A DNA stretch of 64,000 nt from Levilactobacillus tongjiangensis (lineage in GTDB: Bacteria; Bacillota; Bacilli; Lactobacillales; Lactobacillaceae), in the NCBI RefSeq assembly GCF_003946345.1, contig NZ_RHNY01000006.1, forward strand, positions 62,001-126,000, read 5' to 3'. The position numbers were made by a program, and so were the translations under genes. This document shows positions 1 to 64,000 of this stretch, piece after piece; position 1 is the stretch's first letter; every line of letters starts with the position of its first letter. Under the pieces are notes generated by a model. The model searched no databases. It worked only from the letters and a program-made list of their open reading frames with translations, and was not told the origin of the DNA.

Positions 1-1
1 G

Positions 2-313
2 GAACCGCAATTTAAGGCTTATGCCAGTCAGATTCGTCTGATCGATAAGCAAAATACGATTTCGTTCTACCTCCCTGGTCATTACACGTTGGAGAAGGAG
101 CCAGATAAAAATTATCTGGCGTTCATTCCTTTAACTCCCATTGACCATTTAAGCCTGATCAATGAAAAGTATCAGCTACACAATGAACCGATTCCATATC
201 CGATTTCGTTTGCTAGCAATGAGTTTGTGGGGAAGACTGGTGAATTTCAGTTCGATACCGGTTTACTCTGCGTTATTCAAAGCTGTGATACTTACGAAGC
301 TCGGCATGAATAA
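2..313 (+). CDS. C-terminal part of an unidentified protein (5' end outside window)
   Basis: An open frame enters from the left edge and ends at TAA 311-313, giving at least 103 codons with no stop. The visible part is hydrophilic, rich in Tyr, Phe and Ile, and has no membrane segment or motif I recognise. A TTG at 89 could be read as a start, but the frame is open to the window edge and codes plausibly upstream, so the gene most likely begins outside the window. A hairpin-plus-T-run terminator follows directly. No function can be assigned. Confidence 0.6.
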   Translation, partial: EPQFKAYASQIRLIDKQNTISFYLPGHYTLEKEPDKNYLAFIPLTPIDHLSLINEKYQLHNEPIPYPISFASNEFVGKTGEFQFDTGLLCVIQSCDTYEARHE

Positions 314-324
314 GGTTTAAATTA

Positions 325-366
325 CTCGTGGTTACCGCTAAACTTGCGGTGACTGCGAGTTTTTTG
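325..366 (+). terminator. Rho-independent terminator after the partial gene
   Basis: CTCGTGGTTACCGC pairs with GCGGTGACTGCGAG (a few G-U or mismatched positions) around a TAAACTT loop and is followed by six T. It lies 12 bp after the stop codon at 313. Confidence 0.7.
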
Positions 367-370
367 TTGT

Positions 371-562
371 GCCGCCTGCGGCTGCCAGGACTGGAACCGG
401 CTGTGGGGTCGCTTCCGGCCTGAGAAGCGGTCCTCCAGCTCAACTTGAAGCCTTTCGCAGACCACGCAAGTCTCCAAGCTTGCCCCATGGTGTAAGTTCG
501 GGCAGAGCCCACCCAAACTAACACCATCGACACCGCCGGTCCCAGTCCTGGCAACCTCCGGC
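371..562 (+). repeat. PIR element 1 (forward copy)
   Basis: An imperfect palindrome of about 190 bp. The closing stem is GCCAGGACTGG near 383 against CCAGTCCTGGC near 541, extended by ACCGGC-GTG pairing. The forward signature GTGGGGTCGCTTC lies just inside the left arm. Further in are a CTTG-AAG/CTCCAAG hairpin and a GGTGTAAG...CTAACACC hairpin followed by a TCGACAC motif. The outer edges carry the family end CCTCCGGC. It pairs with inverted element 2 at 975. Confidence 0.8.
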
Positions 563-974
563 TACATTGATGTATTTTGAAATATTAGGTGGTTGGTCGT
601 GACATAGTAAGAGTGATTTTCAACCTGACCAACCTGATATAGGGAAATTGGTGGTTGTTAATGCAGGGTGCAAGTTAACTTTTTGCAGAATTGCTAAATT
701 GAATTGAAGAAAAAATAATTTCTTTTTTGATTTAAAATTTCTAGTAGAAACCTGATTTTGAAAGCCAGTTTCTTCGATTGCTAAGTATTATTTGCCATAT
801 GCCTGATACAACAAAATTTGGGTGTTGGGAGTTAGTCAGATATTGTGGAGAAGTACCACCTTAACGTTTGCCAAATTCGACTGACTCTTGGCAACCTAGT
901 GGCGCGCCAATAAAATTTAGGAAGTACTGTCACTCAGGCATCTAATCTAACTTAGTTTTCAAGAACCTGTTTAA
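563..974. other. Gene-free spacer between PIR elements 1 and 2, with a shrunken nested element
   Basis: No credible ORF. Positions 800-910 contain CTGATACAACAA, then CGTTTGCCAAATTCGACTG and CCTAGTGGCGCGCC. These match the two ends of the nested element at 60871-61050, but the middle is missing, so this is probably an internally deleted copy. The stretch 940-980 (ACTTAGTTTTCAAGAACCTG, then TTTAACCGGAGG) matches the flank before elements 4 and 16. The rest is AT-rich and unremarkable. Confidence 0.5.
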
Positions 975-1148
975 CCGGAGGGGGTCAGAGGTGGAGCCAG
1001 CTGTGTCGACGGTGTTAGCCGATTTTCGGCTTACAGCGTGGGACGCGTTTGGAGACTGGTGGTTTTCCAGGCTTCAAACCGAGCCGCAGGACCGCTTTTC
1101 AGGCCGGAGGCGTTCCCCACAGCAGGCGGAATCTCTGACCGCCGCAGG
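975..1148 (-). repeat. PIR element 2 (inverted copy)
   Basis: It starts CCGGAGG and closes with GGGGTCAGAG against CTCTGACC. The family signature is on the minus strand (plus strand GGCGTTCCCCACAGC near 1110). Internal hairpins include GTTAGCCGATTTTCGGCTTAC. It is nearly identical to element 4 at 7395, and the similarity continues past the palindrome to about 1230 (shared AATTTTAAG and GGTTTTCGAACTT). Together with element 1 it forms an inverted pair. Confidence 0.8.
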
Positions 1149-1325
1149 TGGCTGGGTGAGACCAATTTTAAGCCTATAACGACTTGCTATTCCGGGCTTG
1201 ATAACGGTTTTCGAACTTCCAATCTTCAGTAAATAGCAGTATATTAAGTAAAAATTGACCGGCGGATACATGAAACCTTTTCACTTGAGGTTGCAGTGAT
1301 AACCGCTTTCAAGTGGAGGAGACAC

Positions 1326-1364
1326 AAAAAAAGCACGAACCAGCGAACTGGCTCGTGCTTTTTC
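1326..1364 (-). terminator. Terminator of rpmB (symmetrical)
   Basis: AGCACGAACCAG pairs with CTGGCTCGTGCT around CGAA. An A-run on the left gives the minus-strand T tail. The hairpin also has T residues on the plus side, so it may work in both directions. Confidence 0.8.
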
Positions 1365-1384
1365 TTATATAACCGTGTTTATAA

Positions 1385-1570
1385 CTAAACGCGGGTTACA
1401 TTACCTGATTTCAGAGTCCGGGCAGAAATCCAGACCTTCTTCGGCTTACCGTCCACCAAGATGCGAACCTTTTGCAAGTTCGGCTTCCAAGCGCGACGAG
1501 ATGAATTTAAAGCGTGGGAACGCTTGTTACCGAAGCGCGTCCGCTTACCGTTGATAAAATCCTTTGCCAT
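1385..1570 (-). CDS. rpmB: 50S ribosomal protein L28
   Basis: A 61-residue basic protein starting [20 protein letters not shown], which is the typical N-terminus of bacterial bL28. It ends with the expected [13 protein letters not shown] region. I chose the ATG at 1570 over a longer upstream frame because GGAGGGTTTACGCC sits directly before it and the length matches the family. As in other Firmicutes, it is divergent from the asp23-fakA operon. It is a structural component of the large ribosomal subunit near the E site. Confidence 0.97.
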
Positions 1571-1633
1571 GGCGTAAACCCTCCTTTGTGGATTCATTAC
1601 TTTAAAAAAGCAGTGCTTTTTACTCACCTGACT

Positions 1634-1662
1634 AATTTACCATACTATTTTGCGGAACGCAA
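1634..1662 (-). promoter_or_regulatory. Possible rpmB promoter
   Basis: On the minus strand, TTGCGT (1657-1662) and TAAATT (1634-1639) are separated by 17 nt, about 65 bp upstream of the rpmB start. The match is only moderate. An overlapping alternative is TTGAAA-17-CAAAAT. Confidence 0.35.
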
Positions 1663-1802
1663 TATTTTCTTTCAAGTAAATTTGCTTGACACTTATTTAC
1701 CGTCAGGGCGTGCTTTTAAGAGTTCCTATTTCTATTTTTGCGCGGGTTGTGGTAAGATTAATCTCTGTTAAGATTCTACAACCAGACAAGGAGGCTATTT
1801 CC

Positions 1803-2165
1803 ATGGCCGTAAAGATTAAGACTCAGTACGGAACAATTGATATCACGAATGAAGTGATTGCGACCGTAGTTGGGGGTGCCGCGACTGATAATTATGGTGT
1901 CGTGGGCATGGCAAGCAAAAATCAAATCCGTGACAACGTTAACGATATTTTACGGCGGGAGAACTACGCCCGCGGTGTTGTTGTGCGACAGGAAGAAAAT
2001 GGCGTAGCAATTGACGTCTTTATTATCGTCAGCTACGGAACCAAGATTTCTGAAGTATCACGGAACGTTCAATCTAAAGTTAAATATAACCTGGAAACGA
2101 TGCTGGGGGTTAACGCAAACTCAGTAAACGTCATTGTTCAAGGGGTGCGGGTGTTGGCTGATTAG
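1803..2165 (+). CDS. Asp23/Gls24 family envelope stress protein (YloU-like)
   Basis: A 120-residue protein with the Asp23 family pattern: MAVKIKTQYGTIDITNEVIA at the start and a C-terminal VQGVRVLAD. The ATG at 1803 is preceded by AAGGAGG (1788-1794); a longer frame from 1686 has no such site. Asp23-family proteins are envelope-associated and rise under alkaline or cell-wall stress in staphylococci; the exact role here is unknown. It stands 32 bp upstream of the fatty acid kinase gene, the usual Firmicute pairing, so the two are probably co-transcribed. Confidence 0.93.
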   Translation: MAVKIKTQYGTIDITNEVIATVVGGAATDNYGVVGMASKNQIRDNVNDILRRENYARGVVVRQEENGVAIDVFIIVSYGTKISEVSRNVQSKVKYNLETMLGVNANSVNVIVQGVRVLAD

Positions 2166-2197
2166 CCAGACGTACTGAAATCAAGGAGGATACTTAG

Positions 2198-3892
2198 TTG
2201 AAAGTAACAGAAATTACTAATCTTGAGTTTGGTAAGATGGTCCAAGCCGCCTCGCAAAAACTAAACCAGAATGCCGATTTTATTAACTCACTAAACGTTT
2301 TCCCTGTTCCAGATGGGGATACGGGAACCAATATGAGCCTTTCTCTGCAGAGTGGGGCCAAGTACGAACGTGACTTGGACAGCACTGCCGTTGGGGCATT
2401 AGCAACCGCTTTAGCTAAAGGACTGTTAATGGGAGCTCGTGGGAATTCTGGGGTCATTTTATCCCAGATTTTCCGTGGTTTCTCTAAGAAATTGGCTGAC
2501 AAGCAAACTTTAACGGCCCAAGACTTAGCAGATGGCTTCGCAGCTGGTGCAGAAACAGCTTATAAGGCTGTTATGAAGCCAACTGAGGGAACTATCCTGA
2601 CTGTTGTGCGTGAAGGCGCACAGGCCGGCTTAAACACAGCTAAGAAGTCTGACGACGTCTTAGCTGTGATGGATGCCGTCTTTGAAGCGGCCAAAGCTGC
2701 TTTGGCGACGACGCCAGACTTACTCCCCGTCTTAAAGCAAGTGGGTGTGGTCGATTCCGGTGGTCAAGGGCTGACTTTTGTTTTGGAAGCCTTCAATGAC
2801 TCTCTGAACGGTCGTGTCGCTGAAGAGGGCGACTACAAGCCTGACGACGCCGAAATGGATGAAATGATCGATGCGACCCACCACCAGAGTGTGCAAGGGA
2901 AACTTGATCCTAACAGCATCAAATTCGGTTACTGTACCGAAATCATGGTTCGTATTGGCCGCGGTAAGCAGGTTGATCATGACTTTGATTACGATACCTT
3001 CTACGACTACCTGGCTAACTTAGGGGATTCCTTACTGGTCGTTAACGATGACGAAATTGTCAAGGTCCACGTCCACACGGAACACCCTGGCAAAGTGATT
3101 GCTTGGGGCCAAGAATTTGGGGACTTAGCTAAGGTCAAAGTCGATAACATGCGGATGCAACAGGAAACCATCATGGAACATGATGAAGCCCCCGCTGAAT
3201 CTGCCGTTGCTACGGCAACTGCTGAAGAAGCGCCTGCTGATACGGCCATCATTGCCATTACTGCTGGTGACGGGTTAGCGACGTTGTTCAAGAGTTTGGG
3301 TGTGACCCACGTTGTTAACGGTGGTCAGACTATGAACCCAAGTACGCAAGACATCGTGGATGCCATCAACCAAAGCAAGGCTAAGCGGGCCATTGTCTTA
3401 CCTAACAATAAGAATATTTTCTTAGCTGCCGAACAAGCAGCCAAGGTCGCCGATGTGCCAGCCGTCATTGTACATTCTAAGACGGTGTCACAAGGGATGA
3501 CAGCTATGCTGGGTTACAATCCAGATGCCGAGTTAGACGAAAACCAAGAAGCAATGGAAGACAACCTGTCAGCTGTTAAGAGCGGTCAGGTAACGCATGC
3601 CATTCGTGATACCCAACTTGATGGGTTTGACATCAAGGAAGGCAACTTCATGGGAATCGTTGATGGAACGATCAAGGTAACCGACGCGGATCTTTTGACC
3701 ACGGCGGTCGACACGGTCAAAGCCATGCTCGATGATGAAAGTGAAATTATAACGATTATTTATGGTGCCGATACGACGGCTGAAGTTGCAGAACAATTGC
3801 AAGAACAGGTCGAAGCGTTGGACGATGACTTAGAAACAGAAGTTCATGAAGGGGACCAACCGGTTTACCCATTCTTGATTTCGGTTGAATAA
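2198..3892 (+). CDS. fakA: DAK-domain fatty acid kinase catalytic subunit (FakA/YloV)
   Basis: 564 residues, close to staphylococcal FakA. The N-terminal DhaL-type kinase domain (about 8-200) shows the Mg-ATP loop PDGDTGTNM at 38-46, GARGNSGVILSQ at 79-90 and DSGGQG at 186. A middle segment and a C-terminal domain (about 320-560) follow, joined by a linker rich in Ala and Glu (about 325-350). The start is TTG at 2198, set by AAGGAGG 8 nt upstream. In the known system FakA phosphorylates fatty acids delivered by a FakB carrier so that PlsX/PlsY can use them. plsX lies two genes downstream, which supports this role; no fakB is in the window. Confidence 0.9.
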   Translation: MKVTEITNLEFGKMVQAASQKLNQNADFINSLNVFPVPDGDTGTNMSLSLQSGAKYERDLDSTAVGALATALAKGLLMGARGNSGVILSQIFRGFSKKLADKQTLTAQDLADGFAAGAETAYKAVMKPTEGTILTVVREGAQAGLNTAKKSDDVLAVMDAVFEAAKAALATTPDLLPVLKQVGVVDSGGQGLTFVLEAFNDSLNGRVAEEGDYKPDDAEMDEMIDATHHQSVQGKLDPNSIKFGYCTEIMVRIGRGKQVDHDFDYDTFYDYLANLGDSLLVVNDDEIVKVHVHTEHPGKVIAWGQEFGDLAKVKVDNMRMQQETIMEHDEAPAESAVATATAEEAPADTAIIAITAGDGLATLFKSLGVTHVVNGGQTMNPSTQDIVDAINQSKAKRAIVLPNNKNIFLAAEQAAKVADVPAVIVHSKTVSQGMTAMLGYNPDAELDENQEAMEDNLSAVKSGQVTHAIRDTQLDGFDIKEGNFMGIVDGTIKVTDADLLTTAVDTVKAMLDDESEIITIIYGADTTAEVAEQLQEQVEALDDDLETEVHEGDQPVYPFLISVE

Positions 3893-3902
3893 CCGGTGTA
3901 CG

Positions 3903-3938
3903 AAAAAAGATTGGGCTAATGGTCCAGTCTTTTTTTCG
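3903..3938 (+). terminator. Weak terminator-like hairpin between fakA and recG
   Basis: AAAAAAGATTGG pairs with CCAGTCTTTTTT over a short loop (one G-U pair), 11 bp after the fakA stop. It may only attenuate, because recG starts 30 bp further on without a clear promoter of its own. Confidence 0.5.
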
Positions 3939-3969
3939 CATTAGTTAGCGATGATGGGAGGGAAAATCA

Positions 3970-6003
3970 GTGGCAAGTTTAAGCGATAGTGTGGCCACCC
4001 TAGCTGGGGTGGGCCCCAAACGCGTTCAGGCGTTGAAGAGTCTGGATATTGAAAATATCAACGATCTTTTGACCTACTTTCCCTTCCGTTATGAGGACTT
4101 GGAGGCCAAGGATCCCGCTGAATTGACGGATCAGGCCAAGGTCACCCTCAAAGGAACCGTGGCCGCTATGCCCGTTCTAACACGGTTCGGTCGGAAGAAA
4201 AATCGCTTGAATTTTCGGTTACTAGTCGATGAACACACGATTATTCCGGTGACCTTCTTTAACCAGCCCTGGCTCAAGGATCAGTTGGAAGTGGGAGCAG
4301 AATTGGTGATCTATGGCCGTTTTGATGCGAAACGACAGAGTCTAGCGGGAATGAAGATCTTGGCTAGTGCGGACAGCGGAATGGAATCGATTTATCCGGC
4401 TAACAAGGAAATTCGCCAGGGAACCGTCAAAAAGCTGGTGGAATCAGCCTATGAGGACTATTCGCCGGTGATTGTTGACCTAATTCCAGAGACCTTACGT
4501 GAGCAATACCGGCTGTTACATCGGCGCGAAATGATTCACGACATGCATTTTCCAGCGAACGATGCGGCGGCCCAGGCAGCCCGGCGAACGGCGAAGTTCG
4601 AGGAATTTTACCTCTTTGAATTACGTCTACAAATCGTTCGGCAGCAAGATCACACGCTGCACGGTCAGGCTTTTCACTACGACCTGGCGAAGTTAAAGGC
4701 ATTTATTGACTCACTACCGTACGAACTGACTGCAGCGCAAAAGCGCGTGGTCAACGAAATTTGTTTCGACCTGAAGCGTCCCGTTCACATGAATCGACTG
4801 TTGCAGGGGGACGTTGGGAGTGGGAAGACCGTGGTGGCGGCTATTGCCATGTATGCCGCCATTACTGCTGGTGCGCAAGCTGCGCTGATGGCGCCCACGG
4901 AAATTTTAGCCGAACAGCATGCCAATAATCTGGCCAAGTTGTTTGCTGATTTTCCGGTGAACGTAGCCCTGTTAACGGGGGCCACCAAGGCTGCGGCGCG
5001 TAAGACGCTGTTACCACAAATCGCTGAGGGCGGAGTGGACCTCTTGATTGGGACCCACGCCCTGATCCAGCCGGAAGTGACTTATCATCATTTAGGCCTA
5101 GCCGTAATCGATGAACAACACCGGTTTGGGGTCAATCAGCGGCAAGCGCTGCGCGAAAAGGGCCAGCAACCGGACGTTTTAGCAATGACGGCGACCCCCA
5201 TTCCCCGAACACTGGCCATCACGGCCTACGGGGAAATGGATGTGTCAGTCATCAACGAACTGCCAGCCGGTCGGCAACCGATCAAGACGAGCTGGATTCG
5301 GAGCAATCAAGTGGACGCCACGTTGCGTGAGGTCAAAGCAGAACTCAGTACGGGTTCTCAGGCCTACGTGGTCACACCATTGATTGAGGAATCTGAGGCC
5401 GTTGATATGAAAAATGCGGAGGCCATCTATGCCCGGTTCAAGGAAGAGTTTGAACCCGATTATAAGGTGGGTCTGCTACACGGCCGGATGAAAGATGACG
5501 AAAAAAATGCCATCATGGCTGCGTTTAAGGCCAATGAATTTCAAGTGTTAGTGGCAACGACCGTGATTGAAGTGGGGGTCGATGTCCCGAACGCCACGTT
5601 GATGATCATCTACGACGCCGATCACTTTGGACTCTCACAGTTGCATCAGTTGCGTGGCCGGGTTGGTCGGGGTTCAAGAGCGTCAGCTTGTATCCTGATT
5701 GCTGACCCCAAAAATCAGTTGGCTATTGAACGAATGACAACTATGACCAGTACCAACGATGGCTTCGTTCTTTCTCAAAAGGATTTGGAATTACGAGGTC
5801 CCGGTGATATTCTGGGAAGAAAGCAGTCCGGAGTGCCTGACTTCAAAGTGGGTGATCCCGTGGCGGATCTCAACATTCTGAGTGCAGCTCAGCAGGCGGC
5901 TAAGGAAACGGTGTCGTCACCAAACTGGGCAGATAAGGATCAAAACTTAGCGTTGGCGGCCTTTCTCAGTATGACCGCCCACAAAAATATGACGATGGAT
6001 TAA
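3970..6003 (+). CDS. recG: ATP-dependent DNA helicase RecG
   Basis: 677 residues, normal for RecG. The N-terminal wedge/OB domain (about 1-230) binds branched DNA. The helicase core shows Walker A GDVGSGKT near 280, DEQHRFG (DExH box) near 381, MTATPIPRTLAI motif III and the QLRGRVGRG motif VI. RecG drives regression of stalled forks and branch migration of recombination intermediates. The start is GTG at 3970 behind GGGAGGGA. plsX follows after 16 bp, so the two are likely one transcript. Confidence 0.97.
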   Translation: MASLSDSVATLAGVGPKRVQALKSLDIENINDLLTYFPFRYEDLEAKDPAELTDQAKVTLKGTVAAMPVLTRFGRKKNRLNFRLLVDEHTIIPVTFFNQPWLKDQLEVGAELVIYGRFDAKRQSLAGMKILASADSGMESIYPANKEIRQGTVKKLVESAYEDYSPVIVDLIPETLREQYRLLHRREMIHDMHFPANDAAAQAARRTAKFEEFYLFELRLQIVRQQDHTLHGQAFHYDLAKLKAFIDSLPYELTAAQKRVVNEICFDLKRPVHMNRLLQGDVGSGKTVVAAIAMYAAITAGAQAALMAPTEILAEQHANNLAKLFADFPVNVALLTGATKAAARKTLLPQIAEGGVDLLIGTHALIQPEVTYHHLGLAVIDEQHRFGVNQRQALREKGQQPDVLAMTATPIPRTLAITAYGEMDVSVINELPAGRQPIKTSWIRSNQVDATLREVKAELSTGSQAYVVTPLIEESEAVDMKNAEAIYARFKEEFEPDYKVGLLHGRMKDDEKNAIMAAFKANEFQVLVATTVIEVGVDVPNATLMIIYDADHFGLSQLHQLRGRVGRGSRASACILIADPKNQLAIERMTTMTSTNDGFVLSQKDLELRGPGDILGRKQSGVPDFKVGDPVADLNILSAAQQAAKETVSSPNWADKDQNLALAAFLSMTAHKNMTMD

Positions 6004-6019
6004 CCAAAGGAGACTACTC

Positions 6020-7054
6020 ATGAAAATTGCCGTTGACGCAATGGGCGGTGACTACGCCCCAGATGAAATTGTTAAAGGAATCGAACTCGCACGGGATGCC
6101 TACCCCGACCTAGAATTTTTACTCTACGGTCAAGAAGAAAAAGTGGCACCACTCTTGCAAGATAAGACCCGGATCACTTTAGTTCCGGCGCCCGAAGTCA
6201 TTGCCATGGAGGATGAACCCGTTCGGGCCGTTCGCCGTAAAAAGCAGTCTAGCATCGTACTGGCTGCGACGGCCGTTCGGGAAGGTGAGGCGGATGCTTT
6301 CTTCTCTGCCGGCAATACCGGGGCCGTCTTGGCAGCTGGCTTATTGATTGTTGGTCGGATCAAGGGTATCGAGCGGCCAGGTCTGACGACCACCCTTCCC
6401 GTCTTGCGTAAGCCAGATCAATCGAGTTTTGTGATGTTGGACGTGGGGGCTAACGCTGATACGAAGCCATTTAACGTGGTCCAGTACGCCGTTATGGGCC
6501 AGTATTACGCGCAGTCTGTCATGCACGTGGCCAAGCCACGGGTGGGTCTCTTGAACAACGGGACCGAAGCTGATAAGGGTGACATGGCGCATCGAGCCAT
6601 TTACGAAGCTTTGTCCGGTATGGACGACTTGAATTTCGTTGGGAATGTCGAATCTCGTGAACTCTTAAACGGTGCGGCCGATGTGGTCGTGACCGATGGG
6701 TTTACTGGAAACGCAACGCTCAAGGCCATTGAAGGAACCGCGTTGTCCATGCTGAAGCTGATCAAGGGTGAAATCATGAGTGGCGGCCTGGGTGGCAAGT
6801 TAGGTGCCGGTCTCTTGAAGCCTGTCTTCAAGAACGTGCAGAGTGCCATGGACTACTCGCAATATGGTGGTGCCGTTCTGTTGGGACTGAAGGCGCCCGT
6901 GGTAAAGACCCATGGGTCAACCAAAGCGCCAACCGTTAAGAATACGATTGGCCAGATTCGTGAGCTGTTAGCTAGCCATAGTGCCGATCAGCTGGTGACT
7001 TACTTTGCTGATCATACCGAGCAGATGGCAGCACTGAAGGAATCTTTGAAATAG
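6020..7054 (+). CDS. plsX: Phosphate acyltransferase PlsX
   Basis: 344 residues. It begins MKIAVDAMGGDYAPDEIVKG, the PlsX signature, and contains FFSAGNTGAVLAAG near 94. PlsX converts acyl-ACP to acyl-phosphate for PlsY, at the start of membrane phospholipid synthesis. AAAGGAG precedes the ATG. In many Firmicutes plsX is followed closely by fab genes or acpP; here acpP comes only after 940 bp filled with PIR repeats. Confidence 0.97.
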   Translation: MKIAVDAMGGDYAPDEIVKGIELARDAYPDLEFLLYGQEEKVAPLLQDKTRITLVPAPEVIAMEDEPVRAVRRKKQSSIVLAATAVREGEADAFFSAGNTGAVLAAGLLIVGRIKGIERPGLTTTLPVLRKPDQSSFVMLDVGANADTKPFNVVQYAVMGQYYAQSVMHVAKPRVGLLNNGTEADKGDMAHRAIYEALSGMDDLNFVGNVESRELLNGAADVVVTDGFTGNATLKAIEGTALSMLKLIKGEIMSGGLGGKLGAGLLKPVFKNVQSAMDYSQYGGAVLLGLKAPVVKTHGSTKAPTVKNTIGQIRELLASHSADQLVTYFADHTEQMAALKESLK

Positions 7055-7100
7055 TTTCAACCACTAGTTGCTAGGTCAAAGGCTGCAAGTAGGAGTTTTC

Positions 7101-7289
7101 CGCCTCCGGTTGTCAGGACAGGCACCGGCAGTGGGGCCGCTTCCGGCCTGAGGAGCGGTCCTTCAGCTCAACTTTTAGCTTCTCGAAAACCATGAGAATC
7201 TAAAAGCTTGTCCGGCAATGTAAGTCCGGGAAATTCGCCCGAACCAACATTACCGACACTGCTGGTACCTGTCCTGGCAACCTCCGGCT
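7101..7289 (+). repeat. PIR element 3 (forward copy)
   Basis: The closing stem GTCAGGACAGGCACCGGCAGTG pairs with the complement of CACTGCTGGTACCTGTCCTGGC, only a few positions being wobble. The signature is GTGGGGCCGCTTC. The middle hairpin CTTTTAG...CTAAAAG replaces TTTGAAG...CTTCAAA of other copies, a compensated change. It ends CCTCCGGC and lies 46 bp after the plsX stop. Confidence 0.85.
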
Positions 7290-7394
7290 ATTTTAGCTGA
7301 GTAACTAAAGGTTGAAAGCACTGAAACGCCCACTGTGACTGATACAACAAGAATCGGGTATTTAAACTAGCTTAGTTTCCAAGAACCCGTTTAA

Positions 7395-7571
7395 CCGGAG
7401 GCGGTCAGAGGTGGAGCCTGCTGTGTCGACGGTGTTAGCCGATTTTCGGCTTACAGCGTGGGACGTGTTTGAAGATTGGTGATTTTTTCCAGGCTTCAAA
7501 CCGAGACGAAGGACCGGTTTTCAGGCCGCAGGCGTTCCCCACAGCAGGTGGAATCTCTGACCGCTGCCGGT
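7395..7571 (-). repeat. PIR element 4 (inverted copy)
   Basis: CCGGAGGCGGTCAGAG pairs with CTCTGACCGC at 7553-7562. It is nearly identical to element 2 over the palindrome and for about 75 bp beyond (to 7645). It forms an inverted pair with element 3, separated by about 105 bp that contain CTGATACAACAA (7340-7351) and the shared flank GTATTTAAACTAGCTTAG. Confidence 0.85.
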
Positions 7572-7933
7572 GGCTGGATGAGACTAATTTTAAGTCCGTA
7601 ACGTCTTACTATTCTTGGTTTCATAATGGTTTTCGAACTTTCAACCTTTATCTGGGTGCTTTGATGTGACTGAGTAATTAAGCTAGTTTATTGATTTGGA
7701 TGTTTAGGTATATTTTCAAGTCAATCTACAGAGCTTGTAGGATTAATCAATGACTGGTCTGCTATAGAATTTGGTCTAAATCTGAGTATGGTATTAGTAC
7801 TTGCAGTTGATTTTCAGTCGGACAAGACAATTTCATTGGTACTACCAATCAGCTTGGTCAACCTACTTGACTACTAAAATCGGCCCAGCAACACGGTTCC
7901 ACACCAACCTCTGTCGTTAGGCCTATAATTGGC
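7572..7933. other. Gene-free spacer upstream of acpP
   Basis: The first 75 bp continue the similarity to the segment after element 2. The rest is AT-rich, with no ORF, hairpin or known motif that I can see. Confidence 0.5.
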
Positions 7934-7962
7934 TAGACAAGGGTGGCTAAAACGGTTAGACT
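7934..7962 (+). promoter_or_regulatory. Possible acpP promoter
   Basis: TAGACA (7934-7939) and TAGACT (7957-7962) are separated by exactly 17 nt, 33 bp before the acpP start codon. Both hexamers deviate from consensus. Since repeats separate acpP from plsX, a local promoter is expected. Confidence 0.4.
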
Positions 7963-7994
7963 ACTTATTGAATACTGTGAGCGAGGGGTAAAAC

Positions 7995-8246
7995 ATGACA
8001 AGAGCAGAAATTTTTGACAAGATTGCTGATATCATTGCCGATCGGTTTGAAACCGACCGCGATGCCATCAACGAACAACTCAACTTCAAGCAGGACTTGG
8101 ATGCGGATTCTATCGATTTCGTTGAATTCGTTTTGGAACTGGAAGATACGTTTGGAGCCGAGATTTCCGATGAAGATGCTGAGAAGTTGAATACCATTGG
8201 CGAAGTGGTAGATTACATCGAAGGCCATCAAAAAGAATCAAAATAA
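7995..8246 (+). CDS. acpP: Acyl carrier protein
   Basis: 83 residues, strongly acidic, four-helix ACP. The phosphopantetheine attachment site is Ser39 in DADSIDF (residues 36-42). It carries growing acyl chains for fatty acid synthesis and, as acyl-ACP, supplies PlsX. The ATG at 7995 follows GAGCGAGGGG. rnc lies next, after a terminator, as in many lactobacilli. Confidence 0.95.
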   Translation: MTRAEIFDKIADIIADRFETDRDAINEQLNFKQDLDADSIDFVEFVLELEDTFGAEISDEDAEKLNTIGEVVDYIEGHQKESK

Positions 8247-8256
8247 GCACTGAGCG

Positions 8257-8291
8257 AGTCCGGGCCGCAACTTTTCGTCCCGGGCTTTTTC
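8257..8291 (+). terminator. Terminator of acpP
   Basis: AGTCCGGG pairs with CCCGGGCT (one G-U) around a loop of about 14 nt and is followed by TTTTT. Confidence 0.7.
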
Positions 8292-8342
8292 AATCTGATG
8301 ACGAGCAAGTTTGGATTTAAACAGAAATGAGGGAAGTAACGC

Positions 8343-9032
8343 GTGATAGCGGCATTAAATAAAGAATTAGAAGAGAACTTTGACATCCATTTCAAAGATC
8401 AATCTTTGCTGGACGAAGCATTTACGCAAGCCTCTTACGTGAACGAACATCCTAACCAGGGTTTGAAATTTTATGAACGAATTGAATTTTTAGGGGATGC
8501 GGTGATGCAGCTGGTCGTTTCCAACTACATCTTCCGGCGTTACCCTAAGATGCCCCAGGGGCGTTTGACCCGTCTACGGGCTGCCATGGTCAACGAGGTC
8601 AGCTTCGCTAGTTTTGCGCGTGAATGCCACTTTGACCAGTACATTCGGTTAGGTCGCGGTGAAGAAAAGGCCAAAGCCAGAGAACGTGATTCCCTGTTAT
8701 GTGACATCTTCGAATCCTTTATCGGCGCTCTGTATATGGATCAGGGCTTGGATAAAGTCGTCGAATTTGTAACGACCGTGGTCTTTCCTAAGCTGGATGA
8801 AGGTCGGTTTGACGAGTTTTTTGACCACAAGACGGAACTGCAAGAATTGGTTCAAAAGAATGGGCCAGTGGCCATTGATTATCGGCTTTTGGACGAAGAG
8901 GGTCCCGACAATGACCGAGCCTTCAAAGTGGCCGTTTACGTGGACGACAAGCTGTTAGGTGAGGGCCACGGACACTCTAAGAAACATGCGGAACAAAATG
9001 CAGCGCGGAATGCGTTAGCGAATTTGAAGTAG
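8343..9032 (+). CDS. rnc: Ribonuclease III
   Basis: 229 residues. The catalytic domain has the family signature ERIEFLGDAV at 45-54 and a second acidic cluster DIFESFIGALYMD near 123-135. The C-terminal double-stranded RNA binding domain runs about 158-228 and ends HSKKHAEQNAARNALANL. It processes rRNA precursors and cleaves structured RNA; if the PIR elements are transcribed they would be plausible substrates (inference). The start is GTG at 8343 with GAGGGAAG upstream. smc begins 18 bp after the stop. Confidence 0.97.
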   Translation: MIAALNKELEENFDIHFKDQSLLDEAFTQASYVNEHPNQGLKFYERIEFLGDAVMQLVVSNYIFRRYPKMPQGRLTRLRAAMVNEVSFASFARECHFDQYIRLGRGEEKAKARERDSLLCDIFESFIGALYMDQGLDKVVEFVTTVVFPKLDEGRFDEFFDHKTELQELVQKNGPVAIDYRLLDEEGPDNDRAFKVAVYVDDKLLGEGHGHSKKHAEQNAARNALANLK

Positions 9033-9049
9033 AGTAAGGATGACTAACG

Positions 9050-12000
9050 ATGCGGTTAAAGACATTAGAAATAAGTGGGTTCAAGTCCTTTGCGGATAAG
9101 ACTCGAATTGACTTTTTGCCGGGAATGACTGGCATCGTCGGCCCCAACGGAAGTGGTAAGAGTAATATCTCTGAAGCTGTCCGCTGGGTTTTGGGGGAGC
9201 AGTCTGCGAAGAGTCTACGGGGGAGTAAGATGCCCGACGTTATCTTTGCGGGTTCGGCAGATCGGCATCCACTGAATAGAGCGGCGGTATCCATTACGCT
9301 GGACAACAGTGACCACTATTTAAAGAGCGACTATACTGAGCTCACACTGAGTCGAGTCTTGTACCGCAACGGTGAGAGCGATTACCAGTTGAACGGTCAG
9401 AGTTGCCGGCTAAAGGACATCACGGAGCTCTTAATGGATTCCGGGATGGGCCAGGACTCCTTTTCAATTATTTCTCAGGGGCGGGTCGAGGCCATTTTTA
9501 ACAGCAAACCTGAGGAACGACGCAGCATTGTAGAAGAAGTGGCCGGCGTTTACAAGTACCGCAAGCACAAGGAAAAAGCGCAGCGGGAACTAGACGATAC
9601 GATGGCGTATCTGCACCGGGTGGAGGATATTATCGCTGAGCTCGAGGGACGCATTCAACCCTTGGAAGAACAAAGCAACTTGGCGCAAGATTATCTGGAC
9701 CAACAGAAGCGGTATGCTCTGTTGGACCGAACGCAATTGGTGCGGCAACTGCATGCGGAGCTCGAACAAAAGACGGCGACCGATACCCAGGTTCAGGAAA
9801 AACAGGATCAAGTAGCGACTCACCAAAACGCTGAACAAGCGCAGACCGCTACCGTGCAAGGGTTAAAACAACAACAGGCAGCGCTGTTAGGTCAGAAAGA
9901 CACCTTACAGGCTAAACTAGTTACCGCTACACAACAGGTGGAGCAGAGTCAAGGCCAACTCAATTTGTCCGGTGAGCAACAAAAGCATCAGGATGAACAA
10001 CGCCAACGGCTGACCAACCAATTAGCTGAGTTGCAAGAACAAATTAAGCAAAATGAGGCGTCAGTAAAAAACGCGCAAGAGTCAGTCAGCGAACTCGCTG
10101 CAGCCATGAAAACTGCTAAGGAAGAGGCCCGCCAACTGACCCATGATACGGATCCGAAGACCTTGACGAACCTGCGACAAAAGTTGGAGGACTTGCGCAC
10201 AACTTACTTCGATCAGAAGCAAAGTGTGGCTAACTGGCGGAATCAACAACAGTATTTGCAACAGAACCAGGAGCGCCTGCAAAAACAGGGGAAACGAGTG
10301 GCTAAGCAACTGGCCGAACTTAAGGAACGGGCGCAGACTGCACAGTCTGCGGCGACGACTTTAACGCAACAGGCACAGGAGAAAAAGGACGCCCTTAATC
10401 AGGCGGAACAAGCTCTGGATGCCGAGGCCGGTCAGTACCAACAACATCAACAAAACTTTCAAAAATTGCAGCATAATTGGCAAGCTGCTCTGGAGGTCTA
10501 CCAGCGCGCGCAGACCAAGGCTGCTAGTCAGCAGGCTTCTTCGGCCGAATACGGAGGCTTTTACCAGGGTGTTCGGGCGATTCTGAAGCAACGGGAGCAC
10601 TTCCGGGGATTACTGGGAGCGGTGTCTGAACTGCTACAGGTCCCTGAACGCTATACGACGGCCGTAGAGTACGCTTTAGGCGGTCAGCTGCAACAAGTGG
10701 TCGTCGACGATGAAACGACCGCTAAGGCGGCTGTCGGCTATCTGAGAGAGCACCGGGCCGGTCGGGCGACCTTCCTGCCACTGAGCACAGTGCGGGGCCG
10801 GCAAATTGACCACAGCACCCTGCAACTCTTACACAGCATGTCTGGTTTCCTCGGCGTGGGAAGTGACTTGATCAAAATTGATCAGTCCGCTCAGGCAATT
10901 CTTGGGTATTTGCTGGGAACGACGATTCTTGCTGCCGATTTGGACAGCGCCGTCGCCATCAGTCAACGCATCCATCACCGCTACCGAGTCGTCAGTTTAG
11001 CTGGAGACGTGGTCAGTGCGAGTGGGGCCATTACTGGGGGGCAGTCGCGTCAGAGCCACAGCAGTGTGTTGCGGCAACAACAGGAACTCCAACAGCTGCA
11101 AACGTCGATTCAAACCATGCAGCAGCAGTTGAATGCTCAGGAAGCGAAAATCAAAGCCGAACGGTCGGAACTTCAGGCCAGCGAGCAACGTAGCCAAGCA
11201 CTACAAACGACAATCAATGAGTTACAGCCGCAGTGTCGTCAGTTAGATGACGACCTAGCCACGGCTAAAACCACGTTGGAACAGGCTAACCGTCAGGTCC
11301 AAGCGGCTGAGTTGGAGATTCAACAGGCTAAGGACAGCGACGCGGATCAACAGGATAGTCAATTGGCTCAGCAAATCAGCACCGGTGAGCAACAGGTTGA
11401 AACGACTGAGCAGGCCGTCAAACAGCTGCAACAGCAAATCACCATGGTCACCGCCGAACAGTCTCAGAAGCAAGCGGCATTGACCGCTAAGCAGACGTGG
11501 CTGGCCGGGGCCAAAGAGCGCCATCAACAACAGACCAAGGCACTACAGACATTGCAGGATACGATTTCAACCGATCAACAAGCTGTGGCTGATGTGACGG
11601 CTAGCCTGCAACGATTGGCTGAGCAACAGGCCCAGACGCCAGCCGATGCCGAAGCCCAGTTAAAGCGGGCTCAGGCTGATCGTCAGGCAATCGAAACGCA
11701 GTTGGCAACGACTAACGATGCGTTGACGACGGCGAACGATGCGTTGGCTGCGGCTGAGGAAGCCAATCAGCGGACCACGGGGTTGCTGCAACTGGCTAAC
11801 GATGAGTTGCAACAAGCACAAATCAAACAGACCCGGTTGTCATCCTTGATCGACCAGCAACAAAATCAATTATCTGAAAAGTACCAGTTGAGTCTGGCCA
11901 CCGCTGAACAAGACGTTAGTGATATGCCAGCCGATGATTTAGCCGTCCAGTTGAAGCTACTGAAGCGGGGGCTGGATGAAATTGGGCCGGTCAATCTCAA

Positions 12001-12604
12001 TGCGATTGATGAATATCAGGAAGTGAAGGAACGTTATGACTTCCTGACTAAGCAGCGAGACGACCTTTTGACGGCCAAGGAACAGTTAAACACGACCATG
12101 ACGGAATTGGATGGCCAAGTAAAGCGCCGGTTTAAGCAAAGCTTTGACGCCATTGCGGCTAAGTTTACAGCAACCTTCCGCCAGATGTTTGGCGGGGGAA
12201 CGGCCGAATTAGTTTTGACCGATCCGGACGACCTCCTGACCACTGGAATCGACATCATGGCCCAGCCACCTGGCAAGAAGTTCCAGAACATGGGGCTCCT
12301 TTCTGGGGGTGAACGGGCGTTGACGGCCATTACACTACTGTTTGCCATTTTACAGGTGCAACCCGTGCCGTTCTGTATTCTGGATGAAGTGGAAGCCGCG
12401 TTAGATCCCGCTAACGTGACGCGGTTTGCCCGCTACATCCACCAATTCCAAGATCAAACGCAATTTATCGTGATCACCCACCGGAAGGAAACCATGGTGC
12501 AAGCCGATATTCTTTACGGGGTGACCATGCAAGAGTCCGGCGTCTCCAAGATGGTCGCCGTGGACCTTGACCAAGAAACCACTCAGGAAAGGAAGCAATC
12601 CTAA
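9050..12604 (+). CDS. smc: Chromosome segregation ATPase SMC
   Basis: 1184 residues, the usual SMC length. The N-terminal head has Walker A GPNGSGKSN at 31-39. Two long Gln- and Ala-rich coiled coils (about 170-500 and 680-1000) flank the hinge (about 500-680, with GGFYQGVRAIL at its start). The C-terminal head has the ABC signature LSGGERALTA near 1084 and Walker B CILDEVEAALDPAN near 1108. It works with ScpA and ScpB to compact and separate the origins. Its stop overlaps the ftsY start by one base (TAATG), so the two are translationally coupled. Confidence 0.98.
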   Translation: MRLKTLEISGFKSFADKTRIDFLPGMTGIVGPNGSGKSNISEAVRWVLGEQSAKSLRGSKMPDVIFAGSADRHPLNRAAVSITLDNSDHYLKSDYTELTLSRVLYRNGESDYQLNGQSCRLKDITELLMDSGMGQDSFSIISQGRVEAIFNSKPEERRSIVEEVAGVYKYRKHKEKAQRELDDTMAYLHRVEDIIAELEGRIQPLEEQSNLAQDYLDQQKRYALLDRTQLVRQLHAELEQKTATDTQVQEKQDQVATHQNAEQAQTATVQGLKQQQAALLGQKDTLQAKLVTATQQVEQSQGQLNLSGEQQKHQDEQRQRLTNQLAELQEQIKQNEASVKNAQESVSELAAAMKTAKEEARQLTHDTDPKTLTNLRQKLEDLRTTYFDQKQSVANWRNQQQYLQQNQERLQKQGKRVAKQLAELKERAQTAQSAATTLTQQAQEKKDALNQAEQALDAEAGQYQQHQQNFQKLQHNWQAALEVYQRAQTKAASQQASSAEYGGFYQGVRAILKQREHFRGLLGAVSELLQVPERYTTAVEYALGGQLQQVVVDDETTAKAAVGYLREHRAGRATFLPLSTVRGRQIDHSTLQLLHSMSGFLGVGSDLIKIDQSAQAILGYLLGTTILAADLDSAVAISQRIHHRYRVVSLAGDVVSASGAITGGQSRQSHSSVLRQQQELQQLQTSIQTMQQQLNAQEAKIKAERSELQASEQRSQALQTTINELQPQCRQLDDDLATAKTTLEQANRQVQAAELEIQQAKDSDADQQDSQLAQQISTGEQQVETTEQAVKQLQQQITMVTAEQSQKQAALTAKQTWLAGAKERHQQQTKALQTLQDTISTDQQAVADVTASLQRLAEQQAQTPADAEAQLKRAQADRQAIETQLATTNDALTTANDALAAAEEANQRTTGLLQLANDELQQAQIKQTRLSSLIDQQQNQLSEKYQLSLATAEQDVSDMPADDLAVQLKLLKRGLDEIGPVNLNAIDEYQEVKERYDFLTKQRDDLLTAKEQLNTTMTELDGQVKRRFKQSFDAIAAKFTATFRQMFGGGTAELVLTDPDDLLTTGIDIMAQPPGKKFQNMGLLSGGERALTAITLLFAILQVQPVPFCILDEVEAALDPANVTRFARYIHQFQDQTQFIVITHRKETMVQADILYGVTMQESGVSKMVAVDLDQETTQERKQS

Positions 12605-14076
12605 TGGGATTATTTGATATTTTTCGTCGCCGGGCTAAGAAAGAACCCGCAAGCCAGGCTAGTGAAGCGCCAGTAGAAACGCCTACGAGTGAAATACCCG
12701 TTGAGTCTAGCGTGGCTAACGATGCGGGGATGGCAACAGCCCCATCGTCCTCTGCGACTGGACAACCTGAATCGACTGATGAGGTGGCATCGTCTGACGC
12801 GGCACCAGTTAGTTCTGCGGTTACTAGTGAAGCACCAGCCACTAGCACGGCGGCTACTGAACCGGCTAGTGTTGCGGCAACTAGTGCTGCTGAAGCTTCA
12901 GTGGCAGCCAATGTTCCGGTATCTTCTGAACCAGTTGTCAACAGTGCTGCACCGTCAGTAGACGATCCAGCTACTGATGAAGTGGCCGCCACTACTGAAG
13001 ATGGTGTAACTAGTGAAGCACCAACTGAGAATCAGCCGGCTGAAGAGTCTTCGGTCGACAAGGCTAAGGAAGACTCACCAGCCACGAAGACTGATGATTC
13101 TGAAACCGGTGAACCGGCCGAAAAGACCGATGAACAGCTCTACGACAAGGGGTTGGAGAAGACGCGCAAGACGTTCGGTGAACGCCTGAACGCTTTACTG
13201 GCTAACTTCCGCCACGTGGATGAAGGCTTCTTCGATGACCTTGAGGAAACCCTGATTGGCGCCGACGTTGGTTTCGACATGGCCGTTAAACTCAGTGATG
13301 AGTTACGCGATGAAGTAAAATTACAAAATGCTAAAAAGTCCGCCGACGTTCAAAACGTCGTGGTTGAAAAACTGGTTGAAATCTACGATGCGGCCGGTAA
13401 CGATGAAAGTACTGCGCTGAACGTGGCCAGCTCTGGTCCAACCGTGATCCTATTTGTCGGGGTCAACGGGGTCGGGAAGACGACGACGATTGGGAAGATG
13501 GCGAACCGTTACCATCAAGACGGCAAGAAGGTCTTACTGGCCGCTGCCGATACTTTCCGGGCCGGGGCGACTGAACAGTTGGATGTCTGGGCCAAGCGAG
13601 CAGACGTGGATATTGTGACGGGCAAGCCACAATCAGATCCCGCTGCGGTAGTCTTCGATGCCGTGAAAAAGGCGAAGGAAGAGGATTACGACATTCTCTT
13701 CGTCGATACCGCTGGTCGGCTGCAAAATAAGGTCAACTTGATGAATGAGTTGGCTAAGATGAAACGCATCATTACCCGTGAAATTCCAGATGCGCCACAC
13801 GAAGTCTTGCTGGTACTGGATGCCACGACTGGTCAGAATGCCTTGACTCAGGCCAAACTCTTTAAAGAATCAACCGATGTGACCGGTATTGTCCTGACTA
13901 AGTTGGATGGGACAGCCCGTGGGGGAATTGTTTTGGCCATTCGTAATGAACTCCACGTACCGGTGAAGTTTATTGGGTTGGGTGAACAGATTTCTGACTT
14001 GCGGCCGTTTGATCCCAACGAGTTTGTTTACGGGTTGTTCAAGGGCCTGATCGATGTTAAAGCATTGGAGAAGTAG
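12604..14076 (+). CDS. ftsY: Signal recognition particle receptor FtsY
   Basis: 490 residues. Residues about 15-180 form a low-complexity acidic A domain rich in Ser, Ala, Thr, Glu and Pro. The SRP GTPase NG domain follows: GVNGVGKTTTIGK near 286, DTAGR near 368 and TKLDG near 432. It docks the Ffh-ribosome complex at the membrane for co-translational insertion. The ATG overlaps the smc stop. The A domain contains imperfect short repeats and is longer than in Bacillus. ffh lies 0.8 kb downstream. Confidence 0.97.
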   Translation: MGLFDIFRRRAKKEPASQASEAPVETPTSEIPVESSVANDAGMATAPSSSATGQPESTDEVASSDAAPVSSAVTSEAPATSTAATEPASVAATSAAEASVAANVPVSSEPVVNSAAPSVDDPATDEVAATTEDGVTSEAPTENQPAEESSVDKAKEDSPATKTDDSETGEPAEKTDEQLYDKGLEKTRKTFGERLNALLANFRHVDEGFFDDLEETLIGADVGFDMAVKLSDELRDEVKLQNAKKSADVQNVVVEKLVEIYDAAGNDESTALNVASSGPTVILFVGVNGVGKTTTIGKMANRYHQDGKKVLLAAADTFRAGATEQLDVWAKRADVDIVTGKPQSDPAAVVFDAVKKAKEEDYDILFVDTAGRLQNKVNLMNELAKMKRIITREIPDAPHEVLLVLDATTGQNALTQAKLFKESTDVTGIVLTKLDGTARGGIVLAIRNELHVPVKFIGLGEQISDLRPFDPNEFVYGLFKGLIDVKALEK

Positions 14077-14079
14077 TGC

Positions 14080-14149
14080 ACAAAATGGCTGGGGTGACGA
14101 AGGCTCTAACCGTGGTGATGCCTACATTTACCTCGAACCTGCTAAGTAA
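14080..14149 (+). pseudogene. Possible C-terminal gene remnant after ftsY
   Basis: In the frame ending at TAA 14147-14149 the DNA reads QNGWGDEGSNRGDAYIYLEP then AK, a composition typical of a real protein end. No start codon or upstream body exists because ftsY ends 3 bp earlier. It may be the scar of a lost gene, or chance. Confidence 0.25.
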
Positions 14150-14172
14150 AATTTCTTTGTGATGTAGAATTT

Positions 14173-14224
14173 AAAAAGATGAAGTGAACTTGGAGATTAC
14201 TCCCGAGTCCGCTTCATCTTTTTA
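14173..14224 (+). terminator. Terminator of the smc-ftsY transcript
   Basis: AAAAAGATGAAGTG-ACTTGGAG pairs with CTCCCGAGTCCGCTTCATC then TTTTT. The stem exceeds 20 bp with few mismatches. Confidence 0.85.
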
Positions 14225-14473
14225 AACCTTGTGAATAAACTGTTAGGGTTCCTCAAAGTTAACACACGTTAATTAATCATTTGTGATAAAAAGATGCGTC
14301 CTTTTTCGCTCCGAACGTAAATAGTCGCAACGGGCGACAAACGGTAGTCATCTCCGCTTAACTCAGACGGATAAACATTTTGAGATCAGGAGTATTCGTC
14401 TATCTATGTTAAGGCCTATTGACTAACCGCCTTGTCTTCTACTCTCTAGTTACCGTAAAGTACGCGAAAAAAA
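14225..14473. other. Gene-free stretch between ftsY terminator and ylxM promoter
   Basis: No ORF with a ribosome site. Small hairpins are visible, such as GTCGC/GCGAC near 14325-14339 and TCCG/CGGA near 14355-14371. I cannot assign them to a known RNA. Confidence 0.4.
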
Positions 14474-14502
14474 TTGACGAAACCGCTAAAAATCAGTATT
14501 CT
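14474..14502 (+). promoter_or_regulatory. Promoter of ylxM-ffh
   Basis: TTGACG (14474-14479) and TATTCT (14497-14502) with a 17-nt spacer, 33 bp before the ylxM ATG. This is a near-consensus sigma-A promoter. Confidence 0.75.
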
Positions 14503-14535
14503 AGTAGAGTGTGTAACTATGTGGGAGGACCAATC

Positions 14536-14877
14536 ATGGAAATCGAAAAAAACTATCGAATTAATTCCCTATTTGCGTTCTACCAACCGTTGTTGACCGC
14601 GAAGCAGAACAACTATATGCAACTGTATTACGGTGACGACTATTCTTTGGGTGAAATTGCTGAAGAATTCAACGTCAGCCGGCAGGCGGTATACGATAAT
14701 TTGCGACGAACCGAAAAAATCCTCGAAGATTATGAGGGTAAACTGCATCTCTATCAAGAATTTACAGCGCGCAATCAACAGGCTGATGAAATTCAGTCGT
14801 ACGTGGCGGCTAACTACCCCCACGATGCCAAATTGAATCGGTTGGTTGCGGGTTTAGAAAATCTAGAAGAACAATGA
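14536..14877 (+). CDS. ylxM: YlxM family DNA-binding protein
   Basis: 113 residues with a helix-turn-helix: [20 protein letters not shown] then AVYDNLRR. YlxM (UPF0122) proteins are encoded next to ffh in Firmicutes and are thought to influence SRP expression or function. I take the ATG at 14536 because GGGAGGACC lies 6-12 nt upstream and the promoter lies between it and any longer start. ffh starts 19 bp after the stop. Confidence 0.92.
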
Positions 14878-14896
14878 AAGTTAGGTGGCAATACGA

Positions 14897-16345
14897 ATGG
14901 CGTTTGAAGGATTAACCGAACGACTACAAGGCGCAATGCGCAAACTACGGGGCAAGGGCCGCGTTTCCGAAAGTGATTTACGGGAAACGATGCGTGAGAT
15001 CCGGTTGGCTTTACTCGAAGCCGACGTTAACTTTACCGTGGTCAAGGACTTCGTCAAGCAGGTCCGTGACCGGGCGATGGGGGCCGACGTCCTCGAAGGA
15101 CTGAACCCAGCGCAACAAATCGTCAAAATTGTTGACGAAGAATTAACTAAAACGATGGGGGAAGAAGCCGTTCCCCTGAATAAGTCCGACAAGATTCCAA
15201 CGATCATCATGATGGTTGGGCTTCAAGGGGCCGGGAAGACGACGACTGCCGGCAAGTTGGCTCTAAAGCTGAAGAACGAAGAAAACGCTCGGCCATTAAT
15301 GATTGCCGGCGATATTTACCGGCCAGCCGCCATTGACCAATTGGTCCAGGTGGCTGAAGGTATCGACGTGCCCGTCTTCCAGTTGGGGACTGACGTTGAC
15401 CCCGTAGAAATCGTGCGGCAAGGGCTGGCTCAGGCTGCTGAAAATCACAACGATTACGTGATCATTGATACCGCTGGTCGGTTACAAATTGATGAACAAT
15501 TGATGGATGAATTGGCCAACATCAAAGCGTTGGCCCATCCTGATGAAATTCTGTTGACCGTTGATGCGATGACTGGGCAAAACGCCGTCGCAACTGCGGA
15601 AGGATTTAACGAAAAGCTGGACGTGACCGGGGTCGTCTTGACCAAGTTAGATGGGGACACCCGTGGTGGTGCCGCACTGTCTATCCGGGCCGTGACTGGC
15701 AAGCCAATCAAGTTCATTGGTCAAGGGGAAAAGATGACCGACCTGGATGTCTTCCATCCAGACCGGATGTCGTCTCGGATCTTGGGGATGGGGGATATGC
15801 TTTCCCTGATTGAAAAGACCCAGAAGGAATACGACGAGAAGCAGGCCAAGGAATTGACCGAAAAGATTCAAGAAAACTCGTTTGATTTCAACGACTTTTT
15901 GGACCAAATTGCCCAGATTCAGAAGATGGGGCCAATGGAAGACCTCATGAAGATGATTCCAGGGATGGCCAATAACCCAGCCATGAAGAACGTGCAAATG
16001 GATCCTAAGGATATGGACCACCTGAAGGCCGTCGTGTATTCCATGACGCCACAGGAACGGACTAATCCGGATTTATTGAACCCTTCACGCCGGCGACGGA
16101 TCGCTGCTGGGGCTGGTCGGCCAATCCACGAAGTTAACCGGATGATCAAGCAGTTCAACCAGATGAAGAAGACCATGAATCAGGTCTCCAAGGGAAACAT
16201 GTCTGGTATGGAACAGCTGATGGGTAACACCGGTATGGGTGGCGGCGGTATCAGTGGCCGGATGCAAAAGATGGCCATGAACCGGATGTCTCGCCAGATG
16301 AAGAAGAATAAGAAGAAGCGGTTGAAGCGTAAGAAGCGCAAGTAG
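14897..16345 (+). CDS. ffh: Signal recognition particle protein Ffh
   Basis: 482 residues from the ATG at 14897 (MAFEGLTERLQGAMRKLRGK). A GTG 12 bp upstream is possible, but AGGTGG at 14883-14888 spaces better to the ATG. The N domain is followed by the GTPase domain (GLQGAGKTTTAGK near 108, DTAGRL, TKLDGD), then a Met- and Gly-rich M domain from about 300 that binds 4.5S RNA and signal peptides. The tail is highly basic. It is the partner of FtsY encoded upstream. The scRNA (4.5S) gene is not in this window. Confidence 0.97.
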   Translation: MAFEGLTERLQGAMRKLRGKGRVSESDLRETMREIRLALLEADVNFTVVKDFVKQVRDRAMGADVLEGLNPAQQIVKIVDEELTKTMGEEAVPLNKSDKIPTIIMMVGLQGAGKTTTAGKLALKLKNEENARPLMIAGDIYRPAAIDQLVQVAEGIDVPVFQLGTDVDPVEIVRQGLAQAAENHNDYVIIDTAGRLQIDEQLMDELANIKALAHPDEILLTVDAMTGQNAVATAEGFNEKLDVTGVVLTKLDGDTRGGAALSIRAVTGKPIKFIGQGEKMTDLDVFHPDRMSSRILGMGDMLSLIEKTQKEYDEKQAKELTEKIQENSFDFNDFLDQIAQIQKMGPMEDLMKMIPGMANNPAMKNVQMDPKDMDHLKAVVYSMTPQERTNPDLLNPSRRRRIAAGAGRPIHEVNRMIKQFNQMKKTMNQVSKGNMSGMEQLMGNTGMGGGGISGRMQKMAMNRMSRQMKKNKKKRLKRKKRK

Positions 16346-16358
16346 ACCGTGCTGATCG

Positions 16359-16401
16359 GGAACTCGGTGCCAGAAGACTGGTGCTGAGTTCCTGTTTTTT
16401 T
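16359..16401 (+). terminator. Terminator of ylxM-ffh
   Basis: GGAACTCGGTGCCAG pairs with CTGGTGCTGAGTTCC (one G-U) around an AAGA tetraloop and is followed by TTTTTTT at 16395-16401. Confidence 0.9.
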
Positions 16402-16536
16402 AACGGTATAATATTGGCGGCCTTTGAGCCGCTAAACCCCGTTGGGATGGGGTTAGGCGACAAGAAATCAGTTAACATTCATGGCAGTTACTTATCGACA
16501 TAATAAGTATTATTAACATTTATTAGGCTATTTATG
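16402..16536. other. Spacer before the riboswitch, with small hairpins
   Basis: TATAAT at 16406-16411 is followed by GCGGCC-TTTGA-GCCGC-like and AACCCC...GGGGTT hairpins (16416-16456). No -35 is evident at the right distance and no terminator follows, so I do not call an RNA gene here. Confidence 0.35.
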
Positions 16537-16565
16537 TAGACGGCGTCAAAAAATTCCGGTATACT
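16537..16565 (+). promoter_or_regulatory. Promoter of the riboswitch transcript
   Basis: TAGACG (16537-16542) and TATACT (16560-16565) with a 17-nt spacer. Transcription would start about 10 nt before the aptamer. Confidence 0.7.
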
Positions 16566-16574
16566 ATCCTCACA

Positions 16575-16742
16575 GCAACCATAAGGGAGTAACTAGCAGA
16601 ACGATTCTGCGGCAATACCCGTCAGCAAGATTTTTTTGGCAGCATGGCTTATGAGCCGCCAATCCGGGATTGTCTTAAATAGTGAGACTTATGTGTGTTC
16701 ACAATTATTTGTGTGCACGCGTAGGTCTCATTTTCTTTTAGC
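16575..16742 (+). promoter_or_regulatory. yybP-ykoY manganese riboswitch with expression-platform terminator
   Basis: The conserved blocks of the yybP-ykoY aptamer are present in order: AAGGGAGTAACTAGC (16583-16597), CCGTCAGCAAGA, GGCAGCATGGCTTATGAGCC (16638-16657) and CCGGGATTGTC (16664-16674). Behind it, TGAGACTTATGTGTG...CACA pairs with TGTGCACGCGTAGGTCTCA (16683-16730), followed by TTTTCTTTT. This is a terminator that Mn2+ binding is known to prevent in this class. The gene below is a cation-exporting P-type ATPase, the classic target (Lactococcus yoaB, for example). I infer that high Mn2+ turns the gene on. Confidence 0.9.
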
Positions 16743-16792
16743 CAAGGCCAAGAGAAAATGAGCTTACCGTACACCTCAGGAGGAAATGCCAT

Positions 16793-19441
16793 ATGGCAAA
16801 AATGCCGATGTATCAGCAGACAGTCGACGCAATCTACCAGGACTTACAGACTAGCGAGCAGGGCCTGACTGACGCGCAAGCTCAAGCACGATTGGCGCAG
16901 CACGGGCGTAACGCCCTTAACCAACAGAAGACAACGTCGATGCTGCAGAAATTTATCGCACAGTTCAAAGATTTTATGATTATTGTGTTGTTGGTAGCGG
17001 CCCTGATTGCTGGGTTGACTGGCGAAGTGGTCGACGCCGTGATCATCCTCATTGTGGTGGTTCTGAACGCCATCTTTGGGGTCTTTCAGGAAGCCAAGGC
17101 GGAGGAAGCCATCAGCGCTCTGAAAGAGATGTCAGCCCCTAACGCCACCGTACAACGGGATGGTCAAATCTTGACGGTCAAGAGCGACGAGTTGGTAGTC
17201 GGCGACATCGTCTTGCTAGAGGCGGGGGACATCATCCCCGCCGACCTGCGACTGATCGACGTGGCCTCCCTCAAGGTCGAGGAATCCGCCCTGACCGGGG
17301 AATCCGTGCCAGTGGAAAAGGCCGCCGGCACTCTGGCAGCCGCTGACCTCGCCATTGGGGACCGAACCAACATGGCCTTTATGAACAGTAACGTTACCTA
17401 TGGTCGGGCCACCGGGGTCGTCGTTGCCACTGGGATGCAGACGGAGGTCGGTCGTATCGCTGGCATGATCGAAGCCGCCGATGAAACCACCACGCCGCTA
17501 CAGGCCAACTTGACGCAGTTAGGGAAATCACTCACCATTTTAATTCTGGTGATTGCCGCGATTGTTTTTGGCATGGGGATGTGGCGTCAAGCTGAGAGCC
17601 TGATCGACATGTTATTGACTGCCATTTCGCTCGCCGTGGCCGCCATTCCTGAGGGCCTGCCCGCCATCGTGACGATTACGTTGGCTTTAGGGACGCAACG
17701 GATGGCCAAACGGCACGCCATTGTCCGGAAGTTACCCGCCGTTGAAACGTTGGGGAGTACGGACATCATTGCTTCGGATAAGACTGGGACACTGACGCAA
17801 AATAAGATGACGGTGGAAAAGGTCTACGAAAACCTGGACTTACTAGACGCACACAGCGTAGATTTTGACCAGGAGAATCGACTGGCGCAGGTCATGATTC
17901 TCAGTAATGACACTAAAATTACCACGGATGGCTTGGCTGGAGACCCGACCGAAACGGCGTTGGTTCAGTATCAGCTGGACCGGCAGTATCCGGTGGAACG
18001 GGTCCTAGCCGACCGGCCCCGGGTCGCCGAAATTCCGTTTGACTCCGAACGTAAGCTCATGTCCACGGTGCATCCGTTGGCGGATGGTCGCTACCTGATT
18101 GCCGTCAAGGGTGCGCCCGATGAACTGTTAAAGCGGGTGACGCGGGTGAGCTTGAACGGTGAAATCAACCCGTTCTCCGCTGCCCAACGCACGATGGTGC
18201 TTAACACCAATCATGACATGGCGACACAGGCCTTACGGGTCCTGGCGTTTGCCTACCGCATCGTGGATGAGGTTCCGACAGAGATGACGTCCACCAACGT
18301 TGAAAATGACCTGATTTTGGCCGGGATGGTCGGCATGATCGACCCTGAACGACCAGAAGTTGCTCAAGCCGTGGCCGATGCCAAGTCCGCCGGAATTCGA
18401 CCACTGATGATTACCGGTGACCACCGAGATACGGCCGCAGCGATTGCGACGCGGCTGGGGATCATCGACAAGGGTGAGACCGACGCGGTGATCACCGGGG
18501 CCGAGTTGGACGACATGGACGATGACACATTTGCAAAAAAAGTGGGCGACTACGCGGTGTACGCACGGGTCGCGCCAGAACACAAGGTTCGTATCGTGAA
18601 TGCCTGGCAGAAGCACGGTAAGGTCGTGGCCATGACCGGGGATGGGGTCAACGATGCTCCCGCCCTGAAGGCCGCCGATATTGGTATCGGGATGGGAATC
18701 ACTGGGACCGAGGTTTCCAAAGGGGCCAGTGATATGGTCCTGGCCGACGACAACTTCTCCACCATTGTGGTGGCGGTCGAGGAGGGCCGGAAGGTGTTTG
18801 CCAACATTCAGAAAGCCATCCAGTACCTGCTTTCCGCCAACCTGGGGGAAGTACTGACACTCTTCATGATGACCATGCTGGGTTGGCAGATCTTAGCGCC
18901 CGTGCATATCCTGTGGATCAACCTGGTGACCGACACGTTGCCAGCGATTGCCTTAGGGGTCGAACCCATGGAAAAGAATATTATGCAGCAAAAACCACGG
19001 GGCCGACAGTCGAACTTCTTCTCCGGTGGGGTCTTCGGTGGTATCGTCTACCAGGGCCTGCTGGAAGGGGCCATTACGTTAGGCGTCTACTGGTTAGCCA
19101 TTACCTACCCCGTGCATCAGGCGACGCAACTGGCCCATGCCGATGCCTTGACCATGGCCTTTGCGACGTTAGGGTTGATTCAACTGTTCCACGCCTTTAA
19201 CTCCAAGTCGATTCACGGGTCCATCTTCACGGTTGGTTTGTTTAAGAACAAATTCTTCAACTGGGCCATTGTGATTGCCTTTGCCCTGTTAGCCATGACC
19301 ATTCTGGTGCCTGGCTTAAACAGCATGTTCCACGTTGCTCATTTGGATGGTTTCCAATGGGGCATTGTTCTCCTGGCTTCGTTTCTGATGATCGTTATCG
19401 TGGAAATTGTTAAATTCTTCCGACGTCGCGTGTTAAAATAA
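16793..19441 (+). CDS. P-type cation ATPase, probable Mn2+/Ca2+ exporter
   Basis: 882 residues with a P2-type (SERCA-like) layout: an N-terminal cation ATPase domain, TGES near 167 (actuator), PEGLPAIVT near 286 in M4, the phosphorylated Asp in DKTGTLT near 329, KGAPDELL (nucleotide domain), TGDGVNDAPALK near 615 and NLGEV in M6, followed by a four-helix C-terminal transport domain. AGGAGG lies 9 bp before the ATG. Control by a manganese riboswitch points to Mn2+ efflux, as for lactococcal YoaB. From the protein alone Ca2+ would be equally possible. Confidence 0.92.
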   Translation: MAKMPMYQQTVDAIYQDLQTSEQGLTDAQAQARLAQHGRNALNQQKTTSMLQKFIAQFKDFMIIVLLVAALIAGLTGEVVDAVIILIVVVLNAIFGVFQEAKAEEAISALKEMSAPNATVQRDGQILTVKSDELVVGDIVLLEAGDIIPADLRLIDVASLKVEESALTGESVPVEKAAGTLAAADLAIGDRTNMAFMNSNVTYGRATGVVVATGMQTEVGRIAGMIEAADETTTPLQANLTQLGKSLTILILVIAAIVFGMGMWRQAESLIDMLLTAISLAVAAIPEGLPAIVTITLALGTQRMAKRHAIVRKLPAVETLGSTDIIASDKTGTLTQNKMTVEKVYENLDLLDAHSVDFDQENRLAQVMILSNDTKITTDGLAGDPTETALVQYQLDRQYPVERVLADRPRVAEIPFDSERKLMSTVHPLADGRYLIAVKGAPDELLKRVTRVSLNGEINPFSAAQRTMVLNTNHDMATQALRVLAFAYRIVDEVPTEMTSTNVENDLILAGMVGMIDPERPEVAQAVADAKSAGIRPLMITGDHRDTAAAIATRLGIIDKGETDAVITGAELDDMDDDTFAKKVGDYAVYARVAPEHKVRIVNAWQKHGKVVAMTGDGVNDAPALKAADIGIGMGITGTEVSKGASDMVLADDNFSTIVVAVEEGRKVFANIQKAIQYLLSANLGEVLTLFMMTMLGWQILAPVHILWINLVTDTLPAIALGVEPMEKNIMQQKPRGRQSNFFSGGVFGGIVYQGLLEGAITLGVYWLAITYPVHQATQLAHADALTMAFATLGLIQLFHAFNSKSIHGSIFTVGLFKNKFFNWAIVIAFALLAMTILVPGLNSMFHVAHLDGFQWGIVLLASFLMIVIVEIVKFFRRRVLK

Positions 19442-19472
19442 AGCATCGTGTTATTTGGAAGGAGCGGTTTAG

Positions 19473-20648
19473 GTGGCATTGACTTATCAGGCCTGTTTAC
19501 AGGCAACTCAGGTAATCTTAGCAAGTGGCAGCGTGCCAACAATCGTGGGTGAGGCCGGTATCGGAAAATCCGCGTTAGTGGCCGACTTAGCGGCACAACG
19601 CCAGGCAAAACTTTTCACGACGGTCGTGAGTTTAGTGGAAAAGGGCGACCTAGTGATTCCAGTCCCGCCACTGACCGCCGATTCCTTCGTGCAAACGGCC
19701 CAGTACGGCTCATTAGCCGACGTGCAGTTTGGGTACTCCCACACGTTGGTTGCCATGATTCGCTATGCCGAGGCGCACCCGCAACAGGAGATCATCTGGT
19801 TTTTGGATGAGTTCAACCGGGGGTCGCAGGCCGTTCAAAGCGAGCTGATGAACTTGGTGTTGCAACGGCAGATCAATACGCTGAAATTACCCGACCAGGT
19901 GCACCTGCTCCTAGCTGAAAATCCGGATGCTACAATGGCCGGCTTTGCCCAGAGCCACTACGGAGTCACCCCCGGGGATGCGGCCATTGCCGACCGAACG
20001 ACGCGCCTGGTCCTTCAGGCGGATACTGCTTCATGGTTGCAGTGGGCGACGACGGAGGTTGCTGGTCAACCCCGTGTGACACCACTGGTCACGCAGTATC
20101 TGACTGAGAATCCGGCGGACTTGCACGTGGTGGGCGTAGACAACGCTACCGACGATGACCTGCAACCCACACCACGGGCCTGGGAACGGGTCTCGCGGGC
20201 GGTGCAGGAACTTGACGCACAGCATCTCTTTAATCAGTCAGCAGTCGTGGCGGCCATCATGCAGGGGAATTTGGGCATGACGGTCGGCACGGCTTTTGCT
20301 GGTTTTCTGACGCAACACCGGCCGGGCCTCACGGTCGAACAGGCGATGACTTTACCAGATGCAGTGGCGACGATGAAGACGCTCTCAGCGGCACAACAGC
20401 AACAGATTCTACAGAATTGCTTGCAGTCCAGTGAGCGGCCGTTGACTCGTAACGAAAATGGTCAGCGGTTTGCAGACCTATTAGCCGTTTGTCCGGCCGA
20501 TGGCCAGTTTGCAATTGCCCAGACCATGGCGGATCAAGCAGACTTGTTGGAAAATTTGGCGGCGGCTCAGACCGCCCATCCTGGGGTGGCTCAGTTGTAT
20601 GGCTTACTGACACAGATTGGGTTGCGCGGTAGCCAAATCGAGGTGTAG
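19473..20648 (+). CDS. MoxR-like AAA+ ATPase
   Basis: 391 residues. Walker A GEAGIGKS is at 26-33, Walker B WFLDEFNRGS near 107-116, and sensor-type NPD residues (LLAENPDATMAG) follow. MoxR ATPases act as chaperone-like modules together with a VWA protein encoded next door, and the next gene is one. The start is GTG at 19473 with GGAAGGAG upstream. It follows the ATPase gene by 31 bp with no terminator, so read-through from the riboswitch transcript is possible. Its substrate is unknown. Confidence 0.85.
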   Translation: MALTYQACLQATQVILASGSVPTIVGEAGIGKSALVADLAAQRQAKLFTTVVSLVEKGDLVIPVPPLTADSFVQTAQYGSLADVQFGYSHTLVAMIRYAEAHPQQEIIWFLDEFNRGSQAVQSELMNLVLQRQINTLKLPDQVHLLLAENPDATMAGFAQSHYGVTPGDAAIADRTTRLVLQADTASWLQWATTEVAGQPRVTPLVTQYLTENPADLHVVGVDNATDDDLQPTPRAWERVSRAVQELDAQHLFNQSAVVAAIMQGNLGMTVGTAFAGFLTQHRPGLTVEQAMTLPDAVATMKTLSAAQQQQILQNCLQSSERPLTRNENGQRFADLLAVCPADGQFAIAQTMADQADLLENLAAAQTAHPGVAQLYGLLTQIGLRGSQIEV

Positions 20649-20651
20649 ATC

Positions 20652-21965
20652 ATGACCAGTTTGACGCAAGACTTAGAACGTGTGCGGCGGGCGACCGGTG
20701 AAGACGCGGTTGCCGTCACGCGGGTTCTCTACCACAATTCGGTGATGTACCTCTTACAACACGATCCCTTCTACGGCCGGGCACTCAGCCGACTTACGCT
20801 GCGATTAGAAGCGGGTGCTACGCCCATTGCCTTAACTGCAGCGGTGTCGGAATGGCAAGTGGCCGTGAGTCCCACAGCCATCGTTCAGACTGATTGGACG
20901 GGGGCACAGTGGTTGGCGATGCTCCGGCACACCGTGTTGCACCTGCTGTGGCAGCATCCGACCCGTTACGCTCAGGCCGTGCAGACATCTGCTCAGGCCG
21001 GGCTAGTTCGGTGGGCCACGGATGCGGCAGTCAATGACTATCTAACTGATTTGCCCGCCCAAGCGGTGACCAGTCGCCGATTAGCGGCCGTTATGGGTCG
21101 ACCTGTGGCGCCGCAACAGGATTCAGCCGTTTACTTGCGGCAGCTGCGGACGTGGCAAGCCGACCACCGGGCCACCGACCAGCAGTTAGCCGCTGGTGGC
21201 CCGGGCCGTTTGCCAGAGCTACCGGTTCAGGATGGTCACACGGGCTGGTCAGTGGCTGTTGATCAAGACGCTGCCAGCCGGGAACAGTGGCGTTCAGACC
21301 TCTTCCAGAGTGCCAGCACGGCTCTGTCCGCGAAGCAGCGGGGAACGTTGCCCGGTAGTATCCGAGCGGCACTGACACCCATTGTGGCTACTCAGCCGTT
21401 GGATTGGCGGAGCTTATTGAAACGGGGACTGGGACAGGTTCCAGCAGGCCGGCAACCGGCGTACGGTCGGTTCAATCGTCGCCAACCGATGCGGATGGAG
21501 CTACCCGGAGAAATCGTCCAAACGTGGCGTAAGGTCGCTGTCTTTTTGGACGAGTCCGGTTCCATGGGCAATCGGGAGGTTAGTTACCTATTAGGTCAAT
21601 TGACGTCACTGTTGGCCGTTTACCCGGCCCAGGTGACCGTCTACCCGTTTGATACGGTCGTTGACCTCACCCACAGTTTTACGCTGGAGAGGCGCCCACA
21701 GCAGCTAATCCGGACGGGTGGGGGTGGCACCCGATTTCAAGCAGTTTTGGATGCATTGCCCCGAATTATGGCGGGGAATGTGGGACAACTGGTGATTATC
21801 TTGACGGACGGTTATGGGGAGCAAAAATTGCGACCGACATTGCCCGCGACACTGGTGTGGTTATTGACGAGCCCAGTTAGCCAATTCTCGGTGCAACAAG
21901 CACCAGGAACCGTCGTGAGTCTAGCAGCTGATCCACAGTGGCAACGGTTAAGGAGACAGAAATGA
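20652..21965 (+). CDS. VWA-domain protein with degenerate metallopeptidase-like N-terminus
   Basis: 437 residues. The C-terminal von Willebrand A domain has the MIDAS motif DESGSMG at 300-306 and a later ILTDGYGEQ. The N-terminal half resembles DUF2201-type putative metallopeptidases (CDS pair with MoxR). Where an HExxH...H motif is expected it reads HTVLHLLWQH (93-102), so the catalytic Glu is Thr. An ATDAAVNDY segment follows, as in that family. It starts 4 bp after the MoxR stop and overlaps the next gene (ATGA). The three genes form one unit. The protein is probably a cytoplasmic scaffold rather than a protease (inference). Confidence 0.8.
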   Translation: MTSLTQDLERVRRATGEDAVAVTRVLYHNSVMYLLQHDPFYGRALSRLTLRLEAGATPIALTAAVSEWQVAVSPTAIVQTDWTGAQWLAMLRHTVLHLLWQHPTRYAQAVQTSAQAGLVRWATDAAVNDYLTDLPAQAVTSRRLAAVMGRPVAPQQDSAVYLRQLRTWQADHRATDQQLAAGGPGRLPELPVQDGHTGWSVAVDQDAASREQWRSDLFQSASTALSAKQRGTLPGSIRAALTPIVATQPLDWRSLLKRGLGQVPAGRQPAYGRFNRRQPMRMELPGEIVQTWRKVAVFLDESGSMGNREVSYLLGQLTSLLAVYPAQVTVYPFDTVVDLTHSFTLERRPQQLIRTGGGGTRFQAVLDALPRIMAGNVGQLVIILTDGYGEQKLRPTLPATLVWLLTSPVSQFSVQQAPGTVVSLAADPQWQRLRRQK

Positions 21966-22258
21966 GACAGACTTTAACGGCATTTGAATTACGAGCGGTC
22001 ATTAAGCAAACGGCGGTCTATCGCAATGCCCGGGCCATCTTGGATGGTGAATGGGCGGCACGGGCTGAAGAGAATCCACTCTTTCAAGCACCGATTACCG
22101 TGGCCGACCTGACCTTCGCCCGGGACCTGCAGGTGGTTGAGCCATCTGAAAAGGGACTAGATTTTGATGATTACGGGTCCGTGCAGAAATGGATCGCGGT
22201 AAATCGGCAGTTCTTGACGACCGATGATGTGGCTTGGTTACGCCAGGATTTTGATTAA
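21962..22258 (+). CDS. Small hypothetical protein of the MoxR-VWA operon
   Basis: 98 residues from the ATG at 21962, which overlaps the stop of the VWA gene by four bases. GGAGA lies just upstream. It is acidic and soluble, with no membrane segment. I do not recognise a domain. Strict coupling to the MoxR/VWA genes suggests it is a partner or substrate adaptor of that complex. Confidence 0.7.
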   Translation: MRQTLTAFELRAVIKQTAVYRNARAILDGEWAARAEENPLFQAPITVADLTFARDLQVVEPSEKGLDFDDYGSVQKWIAVNRQFLTTDDVAWLRQDFD

Positions 22259-22282
22259 TTTCAAGGTGTAAAGAAAAAACCC

Positions 22283-22311
22283 TTTACATCATATCTATAA
22301 ACTGGTATATT
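22283..22311 (+). promoter_or_regulatory. Promoter of rpsP
   Basis: TTTACA (22283-22288) and TATATT (22306-22311) with a 17-nt spacer, 35 bp before the rpsP start codon. Confidence 0.75.
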
Positions 22312-22345
22312 ATTATTCGTTGAAAGAAATACAGGAGGTGTCTAC

Positions 22346-22621
22346 ATGTCAGTTAAGATTCGTTTAAAGCGGATGGGTTCAAAGAAGCGCCCATTCTACC
22401 GGATTGTGGTTGCCGATTCACGGAGCCCTCGTGATGGTCGTTTCATCGAACAAGTTGGAACGTACAATCCAGTTACCCAACCAGCTTCAATCACGTTGAA
22501 GGAAGAATCTATCATGAACTGGTTGAACAACGGTGCTCAACCTTCAGATACGGTTAAGACTTTACTTTCTAACGCGGGTATCATGAAGCAATACCACGAA
22601 GCTAAGTACACTAAGAAGTAG
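22346..22621 (+). CDS. rpsP: 30S ribosomal protein S16
   Basis: 91 residues, starting [20 protein letters not shown] as expected for bS16. CAGGAGGTG lies before the ATG. It is needed for early 30S assembly. khpA follows after 9 bp. Confidence 0.98.
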
Positions 22622-22630
22622 TGATTAGCG

Positions 22631-22891
22631 ATGACCGATTTTAAGGCATTAATTCTAGCAATTGTTAGCCCACTCGTTGAACATCCGGAAGACCTGGTGG
22701 TAACGCCGGTCGAGACGGAACGGTTCTACGAATATCGGTTAGCCGTGAACCCCGATGACGTCGGACGGGTAATCGGTAAACAAGGCCGTGTGGCGCAGGC
22801 GATTCGTACGATCGTCTACAGCGTCCGTGTGCAAGGTAATAAACGGGTGCGACTCATCATTGATGACCGCCCGACAAAGACTCTCGAGTGA
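22631..22891 (+). CDS. khpA: KH-domain RNA-binding protein (KhpA/YlqC)
   Basis: 86 residues, a single KH domain with the GxxG loop GKQG at 49-52 in GRVIGKQGRVAQAIRT. KhpA pairs with KhpB/Jag in Gram-positive bacteria to bind RNA and influence cell division and elongation. The rpsP-khpA order is the standard Firmicute one. In most relatives rimM follows immediately; here a terminator and a PIR element intervene. Confidence 0.93.
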   Translation: MTDFKALILAIVSPLVEHPEDLVVTPVETERFYEYRLAVNPDDVGRVIGKQGRVAQAIRTIVYSVRVQGNKRVRLIIDDRPTKTLE

Positions 22892-22918
22892 GGCGGCAAC
22901 GTTTCCTCGAGTTTTTTT
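22882..22918 (+). terminator. Terminator overlapping the khpA end
   Basis: CTCGAG (22882-22887, inside the last codons) pairs with CTCGAG (22906-22911), with AGG/CCT extending across the interior. Seven T follow at 22912-22918. Confidence 0.65.
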
Positions 22919-22938
22919 GTACCATCAAGTTGGCGCTC

Positions 22939-23110
22939 TCCGGTGGCCAGGGGCGGTGCCTACTGTGGGGACGCTTCAGCCAAAGAACGGGCTTCTCGCT
23001 TGTTTTTTAGCCACGCAGACCACGTGTCTGAAAGACGCCCACGGCCTAGGCTAGCAAAAAAACGCTAGCCAACGCCGTTTTCACAGTTGGCACCACCCCT
23101 GGCGGCCGGA
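22939..23110 (+). repeat. PIR element 5 (forward copy, single)
   Basis: The closing stem GGCCAGGGGCGGTGCCTACTGTG pairs with CACAGTTGGCACCACCCCTGGC; ACTGTG/CACAGT replaces GCTGTG/CACAGC of element 14, a compensated change. The signature is GTGGGGACGCTTCAGCC. The right hairpin is GCTAGC-AAAAAAAC-GCTAGC. It has no inverted partner nearby and splits the usual rpsP-khpA-rimM-trmD cluster. Confidence 0.85.
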
Positions 23111-23250
23111 AAGGCAAGGGATACGACTGAGTTGGCTAATTGGTATTTGCAAAGTTTCAACCTTTAGATCACAACTAAAAATAACGTATTTCAAATAATT
23201 AAATGTGGTGGGACGAGTTAGTTTGCACCATTCGTAGATAAATAAACGAC
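23111..23250. other. Spacer before rimM
   Basis: AT-rich, presumably holding the rimM promoter, but I find no pair of hexamers at proper spacing. Confidence 0.3.
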
Positions 23251-23266
23251 TAAGGAGGCCAATCAT

Positions 23267-23785
23267 ATGGCTTATTATACGGTGGGAACCATCGTAAACA
23301 CCCACGGCATCAAGGGTGAGGTCCGGATCATTGCGACCACGGACTTCCCTGAGAGCCGCTTCGCTGTTGGTTCAACTCTGTACGCCTTTCAAAAAGGGCA
23401 GAGTAAACCAGTTACGCTGACGGTTGCCACAATGCGCAAGCACAAGAACTTCTATCTGTTAGGATTTGAAGGCAAACCATCGATCAATGACGTGGAAATT
23501 TACAAACAAAGCACGTTGAAGGTGACTGACAACGAGTTAGAAACCGCTGATTTACAACCCGGCGAATACTACTATCACCAAATCGTGGGGCTTAAGGTCG
23601 TTACTGAAGACGGTGAAGAGTTGGGCGAAATCAAGGAAATCTTGTCACCAGGGGCGAACGACGTTTGGGTCGTTGCGCGTCCTGGGAAGGATGACCTGTT
23701 GCTGCCTAAGATCGACGACGTTGTGAAAAAAGTCGACCTTGACGCTGGTCAAGTGATCGTTGAATTAATGGAGGGACTCGAGTAA
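23267..23785 (+). CDS. rimM: Ribosome maturation factor RimM
   Basis: 172 residues, starting [20 protein letters not shown], the RimM N-terminal signature. A C-terminal PRC-barrel domain (about 95-170) contains PGANDVWVV and LLPKI. It assists 30S head assembly, binding S19. AAGGAGG stands before the ATG. The stop overlaps the trmD ATG (TAATG). Confidence 0.97.
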
Positions 23786-24564
23786 TGCGGATTGATGTGT
23801 TAAGCCTATTTCCGGATATGTTCTCTGGTCCTATGCACGACTCCATCGTTGGCAAGGCCATTGAAAATGGTCATTTGACCATGCCCGTTACCAACTTTCG
23901 GGATTATTCAACGAACAAGCACGGTAACGTAGACGATTACCCATTTGGTGGGGGCGCAGGAATGTTGCTCCAACCACAACCCATCTTCGATGCTTTAAAG
24001 GCGACCGAGGAACAGGCGGCGGCTGAGGGTTTGCCTAAGGGCCGGGTTATTCTGTTGGATCCAGCCGGCGTGACGTTCAATCAACACGTGGCCGAAGAGT
24101 TTGCCCACGAGGAACATTTAACCTTCCTGTGCGGCCACTACGAGGGCTATGACGAACGGATTCGGACACTGGTGACGGATGAGGTTTCCTTAGGAGACTT
24201 CGTGTTGACCGGGGGCGAACTGGCATCCATGGTCATGATTGACGCCACGGTGCGGTTATTGCCTGGTGTGCTGGGCAATTCTGAATCAGCACCCGGCGAT
24301 TCTTTCTCATCAGGCTTGCTGGAATACCCGCAATATACGCGGCCAGCGGACTTCCGAGGAATGAAGGTACCCGATGTGTTGATCAGTGGGAATCACGGTA
24401 AAATCGACGAATGGCGCGATAAGGAAGCCCTACGGCGGACGTATCAACGTCGGCCCGATTTGATTGACCACCGTCGACTCACGACGCAGCAGAAGCATTT
24501 GCTGGCGGACGTTCGGATCGAAGAGGAAGAACGTCAGGCTGCTGAGAAGGAGTCAAGAAAATAA
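23785..24564 (+). CDS. trmD: tRNA (guanine-N1)-methyltransferase TrmD
   Basis: 259 residues, SPOUT family. Trefoil-knot residues are visible: [13 protein letters not shown] and [13 protein letters not shown]. It methylates G37 of tRNAs to prevent frameshifting. It begins in the last base of rimM, which indicates coupling. Confidence 0.98.
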
Positions 24565-24566
24565 CC

Positions 24567-24595
24567 TTTACAGGCATTTTCGGATATGGTACACT
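24567..24595 (+). promoter_or_regulatory. Promoter of rplS
   Basis: TTTACA (24567-24572) and TACACT (24590-24595), spacer 17 nt, directly after the trmD stop. It makes rplS independently transcribed. Confidence 0.7.
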
Positions 24596-24622
24596 TACTT
24601 TTGGCTGTTTAGCCACAGAAAC

Positions 24623-24655
24623 AACATTCCGCTGTCGAAACTGAGAATGAATGTT
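24623..24655 (+). promoter_or_regulatory. Probable L19 autoregulatory leader
   Basis: AACATTC (24623-24629) pairs with GAATGTT (24649-24655), enclosing CGCTGTCGAAACTGAGAAT, immediately before the rplS ribosome site. Position and shape agree with the L19 leader of Firmicutes, where free L19 represses its own mRNA. Assignment is by recall, not by a covariance search. Confidence 0.55.
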
Positions 24656-24676
24656 GGCGAAAGGATAGAATATATT

Positions 24677-25033
24677 ATGCGCCAAAACAATTTAATTGCT
24701 AAGATCAACCAAGAACAATTACGGGACGATGTTCCAGATTTCCGTGCCGGAGACACTGTTCGGGTTCACGCCCGGATCGTCGAAGGTACCCGCGAACGTA
24801 TCCAATTGTTCGAAGGTGTCGTAATCAAGCGTAAGGGTGCTGGTATCCAAGCAGCTTACACTGTACGTAAGATCAGTAACGGTGTCGGTGTGGAACGGAT
24901 CTTCCCATTACACTCCCCACGTGTTGCTAAAATTGACGTTATTCGTCAAGGTCGTGTACGTCGTGCTAAGCTCTACTACCTCCGTGAACTTAACGGTAAG
25001 GCAGCGCGGATTCCAGAACGCCGTCGCAACTAG
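24677..25033 (+). CDS. rplS: 50S ribosomal protein L19
   Basis: 118 residues from the ATG at 24677 ([20 protein letters not shown]), the standard bL19 start. A longer frame would run through the leader hairpin and is rejected. The ribosome site is GAAAGGAT. L19 lies at the 30S-50S interface. Confidence 0.96.
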
Positions 25034-25046
25034 TACCATTCAGAAA

Positions 25047-25076
25047 CACCAGTCGTTTACGCGACTGGTGTTTTTT
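25047..25076 (+). terminator. Terminator of rplS
   Basis: ACACCAGTCG pairs with CGACTGGTGT around TTTACG and is followed by eight T. Confidence 0.9.
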
Positions 25077-25143
25077 TTGTAAAACATAAGCGATTGTTGC
25101 AATTTTTGAAGGCTAAATGTCAAACTATGTCGTGACGATTGCG

Positions 25144-25149
25144 TATAAT
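25144..25149 (+). promoter_or_regulatory. Probable -10 of the secreted-protein pair
   Basis: A perfect TATAAT lies 58 bp upstream of the next start codon. The -35 is poor (TGTCAA at 25119 with a 19-nt spacer). Confidence 0.4.
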
Positions 25150-25206
25150 AAGCAAGTAAGCCTAGCTACACAGCAATACATAGCGTTATGAAGGAGACGA
25201 CGATTC

Positions 25207-25668
25207 ATGAATTGGAATAGATTTAAGCTTGGTGGCGGATTGGCACTAATACTCGGGCTGGTGCTCGCAGTGGCACCGGTGGCCCCGGCTAAAGCGGCTA
25301 AGACGTTGCCGGGTGCGTATACCCATACGACGCCAGTCAAGGCGCGGGGGACTTGGTACACGCACATCAAGCATGCGGACTACCTCAAGACGGTGGTCAA
25401 GAAGCATACCGTGACTTGGTCGTTCAAGGCCAAGCGGTCGGCTAGTTGGAAACGGTGGCGGCGGCTGACGGGTAAGCATCTGTATGTCTATCGTTTCAAC
25501 CTGACGGAGGGTCCCACAACGTTACATATGTTTGGGTTCTATGCGGCCAAGGAAAAGGGCAATGCGTTTCATTTTATGGTGACGCGCAAAGTCAAAGGTA
25601 AGACGATTCCCGTCATGGTGGATGCTAACGGGAGTGAGAACTACCATGCCTGGAAGAACGTCAAATAG
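25207..25668 (+). CDS. Secreted hypothetical protein, tandem paralogue 1
   Basis: 153 residues. The signal peptide has a hydrophobic core at about 10-25 and likely cleavage after PAKA. The mature part is small and very basic, with TPVKARGTWY (about 41-50), KKHTVTW and a C-terminal NYHAWKNVK. The neighbour at 25700 has the same blocks at the same spacing, so this is a tandem duplication. GAAGGAGACG precedes the ATG. I recognise it only as the RGTWY-type small exported proteins common in lactobacilli; the function is unknown. Confidence 0.75.
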   Translation: MNWNRFKLGGGLALILGLVLAVAPVAPAKAAKTLPGAYTHTTPVKARGTWYTHIKHADYLKTVVKKHTVTWSFKAKRSASWKRWRRLTGKHLYVYRFNLTEGPTTLHMFGFYAAKEKGNAFHFMVTRKVKGKTIPVMVDANGSENYHAWKNVK

Positions 25669-25699
25669 AATAGATACGTAAAGAATGGAGAGAAGTTAG

Positions 25700-26167
25700 A
25701 TGATGAAAAAGATTAGTCACTTAATGATCGGTGTCGTAGCGTTATTTGTGGGTTTGGGATTGGCGTTAGCAGTGACGTCGACGGCCAGTGCTGAGAAGAC
25801 CAATATTCCGGGACCATACTCCCGGTCAACGCCAGTTAAGGCGCACGGGACTTGGTATGGGAAGCTGCCGTATATCCATTATCGAAAGTTGATTGTTAAA
25901 AAGCATTCGGTCACCTGGTATGAGAAGGATAAGCGCGCAGGGGCTTGGAAGAAAACGCGGCATCTGAAAAATGGTCACTTGTTCGTACGGCACGATAAGA
26001 TAAGACTACATAAGAAGACGCGGGCCATATTTGGATTCTACTCGGCTAACCAGGATGACGCTGACTTCAACTATTTATCGACAAAACGGGTTAAGGGTAA
26101 GAAGGTCCGCGTGATGATTAGTGGGAATGGTGGTACTTACTACCATTCTTGGAAGAACGTGAAGTAA
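25700..26167 (+). CDS. Secreted hypothetical protein, tandem paralogue 2
   Basis: 155 residues with a signal peptide (cleavage probably after ASA) and a basic mature part. It shares with its upstream neighbour TPVKAHGTWY, KKHSVTW, GFY and a terminal YYHSWKNVK. GGAGAGAAG precedes the start (ATGATG; either Met is possible). The 31-bp gap suggests one transcript. No cysteine, anchor motif or enzymatic signature is visible. Confidence 0.75.
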   Translation: MMKKISHLMIGVVALFVGLGLALAVTSTASAEKTNIPGPYSRSTPVKAHGTWYGKLPYIHYRKLIVKKHSVTWYEKDKRAGAWKKTRHLKNGHLFVRHDKIRLHKKTRAIFGFYSANQDDADFNYLSTKRVKGKKVRVMISGNGGTYYHSWKNVK

Positions 26168-26476
26168 GACCTGGTTAACGCCGGCTTTTGCCTTGCTGAT
26201 TTTGGCAGAAGTCGATAGTAATTAAAAACTTACGGACTTCGACCTCGAACTGGTGTCAGCTACTATTGACTAGAGAAAATGAAAAGGTTAAGGTTGGTGG
26301 AGCGAGGAGCCTAGCCACTATGGGCTTATTTTTGTGATTAACGTGCCTTCTCAACAAGGTCCAAGTTACAAACTTCTAAAAGCTGTTCTTGCATCAAGAC
26401 GAAGGTCTCTTTCATTAGGAATATTTAAAATAATTGAATTTTTAACTTTCTTATTTTCATATTAACGACGGGGAAA
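26168..26476. other. Gene-free stretch after the paralogue pair
   Basis: I see no ORF with a ribosome site, no good terminator (only AGCC...GGGCT near 26310 with a short T-run) and no repeat copy. Confidence 0.4.
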
Positions 26477-26490
26477 GTGGTGAGAAATCA

Positions 26491-26835
26491 TTGAATACGC
26501 GTAGGAAAAAGATTTTTAAGCGATTTGCTATCGTTCTAATTGTCGTCGTGGTGCTGGTGCCGGTTCTCTTTGTACCTTATACGCCAACGAATGCGGTTCG
26601 ATTGTCTATTTTAGAAAATGGGCACCCGATTGCGGCCATTTTGTCCGGACCAAGTAAGCTTCCTAACTCGGAACATAAGTACTACAGTGGGCGTAAAAAG
26701 CAGCTATATTATCAAATTAATGTTCCCTTTTCTACAGAAAGTGCGGACGTTGATGTGTTAGTGGTGAATAAGATTTCTAAGCCTTCCTTTTATGATAAAT
26801 ATATTGCGGCGCCTTCATATGCATTGGGGCCATAG
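26491..26835 (+). CDS. Small membrane-anchored hypothetical protein
   Basis: 114 residues. A basic N-terminus (NTRRKKIFKR) and one strongly hydrophobic segment (about 11-30) are followed by an exported domain of about 80 residues. There is no lipobox or LPxTG. The start is TTG at 26491, with GGGG-AAAG-TGGTGAG upstream as a fair ribosome site. No family recognised. Confidence 0.55.
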   Translation: MNTRRKKIFKRFAIVLIVVVVLVPVLFVPYTPTNAVRLSILENGHPIAAILSGPSKLPNSEHKYYSGRKKQLYYQINVPFSTESADVDVLVVNKISKPSFYDKYIAAPSYALGP

Positions 26836-27068
26836 ATTGGAAGTAAAGCCTAAAATCTTATGTGATTGGTTAGTCAGTCTTGCCGTAAATAAGTCGACTT
26901 TTTCGGGTTACACTGAAGTGAACGCTTGCCTTTACGGGTGAGTGCTTTTTTTGCGGGGAAATCAGACTTAGAGATGATTTATTAGCAAATTGTCCCGGTT
27001 GAATCATCCCACAATATAGTAAGGACTTCCATGTAGTGATAAGCTTACATTAATAGGAGGATGGGGAT

Positions 27069-28004
27069 ATGAGAAATTTAACATGGATTCAAGGAATAAT
27101 TGTCGTCGGTGTTAGTGTAGGAATGCTAGGAGCCATGAGTGTTTCGGCATCCGCCAATAGTCAATATTCGGCGGCTAGATCTAACTCGGTCCGTCTGGTT
27201 TGGCGCAAGAGTATGAAACAACATGCTTACACCGCAACACAGGGTGCTCGGTATTCTAAACATTTGGGGGTTCGTTACAGTAATAATGATGTCACGCCAA
27301 CCGTGACGTGGTACACGGACGCTCACGAGAAACTTTATAAAAAGTACCAAGGCCATTCAACTATCTACTATCACGTTAAAAGTGCAGATGGCTCCTTACA
27401 GGGTTGGATCTGGCGAGGGTATTTAAAAAAGGTAAATGCGACAAAGAACGTAACCACTAACGCAACAATTCCTGTGACAGGCAAGACCGCCGACTATGAT
27501 GCACTGGCTAAGAATGCCATTCTCAACATGGGTGGTGGCGCTAAACCAGATCCTCAAACAATGCAGATGGCTAAGTCAATCTTGAACAAGATCCTTAATA
27601 GTCATGTTCATTTTTTGACGCAAGCAGAGGCCTATCCTGATAGTTCTGCGGCGGCAAATGACAATGATGTGGTCCTTGGGGATGTGACCGCTGACAATCT
27701 TAATACGGCCAGCGAAAAGTACATGTTTAATCTGCTGAAGAGTTACGGAATTGACGGGGCAGGTTATGGAGCTAAAAAGGCCGATTCAAGCTTCTTTATG
27801 TTAAATAAGATGAACGCGAATGATACTTTACATACTTATTTTGATCCTTCTTCCGATTTTTATGGTCAACAAGGACTAACGCGCAAAAACTTCTTTGTTC
27901 AAGCAAAAATTGGGGTGGCAATGGCGAAGGGGACTGATGGGCGAACGGCCATGTTTGCGATGTTCCGCTATCCTGCTAAGTATGCGAAATTAGTTGCGGA
28001 TTAA
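27069..28004 (+). CDS. Secreted cell-surface protein with GW-like domain
   Basis: 311 residues. The signal peptide ends near SASA. The first mature domain (about 40-135) ends with YYHVKSADGSLQGWIWRGYL, the GW/SH3-like surface module seen in lactobacillar wall proteins. The protein at 56025 carries the same block (YNYIKSSNGKTKGWIWHGYV). The C-terminal half (about 145-310) is unassigned. AGGAGG lies 7 bp before the ATG. The gene is more AT-rich than the housekeeping genes. Confidence 0.75.
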   Translation: MRNLTWIQGIIVVGVSVGMLGAMSVSASANSQYSAARSNSVRLVWRKSMKQHAYTATQGARYSKHLGVRYSNNDVTPTVTWYTDAHEKLYKKYQGHSTIYYHVKSADGSLQGWIWRGYLKKVNATKNVTTNATIPVTGKTADYDALAKNAILNMGGGAKPDPQTMQMAKSILNKILNSHVHFLTQAEAYPDSSAAANDNDVVLGDVTADNLNTASEKYMFNLLKSYGIDGAGYGAKKADSSFFMLNKMNANDTLHTYFDPSSDFYGQQGLTRKNFFVQAKIGVAMAKGTDGRTAMFAMFRYPAKYAKLVAD

Positions 28005-28071
28005 GTGAGTAAGCATTATTAGTGACGGCTTTGTCTAAATGATTTTGGCAATAACTGTTAGTAACATGATA

Positions 28072-28118
28072 AAAAAAGGACTAAGAAATTCTGAAAACAA
28101 TTTCTTAGTCCATTTTTT
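28072..28118. terminator. Bidirectional terminator between convergent genes
   Basis: GGACTAAGAAATT pairs perfectly with AATTTCTTAGTCC, flanked by an A-run and a T-run. It serves the gene ending at 28004 (+) and the one ending at 28159 (-). Confidence 0.9.
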
Positions 28119-28158
28119 TATTGATTGTCTTTAATAGAATTCCTCAAGCAGATGGTAG

Positions 28159-28431
28159 TTATTGTAGTCCCATAAACAGGAAAATAAAAGCCAGTTGCAG
28201 GACTAAAATCGAATAGGTTTCGGCCTCACGATAGAGGCGATTCAACGTCATCCCACAAATCGTCAGTAAGGCAGATATGGTAAAGATACCGGCTGCCAGT
28301 CTGGAGATTATTGGCATAATCCGGTCTGGAACTGGAATCACTAAGCAGACGCCCACGGCTAATAGAATGTAAAAATCAATGAATCCAATGCGCATTAACT
28401 CTTTTAAGCTTGGGTGTAGTATTCGAGTCAT
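28159..28431 (-). CDS. Small integral membrane protein, hypothetical
   Basis: 90 residues with hydrophobic segments at about 17-34, 42-60 and 73-88. ATG at 28431; on the minus strand AGGGAAGAAG lies before it. It is convergent with the surface-protein gene and shares its terminator. No known domain. Confidence 0.55.
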   Translation of the reverse strand: MTRILHPSLKELMRIGFIDFYILLAVGVCLVIPVPDRIMPIISRLAAGIFTISALLTICGMTLNRLYREAETYSILVLQLAFIFLFMGLQ

Positions 28432-28628
28432 TTTCCCAACTTCTTCCCTGGAATTGCTGAATGGTCGAGCGAACCTTCCCCCGTTGTTTGACCATTAGAA
28501 CTCGATGATAAAATTTAATAACGTTTAAAGTATACGCTTGGCGTAGTTGGTTATCAAGATGTGGTCTCACATAAATAGAAAGTGCGTAGGATTAATCTTT
28601 CTGCAATTAGGCTACCACTGAAACGATA

Positions 28629-28657
28629 TTGCAGCTAATATATTTTTCACCTATAAT
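28629..28657 (+). promoter_or_regulatory. Promoter of the serine hydrolase gene
   Basis: TTGCAG (28629-28634) and TATAAT (28652-28657), spacer 17 nt. It leaves a leader of about 100 nt before the start codon, with no structure I recognise. Confidence 0.65.
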
Positions 28658-28767
28658 TAAATCATTATAAATAGCGTATTTAAGATGAATGCTGCTCGGT
28701 GACCATTTAGCCTTGGATCATTTAGCTAAGGGGTTCATATACCGGTATTATCGTAAGGAGCAAATAA

Positions 28768-29586
28768 ATGAGACGATTAAAGTTAGGGTTACTAGTTTTC
28801 TTATTAGCGAGTTTGTTATGGCCGGCAATTGGGGTTCAGGCTAAGGCGAAGACTGCTCAGCCAGCCACCATTCAAAAAATGATTAAACGGGATATGCGGG
28901 CCACTCACGGACGCTGGTCGGTCAAGGTCACACGGTTAGGCAAGCATCCCTTGGCAGTGACCACGGGTAATCAGCGGGTTCGTGGCCAACGTTCAGCCAG
29001 TACCATTAAGGTGTTCGTCATGCTCACAGTTTTTAAGCGCGTGCAGCAGCATAAGTTGACGCTGACGGCGGCCACCAAGACTGACCTAAAGCGGATGATT
29101 CACAATTCGGATAATGCGGCGACCAACCGATTGATTCACAAGTTGGGTGGGTTCAAGCGGGTCAATCAAACGATGAAAAAGTATGGCTTTACGCATTCCC
29201 ATCTGCGACGCTACATGATGGATACGCGGGCCTTAGCCAAGGGGCACGATAACTACACGTCGGTGGCCGATTTGAGCCAATTTCTTAGTAAGACCTATCG
29301 GCATCAATTACTAGGTAAGACGTACGACAACCGGATGCTGACGCTGTTACGGCACTGTCGCAACCATTCCAAGCTTCCTAAGCTAGTCAAACACGCAACG
29401 GTCTTCAACAAGACTGGTGAATATCCGGATAAGGGTGTTCAGAATGATGCCAGTCTTTTTCGGACCAAGCACGGTGTCTATACCATCGTGGTCATGGCAC
29501 AGCAGGGGAATCAAGCACAACAGTACCGGGGGATGAACCGGCTGGGACGCGATGTGGTGGCTTACTTGAACGGTCACCGGGGATGA
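28768..29586 (+). CDS. Exported class A beta-lactamase-like serine hydrolase
   Basis: 272 residues. The signal peptide runs to about VQA (25). The three active-site motifs of penicillin-recognising enzymes are present: STIK at 78-81 (Ser78 nucleophile), SDN at 114-116 and KTG at 215-217. I do not find an ExxLN motif in the omega region (it reads DTRALAKGHDNYTS), so rapid beta-lactam hydrolysis is doubtful. A cell-wall DD-peptidase or esterase role is as likely. GTAAGGAGC precedes the ATG. The mature protein is basic. Confidence 0.88.
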   Translation: MRRLKLGLLVFLLASLLWPAIGVQAKAKTAQPATIQKMIKRDMRATHGRWSVKVTRLGKHPLAVTTGNQRVRGQRSASTIKVFVMLTVFKRVQQHKLTLTAATKTDLKRMIHNSDNAATNRLIHKLGGFKRVNQTMKKYGFTHSHLRRYMMDTRALAKGHDNYTSVADLSQFLSKTYRHQLLGKTYDNRMLTLLRHCRNHSKLPKLVKHATVFNKTGEYPDKGVQNDASLFRTKHGVYTIVVMAQQGNQAQQYRGMNRLGRDVVAYLNGHRG

Positions 29587-29803
29587 GCTTGGTTCGTAAA
29601 CAATGTTGGTGTGGGGTCGTGAGTACATAAGTTTAAGATTGTAAGTATTAAATATTTATTGGTCAGATGGTAAAACGATATAGAGTCTTCGGACAGTTGA
29701 CAGTTCTGCCAGACTATCAGTTTCTTTTGGCAATAATCAGTGTAAGGCGGAGGCGGTCAGAGTGCGACTAATACCGGTTTTTTGGACTTTTTTCAAATAA
29801 CCC
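29587..29803. other. Spacer with a PIR end fragment
   Basis: No gene. Positions 29745-29763 read AAGGCGGAGGCGGTCAGAG, the outer end of inverted PIR elements, with no partner arm: a solo remnant. Confidence 0.5.
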
Positions 29804-29832
29804 TTGACGAAACCCGATTTTTCCTGTATAGT
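29804..29832 (+). promoter_or_regulatory. Strong promoter of a short leader or small RNA
   Basis: TTGACG (29804-29809) and TATAGT (29827-29832), spacer 17 nt. Confidence 0.75.
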
Positions 29833-29838
29833 TGTATA

Positions 29839-29953
29839 TTAGAGTTTAAGAGATGCTAATAAAGGATTCAGAGAGATTGTTTAGCAAGCCGGAGTTTCTT
29901 AGCTTTCAGAACCGCTCGCCCATTCGTAGGAATGGGGAGCGGTTCTTTTTTTG
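29839..29953 (+). ncRNA. Candidate small RNA or attenuated leader
   Basis: A strong promoter and an equally strong terminator (29905-29953) bracket about 115 nt without a credible ORF. It is followed at 30046 by a membrane-protein gene and by kup. It could be a free small RNA or a transcription-attenuating leader for the downstream genes. I checked by eye for T-box and ydaO/c-di-AMP core sequences and did not see them. Confidence 0.5.
29905..29953 (+). terminator. Terminator of the candidate small RNA
   Basis: AGAACCGCTCGCCCATTC pairs with GAATGGGGAGCGGTTCT around GTAG, followed by seven T. The stem is 17-18 bp. Confidence 0.9.
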
Positions 29954-30045
29954 TTTGTTAAGCGATTAACGACAACATTACATGGTACTCGCAATCAGTG
30001 AAAATGGCGGGTAGTCTAGCCCTTAATCGAGGGGGAGGACGACTC

Positions 30046-30330
30046 ATGAAACATCGGTTGATTCGATTAAGTATTGAAGGACTAGCTAGTTTCTTGATCA
30101 TCACGGTCTTATTGTCGATAAGTATCTCTGGGGCTTACGCCTACGTACACGCTGAACACATGAACACGTATACCTTGAATATTTTTGGTTTGGGGTTTTA
30201 TCGGATTTTTCACTCGGCAGGTAAAATCAGTGGGGCGACACTCACTCGGGGAATGAGTATCATCTGGCTGGTGGGGGCGGTAACGCTCTGGAGTCTCAGC
30301 GAATGGCGCCACCACTGGATTTCACGGTGA
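30046..30330 (+). CDS. Small membrane protein upstream of kup, hypothetical
   Basis: 94 residues from the ATG at 30046, chosen because GGGGGAGG sits 8 nt upstream. Two hydrophobic helices lie at about 12-32 and 67-84, with a polar loop between. No domain recognised. It precedes kup by 113 bp in the same direction and might be co-transcribed with it. Confidence 0.6.
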   Translation: MKHRLIRLSIEGLASFLIITVLLSISISGAYAYVHAEHMNTYTLNIFGLGFYRIFHSAGKISGATLTRGMSIIWLVGAVTLWSLSEWRHHWISR

Positions 30331-30443
30331 CCCAATCTTGACGCCCCACATTCGGTTAGTGACTGACGTAATTACTACTGAATGTTTGGGGTTCTTGGTG
30401 ATTTAGCCTATCATGGGCCTCGAATCGAGTAGGGGGCGAGTTC

Positions 30444-32447
30444 ATGAAATCCACGACACAGCGGTTGTCCGCTCTGGGGATGTTGATGACCCTGGGCATT
30501 GTGTACGGGGACATTGGGACGTCACCATTGTACGTGATGAACGCCATTATCGGTGCGGCCGGTCACCAGGAAATGACGACCAGCACGCCCGTAATGTTGG
30601 GGAGCATTTCGCTGATCTTCTGGACGTTGATGCTGATTACGACGATTAAATATATCTTACTAGCTATGCGGGCCGATAACCGCCATGAGGGGGGCATCTT
30701 TGCCCTCTACGCTTTGGTGCGCAACCATATGTGTTGGCTGATTATTCCCGCACTGATCGGTGGCGCGGCACTGTTAGCGGATGGGACGCTCACCCCGGCC
30801 GTGACTGTGACCTCGGCAATTGAAGGCCTGAAAGGGCAGACGCTGGGGCCGTTCCATTTTAGTGCCACGCAGGGCTGGGTCTTGGCGGTGGTGACGGGCA
30901 TTCTGCTGGGGCTCTTCTTAATTCAGCGCTTTGGGACGGAACTGATTGGGTGGTCGTTTGGCCCCCTGATGTTCATCTGGTTCGGGTTTATCGGTGCCGT
31001 CGGGTTGGTCAATCTGCTGACGGTGCCGACATTGTTGCGGGCGTTGTCGCCGCTGTACGCGGTCCAGTTTCTATTTAGTCCCATTAATCGGCAGGGTATC
31101 TTTATCCTGGGGAGCGTCTTTCTGGCAACCACTGGGGCCGAGGCGCTGTACTCAGACATGGGTCAGGTGGGCAAACGTAACATCTACGGTACCTGGCCGT
31201 TCGTGTACCTAACGTTGATGTTAAGTTATCTGGGTCAAGGGGCCTGGGTGATCCGTCATCCGATCCAACTCATGGCGACCCGGTCGGTCAATCCGTTCTA
31301 CGCGATGGTTCCCACTCGCTGGCGGTTGTTTGCCATTGTGATTGCCACGCTGGCGGCCATCATTGCGTCGCAAGCGTTGATTACGGGGTCCTTCACGCTC
31401 GTTCATGAAGCCATGGGTCTCAAATTGTTGCCGCGCCTCCGAATCAAATTTCCCGGTCACGTGAAGAGCCAACTGTACATTAGCACCGTGAACTGGCTAT
31501 TGTGTGCGATTACCCTGACGATTGTCTGGTATTTCCGCACGTCTAGTCACATGGAGGCGGCCTACGGGTTGGCCATCACGGTGACTATGTTGATGACGAC
31601 GGTGCTCCTGCACGCGTTTCTCCGCAAGCGGCATCATAAGGTGTTGGCACGGGCATTCATCGTCTGTTTTGGCCTTTTAGAAAGTCTGTTCCTCTTGGCC
31701 AGCTTGGTTAAATTCGTCCACGGTGGGTACGTCACGTTGATTATTACCCTGCTTATCCTGACGGTCATGGTGTTCTGGTATTACGGCAATCGCCGCAGAG
31801 ACGCCCACCTGGAGGAAAAGGAGGACGTGTCCTTGCTGGACTTCTTGCCACAGCTGCAGGCATTAAGTCAGGACGAAAACGTGCCCCCGTTTGCGACGAA
31901 TCTGGTTTACCTGAGCAATGTGGCGGACGACTACGCTATCAAGCGGGCGGTTATTTATTCCATTCTTGATCAGCAGCCTAAACGCGCGCGGGTCTACTGG
32001 TTTGTGACGGTAAATGAGGCGGACACGCCCTATGAGTGCTCGTACACCGTGGAGTCGCTGGGGACGCGCAATGTGATGAACGTGCAACTATTCCTAGGCT
32101 TCAAGAAGCCGCAACGGCTTAACGTCTATCTGCGCCAAATCGTCAATGACTTGTTGGCGGAGGGGGTGCTGGACGACCAGGCGCCGCGATACTCTAGTAT
32201 GCCGGAACGGCGAGTTGGCAACTTTAAATTTGTTATCTTAAATCAGGAATTTCAGGACTTGGGTGTCCAGGGCAATCTGCCAACGTTAGACCGATTACTG
32301 ATTGGCGGCCGGTTGTTGCTACAGCGAATCACGTTGTCACCTAAGCGCTGGTATGGATTGGAATTTAGCGATGTGGTCGAAGAGAAAGTTCCCTTGTTTA
32401 TTGGGCAAACGCCAGACCGAACTCTCCGGCGTCGCGGGCAGAGATAG
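30444..32447 (+). CDS. kup: Kup-family potassium uptake permease
   Basis: 667 residues. It starts with the family block [14 protein letters not shown] (about 18-31). About 12 membrane helices occupy residues 15-460, and a C-terminal cytoplasmic domain of about 200 residues follows. Kup proteins import K+ with protons and are important at low pH. GGGGGCGAG precedes the ATG. PIR element 6 begins only 15 bp after the stop. Confidence 0.95.
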
Positions 32448-32461
32448 ATGGTTGGTTGTGC

Positions 32462-32594
32462 TCCGGCGGCCAGGGATTGTGGGGACGCTTCAGCCGAAGA
32501 GCGGGCTTCTCGCTCGATTTGAAGCCACGGAAACCCCGTGTCTTCAAAGTCGCTCGTGGTGTAAACTGGCAAAATCATTTAACACCACCTCCGG
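32462..32594 (+). repeat. PIR element 6 (forward copy, shortened)
   Basis: It starts CTCCGGCGGCCAGGG and ends AACACCACCTCCGGC. The signature GTGGGGACGCTTCAGCC and the middle hairpin TTTGAAGCCACG...CGTGTCTTCAAA are intact. Parts of the closing stem are deleted on both sides. The right hairpin is GGTGTAAA...TTTAACACC. No inverted partner nearby. Confidence 0.8.
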
Positions 32595-32762
32595 CTCTGA
32601 ATGTGTTTTGGTGTAATCGGAGCTGAAGGGTTGTATGTATCCATTTATGATGGACTACCTGATAATAAATTAGTGAGCAATAAACCTCTATTTAAGCCGA
32701 GAGGTTGCCAGCTCACACTAGGTGGCTAAATTTGCATAGTTAAGTTAAAAATTTCTTCTAAA

Positions 32763-32794
32763 AAGGGGGTCACGACAACAGTCGTGACCCCCTA
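32763..32794 (-). terminator. Terminator of the pepD-permease operon
   Basis: AGGGGGTCACGAC pairs perfectly with GTCGTGACCCCCT around AACA. The A-run on its left is the minus-strand T tail. Confidence 0.85.
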
Positions 32795-32811
32795 AAATAT
32801 TTAATTATGAA

Positions 32812-34323
32812 TTAATCTTCGTCTGTAGCGGTCTTACTGTTAGCTGAACGCTTTTGGGCGTTGTAGTAGAAGATCCAAGCCACAGCTCCGAAGAAGATTG
32901 GGCCGATAATGGTCCAGAAGGCCGTCATGTAATCGTGATCCATGATGGGTTCCAGGCAGGTGAAGCCAATCCCACCGACCAAGATGATCAGCACGACCGT
33001 CACAATGAGGTTCGTCCAGAATTTATTCTTAAAGACTTCAAATGGTCGTTCCAAGTCGGTCCGACGCTTGAAGAATGGGAAGGCCCCAATCAAGAACAGG
33101 TATGGGAAGGACGTTGAAACGTTCCCCATGTCGGTCAGAATCAAGTAGAACTTGTTGGCGGCGTTCCCACCAAAGGCAACGAAGAAGATGAAGATGGCAA
33201 CCACGATGGCTTGTAGCCACATGGAGAAGGCTGGCATCCCCACGGCGTTTAACTTCGTCATCCGCTTTGGCCAGAGCTCTGGTGAAGATCCCATGATGAA
33301 GGACTTCAGTGGTGAGTAGACCAGCACGAAGAAGGAACCTAAGTAACCCATGAACATGCTTAACCCGGTCAACCGCGCTAAACTGTGACCAATGATAACG
33401 GCCGTCCCGTTAGACAGGTGCATGGCGTGACCAAGCACGAGCCCCAAGTTGTTCATCAGAACGTAGGTGATGTTTCCCAGGTTGACTTGGTTCTTACCCA
33501 AGACGTCGCCCCAGTTAGCACTGATCCCCCAGAGGAAGATGGACAGTGAGTACATAATCGTAATGGCAATCGTGGAGATGATCAACCCCTTAGGGAATGT
33601 CTTTTCAGGCTTCTCCATGGAGTCGGTGATGCCCCCCATAGATTCCATCCCGGCGTAGGCAAAGACGGCGTAGGTGACAAACGACATCAAGGCCATGGGT
33701 GAAGAGAATTGTGGATTAGGTGAGGCGATGAAACTGTGAATCCCATTGATGGGTTCAGCCAAGTGACCGCCATTTAAAATTAAAATGACAAAACTGGCAA
33801 TGATAAAGATCCCGGTCAAGAACATGACGAACAGTCCACCTAAAGCGGAAATGCGAGCCACGGAGCTAACCCCCTGGGTGGCGAAGAAGGTCACCGCCAG
33901 GATCCAGACGATACCGAGCAAACCAATCGTTTGCGTCGAGGTCAGTCCTAAGAAGGACCAAGTCTGCGTCTGGTCGCTCCCAGAAATCAACGTGGAAAGG
34001 GGGATCCAAACCTTCGTCGACGTGGAAAGCATCCAGATGATCCAGGATGATAACCAGATGAAGGTCCCAATGAAGGCCCACTTTTCACCGATCGAACCGG
34101 TCAACCAGGAATAGATTCCACCCCGAGCTTCTTTGAAGGCGGACCCATATTCGGCCAGCATCAAAGCACTCGGTAGGAAGAACAGTAAGGCAGCGAGGAC
34201 GTACCAGATGATACTGGCATAGCCCATTTGGTCGTAGGCCACGGTCGTGTTGGCAAAACCGTAGATGGCCGAGAAAATCATTAAGATCAGACTAGATAGT
34301 CCAATCTTCTTTTTATTAGTCAT
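32812..34323 (-). CDS. yjeM: APC-family amino acid permease, YjeM-like
   Basis: 503 residues from the ATG at 34323 (MTNKKKIGLSSLILMIFSAI). An upstream ATG at 34341 lacks a ribosome site, whereas GGGAG stands 11 nt before the chosen one. About 12 membrane helices. The segments GYASIIWYVLAALLFFLPSA and EARGGIYSW follow E. coli YjeM and glutamate/GABA-type antiporters closely. The substrate is not known. It lies 54 bp downstream of a dipeptidase gene on the same strand, consistent with taking up or exchanging amino acids freed from peptides. Confidence 0.88.
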   Translation of the reverse strand: MTNKKKIGLSSLILMIFSAIYGFANTTVAYDQMGYASIIWYVLAALLFFLPSALMLAEYGSAFKEARGGIYSWLTGSIGEKWAFIGTFIWLSSWIIWMLSTSTKVWIPLSTLISGSDQTQTWSFLGLTSTQTIGLLGIVWILAVTFFATQGVSSVARISALGGLFVMFLTGIFIIASFVILILNGGHLAEPINGIHSFIASPNPQFSSPMALMSFVTYAVFAYAGMESMGGITDSMEKPEKTFPKGLIISTIAITIMYSLSIFLWGISANWGDVLGKNQVNLGNITYVLMNNLGLVLGHAMHLSNGTAVIIGHSLARLTGLSMFMGYLGSFFVLVYSPLKSFIMGSSPELWPKRMTKLNAVGMPAFSMWLQAIVVAIFIFFVAFGGNAANKFYLILTDMGNVSTSFPYLFLIGAFPFFKRRTDLERPFEVFKNKFWTNLIVTVVLIILVGGIGFTCLEPIMDHDYMTAFWTIIGPIFFGAVAWIFYYNAQKRSANSKTATDED

Positions 34324-34377
34324 GTGTATAATATCTCCCATTTATATGTGGTGAAGGGGGGTAACCCTTACCCGTGT

Positions 34378-35793
34378 TTATAAGTTCAAATCCTGATGAT
34401 AATTGAGTGGCCCAAGGTCCGTTGCTTGAGTGATCAACGTTGCAGCCAAGTCACGATAACGTTGAATTCCCAATGCAGCGTTCGTGGCTCCCTGTTGCGT
34501 CAAGTAGTCGCTCAGCTCGGAACCGTGCAGGCGTTGGCCGACCCGGTCCGTTTGTTGCACGGACTGTTTAAAGGCGATACGGAGGTCCTTTTGCACGGCA
34601 CTAACCGTTGGCCAAGCCTCGTGGTAGTGCGCGTCGGTCAGGACACTGATCAGCTTGTAGACCCAGTAAGCGGAATCTGCGTCATAGGTCTCCTTACCCA
34701 AGTGATAGGCCGCCGGGGTACTTGTGATACCGGCGTAGAATGGGACGTAGACGCTTTGCGCAGCGACCCCCATTGCCAACCACTGAATACCGGCTAACGC
34801 TGGGTCCATGTTGGGCCGCAGCTGCAGGACGTGGGATTCCTGAGTCTTAGCCAGGCTGATTGGACGGAAGCGGTGTTTTTCTGCCGGTGTGCCATTTCCC
34901 ACGGGATCAAACGGTGTTTCTTCGTAATGGCTACTCAGGTAGGCCTGGGCGTCATCGACGGAAAGCAACCGATCGGCGTATTGAATGAAGGGGAGGTCGA
35001 ACGACTGGGGTTCAGCGTTGACACTAGGCGTCAGCGTTTTCTGACCGTACCAGACCCGCGGGGTATTGTAGTAGAGATCCGACTGATCCTGGGTCCCGAA
35101 GATGTCACGCCAAATGAAGCCGTGACTGTGCGGGTTCAGGTGGTTGGTGGCCACGAATTCCTGCAGGTGGCGGGCAAACATGAAGTTGTCGGCGTCGTTG
35201 AAGTCAATGGCTTGAATGGCCATCTGATTGGCAACGACGGCGTACCCGTTAGCGGGGATGCGTTGAGCGACCCAGTAGTGGCCCGCACCGGTTTCGAGGT
35301 ACCAAGCTTCGGTCTGGTCGGCAAATAGAATCCCGTTTGATTCGCAGGTGCCGTAATGCTCGATCAATTGTCCCAACCGAGTGACCCCTTCACGGGCGGT
35401 GTGAATATAAGGAAGAACCACGGTCACCATGGCTTCTTCACCGATACCATCCTTGACCAGGGGGTCGGCGCCCAGCACCCGTTCGTTAGAATAGGTACTT
35501 TCGGTCGCACTCATGGCGACACCGTATTCGTTGAAGCCATCCTCTTCGAACAGGCCAAACTTGGTCGTCCATTCGGGCGTCGCCGTGTACTTGGCTGCAT
35601 GGTCAGGTAGTGGCATGGTAAACCCGTTGTCCGTGCTGGTAAAGGTCTGCGGCGTCGGCGCCGTTTGAGCCGGGTGAACGACAAAGTGTTTAGGCCAAGC
35701 CGCCTTCGCATCTTCGTTACGGCCAATGATGACCGAGCCGTCCATGGTTGCTTGGGGACCAATTAAAATACTCGTACAAGCGGAATAATTCAT
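34378..35793 (-). CDS. pepD: C69-family dipeptidase (PepD type)
   Basis: 471 residues, starting MNYSACTSILIG. Cys6 would become the N-terminal nucleophile of this Ntn-hydrolase family after removal of a short propeptide. GRNEDAKAAWPKHF and an internal GAGHYWVAQRIP also match lactobacillar PepD. It splits dipeptides of broad specificity in the cytoplasm. AAAGGAGCG precedes the ATG at 35793. First gene of a two-gene operon with the permease. Confidence 0.93.
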   Translation of the reverse strand: MNYSACTSILIGPQATMDGSVIIGRNEDAKAAWPKHFVVHPAQTAPTPQTFTSTDNGFTMPLPDHAAKYTATPEWTTKFGLFEEDGFNEYGVAMSATESTYSNERVLGADPLVKDGIGEEAMVTVVLPYIHTAREGVTRLGQLIEHYGTCESNGILFADQTEAWYLETGAGHYWVAQRIPANGYAVVANQMAIQAIDFNDADNFMFARHLQEFVATNHLNPHSHGFIWRDIFGTQDQSDLYYNTPRVWYGQKTLTPSVNAEPQSFDLPFIQYADRLLSVDDAQAYLSSHYEETPFDPVGNGTPAEKHRFRPISLAKTQESHVLQLRPNMDPALAGIQWLAMGVAAQSVYVPFYAGITSTPAAYHLGKETYDADSAYWVYKLISVLTDAHYHEAWPTVSAVQKDLRIAFKQSVQQTDRVGQRLHGSELSDYLTQQGATNAALGIQRYRDLAATLITQATDLGPLNYHQDLNL

Positions 35794-36069
35794 GGGAGCG
35801 CTCCTTTCAATGTCTGAATAAAATCACGTTCTCTATTCTAGCATTTTTAGCGGGAATTGCGGCTGTTTTACAAGGATTATTTTATAAGTTTGCTTGATTT
35901 CACGATAAAAATAAATATTTATACACCGAATACGCGGGTAATCTCGGGATTTTGGGGAAAAGGTTCCGGAAACTGTCTGAGAAAAGTGTTCGGTTTCGCT
36001 AGTAAAGCCGGGGGTGTTGTGGTTAAATGAGTAGGATAAAGCAAGAGAAGAAAGGGGCATACGAAAAGC

Positions 36070-36966
36070 ATGAAGTTTAATCTTCGTAAGCGAGAAGTTG
36101 GGAAAAACGTTCTGATTGTGGTGTTCGCGTCCGTGATTAACGTGGTTGCCTTGAACGACTTTCTGATTCCTGGGAAAATATTCAGTGCCGGGATCAATGG
36201 TATTGCCCAAATTGTGGCAATGTTGTTGGATACTGCGGGTGTTCACCTCAGTACCGGTTGGTTTATCTTACTCTTCAACATTCCCATTGGGTTGTTGGGG
36301 TGGTTCAAGGTTGGCCGGAGCTTCACATTTTATTCCATCCTGGTTGCCCTGCTGACGTCCATCTTGGCAATTGTCATGCCGGTGGTCAACATCTCGGATA
36401 ACCCGCTGCTAGGGGCCTTGTTTGGGGGTATTTTGACCGGTGTCGGGGTGGCCTACCCACTGAAGAATGGTTTCTCGACTGGTGGGATGGATATCGTGGC
36501 GGTCGTGCTGGAGAAGACGACCGGTCGAACGATAGGGACGCTGATGATGGCCATTAACTTTGCCATCGTTCTGGTTGCTGGTGCCTTATTCGGCTGGCAA
36601 AGCGCCCTGTACACCATCATTTCCATCTACGCGATGTCACGGGTTGTTGACAGCATTCACACGCGTCACCAAAAGCTGACGGCTTTCATCGTAACGACCA
36701 AGCAAGACGAGGTGATTACGCAGCTGAATTCAACGCTGATTCGGGGAATTACGGTGATCCCTTCGTTTGGGGCGTACACGCGGACGGACGGCGCAGTCTT
36801 GATGACGGTTATTTCGCGGTATGAACTTTATACATTGGAGCGGTCGGTGAAGGAAGTTGATGAACACGCTTTCGTCAACTTGGTCAACACCGTCGATATT
36901 GAAGGAAACTTCTACAACGAAAAGGAACAGTTGAAATTGCGACAAACCTCACAGGAAAGTAAGTAG
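36070..36966 (+). CDS. YitT family membrane protein
   Basis: 298 residues. Five or six membrane helices in the first two thirds (the DUF161/YitT_membrane region, with NGFSTGGMDIVA), then a soluble C-terminal DUF2179 domain (about 205-290). The molecular function is unknown in this family. GAAAGGGG precedes the ATG. Confidence 0.9.
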   Translation: MKFNLRKREVGKNVLIVVFASVINVVALNDFLIPGKIFSAGINGIAQIVAMLLDTAGVHLSTGWFILLFNIPIGLLGWFKVGRSFTFYSILVALLTSILAIVMPVVNISDNPLLGALFGGILTGVGVAYPLKNGFSTGGMDIVAVVLEKTTGRTIGTLMMAINFAIVLVAGALFGWQSALYTIISIYAMSRVVDSIHTRHQKLTAFIVTTKQDEVITQLNSTLIRGITVIPSFGAYTRTDGAVLMTVISRYELYTLERSVKEVDEHAFVNLVNTVDIEGNFYNEKEQLKLRQTSQESK

Positions 36967-37036
36967 TGGTGATTGCCTCTCTGTATAAGTAACGTTATAA
37001 TGATGTATATACTGAATATAGAAGGGGACGAGTTTC

Positions 37037-37225
37037 ATGCCAATCGTTAACATCGATTTAATTGCCGGTCGCTCACAGGACCAATTGAAGGCCCTCGTTC
37101 AGGACGTTACTACCGCAGTTACCAAGAATACGGGTGCGCCAGCTGAACACGTTCACGTCATCTTACGGGAGATGCAACCCAACCGTTACGGGGTTGCTGG
37201 CGTTCTTAAGAGCGACGAAAAGTAA
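37037..37225 (+). CDS. 4-oxalocrotonate tautomerase-like enzyme
   Basis: 62 residues, MPIVNIDLIAGRSQDQLKAL. After Met removal Pro1 acts as catalytic base in this family. The length is that of the hexameric small tautomerases. The substrate in lactobacilli is unknown. GAAGGGGACGAG precedes the ATG. Confidence 0.9.
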   Translation: MPIVNIDLIAGRSQDQLKALVQDVTTAVTKNTGAPAEHVHVILREMQPNRYGVAGVLKSDEK

Positions 37226-37248
37226 AAAATATTTGTGAAAACTTATAA

Positions 37249-37293
37249 ACCGCCACCAACCCTGTTAAATCGGAGTTGATGGCGGTTTCATTT
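37249..37293 (+). terminator. Terminator after the tautomerase gene
   Basis: AACCGCCACCAAC pairs with GTTGATGGCGGTT (one mismatch), followed by a T-rich tail. Confidence 0.75.
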
Positions 37294-37303
37294 TTAAAAA
37301 AGT

Positions 37304-37332
37304 TTGGCGTTAGCGTGACTTTTCGGTATACT
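37304..37332 (+). promoter_or_regulatory. Promoter of glpK
   Basis: TTGGCG (37304-37309) and TATACT (37327-37332), spacer 17 nt. I looked for a catabolite-response element (TGWAARCGYTWNCW-like) around it and saw none. Confidence 0.7.
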
Positions 37333-37384
37333 GGTAACAAGTGTGAAATCACGGCAGAAATCGGCCGTTGCTAACAACGAATGA

Positions 37385-38902
<1,518 letters not shown>

Positions 38903-38958
38903 CCTTTAATTTTAACCAGTTGGCGCTACTTGCGTCGGCTGGTTTTTTATTTTCGACT

Positions 38959-39139
38959 ACGGTTGGCCAGGGCGGCGCCCCGCTGTGGGGACCGAGGAAA
39001 GCCTGAGGAGCGGTCTTTCCTCTCGACTTTGGGCCTCGGATAGTCCCCGAGTCCCAAAGCTCGTCCCACGGTGTAGATTGACCCAAAACGTCAATCAACA
39101 CCGTCGACACTGCGAGGCGTCACCCTGGCCAACCTCCGT
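38959..39139 (+). repeat. PIR element 7 (forward copy)
   Basis: The closing stem TGGCCAGGG...CGC-GTG pairs with CAC-GCG...CCCTGGCCA. Inside are a perfect GAGGAAAG/CTTTCCTC hairpin, a CTTTGGG/CCCAAAG hairpin (where other copies have TTTGAAG/CTTCAAA) and a CGGTGTAGATTGA...TCAATCAACACCG hairpin before TCGACAC. Outer end AACCTCCG. Inverted partner at 39354. Confidence 0.85.
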
Positions 39140-39353
39140 CTTAGACTGATCGTTGGTGTACATATGGGTAATTATTGGTATGACGTGTTTGGACAGTATT
39201 ACCAAGATTACTAAATGGTCGGAACCAGGGTAAACTGGATTTTGATTGATTAACTGCAAATTTGTTGCACGGATTTTATCAGCGATACTATTAGTAGTCA
39301 GTGATGAAATTGATTTAGTCTTCTCATTGTGGCGTAGATGGAACCCATTCAGA
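39140..39353. other. Spacer between PIR elements 7 and 8
   Basis: AT-rich, no gene with a ribosome site and no similarity to the other inter-element spacers that I can see. Confidence 0.4.
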
Positions 39354-39524
39354 ACGGAGGCGGCCAGGGGTGGGCCGCTGTGAAAATGGCGTTAGCTAGT
39401 GATTTTCTAGCGTACGGCATGGGCGACTTTGAAGGCAGGTGGGCTTTTCGTGGCTTCAAATCGAGCGGGAAGCCCGTTCTCTGGTTGGAGCGTCCCTCAC
39501 AGCAGGTCTGCCCCTGGCCGCCGG
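39354..39524 (-). repeat. PIR element 8 (inverted copy)
   Basis: It starts CGGAGGCGGCCAGGGG and ends CCCCTGGCCGCCGG. Plus-strand GGAGCGTCCCTCACAGCAGG is the inverted signature. The middle hairpin is TTTGAAGGCAGG...GTGGCTTCAAA, and GCTAG...CTAGC forms the other. It is the closest relative of element 13. Confidence 0.85.
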
Positions 39525-39631
39525 CGTGAGTATTACGTCAAATTTCGTTTTAATCCACAAGGTAAATTACAGGGTGAAACGAAAGTGGGTGACAAATTAC
39601 GGCTGGATTTCGTTAGTAAGAGTATGGGAAC

Positions 39632-39677
39632 AAAAAACACGACACCGCCCCAACAATTGTCGGATCGGTGTCGTGCT
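39632..39677 (-). terminator. Terminator of the HAD phosphatase gene
   Basis: CACGACACCG pairs with CGGTGTCGTG. The A-run at 39632-39637 gives the minus-strand T tail. Confidence 0.8.
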
Positions 39678-39687
39678 AAGTAGTGGC

Positions 39688-40500
39688 CTATTCAGCCAAT
39701 TTTAAATAGTTTTCCAAGTAGTTTGCCAGGCCGTCGTGGTCGTTATCTAACGTTGTCACGTCCTGAGCCAGGTTCTTGATGGGGGTTGTGGCATTTTGCA
39801 TGGCCACGCCCCAACCCGCGTAGTCAATCATGGCCGAATCGTTGTGTTCGTCACCAAAAGCAACAATGTTCTTCCGTTCCACGTGGAAGTGGTGAGCTAG
39901 AACTTCAACCCCCGTGGCTTTTTGTACACCCTTGGCGCCCAGTTCCACTACGGAGTTCGGGCCACCCCAAGGAGCTGCGTCAATTTCGTCACCAAAGTTC
40001 AGGTTCAAGTAGCTGAGCAGGTGTTCCTGATGACTACGGTCGACAGCGATGGTTAAGCTGGTCGGGTTTTCTAATAATGTCTTCTGGTTGAGGATCTGGT
40101 TACTCTGCAAGACGGAAGGGAAGAAACCCACTTCCACCGGTTGATCCCGTACGGCCAAGAAGAGGTTCTTACCCTCAGCGGCAATCATGTTGATGCCAAG
40201 TTCTTGACGATGAGCCAACAGGTCTAGTGCAATCTCCTTGTTGAACGTATACTGGTATTCATCACGCCAATGGTGGTGGGGGATGTGCCCCAGGCTACCA
40301 TTAAAGTTGATCATGGGACTGTCCAGTTGTAACTCGTCATAAATGTCGGCAGAGATTCGGTTTGGACGGCCAGTTACGATGCTGACGTAGTGACCGGCTT
40401 CGCGCGCTTTGGTCAGCACAGCTTTGGTTTTCGGGCTGATTTGAGACGCCGCGTTCAGGGTGGTACCATCCAAGTCAATGGCAATTAATTTGCGTTCCAT
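39688..40500 (-). CDS. Cof-type HAD-IIB phosphatase
   Basis: 270 residues from the ATG at 40500 (MERKLIAIDLDGTTLNAASQ), with GAGGTG upstream; a longer frame adds 22 unlikely residues. Catalytic DLDGT is at 8-12 and a C-terminal FGDEHNDSAMIDYAGWGVAM carries the metal-binding Asp residues. Such enzymes dephosphorylate sugar phosphates, pyridoxal phosphate or flavin intermediates; the substrate cannot be told from sequence. Confidence 0.92.
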   Translation of the reverse strand: MERKLIAIDLDGTTLNAASQISPKTKAVLTKAREAGHYVSIVTGRPNRISADIYDELQLDSPMINFNGSLGHIPHHHWRDEYQYTFNKEIALDLLAHRQELGINMIAAEGKNLFLAVRDQPVEVGFFPSVLQSNQILNQKTLLENPTSLTIAVDRSHQEHLLSYLNLNFGDEIDAAPWGGPNSVVELGAKGVQKATGVEVLAHHFHVERKNIVAFGDEHNDSAMIDYAGWGVAMQNATTPIKNLAQDVTTLDNDHDGLANYLENYLKLAE

Positions 40501-40723
40501 AGAGAACACCTCACAATGTATTTTATATTTAAGTCGCGCATTTTTAAAATAAACTAGCCCTTTCAATTTACCATAGTTTGTCAGAAGTTGCGACTATTTC
40601 ACTTCCCAGTAGAGTAGAGTTCCGGCCTAAAAACGGGTATAATAAGTGAGTTGAAAATGGTTAAAAGACATATATTGCTATATACAAATAGTTAGTTGCA
40701 ACTAACAAAATGGAGGAATAACG

Positions 40724-42091
40724 GTGAATCTACCTGAAGACTTTATCACGAAATACCGGGGCCTCTTGGGTGACCAAGCGGACGACTTCTTCGCTAGCTT
40801 TGACACGGAGAGCCTGTCTGGTTACCGGGTCAACCCAGCGCATCATCACTTACCTGAACGGCTTACGGCGACACCAGCGGTGCCATATGAAGCCCTAGGC
40901 CACTATGGGACTGTCAGTGGGCGGAGCCTGATGCATCAAAGCGGGGCCGTATACAGTCAGGAGCCGAGTGCCATGTTTGTTGGCGCTACTGCGGCGCCAA
41001 CCCCGGGTGAACGGGTGTTGGACCTCTGTGCAGCTCCTGGTGGCAAGACCACCCATTTGGCCAGTTACTTGCACGGGACCGGGTTACTGGTCACCAATGA
41101 AATCAATCGCAAACGGGTCAAAGTGCTGGCAGAAAACGTGGAACGGTTTGGGGTACAATCGGCCGTCATTTTGAACGAGTCGCCAGAACGCCTGAGTCCC
41201 GTTTTTCCAGATTACTTTGATAAGGTCCTGGTGGACGCTCCCTGTTCTGGGGAAGGCATGTTTCGGAAGGATCCGGACGCCATGTCGTATTGGTCTCTGG
41301 ATTACGTACAGGAATGTGCTGATCGGCAACAACAGATCATGACTGAGGCCTTGAAGATGGTCAAGCCGGGTGGGCAATTGATTTACTCGACCTGCACCTT
41401 TGCTCCAGAAGAGGACGAACAAATGATGGCGTGGGTCCTTGAAAACTTCCCCGAATTTCATCTAGTTCCAATCGAAAAGACCGGTGGCGTGATCGACGCT
41501 AAACCTGAATGGGCGGATGGCAATCCAGAACTGACTAAGGCAGCCCGCCTGTTTCCACACTTGATGAACGGGGAAGGACACTTTGTGGCCAAACTCGAAC
41601 GCGATGAGGTTGCGGCAACTGCACCCCGGGGTGCTGCTAAGCTGGGGACGCCATTGACCAGTGATCAAAAGAAACTGTGGCAGGCATTTGCTCAGGACGT
41701 TTTAGGCCAGTCACTGACCGGCAACTTAGTGACGGTAAAGGATCAGCTGTTCTTGACGCCAACGGACCTGCCTAATTTGAAACGATGCCACGTCTTTCGG
41801 CCGGGACTTCACCTGGGAACGTTTAAGAAGAACCGGTTCGAACCAGCGTACGCCTTAGCCTTGGCCAGTGACACGGCCCAGGTCAAACAAACATTGGCTA
41901 TCACGGATGAACAGTGGCGGGCGTGGGTCCATGGTGAGACCTTCACGCTGACTGAAGCTCCTAGCAAGGGGTGGTACCTCCTGACGTCGCAAGATCAACC
42001 AGTTGGTTTTGGGAAGGTAGTTGGTCAGACGGTGAAGAATTTCTTCCCCAAGGGCCTCCGGTTTACCGTGTACGATACTGATTTGAATTAG
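40724..42091 (+). CDS. rsmF: NSUN/RsmF-type rRNA cytosine-C5 methyltransferase
   Basis: 455 residues. SAM site DLCAAPGGKTTH near 99. Both Cys-containing motifs of the family are present: DAPCSGEGM near 171 and STCTFAPEEDEQ near 222. The C-terminal third (about 300-455) is a PUA-like RNA-binding extension as in E. coli RsmF. I infer an rRNA target by family; the exact base is not determined. ATGGAGGAATAACG precedes the GTG start at 40724. Confidence 0.9.
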   Translation: MNLPEDFITKYRGLLGDQADDFFASFDTESLSGYRVNPAHHHLPERLTATPAVPYEALGHYGTVSGRSLMHQSGAVYSQEPSAMFVGATAAPTPGERVLDLCAAPGGKTTHLASYLHGTGLLVTNEINRKRVKVLAENVERFGVQSAVILNESPERLSPVFPDYFDKVLVDAPCSGEGMFRKDPDAMSYWSLDYVQECADRQQQIMTEALKMVKPGGQLIYSTCTFAPEEDEQMMAWVLENFPEFHLVPIEKTGGVIDAKPEWADGNPELTKAARLFPHLMNGEGHFVAKLERDEVAATAPRGAAKLGTPLTSDQKKLWQAFAQDVLGQSLTGNLVTVKDQLFLTPTDLPNLKRCHVFRPGLHLGTFKKNRFEPAYALALASDTAQVKQTLAITDEQWRAWVHGETFTLTEAPSKGWYLLTSQDQPVGFGKVVGQTVKNFFPKGLRFTVYDTDLN

Positions 42092-42326
42092 TTTAATTCA
42101 TTGTGACAGTAACGTGTAGTCTAGCATGTTTTGCCGGCTTCATGGTTTTCTACTGTCTGCTGCTACCAGTCAATCTATTATCAGTCAATTGTAATAGTGA
42201 TACGAGTAAACCTGCTGGGTGATTGTATTAACGTCGCAATCAGAGTCGGAGGCTACCTCCCCGGCCGCCGAAGTACGACCGATTTACGACACTAATTTGC
42301 CACGTAACAATTTAATTGATCAATAC
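42092..42326. other. Gene-free spacer with a possible PIR scar
   Basis: Around 42237-42275, AATCAGAGTCGGAGG and ACCTCCCCGGCCGCCG resemble joined outer ends of PIR elements (compare 53317 onward) with the body missing. Otherwise nothing. Confidence 0.35.
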
Positions 42327-42362
42327 AAAAAGGGCTATTCCGGTAAAACCAGAATAGCCCTT
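42327..42362 (-). terminator. Terminator of the mevalonate operon (symmetrical)
   Basis: AAAGGGCTATTC pairs perfectly with GAATAGCCCTTT, with an A-run on the left. It also lies downstream of the + strand methyltransferase gene. Confidence 0.85.
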
Positions 42363-42377
42363 TCGCTAATCATAAGT

Positions 42378-43415
42378 TTAATAATCAAGGTGACGTTGGG
42401 CACAATAGCTCAGCAATTCGGGTGACAGTAAGAGCCGCTGTTGCCGTAATTCCGCCAAATTGCGGGTACCAAGTAATGTCATGATCCGTTTCAAGCCCGT
42501 CTGCCAATTTTGAAGCATGGTGATGGTGGCGTCTTCGTCGGTTCGTAAGAGACTATGTAGCACTTGACCGGCGCTGCCGACGACACTGGCACCTAAGGCC
42601 AGTGCCTTGGCAGCGTCTAGTGGGTGACGAACACCACCAGTAGCGATGACCTGTTGTTGCGGAACGCTACGGGCTTCTAACAGTGATTCGACGGTTGACT
42701 GCCCCCAGCCAGCCAGGTAGGTCAGTTCCTTGTCTGGTCGCCGGAAGTTTTCAATCTGGGCAAAGTTGGTACCGCCACGACCACCGAGATCAACGTAGGC
42801 CACGCCGACATCAGCCAGTCGTTCGAGAGTTTCACTGGCCATGCCGAAGCCGACTTCCTTCACAATGACGGGGACATTCAGTGCGGCTACCGTTTCACCA
42901 ATACCATCTAACCAGTGGAAGGAACGGTCACCCTCAGGCATGACTAATTCCTGAGCGGTGTTGATGTGCAATTCCAAGGCGTTGGCGGCTAACATGTCGA
43001 CCACCGCTTGTGCCTGGGCGGTCGTGTGTCCGGCACCAATGTTGGCGAAGACCACACCGTCCGGATTATTTTCCCGTAACGGGGTAAACGTGGCAATCGC
43101 TGCGTCATCCTTCAAGGCGATGCTCTGGGAGCCACTCGCGACGGGCATCCCCGTGGCGGCGGCGATGCGACCCAAGGCAGCGTTGACCTTCCCAGTGCGG
43201 GGACTACCACCGGTCATGGCTTCGATCATCAATGGCACCGGCAGGGTCAGCGGCCCTAGCTGCGTGGTGAAATCCACGTCGCTTACCGCCATTTCAGGCA
43301 GGCCCTGGTGAACGAACCGTAGCTGATCAAATTGACTATCTGCCGTGGGCGTATAGAATTTTTCTGCGAGCGACAAGTGTTCATCCTTGCGGTGGGCGTG
43401 ACGTGAAATTTCCAT
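42378..43415 (-). CDS. fni: Type 2 isopentenyl-diphosphate delta-isomerase
   Basis: 345 residues. FMN-dependent IDI-2: [12 protein letters not shown] (about 68-79), [28 protein letters not shown] and [14 protein letters not shown] are family blocks. It interconverts IPP and DMAPP, the end of the mevalonate route encoded just upstream. The start ATG is 13 bp from the stop of the kinase gene before it. Confidence 0.96.
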
Positions 43416-43428
43416 GGCGGTCTCCTAA

Positions 43429-44502
43429 CTATTCAATAACGTTGTGGACGTTGAGTTTGAGTGGTTCAATGCCGCGGCCTTCCCATTCATGTAACAGGTG
43501 GGCGAGGTCCTTGGCGGCGTTAATGATGACGATTCCGCAATCGCCACCACCGGCTCCAGAGGACTTGGCCGCTCCGCCGATGTGTTCAGCAATGTCACAC
43601 ATGGTCTTCAGCAACGTGGTTTCAATCGTCACGTGGCTGAGGGTGGCAAGTCGGTTCAACAGTTGTCGGTTAACGGCAATCTCGTGTTGAATGGCGTCGA
43701 GGTCTTGGTCGTGAAATCCACCGATCATGCGTTGCAGACACTCGCGACTTTCGCGCAGAAAGGCGTGGTAGTCCTTGCGACGAGTGGCTTTGAACAGGGA
43801 AATCTTGTCCACCAAGTGGGAGGTGGAGGCGGGGGTCCCGGTCCAACCAATCATTAGGCGTAGGGATTCTGGCGGGGTCAATAATTCAACTTCTAAGCCG
43901 GGCCAGTTGGCATCCAGCAGTTGTTCCAGGGAGAGTTCCCGGCGCGCTGAGGCTAACCAGTCGTGATCGAAGGCCTGGTAGGCAATCCAACCACCGTAAA
44001 CGGAGGCGGCGATGTCACCCAGCGACCCATTTCCTTGGACGTCCAGATGGGCAATGGCGGACAGCTTGAAGAGCCGGTCCTTACTCATGGGAATGTCGTA
44101 GAACTGACAAAGGGCTTTCACGGTAGCGACAGTGACGGCGGCAGAGGAGCCTAACCCGTACTTTTTCCCGTCGGCGCTGTCGAGGTCACTGTTGACGTTT
44201 AAGTGATAGATGGCCAGGGGTTTGCCCAGAGTTTGTGCATACAGTTCCGTCAAATGAATGGCCGACAGGATGTAGTGAAAGGGATTGTCCCGATTGTCAA
44301 AAATAAGCTCGGTTCCCTGGCGTTGCCAGTAAAGGGAGTTCTCTTGGTATTGTTTGGATGCAATGCGTCCATAGTCCTGACTGGGCGTGATCGTGACCGT
44401 GACAAATTGGTTGAGGGCGACGATGATCGCCGGATATCCTGGTTCAACCACGGCGTATTCGCCAGCAATATAGAGTTTTCCGGGTGCTTGCGCGGAAATC
44501 AA
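43429..44502 (-). CDS. mvaK2: Phosphomevalonate kinase
   Basis: 357 residues, GHMP kinase. It begins ISAQAPGKLYIAGEYAVVEP; the ATP loop KKYGLGSSAAVTVATVKAL is near 113, and a C-terminal GGAAKSSGAGGGDCG glycine motif follows. It converts phosphomevalonate to the diphosphate. AAGGGAC precedes the ATG. Third gene of the operon. Confidence 0.96.
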   Translation of the reverse strand: MISAQAPGKLYIAGEYAVVEPGYPAIIVALNQFVTVTITPSQDYGRIASKQYQENSLYWQRQGTELIFDNRDNPFHYILSAIHLTELYAQTLGKPLAIYHLNVNSDLDSADGKKYGLGSSAAVTVATVKALCQFYDIPMSKDRLFKLSAIAHLDVQGNGSLGDIAASVYGGWIAYQAFDHDWLASARRELSLEQLLDANWPGLEVELLTPPESLRLMIGWTGTPASTSHLVDKISLFKATRRKDYHAFLRESRECLQRMIGGFHDQDLDAIQHEIAVNRQLLNRLATLSHVTIETTLLKTMCDIAEHIGGAAKSSGAGGGDCGIVIINAAKDLAHLLHEWEGRGIEPLKLNVHNVIE

Positions 44503-44537
44503 AGAATCAAGTCCCTTCTGTGACTAATAGATATTTT

Positions 44538-45521
44538 TTAAAGTGTGGATTGTAAGTTAATGCCCGGTCCCGGGTGGGCAACGACAACACTATCGGCGCC
44601 AAATTGCGCCTTAAAGCGTTCCGTGATCACGGGGAGGTCCGGGGTTTGACAGAAGACCTTGACGTTCGGACCAGCGTCCAACGTGTAGTAACAGGCAACA
44701 CCCTGTTCCCGTAAAGTTTGGACGGTGGCCATAGCAGCCAACGTCTCACCGTTGAAATAACTGTACGGTGGGTTGGCACTCAACGTGAGGGCGTGCATCC
44801 GCATAGCGTTCGCCTCTAAGATCTCACCCATCGTGGTAAAGTCGCGCGCCTGAATCGCCGGCTTGATGGCTGCCAAATCTTGGTTGACCACGTTTTTCCA
44901 GGCCGGATAGTACGGTGAGGTCATCACGCTGCTTTGCATACCTTGCGTGGAGCTGACCTTCTTCTGCCGGGCGTCCAGCACGAGGGCCACCACGGCAATC
45001 GGCCAGTCGACTGTCTCTTCAAACGGTTCGGCGTAGGAACTGTGGTCGTCCGTGCCCGCGTGCCATTCGGCAAAGCCGCCGAAGATGGAGCGCGTTGCGG
45101 ACCCAGACCCCCGTCGTGCCAACCGCGAGAGGTCCGTCCGCGAGAGGTTGAGCCCAGCAGCTTGACTGGCTGCACCGGCTAAGGCCGCAAAAGCGGAGGC
45201 CGAGGATGCAAGCCCCGCTGCGGTCGGCACGTGATTGGTGGAGTCAACGCGGGCAAAGGCAGTTTGTCCGGAACGCTGGCGCACGAGGTCTAAGAAGTTA
45301 TGGACCTTGTGTCCCGCCTGCGCTGTCAGACGCTGACCGTTCAGTGTGATTTCATCCTGAGTCAGGCTGGCATCGAATGCGACGGACGTATCCGTATAGA
45401 ATTGATCCAAGGTGAGGGACAGGCTGCTAGTCTGTGGCAGCATGAGCTTCGTGTCCGCTTTGCCCCAATACTTGATCAACGCAATGTTGGTGTGTGCTCG
45501 CGCGGTGGCCGCTGCGTTCAT
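44538..45521 (-). CDS. mvaD: Diphosphomevalonate decarboxylase
   Basis: 327 residues. ARAHTNIALIKYWGKAD at 7-23 and PTAAGLASSASAFAAL near 108 are the decarboxylase signatures. ATP-dependent decarboxylation yields IPP. The start codon overlaps the mvaK1 stop (ATGA). Confidence 0.97.
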   Translation of the reverse strand: MNAAATARAHTNIALIKYWGKADTKLMLPQTSSLSLTLDQFYTDTSVAFDASLTQDEITLNGQRLTAQAGHKVHNFLDLVRQRSGQTAFARVDSTNHVPTAAGLASSASAFAALAGAASQAAGLNLSRTDLSRLARRGSGSATRSIFGGFAEWHAGTDDHSSYAEPFEETVDWPIAVVALVLDARQKKVSSTQGMQSSVMTSPYYPAWKNVVNQDLAAIKPAIQARDFTTMGEILEANAMRMHALTLSANPPYSYFNGETLAAMATVQTLREQGVACYYTLDAGPNVKVFCQTPDLPVITERFKAQFGADSVVVAHPGPGINLQSTL

Positions 45522-46465
45522 TGGGGTTCCTCCTCAAGGTTAAAGGCTTCTGTCCAGGTCTCGGTGGCGCCGGCGGCTAAGAGGGCCGTTTTGACGCGTC
45601 GAGTTGTGGCTAAATCGGGGCACAGGGCAATTAAACATCCACCCATACCGCCACCGGTCAATTTAGCGCCCAGGGCGCCGTTGCTTCTGGCAACTTGGGT
45701 CAACTGGTCAAGTTCCGGCGAACTCACGCCAAGACCTTTCAACTGGGTCTGAGCGGTCGTGAGAATCTGACCGAGTTGTGTCAAATTGGGTGTGGCTAAG
45801 GCTGTACGGGCTTCGTGACTCAACTGACCCAAGGTGTCGATTTGTTGCTGAGTCTCTTGTGGAAAGGTGACCCGGCGTCGGGCAACTGCGGCGACCGCTT
45901 GGCCCGTTTGTCCCTTGATACCACTGTCGGCAATGACCAGGTAGCCCTGTAGTGTGAAGGGAATCTGCAAGGTTTCCTGGTGGGGTACGAACCAGACGGG
46001 GACGGGGGAACTGACCGTAGCGGCGTCAATACCACTGGGATTACCATGGGTAATTTTTTCGGCGATACCGGCCGTGGCGAGTAATTGTTCCCGGTTCAGC
46101 GGCCGGTCAAAGAATTGATACATGGCACGGGTAATGGCCACCGCCACGGCAGCGGAGGAGCCCATGCCACGTTCGGCAGGCAAATCGCTGGTAATGGTCA
46201 TGTTAAAAGCCTGCTCCTGACCGTCGAAGCGGTCGAGCAGGACACTGATCAATTTAGCGACGCCCGCCAGGTTTTGGCCCATTTGGGAAATGGGTCCGTC
46301 GAAATAGCGACTGTTTAGAGTTTGCCCCGTCGTGGTCGTCGTCATGACGACCGTAGTGGTGACGGAAGGCAGGGGGAGAGCGATTGCCGGCTGACCGTAG
46401 ACAACGCTGTGGTCCCCGATGAGAATAATTTTGGCATTACTTTTCCCGATAGCCGTTCTACCCAA
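45518..46465 (-). CDS. mvaK1: Mevalonate kinase
   Basis: 315 residues. GKSNAKIILIGDHSVVYGQP at 7-26, LPAERGMGSSAAVAVAIT near 101 and a C-terminal GAKLTGGGMGGC are GHMP kinase features. It phosphorylates mevalonate and opens this four-gene operon (mvaK1-mvaD-mvaK2-fni), the lactobacillar arrangement. The start appears to be TTG at 46465, with only a weak purine-rich site before it, so the exact start is less certain than the gene. Confidence 0.94.
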   Translation of the reverse strand: MGRTAIGKSNAKIILIGDHSVVYGQPAIALPLPSVTTTVVMTTTTTGQTLNSRYFDGPISQMGQNLAGVAKLISVLLDRFDGQEQAFNMTITSDLPAERGMGSSAAVAVAITRAMYQFFDRPLNREQLLATAGIAEKITHGNPSGIDAATVSSPVPVWFVPHQETLQIPFTLQGYLVIADSGIKGQTGQAVAAVARRRVTFPQETQQQIDTLGQLSHEARTALATPNLTQLGQILTTAQTQLKGLGVSSPELDQLTQVARSNGALGAKLTGGGMGGCLIALCPDLATTRRVKTALLAAGATETWTEAFNLEEEPQ

Positions 46466-46655
46466 GTTATCTCGCTCGCTTTCTTCATCGATTTTATCTA
46501 CCAGAATATCATACTCTACTGATTGCGGTTGTGCTAGTTTTGCAGATTAAAAACGTTAAAACAACGAAAAATTAACTCTTTCTATAGAAATAACACTAAC
46601 TTTTGTTGGTTAACCTTTTTAACCAATTGGTCGCATTGATTGTCGTCACTGGCCG

Positions 46656-46747
46656 CTACCGGTCACCAGGGAGGGCCCCCGCTGTAGGTTAGCTAAAAAA
46701 CACTAACCAACACCGTCGACACGGCGCGGCCCCTCCCTGGCAACTGA
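46656..46747 (+). repeat. PIR element 9 (forward copy, miniature)
   Basis: Only about 90 bp. The closing stem CACCAGGGAGGG-CC pairs with GG-CCCCTCCCTGGCA; CGCTGT and ACGGCG follow inward. The first two internal hairpins are gone; the third remains as GGTTAG-CTAAAAAACA-CTAACC followed by the CGTCGACAC motif. The inverted copy at 47170 is its likely partner. Confidence 0.8.
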
Positions 46748-46753
46748 TGGCTT

Positions 46754-47041
46754 TTGGTGGCGGGACTCAAGATTGCTCGTGTTACTTGGGCTGAAAAGCC
46801 ATCCGTTAAGGGTGGAGAGTATGACATTTTGCAGATTAGTAAGAAAAAGTTGGTTTTTGATGACAATACGCCAAGTATGACGCATTTGAAGTATAAGAAG
46901 TTGGGCAAACATTGGTATAAATTCCGTCGCTACAACGGTGAGACTCGTCGAAACCAATCAATGTCAACGATGCACTTTGTTAGTGCTCATCACGTAACTT
47001 TCAATGATTTTGGCAATCACATTAGTCTATACAAAAAGTAA
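46754..47041 (+). pseudogene. Probable truncated remnant of a secreted-protein gene between two PIR elements
   Basis: 95 codons from a TTG with no ribosome site, starting 7 bp after PIR element 9, with an in-frame stop just upstream inside the repeat edge. The translation is basic and beta-rich (GEYDILQISKKKLVF, KYKKLGKHWYKF, FGNHISLYKK) and looks like the mature part of the small exported basic proteins found at 25207 and 25700, though the similarity is weak. The signal peptide region is missing, as if lost when the repeat arrived. It could instead be a real small gene with an unusual start. Confidence 0.4.
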
Positions 47042-47169
47042 AAATAGTTTAAGACAGGTTTTGCGATATTTGGGAGCCTTGCTGTGTCTGGTGGCTAACA
47101 TTGAGGACTTTAGATTGCCCATGGCGGACATATGTTAGCCACCAGTCAAATATGAAAAAATACTATCCA

Positions 47170-47341
47170 AGGTGAAGGTGGTCAGGTACGGAGCCCGTGG
47201 TGGCCCTGTTAGGCCAAGCGGGCTACTTGGGCTTACAGGGCAAGGACGAGCTTTAAGACTCGAACTTTGAGGCTTAAAGTCGAGCCTAAAGACCGCTTCG
47301 CAGGCTTTAGGCGGTCCCACAGGCGTAGCACCTGACCACCG
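47170..47341 (-). repeat. PIR element 10 (inverted copy, divergent)
   Basis: GGTGGTCAGGTACGG-GCC pairs with GTAGCACCTGACCACC. The middle hairpin CTTTAAG...CTTAAAG again shows swapped but paired bases relative to TTTGAAG...CTTCAAA. GCGGTCCCACAGG is the inverted signature. Additional palindromes CCCTGTTAGGCC...GGCTTACAGGG (47203-47240) and CCTAAAG...CTTTAGG (47285-47311). It lies 123 bp before dinG. Confidence 0.8.
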
Positions 47342-47464
47342 AACCGGCTAACCACAACAAATCTGAATTCTAAACTAGAAATCCAGGCGTAGCGTTGGCG
47401 GCCTAAGTGGTGTATCATAGTGCCAGTTATAAACGCAAATTGTGCAGAAATTGGTGAGCATACT

Positions 47465-50305
47465 ATGGATAAAGACACGGTTTACGCGGTCGTAGATATT
47501 GAGACGACCGGAACCAGTGTGACAGATGGCGACCGCATTATCCAAATCGGGTGCGTCTTCGTCCAGCATAATAAAATCATTAATCACTTTGAAACGGACG
47601 TGAACCCCCTCAGAGAGATTCCGGCGGCGATTACCCGTCTGACGGGAATCTCGAACAAACGGGTGCGACACGCGCCGTTATTTGATGACGTGGCAGGCAC
47701 GTTGTATAGCCTATTGACCAATACGGTCTTCGTGGCGCACAACGTGAATTTTGACCTGCCCTTCATTAACGCTGAGTTCGACCGGGTGGGGTATCCTGAG
47801 CTGACGATTGCCGCGGTAGACACCGTTTCGCTGAGTCAGATTCTCTTGCCCACGGCGACCAGTTTTCGGTTGCGTGATTTGAGCGGGCTCTTTAACATCG
47901 AGCACGACAATCCACACTCCGCAGACAGTGATGCCAGTGCGACGGCCGAACTGTTCATTTTCCTCTTCCGGCGGCTGCGGGCCTTACCGCTGGTCACCCT
48001 GGAACAGATGATTCAGTTACACCCCGAACTACCGCTCCAAACGGCGGCACTTTTTGACGTGGCTAAACGGTTGAACGACCAGTCGCCCCGCAAGCTACCG
48101 GACTTTTTGTATGTGAAAAATGGGTTGGCGTTACGCAAACCGACCGCGATAGCGACGACCACCTTGGCAGCGCCTAGCAAGTACCCGAAGACTAAGAAAC
48201 AAAAACAAAAGCTGATGCCGGATAACCTAGAATGGCGTCCGGAACAAGCTAAGATGATGAATTACATTTACAACAACTACGCCGAGTCGGACCGGCATCC
48301 CGTCAAACAGATGATTGTGGAGGCACCGACCGGTATCGGGAAGAGCCTGGGGTACACGCTGCCGTTTGCCTATCTGGGTCAAACGGGCAAGCAGGTCGTG
48401 GTCAGCACGGCCACCACGCTCTTGCAGGAACAACTGCTGAACCAGACGATTCCGTTGCTTAAACAGATCGTGCCGTTCACTGTTAACGCAGTCTTAGTTA
48501 AAGGGAGTCGCCACTACCTGGACCTCCAACGCTTCGCGACCACGTTAAAGGTGGCCGAGACGTCCAAGCAGACGCAACTGTTAAAATTACGATTGCTAGT
48601 CTGGTTGACCATGACGACGACTGGTGACTTAGATGAGCTCCACCTGGCAACTTACCGAGCACCATACTTTCAAGAAATCGTGCACGAGGGGTCGGTGACG
48701 ACGGATAATCCGTTCTTCGAGGACGACTTTATTCGGCGCCGGGACCAGCGGATGGCGCAGGCGCAATTTATTATCGTGAACCACGCTTATCTGAGTGAAC
48801 ATGCTTTAGATCTGGGTGAACGGTTGCATCAGCCTTATCTGATCGTGGATGAGGCCCAACACCTGCCTGATAGCACGCTCAAGCAGCGGCGCACGCAGGT
48901 GAAGTTTGCCCAATTGATCAATGAATTGCACCACATTCAACGCGATATCAGTCGTGAAATTGGTCCCAGTCTATTGCAGCTCTTTGCCGACAATCGGGGA
49001 GCTACCGCGACCCTGAATCAGATGTTAGCCACCAGCGCGGCGCTGGAAAACCAGTTGACGGCGCTGATTGAGCGGTTGTTCCTCCGTTTTTTGGCTAGCA
49101 AACGCTTAAATAATCACAATCAGATCATTGAAGAATTGATTCCGGCCCAGGACCTAGCCGCCGAATTATCGCGTGGTGATGTTGCCAGCAAGGCCGCCAA
49201 CACCACGAACGACCTCTTGGCCGAGTTGGGCAGTTTACGCCAACGGTTCGATCAACAACACGAACAATTTGTCGCCTCTGAACGTTACCTGTTTGAGCAG
49301 GTCGACACCCGGATTCACTTATTTGATGACCAAATGGCCCGCTTATTGACCATCTTTCAACAGGTGGCCGATCAGGCGCCAGCCAGTCTCTTTTGGTTAA
49401 CGATCAACCACGTGGGTGACCGCAACAGCCTGCAAATGGCCAGCGGGTTACTCGCCACCGAAGGATTCTTACGGCAACACCTGTACGCTGGTTTTCAGCC
49501 CGTCTTACTTACGGGAGCCACGCTCTTTTCGTCTGGCCGTTCCCAGTACGTCCTGGACCAATTCGACCTCGACCGAGAAACGACCGCGACGCACCGCATG
49601 CGGTCGAGCTTCGATTACGCCAATCAAGCGGAGCTTTTTGTGGCCGATTCTGGTCCGAACTTATCACGGGTGGCGCCGGCAGATTACATCACGTACCTGG
49701 CAGCCGCCATTTCCCAAATTGCTGGCGCGGTGAACAAACAGACGCTAGTTCTATTCAACTCCTTAAGTGTGATCGAACAGGTTTATCAACAGCTGGTCAA
49801 ACAGCCGGAATTTGCTAAACGTGAGATCTTTGCGCAGGGCATCAGTGGCAGTAAGGAACGAATTGCAAAACGTTTTGCAACCAGTCATGGCGCCATCTTG
49901 TTAGGAGCAGCTAGTTTCTGGGAGGGCATCGACCTACCGGAAGAACAGCTGGAACTCTTGATTGTGACGCGGCTACCGTTTGATTCGCCGGACCGGGTAT
50001 TTGTAAAGGCCAATTACGCGCGGTTAGAGGCCGCTGGCAAGAATCCGTTCTACAATGCGGCCTTGCCCGCCACCACGCTCAAACTGCGGCAGGGCATCGG
50101 GCGACTGATTCGGACGCCACACGACCGCGGGGCGATTGTTATCCTAGATCAGCGGTTGATTGAAAAGACGTACGGTAAGAGCATTTTGCGGGCGTTACCA
50201 ACCGACCTGAATCAAACGACCGGAGACGTGGGCGAAATTGCTCAAGGTTTACTTAATTTTTTCGAAAATCAACCGGACGACCCGGTGACACCACCGGAAG
50301 TCTGA
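47465..50305 (+). CDS. dinG: DinG-family helicase with N-terminal exonuclease domain
   Basis: 946 residues from the ATG at 47465, where GGTGAG lies 9 nt upstream; an in-frame earlier start has no such site. The DnaQ-like 3'-5' exonuclease domain (about 1-170) shows VVDIETTGTSVTDGDRIIQI and AHNVNFDLPF. The XPD-like helicase core shows APTGIGKSLGYTLP (Walker A), VDEAQHLPD and LLGAASFWEGIDLPEE. This exonuclease-helicase fusion is usual in Firmicutes; it is thought to act on recombination and replication-fork structures. Confidence 0.94.
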   Translation: MDKDTVYAVVDIETTGTSVTDGDRIIQIGCVFVQHNKIINHFETDVNPLREIPAAITRLTGISNKRVRHAPLFDDVAGTLYSLLTNTVFVAHNVNFDLPFINAEFDRVGYPELTIAAVDTVSLSQILLPTATSFRLRDLSGLFNIEHDNPHSADSDASATAELFIFLFRRLRALPLVTLEQMIQLHPELPLQTAALFDVAKRLNDQSPRKLPDFLYVKNGLALRKPTAIATTTLAAPSKYPKTKKQKQKLMPDNLEWRPEQAKMMNYIYNNYAESDRHPVKQMIVEAPTGIGKSLGYTLPFAYLGQTGKQVVVSTATTLLQEQLLNQTIPLLKQIVPFTVNAVLVKGSRHYLDLQRFATTLKVAETSKQTQLLKLRLLVWLTMTTTGDLDELHLATYRAPYFQEIVHEGSVTTDNPFFEDDFIRRRDQRMAQAQFIIVNHAYLSEHALDLGERLHQPYLIVDEAQHLPDSTLKQRRTQVKFAQLINELHHIQRDISREIGPSLLQLFADNRGATATLNQMLATSAALENQLTALIERLFLRFLASKRLNNHNQIIEELIPAQDLAAELSRGDVASKAANTTNDLLAELGSLRQRFDQQHEQFVASERYLFEQVDTRIHLFDDQMARLLTIFQQVADQAPASLFWLTINHVGDRNSLQMASGLLATEGFLRQHLYAGFQPVLLTGATLFSSGRSQYVLDQFDLDRETTATHRMRSSFDYANQAELFVADSGPNLSRVAPADYITYLAAAISQIAGAVNKQTLVLFNSLSVIEQVYQQLVKQPEFAKREIFAQGISGSKERIAKRFATSHGAILLGAASFWEGIDLPEEQLELLIVTRLPFDSPDRVFVKANYARLEAAGKNPFYNAALPATTLKLRQGIGRLIRTPHDRGAIVILDQRLIEKTYGKSILRALPTDLNQTTGDVGEIAQGLLNFFENQPDDPVTPPEV

Positions 50306-50354
50306 TATAATTGGGAAAGATTGAATTTTGACAAGGGAGTACGATGGTAAATTG

Positions 50355-50858
50355 ATGAGACAACAGTATCAGCGGCGTCAGCGACCGCATCATTGGGTCT
50401 TGCTGAGTGTCTTAATCGTGATTTTGGCATTGCTGATCAGTGGTGCGTACGTCATTAATAAGGCAACTAAGCCGCTTAGTCAGCAACAGGCGCGGGCCGA
50501 AACGGTCGCGAAAAAGTCTGGGCATTTGACCAGCGTCAATAACTTCTACTGGACGAACTTAGATACGACCTACTACACGGTTGCTGGCACGAACAAGGCC
50601 AAACAGGCCGTTTATGCCATTGTACCCAAGTCGGGGAAGAACGTTACCGTTTTGAAGCAGAGTGCTGGGATGTCCCGGAACACGGCCTTAAAGCAAGCTT
50701 GGCAACGTAACCCGAAGAAGGTGCTTTCTGCCGCACTGTGCTTGTTTAACGGCAAGCCAGCTTGGCAAGTGAGTTACCTGAATAAGAGTGGGGAACTCTG
50801 CTACCTCACGTTCCAGTACAGTAATGGCAAAGTTTTACAACAAATCGCGAATATTTAA
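50355..50858 (+). CDS. ypmB: YpmB-like membrane-anchored PepSY protein
   Basis: 167 residues from the ATG at 50355; TTG at 50352 or 50328 are alternatives, as GGGAG lies at 50335-50339. One N-terminal membrane helix (about 14-36 in this numbering) and an extracellular part of about 130 residues with a PepSY-like ending (KPAWQVSYLNKSGELCYLTF). Its position between dinG and the aminotransferase is the Bacillus ypmB position. Molecular function unknown. Confidence 0.8.
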   Translation: MRQQYQRRQRPHHWVLLSVLIVILALLISGAYVINKATKPLSQQQARAETVAKKSGHLTSVNNFYWTNLDTTYYTVAGTNKAKQAVYAIVPKSGKNVTVLKQSAGMSRNTALKQAWQRNPKKVLSAALCLFNGKPAWQVSYLNKSGELCYLTFQYSNGKVLQQIANI

Positions 50859-50880
50859 GGGTCAAAAAGGAGGGTGGCGC

Positions 50881-52059
50881 ATGCAACTTTCACAACGTGC
50901 ATTAGCCGTCAAGCCATCGGCAACGTTAAAGACGTCGCAACAGGCGCAGGAGCTACAGGCACAGGGAATTGATGTTATCAACTTAGGATTGGGTCAACCG
51001 GACTTTGATACGCCGACCAGCATTAAAGAGGCCGCGGTCACGGCGATTCGGGCCAACGAAGTGGATAGTTATACGGCAACGGCGGGGATTCTGCCACTGC
51101 GTCAGGCGATTGCAGATTCTTTAGCAACCAAGCAGGGCGTACAGGTGTTGCCGAATCAGGTCGTGGTCACGACGGGCGCTAAAATGGCGCTCTACACCTT
51201 GTTCCAAGTTATCCTGAATCCTGGGGATGACGTGTTGTTGCCAGCACCATACTGGGTCAGTTACAGTGAACAGGTGAAGCTGGCGGGTGGGCATCCAATC
51301 GAGGTTGCCCCGAGTGCTTCACTCAAGGTAACGCCAGAACAACTTGATGCCGCTGTCACCCCAACGACGCAGGCCATTGTGCTGAACTCGCCTCAGAATC
51401 CGAGTGGTATCGTCTATTCTAAGGCCGAGCTACAAGCGATTGGGGATTGGGCGGTTCGTCACGACCTGCTCGTGGTTGCCGATGAAATATACGGCGATCT
51501 GGTCTATGACGAACAGGCACCAGCACCGTCGATGTTGACCTTGGGTACCGAAGTGGCCGAACACACCGTCTTGGTCAACGGCGTTTCTAAGACGTACGCG
51601 ATGACCGGTTGGCGGATTGGTTACACGGTAGCCAACCAACAGATTACGACGGCGATGAAGAACGTGTTGTCCCACATGACGGGTAACGCCGCAGCGGTCA
51701 GTCAGGCGGCGGCCCTAGCAGCCTTAACTGGTGATCAAACGCCAGTGGGGCAAATGAACGCAGCCTTTAAGCAGCGACTCGATTTGGTCTACCCATTGTT
51801 GGCGGCCATTCCAGGTTTTAGCCTGCCACAGAAGCCGCAGGGGGCGTTTTACCTCTTTCCAGATGTCAGTGAAGCAATGGCTATGAAGGGCTTCCAGACG
51901 ACCGATGAGTTTGTGTCGGCAGTCTTAAATGTGGCGCACGTAGCCGTGGTCACCGGGGAAGCGTTTGGCCTGCCCCAACACATTCGGTTGAGCTACGCCA
52001 CCGACTCGGAGAAACTCCGGACGGCAATGGCACGACTAAGCCAATTTATGGAAACATAA
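50881..52059 (+). CDS. aspB: Pyridoxal-phosphate aminotransferase, aspartate type
   Basis: 392 residues from the ATG at 50881 (AAAGGAGG 8 nt upstream). Class I fold: NLGLGQPDFDTP, LNSPQNPSGIVYSK, VADEIYGDLVYD and the PLP lysine in NGVSKTYAMTGWRIGY (about 222-237). It transfers amino groups between aspartate or related amino acids and 2-oxo acids. Order ypmB-aspB-dnaD is conserved in Bacilli. Confidence 0.93.
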   Translation: MQLSQRALAVKPSATLKTSQQAQELQAQGIDVINLGLGQPDFDTPTSIKEAAVTAIRANEVDSYTATAGILPLRQAIADSLATKQGVQVLPNQVVVTTGAKMALYTLFQVILNPGDDVLLPAPYWVSYSEQVKLAGGHPIEVAPSASLKVTPEQLDAAVTPTTQAIVLNSPQNPSGIVYSKAELQAIGDWAVRHDLLVVADEIYGDLVYDEQAPAPSMLTLGTEVAEHTVLVNGVSKTYAMTGWRIGYTVANQQITTAMKNVLSHMTGNAAAVSQAAALAALTGDQTPVGQMNAAFKQRLDLVYPLLAAIPGFSLPQKPQGAFYLFPDVSEAMAMKGFQTTDEFVSAVLNVAHVAVVTGEAFGLPQHIRLSYATDSEKLRTAMARLSQFMET

Positions 52060-52075
52060 TTAAATGAGTTTTAGG

Positions 52076-52112
52076 GAGAGACTGGGGAAAAACTCCCAGT
52101 CTCGTTTTTTCT
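52076..52112 (+). terminator. Terminator after aspB
   Basis: GAGACTGGG pairs with CCCAGTCTC around GAAAAACT, followed by GTTTTTT. Confidence 0.85.
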
Positions 52113-52151
52113 CTAAGGCTGGAAACCCTTTTGAGGAGGATACGGAAGCTT

Positions 52152-52853
52152 ATGGATGAATTTATACAGCGGTACGTTGCGGCTGGTCAGACCAGCTTAG
52201 CGAATTACCTGCTCGACCACTTTAGAGAAGTGGGGATGACCACCGACCAGCTCTTGATCTACCTGCAATTGCGCCGCTACATGGACCAGGGCACGTCACT
52301 GCCCGATGCGGACGAGATTGCGGCCCACCTGGGCTGGGATAAGCAGCGGGTCTACCAGCTGTTACATGAGATGATCAGTCATAAATTAATGACGATTACG
52401 ACCGTGACCGATAGTCAGGGACAGAAGCAAGATGCCTACGATTTCCGCTTGTTGACGGAGCGGTTGAGTCAGCTCGCCGTTCAGGAAACGCATCAAGAAG
52501 TGAAGCAAGCGGCGACCAATGAACGGTCCACAGTTTTCAACGCCATTGAGCGGGAATTTGGCCGGCCCTTGTCACCCCTGGAGATGGAAAGTATTAGTGA
52601 CTGGTTAGACAAGGACAACTATAAGCCAGAGTTGATTCAGTTGGCCTTAAAGGAGGCTGTGTTGAGTCAGGCGTACAGCTTGAAGTACATGGATCGCATC
52701 CTGTTGAGCTGGGAGAAGAAGCACCTGACCACGGCCGTGCAGGTTCAAAAGGAACGGGAACGCCAAGAACCGCGGCACGCGGCTAAGCCAACCAATCAAC
52801 CGGGTGGCAGTGATATTCCAGATGTTCCCATCTTTAAGCTAACGGACAACTAG
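52152..52853 (+). CDS. dnaD: DnaD-family replication initiation protein
   Basis: 233 residues from the ATG at 52152; GAGGAGG lies about 13 nt upstream, a little far. An N-terminal winged helix (about 1-95), then the DnaB2/DnaD C-terminal domain (about 125-200) with LSPLEMESISDWLDKDNYKP and a YMDRILLSWEK ending. It helps load the replicative helicase at origins and restart sites. Confidence 0.92.
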   Translation: MDEFIQRYVAAGQTSLANYLLDHFREVGMTTDQLLIYLQLRRYMDQGTSLPDADEIAAHLGWDKQRVYQLLHEMISHKLMTITTVTDSQGQKQDAYDFRLLTERLSQLAVQETHQEVKQAATNERSTVFNAIEREFGRPLSPLEMESISDWLDKDNYKPELIQLALKEAVLSQAYSLKYMDRILLSWEKKHLTTAVQVQKERERQEPRHAAKPTNQPGGSDIPDVPIFKLTDN

Positions 52854-52888
52854 GGTTAACCTGTAATTTATGGTGGAAGCTGTCGTTC

Positions 52889-53057
52889 TCCGGTGGTCAG
52901 AGGCGGTGCCTGCTGTGGGGACGCTTCAGCCGAAAGGCGGGCCTCCCGCTCGTTTTGAAGCCAGGAAGTTCACCTGTCTTCAAAAGCGCCATGGCCTAAG
53001 CTAGAAAATCACTAGCTAACGCCATTTTCACAGCTGGCACCACCTCTTTGGCCTGAC
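52889..53057 (+). repeat. PIR element 11 (forward copy)
   Basis: GGTCAGAGGCGGTGCCTGCTGTG pairs with CACAGCTGGCACCACCTCT and, after a TTG bulge, GCCTGAC. Signature GTGGGGACGCTTCAGCC. Middle hairpin TTTGAAGCCAGG...CTGTCTTCAAA. Right hairpin AGCTAG...CTAGCT. It starts 35 bp after the dnaD stop. First member of a three-element cluster. Confidence 0.85.
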
Positions 53058-53069
53058 TTTCGCCTTACC

Positions 53070-53215
53070 GGCCGCCAGATATGGGCTGGAACGGTGCGGA
53101 CACAACTTGAAGCCTCGAAAGTGCCGAGTCTCCAAGCTTGGTCTTCTGCTAAGCCAGTAGGGAAAACACCTACTGACAAAGTAGAACGACGCGCCTGAGC
53201 CCATATCTGGCGGCC
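53070..53215 (+). repeat. PIR element 12 (nested, different arms)
   Basis: A perfect 18-bp inverted repeat, GGCCGCCAGATATGGGCT at 53070-53087 against its complement at 53198-53215. The interior repeats the family plan: ACTTGAAGCCTCG...AGTCTCCAAGCT as in element 1 and a CAGTAGG...CCTACTG hairpin. It sits between elements 11 and 13. Confidence 0.85.
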
Positions 53216-53323
53216 TCTCGGCTTATACAGTATTTTAATAATCGAGTAGTATCGGCTAGCCCCTGTGAGTGGTATGAGTAGATATTTCAGTATCGCTTGG
53301 AATAGGTTAAAACGCAATCAGAG

Positions 53324-53497
53324 CTGGAGGTGGCTAGGGAGGAGCCGGCCGTGAAGGTGGTGTTAACTGGTGTTTTGTGCCAGTTTACAGCACGGGCGAC
53401 TTTGAAGACACGGGTTTTGCGTGGCTTCAAATCGAGCGAGAAGCCCGTTCTTTGGCTGAAGCGTCCCCACAGCAGGGGACCTCCCTGGCTGCCGGAG
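53324..53497 (-). repeat. PIR element 13 (inverted copy)
   Basis: It starts CTGGAGGTGGCTAGGGAGG and ends CCTCCCTGGCTGCCGGAG. Plus-strand TGAAGCGTCCCCACAGCAGG is the inverted signature. Middle hairpin TTTGAAGACACG...CGTGGCTTCAAA. A GTTAACTGG...CCAGTTTAC hairpin lies near 53362-53389. It closes the cluster opened by element 11. Confidence 0.85.
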
Positions 53498-53550
53498 TGC
53501 GGTCCACGTACACTATCAATATACAAACTAAATACAAACTAATTCTATGA

Positions 53551-53585
53551 AAAAACGCTAGAAGCAGCCGTTTCTAGCGTTTTTA
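53551..53585. terminator. Bidirectional terminator next to the MerR gene
   Basis: AAAAACGCTAGAA pairs with TTTCTAGCGTTTTT around GCAGCCG. It serves the minus-strand MerR gene; T-runs occur on both strands. Confidence 0.85.
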
Positions 53586-53602
53586 CGTCGATAGTTAGTA
53601 AT

Positions 53603-54409
53603 TTACTGTACCTGATACTGTAACCGCACCAGTTTGGACGCACCCTTACTGGTAAAGTTTTCACCGAGATTCATCTGCCACATTTGATCAGTGATCTGCA
53701 GGTGATGGTCGTCGATGTATTCAGCGAGAATCTGTAGCGCAATACAGATGTTCTTGGTGTCGTTGGTGGTGTCGATTGAAACGAACTGGCCCGCTGGCTT
53801 TTTGATCAAGGGCAGGTCACCGGTGTTGGTTCGTGCGGAGACTGCCTTCAAAATACAAAATGAAGCAGTGGGGTACCCGTTAGCACTACTATCGGGTAAC
53901 TGGGTCAAGAAGCCTGAGTCACGTTGATTCACGAGATTGATTTTTCCCAGTTGTTCGTAGAAGTCGGTATAAATTTCGGCAATTTCTTCCTCGGTGCAGG
54001 CGACCGATTGGCGGGACCGGCAAAACAGGCTCGCTTGACCCGTGACGATTTTAGGCAGATTCTTGGTGGGGACTGCGGTCGTTTCGGGTTGTTTGAACCG
54101 AGTTGTGAGGGTCTCCTTCAGTAGGGTCAAATTATCGAGTTGGTCGTTGATTTCGGCCAAGATGCTTTGTAAGTCAGTGTCCAGTGAGTCGCCGTTGGTT
54201 GTGTCGGTTAACGCTTTGATTTGGGCAATGGGGAGTCCCAGTCGCCGTAACTGGAGAATAAAGGTTAATTTATACAACTGGTCGTAGTCGTAGTAGCGGT
54301 AACCGTTGTCCGCGACTTTTTTAGGCTTGAAGAGATTTTTTTCATCGTAGAACAGGAGTGTTCGCCGGGTGGTCCCGGATAATTTGGCAAAATTTTGAAT
54401 CGTTAGCAT
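53603..54409 (-). CDS. MerR family transcriptional regulator
   Basis: 268 residues from the ATG at 54409 (GAGGGGA upstream; a TTG one codon earlier is possible). The winged-helix MerR domain is at 1-70 (IQNFAKLSGTTRRTLLFYDE, NGYRYYDYDQLYKL). A coiled-coil dimerisation helix (about 75-120) and a ligand-binding domain of the GyrI/effector type (about 125-268) follow. It probably senses a small organic compound. It is divergent from the oxidoreductase gene, 95 bp away, whose promoter has the 19-bp spacer typical of MerR control. Confidence 0.88.
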   Translation of the reverse strand: MLTIQNFAKLSGTTRRTLLFYDEKNLFKPKKVADNGYRYYDYDQLYKLTFILQLRRLGLPIAQIKALTDTTNGDSLDTDLQSILAEINDQLDNLTLLKETLTTRFKQPETTAVPTKNLPKIVTGQASLFCRSRQSVACTEEEIAEIYTDFYEQLGKINLVNQRDSGFLTQLPDSSANGYPTASFCILKAVSARTNTGDLPLIKKPAGQFVSIDTTNDTKNICIALQILAEYIDDHHLQITDQMWQMNLGENFTSKGASKLVRLQYQVQ

Positions 54410-54428
54410 CAAATTCCCCTCTCATGGC

Positions 54429-54459
54429 TTGACTGTTCCGTTACGTTATACTTTATACT
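54429..54459 (+). promoter_or_regulatory. MerR-type promoter of the oxidoreductase gene
   Basis: TTGACT (54429-54434) and TATACT (54454-54459) are 19 nt apart, the long spacer that MerR activators twist into use. A second TATACT at 54447 has only 12 nt and would not work. I do not see a convincing dyad by eye. Confidence 0.55.
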
Positions 54460-54504
54460 GATGCTGTTGATTAAGCAAATAGCTAAATGAGTGGAGGAAA
54501 AATA

Positions 54505-55449
54505 ATGCGAGCAATTGTGATTGATAAGCCGGGTGACACGAGCGTTTTGAAGATGGTGGACCGGCCAATTCCCCGGGCCGATGCGACGCATTCAGTCATG
54601 CGGATTCATGCGTTTGGCGTGCACCGTTATGAAGTGTTGACGCGGGCCGGAGGGTCCCCCGCAGTCAAGTTCCCTCGTGTGATTGGGGTCGAAGCGGTTG
54701 GTGAAGTGACTGAGCCCGCTACGAACAGCCAGTTAAAGGTTGGTCAGAAGGTCATGACGATGATGGGTGGCTTTGGCCGCGAAGTCGACGGGAGTTACCA
54801 AGAGTTTGCGCTGGTCGCTGATGAAAATCTGTATCCGGTAGACTATGACGGCGATTGGATCACGTTGGCCCAGTATCCCGAAAACTTTTACACGGCCATT
54901 GGTGCCCTGAAGTCGCTCTCACTGACGGCGGGCCAAACGTTGCTGGTCCGTGGCGGTACTAGTGCCGTGGGGCTAGCTGCCATTAAACTGGCTAAAGCGT
55001 TTGGCCTGAAAGTAACCGCCACCACGCGGCGGAAGGCCATGTTGTCTGAACTGATTGAAAATGGGGCGGACGATGCTGTCTTGGATACCGACAACAGTTT
55101 AGTGACCGACCAGAGTTTTGACGGGATCATCGACATGGTGGGCACCGTCACTCTGGCCAATTCCGTTACACACTTGAACCAGGGCGGTGCGGTCTGCCTA
55201 ATTGGGTTGTTGGCCGGTGAGTGGATCGTAGAGAACTTCAACCCATTCATCCTAGCGGGCAAGTCACTCACGGTGTTTGACACCACCGACGTTCAACAGG
55301 ATCTGGTGGACGAGATTTTTAAATTGATCAAGGCGAATGACTTACAGATTCCAATTGCCAAGGTCTTCAAACTGGCCGACATTCAGGCTGCTCACAAATA
55401 CGTGATGGAAAGCCGGGAGTTGGGGCAGGTTATCGTTGATAACGACTAA
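54505..55449 (+). CDS. Zinc-independent MDR-type quinone/alkene oxidoreductase
   Basis: 314 residues from the ATG at 54505 (GGAGG 8 nt upstream). Medium-chain dehydrogenase fold: a GroES-like part, then the NADPH loop RGGTSAVGLAAIKLAK (about 150-165). The Cys/His zinc ligands of alcohol dehydrogenases are absent, as in quinone oxidoreductases. It probably reduces a quinone or reactive carbonyl, and is likely induced through the divergent MerR regulator. Confidence 0.88.
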   Translation: MRAIVIDKPGDTSVLKMVDRPIPRADATHSVMRIHAFGVHRYEVLTRAGGSPAVKFPRVIGVEAVGEVTEPATNSQLKVGQKVMTMMGGFGREVDGSYQEFALVADENLYPVDYDGDWITLAQYPENFYTAIGALKSLSLTAGQTLLVRGGTSAVGLAAIKLAKAFGLKVTATTRRKAMLSELIENGADDAVLDTDNSLVTDQSFDGIIDMVGTVTLANSVTHLNQGGAVCLIGLLAGEWIVENFNPFILAGKSLTVFDTTDVQQDLVDEIFKLIKANDLQIPIAKVFKLADIQAAHKYVMESRELGQVIVDND

Positions 55450-55537
55450 GACGACTTAACGGTTATAGTGAAGTAAAGAGCGTCAAATTAACTGCCTGCT
55501 GGCGTACGTTTCAGGAATGTCAGCTGAGCAGTAAGCA

Positions 55538-55569
55538 AAGGACTGGGAGAATCTTCCAGTCCTTTTTTA
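55538..55569 (+). terminator. Terminator of the oxidoreductase gene
   Basis: AAAGGACTGG pairs with CCAGTCCTTT around GAGAATCTT, followed by TTTT. Confidence 0.85.
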
Positions 55570-55681
55570 GTGCCAACTTTTTAAGGTGACTGTTCCAAGG
55601 CAATGTTAGCACTGAGCCACACCGTTACGGCGTAGTAAAATCAGAGTTAAGCTTAGTGATGGCTTGAAGGGGAGTCCTAGC

Positions 55682-55848
55682 GTGGTTGATAAGCGGAGAC
55701 TTAAATACTTTATGAGCGGTTTGATGATACTGGTGGTAGGGTTGGCTTGACGAGAATTATGACGGGCGAGCTGCATCTAAAGGATGTTTTGTTATTTGCC
55801 GTGCTTATCGCAGGACTGCGAAAGCCTTCAGCTAACCAGGGGTCCTAG
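55682..55848 (+). pseudogene. Possible frameshifted small two-helix membrane protein gene
   Basis: GTG at 55682 behind AAGGGGAG gives VDKRRLKYFMSGLMILVVGL then a stop at 55748-55750. Shifted by one frame, the next 90 bases (55759-55848) read MTGELHLKDVLLFAVLIAGL then RKPSANQGS and a stop. Joined, they make a plausible small protein with two membrane helices, so a frameshift is likely. Alternatively the 22-residue peptide is a real small membrane peptide. Confidence 0.3.
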
Positions 55849-55899
55849 GTCGGATTTCAACCGCGTTTAGAGTGGTAATTGATTGTGAATGTAATAAGG

Positions 55900-55942
55900 C
55901 GGGTCTGTAAGATTGTGTCTGGATGACAATCTTACGGACCCG
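55900..55942. other. Long perfect hairpin without T-run
   Basis: CGGGTCTGTAAGATTGT pairs with ACAATCTTACGGACCCG (17 bp, one G-U) around a 9-nt loop. Neither strand has a following T-run, so it is not an obvious terminator. It ends 18 bp before a strong promoter. Confidence 0.6.
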
Positions 55943-55959
55943 TTGGCAGTTGCTAAGTA

Positions 55960-55988
55960 TTGTAATCTAAATATTTTCTCACTATAAT
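55960..55988 (+). promoter_or_regulatory. Promoter of the secreted-protein gene
   Basis: TTGTAA (55960-55965) and a perfect TATAAT (55983-55988), spacer 17 nt. Confidence 0.75.
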
Positions 55989-56024
55989 GGTACTTATCCT
56001 ACATAAAGAAAAGAGTGAATTATT

Positions 56025-57014
56025 TTGAAGTCTAAAGCTGCAAAGTTGGCCATCGTAGCGACCTTAAGCCTAGGTCTCGGAATTAGTGTTTTAAGTGATC
56101 CAATTACATATGATGGTACTAACGTGACCGTCGCACAAGCCAGCAAGAAGAATAAAGTTCTTCGCTATAAGAAGTTAGCTAAGAAGGCTGTTCATGTTTC
56201 TAAAGGAAATATGTATTCATCAGCTAAGCTCAGTAAGATTTCTCACAAGGCTAAGAATTATAAGCACACCACCTTTTATCGGACTAAGCAAGCTAAGGTT
56301 GTTAAGGCTAATAAGAAGACTGCTGTTTATAACTATATCAAATCAAGCAATGGTAAGACGAAGGGCTGGATTTGGCATGGTTATGTGAAGAATGGCAAGG
56401 CTCCAAAGGCTAAGACGAAGACGAACAAGGCTGTAGCCACAAGTGCTAAGTCTAAGTTAAGCTCATCTGTGAGCTCAAGCAATAAGATTAGTAAGAGCAA
56501 GTTGAAGAGCATGAGTAAAGGCTTTGAAACAGGACACAATATTAAGACTATGAATGATTGGTTAATAAAACCTGGTAAAAAAGGTTCCGGTTCTTTAACG
56601 AACTCTAAGGGATACCTAATCCCGGCTAAAGGCACTAAGCTCAATATGTTAGATGACACATCATATGTCGCAACTTTAAGTAACGGACATCGCTTATCAG
56701 GAATGACAAGTCATCCTAAATACGCGCTTGAAGTTATGCCTGGAATGCATTCCAATAGCGAAACGTTTACTAATAAGTCTAAGCACTGGAAGCTTTATTT
56801 TATCAGTGGTAATGGCGAAAACGGCAAAAAACTTGAAGCGGAACCACATGCGGGGTATAAGCCTATTAGCCACATGAATCCACAACTTCAAAATGGATTT
56901 GGGCAACTTGGGATCAATATTAATTCAGATCCAGATTCTGTTCTTTACAATTGGGCAAATAAGACTCTTTTAATTAATAAGGTAGCAGCTGAAAGTGGTT
57001 TATTCTTTAAGTAG
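56025..57014 (+). CDS. Secreted GW-like surface protein, AT-rich
   Basis: 329 residues. Signal peptide in the first 40 residues (core about 8-24, likely cut after AQA). Lys-rich mature domain with NYIKSSNGKTKGWIWHGYVK (about 104-123), the block shared with the protein at 27069; a Ser/Lys linker (about 135-170); then a C-terminal domain I cannot assign. The start is TTG at 56025 with AAAAGAG upstream. Codon use favours AT far more than neighbours (AAG/AAT/TCT-rich), suggesting separate origin. Confidence 0.75.
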   Translation: MKSKAAKLAIVATLSLGLGISVLSDPITYDGTNVTVAQASKKNKVLRYKKLAKKAVHVSKGNMYSSAKLSKISHKAKNYKHTTFYRTKQAKVVKANKKTAVYNYIKSSNGKTKGWIWHGYVKNGKAPKAKTKTNKAVATSAKSKLSSSVSSSNKISKSKLKSMSKGFETGHNIKTMNDWLIKPGKKGSGSLTNSKGYLIPAKGTKLNMLDDTSYVATLSNGHRLSGMTSHPKYALEVMPGMHSNSETFTNKSKHWKLYFISGNGENGKKLEAEPHAGYKPISHMNPQLQNGFGQLGININSDPDSVLYNWANKTLLINKVAAESGLFFK

Positions 57015-57174
57015 TATTTATAAAAACATGATATTTATTTCGTGTCTTTTTTTGTTATACGTAATATAATCGCTGACATATTATTTGATACTCCATTATC
57101 ATTTTTAATTGTAGGCGTTACCTTTTATGTGACAAATTCACAATTAAAGTGCAACAACAGATATTTCAGACCAT

Positions 57175-57223
57175 AAAAAACTCCCGTAAATCTACGCGCT
57201 AAGCGCAAGACTTACGGGAGTTT
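57175..57223. terminator. Bidirectional terminator shared with pbp1A
   Basis: AAAAACTCCCGTAA pairs with TTACGGGAGTTTTT, with GCGC-TAA-GCGC at the tip. It serves the minus-strand pbp1A and possibly the + strand gene. Confidence 0.9.
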
Positions 57224-57239
57224 TTAGCATCCCCAGAGA

Positions 57240-59570
57240 TTAATCATCCGTGTCTGCTGTTGAATTCGTATGTTTATCGGTAGACGTTGCGGTGCTGCCT
57301 GCCGAGGAAGTGGTGGTTGAATCCGTGTTGTCATCATCGCCACCGTCACCGCCACCAGGTTTTTGCTCCGTGGTGCTGGAGGATTCCTTACTGGTGCTGG
57401 ACTCAGTGGTCGTGGTGTTGGTCTTAGACGAGCTGTTGTTCGTCGTGGCCTGACCGTTACTACTGTAAGCAGAGGAACTCGTGGTGTTGGTTGACCCGTA
57501 CTGACTAGTTGCTGTCGTATCGGAAACCGTGCCAGCGTGACCCGTTACGTAGTACTCCGTCTTGTTACCTTGCGACGTAGCGGTCACGGTGCCTGGTGCC
57601 GTCCAATCGGTGTTCGTAGACTTAGAAGCCAAGTAACTCATTTCATACTTATAAATCTGTTGAGCAATTTCCGTTTGCGACTCACTGACGTAGTGGCCCG
57701 TCTGGAATTGCTTATCATACCCGGTCCAAACAGAGACGGCGTAGTTCTTGGTGTAACCCGTGAACCAGGAGTCCATCGTTGCGCCATCTGGCACTTGATC
57801 GGCGTAGTCGTCAGGGTAGGAGTCCGTCCCGGTCTTACCAGCTTGGTAGAGACCAGAGATGGCAGCGGAACGTCCGGAACCATTGTCGTTCGTGATAACG
57901 TCCTTCATCATATCCGTCAACATGAACGCCGTCGCGGTGGACATGGCCCGTTTACCAGTGGAGGCGTAGTTGTGGGCTTTACCATCTTGCGTGACGACCT
58001 TGGAGACCAGGCAAGGTTTGTAGTACGTCCCACCGTTTGCGAAGGCGGCGTAGGCCGCAGCTTCTTGTTCGGATGAGATGTAAAGACCAATCCCGTTTTG
58101 TAGGGTCAACGGCTTGTCGAACGTCATTCCCAAGCCCTTCAGGAAGGTGGTTGCCTTCTTGATGCCGACATTTTGTAACGTCCGCACGGCGGGGATGTTC
58201 CGTGACTCGTAGAGGGCCTTACGCATGGTGATGGTTCCTTGATACTGTCGGTCCCAGTCGTAAAGGTTCTTGGTCGTGCCAGGGTACGTAAACGCCGTAT
58301 CCTTGACTGGTTCGTAGGTTGGATAATACAGATAGTCAATGGCCGGACCGTAATCCATCAGTGGCTTGGCCGTTGAGGCACTGGATCGGTCGGTTTGCAC
58401 GGCCCGGTTGAGACCAAAGGTGACGTTGCCAGTCTTCCGGCCACCGATCATGGCCACAACTTTCCCGTTGTTCGGGTTAACGATCGTTGAGCCAACCTGG
58501 AACTTGCTGGAAGGGAAGGAGACGTAGCTGTTACCATTGACGATATCATAGAGTTTCTTCTGAGCACCCATATCCAAGTTGGTATGCACCTTCAGGCCAC
58601 CAGTCGTCGTGTTGTAACCCTTTTTCTTCAATTCAGCGTAGACCTGTTTGAGGTAAGCGTCGATGACCTTAGTGGTCTTAGGGTCGTTGCTGGTGGTCGT
58701 CTGATGGTTCTTGACCAGCCCAGTGGTGATACTGGTTGCTTCAGCCTGCTTCGCCTGAGCGGACGTGATGGCATTGTTCGAAGCCATGGCTTCCAAGACC
58801 AGGTCACGCCGCTTCTTAGCGAGCGCTGGATAACTGGTTGGATCATAGTTGGTTGGCGATTGTGGCATCCCAGCCAAGAGGGCCAACTGGGCGAGATCCA
58901 GGCTCTTAAGCGTCTTGCCGTAGTAGTACTGTGCGGCAGTCTGCATCCCATAGACCCCGTTACCCATGTAGACCTTGTTCACGTAATACTCGAGAATTTG
59001 GTCCTTGGAGTAATCGTGGTCGACCTTCAAGGCTAACCAGGCTTCCTGGGCCTTACGCTTAAGCGTTCGGTCGGAGGCGTTGGTGGAGAAGACGGACAGC
59101 TTGACCAGCTGTTGCGTCAAGGTACTCCCACCTTGCATCCCCAGTGAGGAGCCGGTGACGTTTGCAAACGCCGCTCCCATGATCCGGATGGGGTCGACCC
59201 CGTTGTTTTTGTAGAAGCGTCGGTCTTCAGTGGAAACGACCGCGCTCTTCAACGTGGCGGGGATGTTTGGCGATTTCACGTAGTTTCGGTTCTGTGCCCC
59301 GAGTCGTGAAATGACCTTGCCGTTGGCGTCGTAGACCCGTGTCGAGGTATCACTCGACAGGGCACCTTCTGTGACCTTAGGGGCGCTTTGCGCGTAGTAA
59401 AAGAACAGGCCGGCGCCGGCGAGAATTCCCAGAACACCAATGGCAACGATGATGAACAAAATGCGACGGAATAACCGCCACCCGTTGTGCGGGCGTTTGG
59501 GGCCGGCGCCCTGGGTGCGCTCATTATTGCGGCTCATCCGGGTCTCCGACGATGAATTGTTACTAGACAT
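57240..59570 (-). CDS. pbpA: Class A penicillin-binding protein 1A
   Basis: 776 residues. A short basic cytoplasmic tail, a membrane helix (about 37-60), the GT51 glycosyltransferase domain with the catalytic Glu115 in STEDRRFY and GGSTLTQQLVK, then the transpeptidase domain with STAK (Ser399), SRN and KTGT near 578. A tail of about 110 residues, rich in Ser, Thr, Gly and Asp, ends the protein (TNTTSSSAYSSNG, GGGDGGDDD). It builds and crosslinks peptidoglycan. It follows recU by 45 bp; recU-ponA is the conserved Firmicute pair. Confidence 0.96.
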   Translation of the reverse strand: MSSNNSSSETRMSRNNERTQGAGPKRPHNGWRLFRRILFIIVAIGVLGILAGAGLFFYYAQSAPKVTEGALSSDTSTRVYDANGKVISRLGAQNRNYVKSPNIPATLKSAVVSTEDRRFYKNNGVDPIRIMGAAFANVTGSSLGMQGGSTLTQQLVKLSVFSTNASDRTLKRKAQEAWLALKVDHDYSKDQILEYYVNKVYMGNGVYGMQTAAQYYYGKTLKSLDLAQLALLAGMPQSPTNYDPTSYPALAKKRRDLVLEAMASNNAITSAQAKQAEATSITTGLVKNHQTTTSNDPKTTKVIDAYLKQVYAELKKKGYNTTTGGLKVHTNLDMGAQKKLYDIVNGNSYVSFPSSKFQVGSTIVNPNNGKVVAMIGGRKTGNVTFGLNRAVQTDRSSASTAKPLMDYGPAIDYLYYPTYEPVKDTAFTYPGTTKNLYDWDRQYQGTITMRKALYESRNIPAVRTLQNVGIKKATTFLKGLGMTFDKPLTLQNGIGLYISSEQEAAAYAAFANGGTYYKPCLVSKVVTQDGKAHNYASTGKRAMSTATAFMLTDMMKDVITNDNGSGRSAAISGLYQAGKTGTDSYPDDYADQVPDGATMDSWFTGYTKNYAVSVWTGYDKQFQTGHYVSESQTEIAQQIYKYEMSYLASKSTNTDWTAPGTVTATSQGNKTEYYVTGHAGTVSDTTATSQYGSTNTTSSSAYSSNGQATTNNSSSKTNTTTTESSTSKESSSTTEQKPGGGDGGDDDNTDSTTTSSAGSTATSTDKHTNSTADTDD

Positions 59571-59615
59571 GTTAATCTCCTTTGCGTTTAAACGTGTTCA
59601 CTTCTGGTGTTTCTA

Positions 59616-60221
59616 CTATAGAAGCTGATCCACGGCTTTGAGATAGGGAACAGGTAACTGGAGTTCTGGCGTAATCAGGATGCCTTGCTCAGCAATGTCT
59701 GCGTAAGGGACTGATTTACGGCCACCGGTCTCCTGAGCATCCCAACAAGCAAACAGCTTGGCCGCAGGGTACAGGTAGATCTCTTGGCGGGTAACGAATT
59801 TAATAATAGCAAAGCAAATACCGCCCTGAGTCATACAAGCACGCATGTGATCAATCTGATGTTGATGGAAGTTTTTCAAGGGAAACGACGACTTGTTGCG
59901 AGTTTCCTTGGCATCAAAGTCCAGGTAATGGCCCTGATAAACGCCGTTGTAGTCGGTCGTGGAGGCCGTACTGAAGTAAGCCTCTTTGATGACTGCGGCA
60001 CTGCGTTTAGGGTAATCGACCTTGACGATGCGAATGGGCGTTGGTTTCTTGTGAACGACAGCCAGTCCGTGTAACTCATAGTAGGTATTGGACTCGTTGA
60101 GTTCCTCTTCCAACGTCATTCCCCGTTTACCATAGTCGGTGGTGTAGGTGCTGGGGAAACGCCGTCCAGTTGACGTTGCAGGTGCTCGGTAGGCATTCCC
60201 ATTGGGATACCGAATGGTCAT
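59616..60221 (-). CDS. recU: Holliday junction resolvase RecU
   Basis: 201 residues from the ATG at 60221 (MTIRYPNGNAY, with GAGGAA upstream). Nuclease residues are visible in GMTLEEELNESN (about 34-45), VDYPKR and DFDAKETRNKSSFPLKNFH. It cuts Holliday junctions and modulates RecA. An upstream in-frame start at 60242 adds seven residues overlapping the ribosome site and is less likely. Confidence 0.95.
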   Translation of the reverse strand: MTIRYPNGNAYRAPATSTGRRFPSTYTTDYGKRGMTLEEELNESNTYYELHGLAVVHKKPTPIRIVKVDYPKRSAAVIKEAYFSTASTTDYNGVYQGHYLDFDAKETRNKSSFPLKNFHQHQIDHMRACMTQGGICFAIIKFVTRQEIYLYPAAKLFACWDAQETGGRKSVPYADIAEQGILITPELQLPVPYLKAVDQLL

Positions 60222-60412
60222 TGATTCCTCACGCTCCTTCACTTGAAAACCGAAGCTTCCAGTTTATGACCTAGTTATTGACATTATACCAAGGTGACCG
60301 CGAAATAAAAACTCCTAAAGCCACTTGAAGCCCGTGATTCCCCGAATTTAAACGTAACTTAACTTGAGGACACCTTGGCTTTGGCTGTGGCAGAGAAACT
60401 AAAATGTCCGCG

Positions 60413-60589
60413 CTCCGGCGGCCAGGGCTGGTGCCTGCTGTGGGGACGCTTCAGCCAAAAGGCGGGCTTCTCGCTCGCTTTGAAGCCACGAAAACCGCGT
60501 GTCTTCAAAGGCGCCCACGGCCTAGGCCAGCCTAGAACGCTAGCCAATGCCGTTTTCACAGCTGGCGCCAGCCCTGGCCACCTCCGGCT
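60413..60589 (+). repeat. PIR element 14 (forward copy, best-formed)
   Basis: The clearest copy. The closing stem GGCCAGGGCTGGTGCC then T then GCTGTG pairs with CACAGC then T then GGCGCCAGCCCTGGCC, about 22 paired bases with one wobble and one mismatch. The signature GTGGGGACGCTTCAGCC follows. The middle hairpin TTTGAAGCCACG...CGTGTCTTCAAA and the right hairpin GGCCTAGGCC/CTAG-GCTAGCC complete a cloverleaf-like outline. Ends CTCCGG on the left, CCTCCGGC on the right. Confidence 0.9.
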
Positions 60590-60870
60590 TTGATTAGATG
60601 ATTGTTTGACGGTGGATGTGTCTGCAAGGGAAGTAGCGATTTAGGTTGGCCACCCAAGTACGATATCGATTTTTTTAATGAGTTGGGAGGTAGTCAAGTA
60701 GTCTTCAATGAAGCAATCATTGTGTAGATAGTTGTCTAAAGGTTGAAAATTAAATTGATGGTACTCTGATGGCTAAGGTTTTCGTCGACTTTGCTTATGT
60801 TTTAGCTAAAGGCTGAAAGCACTGAAACGCCCACTACGCCTGATACAACAAGGATTATCAGACATAGTGG
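60590..60870. other. Spacer between PIR elements 14 and 15
   Basis: No gene. GGCTGAAAGCACTGAAACGC near 60810 and CTGATACAACAA at 60841 repeat the stretch at 7314-7351 between elements 3 and 4. Confidence 0.5.
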
Positions 60871-61050
60871 GGAATTTCCGCCTTACCGTTCGCCAAATTT
60901 GGACTGGAATGTGGTGGGAAGGACGGGACAAGCCAAAGGGCGGTCTTGTCCCTCACTTGAAGTCGCAAAGCAAGTCTTCAGGTCGCCATTTTTAAGTAAA
61001 TCACTCGAAAATCCCACGGCTGAGTCTAAATTTGATTCACTCACGGCTAC
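60871..61050 (+). repeat. PIR element 15 (nested, different arms)
   Basis: Outer arms AAATTTGGACT and AGTCTAAATTT. Inside are a perfect GGGACAAG/CTTGTCCC hairpin (with GCCAAAGGGCGG in its loop, as in forward copies) and an ACTTGAAG...CTTCAGGT hairpin. The flank CTAGTGGCGTGCCAA follows; the same outer sequences at 860-910 surround almost nothing, so that locus has lost the body. Confidence 0.75.
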
Positions 61051-61118
61051 CTAGTGGCGTGCCAACAATATTGAGTAATTGCTGTCATTCAGGTATTTAA
61101 GCTAGCTAACCTGTTTAA

Positions 61119-61260
61119 CCGGAGGCAGTCAGAGGTGAAGCTAGTTGTGTCGACGGTGTTTGGAGACTGGTGGTTTTTCCAGGCTTCAAACCGAGCCGCA
61201 GGACCGCTTTTCAGGCCATAGGCGTTCCCCACAGCGGGCGGGATCTTTGACTGCCTCCAA
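61119..61260 (-). repeat. PIR element 16 (inverted copy)
   Basis: CCGGAGGCAGTCAGAG pairs with TCTTTGACTGCCTCC. Close to elements 2 and 4 (AGGCGTTCCCCACAGC, CAAACCGAGCCGCAGGACCG), but about 45 bp containing the right-hand hairpin are deleted near 61158. Closes the 14-15-16 cluster. Confidence 0.8.
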
Positions 61261-61400
61261 GGTGACTCACCACAGAGTTAAGTGGCACTAGCGCTGCAGA
61301 TGCTGCCACAATTGAAACGAAATAATTGCAGAATTCAAAAATTTTAACTGTGTAAGTTGCTCAGTCAGTGATTTTTCGCTAAACTAAGAAGGGTAAGGCA
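61261..61400. other. Spacer before ypsA
   Basis: About 140 AT-rich bases, no motif that I can identify apart from the ribosome site AAAGGGGG of the next gene. Confidence 0.3.
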
Positions 61401-61415
61401 AAGGGGGCTGACCAA

Positions 61416-61985
61416 GTGAGTCGGTTATGGCTAACTGGGTATCGGAGCTATGAACTGGGTGTCTTTGGTAATCAGGACCCCAAGTTGCTAGTGATTAAAG
61501 ATACACTGAAAAAGTTATTGATCAACAAGATTGAAAACGGGACGGACTGGTTAATTACCGGTGGTCAACTGGGCGTTGAACAGTGGGCGGCCGAGGTTGG
61601 CTTGGCATTGAAGCCAGATTATCCGGAGCTGCAGGTGGCCATGATGACGCCGTTTGCTGAGTTCGGGAACAATTGGAATGAAGACAACCGGGCGAAGTAT
61701 GCGCAACTGGCGAGTCGCGTTGATTTTCACCAGTCAGTCAGCGAGCAACCCTATCATGGCCCCCAACAGTTAAGAAACTATCAAGAATTTATGCTGACCC
61801 ATACGGATGAGGCAGTCATGGTTTATGATTTAGAGGTTGAAGGAAAACCTAAGTATGATCAGCAAGCCGTTGCACGGTTTCAAGAGCAGCATACTTATCC
61901 CCTGACGTTGATTGATATGGACTGGTTACAAGAAAGTGCCAACGAATATCAAGAAAATTTAAATAATGGTTCCCAATTTGAGTAA
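61416..61985 (+). CDS. ypsA: YpsA/DUF1273 family protein
   Basis: 189 residues starting SRLWLTGYRSYELGVF. The SLOG-like nucleotide-binding pattern WLITGGQLGVEQWAAEVGL is at 48-66. It is conserved next to gpsB in Firmicutes; in Bacillus YpsA influences cell division, perhaps through a nucleotide ligand. GTG start at 61416 with AAAGGGGG upstream. gpsB starts 55 bp after the stop. Confidence 0.92.
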   Translation: MSRLWLTGYRSYELGVFGNQDPKLLVIKDTLKKLLINKIENGTDWLITGGQLGVEQWAAEVGLALKPDYPELQVAMMTPFAEFGNNWNEDNRAKYAQLASRVDFHQSVSEQPYHGPQQLRNYQEFMLTHTDEAVMVYDLEVEGKPKYDQQAVARFQEQHTYPLTLIDMDWLQESANEYQENLNNGSQFE

Positions 61986-62040
61986 AAACTGGTATGATTA
62001 ATCTTGCCGGTTTGATTAGGATAACGAGGTGTAATGATCA

Positions 62041-62394
62041 ATGGAAAACGTTAATTTCACTCCCAAGGAAATTTTGCAAAAGCAATTCCGTCAAAAGATG
62101 CGTGGTTACGATCCAGACGACGTTGACAGTTTCTTAGACAACGTCATCAAGGACTACGATACTTTTGTTAAGGAGAATCAACGGCTTCAAGACGAAAACG
62201 AACGGTTGTTGGCCAAGGTCGACGAACTCACGAAGCAAGTGCAAGTGGGCGGAAGTCAGCCACAAGCTGCTACAACCAGCCAACCAACTTCAAGTGTCAC
62301 GAACATGGACATCTTGAAGCGGTTATCCAACCTGGAACGGCACGTCTTCGGTTCACAATTAGATAATGATCCAAACGAGTCACATCGTTTGTAG
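62041..62394 (+). CDS. gpsB: Cell division protein GpsB
   Basis: 117 residues. The DivIVA-like N-terminal domain is at 1-70 ([33 protein letters not shown]), a coiled coil, a Gln/Thr/Ser linker (about 72-90) and a C-terminal oligomerisation helix with [17 protein letters not shown]. It coordinates septal and peripheral wall synthesis and binds PBP tails; PBP1A is encoded 2.5 kb away. AACGAGGTG precedes the ATG. Confidence 0.95.
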
Positions 62395-62407
62395 AATTAT
62401 ATAGACT

Positions 62408-62802
62408 GGTGTAAATCCTGAGTAATCGCGGTCGGCTTAAGTCGGCTGAGGAAAGTCCATGCTCGCACAGGCTGCGATGCCTGTAGTGTTCGTGCTCGGT
62501 GAAAAAATAAGCCGGGGGACGTTAGCAATAACGTTACGGCGGGAAAAAACGACTAAGGCTTCGGCTATGTCCTAGTATCCCTGAAAAGTGCCACAGTGAC
62601 GATACGTTTAAGGAAACTTAGACGGTGGAACGCGGTAAACCCCTCGAGCGGGCAACCCAAACTTTTGGTAGGGGCGCTTCACACATGGAATTGAACGAAG
62701 TGTGGGGGGAGAGGAAACTCTCGAGATAGATGATTACTGCCAGTCAGTCGTTTGCCTGAAACGGCTGGGTGGTACAAAACATGGCTTACAGGGATTTACA
62801 CC
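62408..62802 (+). ncRNA. rnpB: RNase P RNA, B type
   Basis: About 395 nt. The ends GGTGTAAATCC (62408-62418) and GGATTTACACC (62792-62802) form the P1 stem. Universally conserved parts are present: GAGGAAAGTCCATGCTCGCAC (J3/4-P4 side; split here as GAGGAAAGTCC then ATGCTCGCAC), GGCGGGAAAAAACG and ACAAAACATGGCTTACAGGG near the 3' end. It is the catalytic RNA for tRNA 5' processing. gpsB-rnpB-rlmL is a conserved lactobacillar order. Confidence 0.96.
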
Positions 62803-62813
62803 ATGTCAGGTTT

Positions 62814-62840
62814 GGTGGGAGCTTGCTCCCGCCTTTTTTT
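62814..62840 (+). terminator. Terminator of rnpB
   Basis: GGTGGGAGC pairs with GCTCCCGCC around TT (one G-U), then seven T. Confidence 0.85.
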
Positions 62841-63023
62841 ATAGCTATAATTGCCTTGAAAGGCGGTTGATTGGTCTGAATAAGACTAAGTAGTGTTTCT
62901 TACGTGACCGTACAAGCGGGTCAACGAGACCGGTCAACAAATTAGGAGTGTTAAGTGTTGCGGTTCTACGACGCAACTTTTAGATGAAAATGAAATGAAT
63001 AGCATCATGATTAGGAGGACGTT

Positions 63024-64000
63024 ATGAAGAAATTCCATTTATACGCGGCCACTGCCAGTGGTATTGAAGCCATCGCCGGGCGCGAATTACGTGACTTAGG
63101 GTATGACACCCAGGTTGAAAACGGCCGGGTTCGTTTCGACGGTACGATTGAAGACATCTTACGGGCCAACCTGTGGTTACGGACTGCTGACCGGATTCGG
63201 ATCATTGTGGCCGAATTTGACGCCGTGACCTTCGACGAATTGTTCGAAGCTACCAAGGCGGTCGCCTGGGATGAATTGTTGCCAATGGACGCGGCTTTCC
63301 CAGTGGAGGGCCGTTCTAAGAAGTCACAGCTTCACAGTGTGCCGGACGCGCAAGCCATCGTGAAGAAGGCTGTGGCCACTAAATTGGCAGCCGTCTATCA
63401 CCGGCGGACGCGGATGCCTGAAACTGGGGCCACGTATCCTTTGGAAGTCATGATCGACAAGGATCACGTGATGCTGACGTTAGATACCACCGGGTCCAGT
63501 CTCTTCAAACGGGGCTACCGGGTCGGTAAGGGTGGCGCACCACTGAAGGAAAACATGGCGGCTGCTTTGATTGCCCTGACGAGTTGGCATAAGGACATGC
63601 CGTTCTGGGATCCCGTCTGTGGGTCTGGGACCATTCCGATTGAAGCCGCTTTGATTGGACGTAACTTGGCCCCTGGGTTTAACCGGACCTTTACCTGCGA
63701 AAGCTGGGACTGGGTTCCGCAAGAACTGAGTGATCAGGTTCGTGACGAAGCCGATGCTAAGGCCGATTACGATACACCACTCCAGATCTTTGGGACGGAT
63801 ATTGATGAAAATATGGTGGCGATTGCCAAGCGTAACGCCCAAGAAGCCGGCCTGTCACAAGATGTCACGTTCAGTCAATTGGCCGTGCAGGACTTCAAGA
63901 CGGACCTCGAACACGGGGTCATCGTTGCCAACCCACCTTATGGGGAACGGTTGAGTGACCAGGCTAGCGTCCGGGAACTTTATAAGCAAATGGGTCAGGT
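63024..64000 (+). CDS. rlmL: THUMP-domain 23S rRNA methyltransferase (RlmL/YpsC), 3' end outside window
   Basis: 325 codons are visible and open to the right edge. MKKFHLYAATASGIEAIAGR begins the THUMP RNA-binding domain (about 1-155). The SAM-binding motif DPVCGSGTIPIEAAL lies near 197-211 and the catalytic NPPYGER near 304. By family it makes m2G on 23S rRNA. TTAGGAGG precedes the ATG. This frame has no stop in the window. Confidence 0.94.
   Translation, partial: MKKFHLYAATASGIEAIAGRELRDLGYDTQVENGRVRFDGTIEDILRANLWLRTADRIRIIVAEFDAVTFDELFEATKAVAWDELLPMDAAFPVEGRSKKSQLHSVPDAQAIVKKAVATKLAAVYHRRTRMPETGATYPLEVMIDKDHVMLTLDTTGSSLFKRGYRVGKGGAPLKENMAAALIALTSWHKDMPFWDPVCGSGTIPIEAALIGRNLAPGFNRTFTCESWDWVPQELSDQVRDEADAKADYDTPLQIFGTDIDENMVAIAKRNAQEAGLSQDVTFSQLAVQDFKTDLEHGVIVANPPYGERLSDQASVRELYKQMGQ

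Follow-up and report, generated by a model that had tools for sequence, protein, structure and literature searches.

Branched-hairpin repeats in facing pairs between the genes of Levilactobacillus tongjiangensis and other Lactobacillaceae

The stretch of 64,000 nucleotides of the Levilactobacillus tongjiangensis genome analysed here (the window) holds, between its genes, a repeat unit of about 190 bases, and the question it raises is what this repeat is and how it came to occupy so many intergenic sites. The initial annotation had placed 16 sites in one family and supposed that the genome might carry hundreds of copies, and both ideas held. A covariance model (R1) trained on 28 copies gave a correct-strand match at all 16 sites (E ≤1); ten of these were training copies, matching by construction, and six lay outside the training set (Table 1). 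Thirteen of the 16 copies span all 189 model positions, at 66–176 bits. R1 produced 28 matches in the window, and the 12 besides the listed sites are weaker opposite-strand shadows, which are expected because the copies are near-palindromic. The genome contains at least 227 copies, a lower bound from a full-model search of the window and of the regions around 150 scored hits (150 of 1045 candidates), and at least 150 copies share the 189-position model. Model-fitted alignments comprised the best 150 of 157 and the best 150 of 183 matches, and six weaker hits were added to the copy set by hand.

The idea of one family with a single folding plan, as in the initial annotation, is supported. R1 matched 96 of 397 Lactobacillaceae genomes (301 were negative) in 10 of the 40 genera sampled, counts for single genomes in this and the genus survey being lower bounds; it is an old family, dispersed through the Lactobacillaceae. 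Presence at a given place varies, with a match at E ≤1e-5 in 15 of 31 dinG regions from Levilactobacillus and relatives. The idea of one conserved ortholog upstream of dinG was rejected across eight loci, where the copies belong partly to different sub-families and align poorly. Comparison with described RNA families in Rfam returned no match for the repeats, either in the window at gathering scores, where RNase P alone matched, or in five repeat loci at E ≤0.5. Among the literature matches listed, the top ones of larger result sets, none describes this family.

Table 1. Repeat copies and a MITE in the window, with R1 scores.
Feature	Position	Strand	Remarks
Cloverleaf copy, full length	371..563	+	175.6 bits; training copy
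Cloverleaf copy, 975-type (first arm of IS4-type MITE family), facing 371	973..1152	-	163.9 bits; outside training; class A alignment
Cloverleaf copy, full length	7099..7289	+	169.6 bits; training copy
MITE copy, 347 bp, without second arm	7305..7651	.	Ends CTAAAGGTTGAAAG and inverted copy, one mismatch; TIR matches C40:69305 and C40:69638, unit length 347, alignment
Cloverleaf copy, 975-type, within MITE 7305-7651	7393..7574	-	156.7 bits; training copy
Cloverleaf copy, single here	22933..23114	+	127.0 bits; training copy
Partial cloverleaf copy	32481..32592	+	64.6 bits; model positions 35-157; outside training
Cloverleaf copy, full length	38952..39141	+	169.7 bits; training copy
Cloverleaf copy facing 38952	39352..39531	-	120.0 bits; training copy
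Cloverleaf copy without P2-P4 arm, 101 bp	46652..46752	+	40.8 bits; outside training
Cloverleaf copy upstream of DinG-like helicase gene	47170..47348	-	128.6 bits; training copy; Pfam
Cloverleaf copy following dnaD-like gene	52883..53058	+	109.6 bits; training copy; Pfam
Divergent cloverleaf copy, abuts 52883	53059..53223	+	66.2 bits; outside training
Cloverleaf copy facing 52883 and 53059	53322..53503	-	126.8 bits; training copy
Cloverleaf copy, full length	60407..60589	+	147.9 bits; training copy
Weak cloverleaf copy, second-arm type by sequence	60885..61041	+	27.2 bits, E 3.6e-4; outside training
Cloverleaf copy, 975-type, 150 bp	61117..61266	-	86.9 bits; outside training; repeats D3 and D11

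The copies align under one structure with the long closing stem first described for them, but the plan is not a flat cloverleaf: the stem leads to a three-way junction, one branch of which bears a second, nested three-way junction, and there is a further hairpin. In the 28-copy alignment, from which the tested structure was itself derived, both partners vary in 53 of 66 pairs and 90.8% of 1801 cells pair, values reached in none of 500 shuffles; shifting the partner by 1–3 columns lowers pairing to 30–43%. The arms end in GCCGCCTCCGG / CCTCCGGCT, with the consensus AATTG|GCCGCC...CGGCT|ACGTTGG in a profile of 152 copies, and the flanks are not conserved. A crude motif rule divided copies into 39 of class A and 152 of class B, the latter including second arms of the MITE described below, and in class B so defined predicted folding favours the complement of the modelled strand, which reads outward from the doublet, in 144 of 152 copies under RNA parameters and in 149 of 152 under DNA parameters. 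Even on that better-folding strand G-U pairs are rare (424 of 9576 cells, a count in which a few columns are not genuine pairs).

The unit of organisation is a doublet of facing repeats, that is, an arm, a spacer of about 50–530 bp and an inverted arm. Among 93 neighbours less than 600 bp apart, 79 are convergent, none divergent and 14 point the same way (25% convergent expected, p ~1e-33), and 160 of the 227 copies fall in convergent pairs, making 80 doublets. Same-way neighbours at three places (C34, C23 and C11) are local duplicates. In five copies from G024 and G020 (L284, L287, L288, L289 and L294) homology covers both arms and the spacer (~440–467 bp), and ends at or within ~20 bp of the arm ends; in the G020 pair L291/L292 it extends ~40 bp past the outer end of the arm, so that the boundary of the unit is blurred in that pair. 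The arms paired in a doublet resemble each other no more than arms taken at random do (65.2% vs 64.6%, p 0.34). We also considered that a doublet might be autonomous and enclose its own transposase, and rejected this on four convergent gaps of 500–1920 bp on one locus (two wider pairs, of 4.3 and 7.2 kb, lie outside this set): two are without an ORF of 90 aa, one has two small ORFs, and one has a frame of 220 aa that by eye does not resemble a transposase.

The doublets lie in intergenic gaps. It had been stated that no copy lies in a functional gene, and this nearly holds, the overlap with a predicted ORF exceeding 20 bp in 4 of 227 copies (ORFs came from a simple caller, and any shorter than 700 bp whose overlap with a copy exceeded 60 bp was discarded as probably spurious). 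The accompanying remark that no transposase is nearby is provisional, ten window proteins having been compared with Pfam. Within the fetched regions, repeats occur in 45 of 64 convergent gaps, compared with 72 of 184 tandem gaps and 10 of 52 divergent ones, an enrichment between convergent genes, and 139 of 212 arm outer ends face a stop codon at a median of 86 bp. The copy at 38952 lies a few bases downstream of a hairpin with a T-run that, by eye, resembles a terminator. Promoters within the doublets were a rejected candidate, as 79 spacers scored on both strands showed no clear excess over shuffles (mean best score 6.4 vs 5.9; best score ≥8 in 48.7% vs 44.9%, and ≥9 in 9.5% vs 17.3%). Plasmids and phages were likewise set aside as carriers, a blastn search with one copy having given no match.

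Some of the doublets are MITEs. Spacers are shared in 33 of 80 doublets, mostly as a ~590-bp MITE with 14-bp ends, and 57 of 160 outer flanks fall in two clusters aligning with the end CTAAAGGTTGAAAG. End pairs in the fetched regions number 24 at 284–596 bp, plus two wider ones at 1705 and 3780 bp. Target duplications of 8 bp are perfect by eye in L171, L225 and L167 and imperfect in others, and the MITE site of L167 is empty in G010 (L333). G015 has R1 matches in 10 of 14 loci and both ends, with up to 3 mismatches, in six of the 14; the single frame of at least 120 aa there, of 121 aa in L251, overlaps the end. Class A doublets thus have terminal inverted repeats and a target duplication, and have no transposase gene. 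An IS with matching ends is found in a congener, G008, where locus L368 bears the end and a 200-aa fragment of an IS4-type transposase (NCBIfam NF049925 IS4, 176 bits against a cut-off of 250; Pfam DDE_Tnp_1 over its cut-off), its frame cut by the contig end and stopping ~100 bp before the end of CTTTCAACCTTTAG. The same sub-end occurs at contig ends in G024, and its 29 bases are present in 4 of 35 genus genomes and absent from the window's own genome. The MITE doublets, at most 33 of 80, thereby resemble IS4-family MITEs in length, ends, duplications in the best copies, and an end shared with an IS4-type frame; the other doublets differ in having neither inverted repeats nor duplications, and in that their conserved part is two folded arms.

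Comparison with sister genomes revealed losses. Two of the listed sites, 22939 and 46656, look like deletion remnants of fuller copies: G028 has a spacer and second arm, ~310 bp more, at the first, and the L. yonginensis counterpart of the second is full length (L054:4405-4595). Five single or short copies lack pieces relative to sister genomes and look like deletion products. G028 has a 182-bp copy at the place matching 61117 (L271:2727-2908), lacks the spacer and arm corresponding to 39352..39531, and largely lacks the copy at 53322, which is present in L054. Nine of 13 large differences were read in sequence (outside the nine were L180/L303, L218/L270, L221/L308 and window/L274), and none is the insertion of a non-MITE doublet; in the comparisons read, what distinguishes non-MITE doublets between genomes is the absence of arms or spacers, in several cases at short direct repeats.

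In copies retained by both genomes, the fold is kept in place between sister species. Orthologous copies, pooled over the G028 and G010 comparisons, which share some own copies, had 200 substitutions at 5299 stem positions (3.8%) and 223 at 3048 loop positions (7.3%; p ~4e-12), compared with 2525 at 29528 flank positions (8.6%). One-sided pair changes on the modelled strand, with six columns left out of the counts, were between Watson-Crick and A-C 76 times and between Watson-Crick and G-T 26 times (p ~7e-7), indicating tolerance of G-U on the complement; transitions were even in loops (76 A/G, 70 C/T) and slightly opposite in flanks (834 A/G, 955 C/T). Stems changing half as often as loops, and one-sided changes favouring G-U on one strand, together indicate that the fold is kept. 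Double changes numbered 11 against ~2 expected in each of the two comparisons, although a single copy (L204:13446) contributes five of the 11 in G028. Two L054 pairs, outside the pooled counts, gave 2.6% for stems and 4.6% for loops, with one A-C and two G-T changes, too few to count. The pairs used for the sister-genome and G-U counts come from model-fitted alignments and lean towards the structure.

With slightly more than even confidence, we regard the repeats as the paired arms of a small, non-autonomous mobile unit that is REPIN-like, with branched-hairpin arms of ~190 bases. This is supported by the covarying fold, the preponderance of convergent neighbours (79 of 93), the defined arm ends and the enrichment in convergent gaps; the repeats look like small mobile elements carrying no enzyme of their own. 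One strand of the arm, the complement of the modelled one, would fold once it is single-stranded (ssDNA or RNA); a protein of the host or of a mobile element would recognise the fold together with the ends GCCGCCTCCGG / CCTCCGGCT; and the doublet unit would then be copied into intergenic gaps without target duplication. One doublet lineage is carried by the IS4-type MITE, and was probably amplified later by an ordinary DDE transposase. No mobilising enzyme was found for the non-MITE doublets, and since the MITE copies show a DDE transposase to be capable of spreading a doublet, a second mechanism is not strictly needed. Preservation of stems in static copies also counts against this reading, as it points to selection at the level of the host, for which a purely selfish element has no need. 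It is conceivable, if rather unlikely, that the repeat spread by transposition and is now used in place by the host as a structured RNA or ssDNA element, for example an RNA domain with a role in protecting, processing or insulating the ends of transcripts. A transcript crossing a convergent doublet from either side would receive exactly one well-folding arm, and the strand preference in stability, the slow and asymmetric change of stems, and the arm ends facing stop codons accord with such a use. It is opposed by the absence of several arms in a sister, the scarcity of G-U, the one A-C and two G-T changes of L054, the lack of a clear promoter excess in spacers, and a strand asymmetry in stability that is the same whichever way the flanking genes run (class B, tandem gaps, mean 10.8 vs 13.0 kcal by transcription direction, p 0.42), which also led us to reject mRNA read-through as its origin. 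The broader proposal, of a family-wide class of covarying branched elements in facing pairs, a new genome-wide structured RNA or ssDNA element with host selection acting on its single-strand fold at intergenic sites numbering in the hundreds, and which spread as a RAYT-independent mobile doublet, sometimes enclosing a small secreted-protein gene, is unlikely to hold.

A reading in which every copy is a decayed IS4-type MITE, the cloverleaf being the MITE interior and the other doublets having lost recognisable ends, appears improbable. Shared spacers, clustered flanks, the homology past the arm in L291/L292, and an end-like motif with one mismatch after site 22939 (C40:85154) agree with it, and old age could hide inverted repeats and duplications. 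Against it, arm ends are conserved and flanks are not, the homology of the five G024/G020 copies stops at or near arm ends, and genomes that lack a perfect 14-bp end, such as G003, G021 and G029, also contain the repeat. In addition, the flanks of 35 'B-B' doublets (at least one of them a MITE, C3:6140) showed no shared inverted repeats (7.09 vs 7.12) or direct repeats (3.66 vs 3.91) beyond shuffled pairs, and such ends were accordingly rejected for non-MITE doublets. Palindrome-templated repair by template switching, which would keep stems complementary and produce paired changes by mutation alone, could account for the excess of double changes and the rarity of G-U intermediates, but it should treat A-C and G-T alike, and the strand-specific 76 to 26 makes it very improbable. 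Some copies follow terminator-like hairpins (by eye); nevertheless, a 189-position model shared by at least 150 copies, and a flank profile with no T-run at the conserved end, mean that ordinary intrinsic terminators or chance palindromes are almost certainly not the explanation.

Several known systems offer comparisons. BOX, RUP and SPRITE of pneumococcus are described (PMC3049150) as old, slow-moving intergenic repeats with predicted folds that are over-represented between convergent genes, and the lactobacillar repeats share age, folding and the preference for convergent gaps. They differ, by description, in that the pneumococcal elements are other modular sequences. We know of no strict facing pairs among them. 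AAV-type ITRs are branched palindromes that flank a short DNA in inverted orientation, as the arms of the doublet do, but this is an analogy only; the doublet's arms are no more alike than random ones, and most spacers could not accommodate a gene.

The closest likeness is to REPINs and REP doublets (BIMEs). In PMC3116915, inverted doublets are the replicating unit and singlets are decayed, and the lactobacillar repeats share the less conserved spacer, decayed singlets, extragenic sites and hundreds of copies. Inverted doublets are the main arrangement here as well, and copying of the doublet with derivation of singlets is seen in the G024/G020 copies, which share arm, spacer and arm and little beyond, and in the five single or short copies arising by loss. 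REPs are palindromes of 20–40 bp, most in GTAG- or CGTC-tagged families (PMC3733652), whereas the lactobacillar arms are ~190 bp with two junctions and no GTAG/CGTC tag at the end. Lactobacilli thus gain a repeat system comparable to the REPINs of enterics and pseudomonads; its far larger folded arms and the lack of a visible RAYT link make it possible to test if pairing into doublets and recognition of hairpins arose more than once. Natural losses of single arms in sister species lend themselves to functional tests, the many copies of one structure provide a strand-specific measure of selection, and the repeat may explain assembly and annotation noise in intergenic regions of Levilactobacillus. 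Unlike REPINs, no dependence on Y1 genes was seen. PF01797 (Y1/HUH), which does not separate RAYT from IS200, had no match in 12 of 35 genus genomes (mostly draft assemblies), all 12 with the repeat, and it is present in the two genomes in which R1 had no match at E ≤1e-6; a Y1/RAYT mobiliser was rejected, its presence not tracking the repeat among the 35. In the window's own genome, the PF01797 copy (L052) lies beside a short frame that is tnpB-like by eye.

The intergenic repeats of the window belong to a single family that is abundant in the surrounding 2.72-Mb draft genome. A covariance model of the ~190-base cloverleaf (R1, 189 positions), built from 28 copies that included 10 of the 16 places named in the initial annotation, matched all 16, the other six lying outside the training set. 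The long closing stem proposed there stands, making up 24 pairs together with the outer pairs; the internal hairpins are arranged differently, as a branch enclosing two hairpins plus a separate, further long hairpin. The copies align under this one structure: paired cells make up 90.8%, both sides change in 53 of the 66 pairs, and double-change cells number 290 compared to 84 in shuffles, the structure having been derived from the same alignment in which the pairs were counted. Of 1045 candidates in the genome 150 were scored, and all 150 matched R1, nearly all to the full model. The anticipated hundreds of copies are present: 227 separate copies were counted in 95 fetched regions and the window, totalling 40.5 kb or ~1.5% of the genome. 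The closest named match to this genome is Levilactobacillus yonginensis JCM 18023, with 99% protein identity for the DinG-like helicase and 88–95% DNA identity to the window in three main shared blocks. The window also contains a bacterial class B RNase P RNA gene (62414–62793, 337.7 bits).

The unit of repetition is a doublet of facing copies, or arms, separated by a spacer. With the plus strand defined as GCTGTGGGG..CTTGAAGCC, adjacent copies less than 600 bp apart were oriented +- in 79 cases, ++ in 11, -- in 3 and -+ in none (p ~1e-33 against 1/4), and the bias was also plain among the 150 scored hits only (22/25). At three places, the neighbours pointing the same way were local duplicates with 95–98% identity. 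Comparison with sister genomes suggests, from sequence, that missing pieces account for single and short copies. The window copy w22939 lacks the spacer and partner that sister genome G028 has, G028 lacks w39352 and most of w53322, w46652 is without its inner arm relative to L. yonginensis, and the copy at C1:120271 has lost most of a partner retained in a second sister, G010; by eye, the junctions at w46652, w39352 and w22939 fall at short direct repeats. G028 also carries ~1 kb extra at window position 14084, in the gap after an ORF ending at 14076. The two arms of one doublet were no more similar than random arms, so conservation does not concern a giant hairpin formed between the arms.

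Maintenance of the fold, as RNA or single-stranded DNA, on the strand reading outward from the doublet best explains the rates of change in stems and loops, the excess of A-C over G-T mismatches, the double changes and the predicted stability of the complement strand. We compared copies and their flanks with their orthologues in G028 (25 copies) and G010 (21 copies), requiring a match of ≥150 bp in each of the two 350-bp flanks in the fetched sequence. Changes affected 3.5% and 4.1% of stem sites, respectively, compared to 7.4% and 7.3% of loop sites and 8.5% and 8.6% of flank sites. Two pairs from the L. yonginensis locus went in the same direction (2.6% stem, 4.6% loop), too few for a mismatch count. 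On the modelled strand, one-sided pair changes linked Watson-Crick with A-C more often than with G-T (39:15 and 37:11). Loop transitions had no strand bias, and within-genome alignments contained 424 A-C against 208 G-T. Each comparison yielded 11 double changes, with ~2 expected, and seven of each were Watson-Crick to Watson-Crick; one copy, L204:13446, alone contributed five of the 11 in G028, four of these Watson-Crick to Watson-Crick. The complement strand was predicted to be more stable in 144 of 152 copies (RNA) or 149 of 152 (DNA) among those outside the 975-type, the first arm of the MITE family, as separated by a crude motif rule. This bias was equal whatever direction neighbouring genes run, and simple read-through is therefore ruled out as its cause.

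Some doublets are carried by a MITE. Spacers were related in 33 of 80 doublets, and 57 of 160 outer flanks fell into two clusters. The complete element spans ~590 bp: CTAAAGGTTGAAAG, ~75 bp, an arm, ~80 bp, a second-type arm, ~65 bp and CTTTCAACCTTTAG. At ≤1 mismatch, the genome has 73 occurrences of its 14-bp end motif, compared to a single one of the reversed control. By eye, 8-bp duplications were perfect at two loci (L171, L225) and imperfect in others, and at one MITE site (L167) that is empty in G010 the eight bases stand in one copy, with one base different. In another genome, G024, the same ends start repeats that continue to the edge of a contig (9 of 10 loci listed). In G008, the same 29-base sub-end stands after a frame for an IS4-type transposase that is truncated where the contig stops; this sub-end is present in 4 of the 35 genomes of the genus and was not found in the window's own genome. 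The G008 transposase fragment (L368) has relatives on 76 plasmid records, many from lactobacilli and enterococci. The ends may be able to move without cloverleafs, as suggested by a 284-bp unit (L185:825–1108; C23:108057–108340) that has perfect ends but only stubs of the two arms. Past a single 14-bp end in G015 (L254), frames resemble, by eye, IstB-type and IS30-type transposition proteins. An IS200/IS605-like element, with tnpA by Pfam and a short tnpB-like frame by eye, lies near a MITE-type copy (L052, C2:16058) and showed no sign of moving the repeats.

The spacers of 47 doublets had no relative. Copies outside the 975-type end at AATTG|GCCGCCTCCGG and CCTCCGGCT|ACGTTGG, and 35 of their doublets showed no shared TIR or duplication. 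In five G024/G020 copies, homology covered arm-spacer-arm, ending at the arm ends or no more than ~20 bp from them; homology in the L291/L292 pair extends ~40 bp beyond one arm. In organisation, decay and distribution the doublet resembles REPINs as presented in PMC3116915, but it differs in arm type and lacks a linked Y1 transposase. Since both features are defining ones, the doublet is termed REPIN-like rather than a REPIN, and partly MITE-borne.

At E ≤1e-6, R1 matched, among 98 genomes searched, 33 of the 35 from the genus and three others; at E ≤1e-8, 96 of the 397 Lactobacillaceae genomes matched, representing 10 of 40 genera. Searching plasmids and phages by blastn with one repeat copy gave no match. 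The L. acidifarinae copies are a distinct shorter sub-family; copies among the matches listed for that genome measure ~150–163 bp and score 70–90 bits.

R1 matches in named genomes (lower bounds, at most 150 scored candidates per genome)
Genome	Locus	R1 matches
'L. brevis' CD0817	L058	at least 130
L. acidifarinae DSM 19394	L073	at least 46
L. senmaizukei	L063	at least 25
L. brevis ATCC 14869	L072	at least 9

With ORFs from a simple caller, copies in the fetched regions were present in 45 convergent, 72 tandem and 10 divergent gaps and absent from 19, 112 and 42, respectively (p ~8e-8), and of 212 outer arm ends 139 faced a stop codon. This placement is consistent with insertion or survival where it does no harm to promoters, as likewise reported for pneumococcal repeats in PMC3049150, and does not itself demonstrate a function.

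Small secreted-type protein genes lie within doublet spacers (window 46754–47041, L054:4768–5148 of L. yonginensis, L301:3512–3943), and are possible cargo. Two such proteins, encoded at separate loci, are homologues (31% identity, E 3e-14) without a match in Pfam, and the window gene lacks the N-terminal part that the L. yonginensis gene has. Another spacer, of 1.9 kb (L169, C3:44543–46648), contains two frames, one secreted-type of 169 aa and the other of 122 aa.
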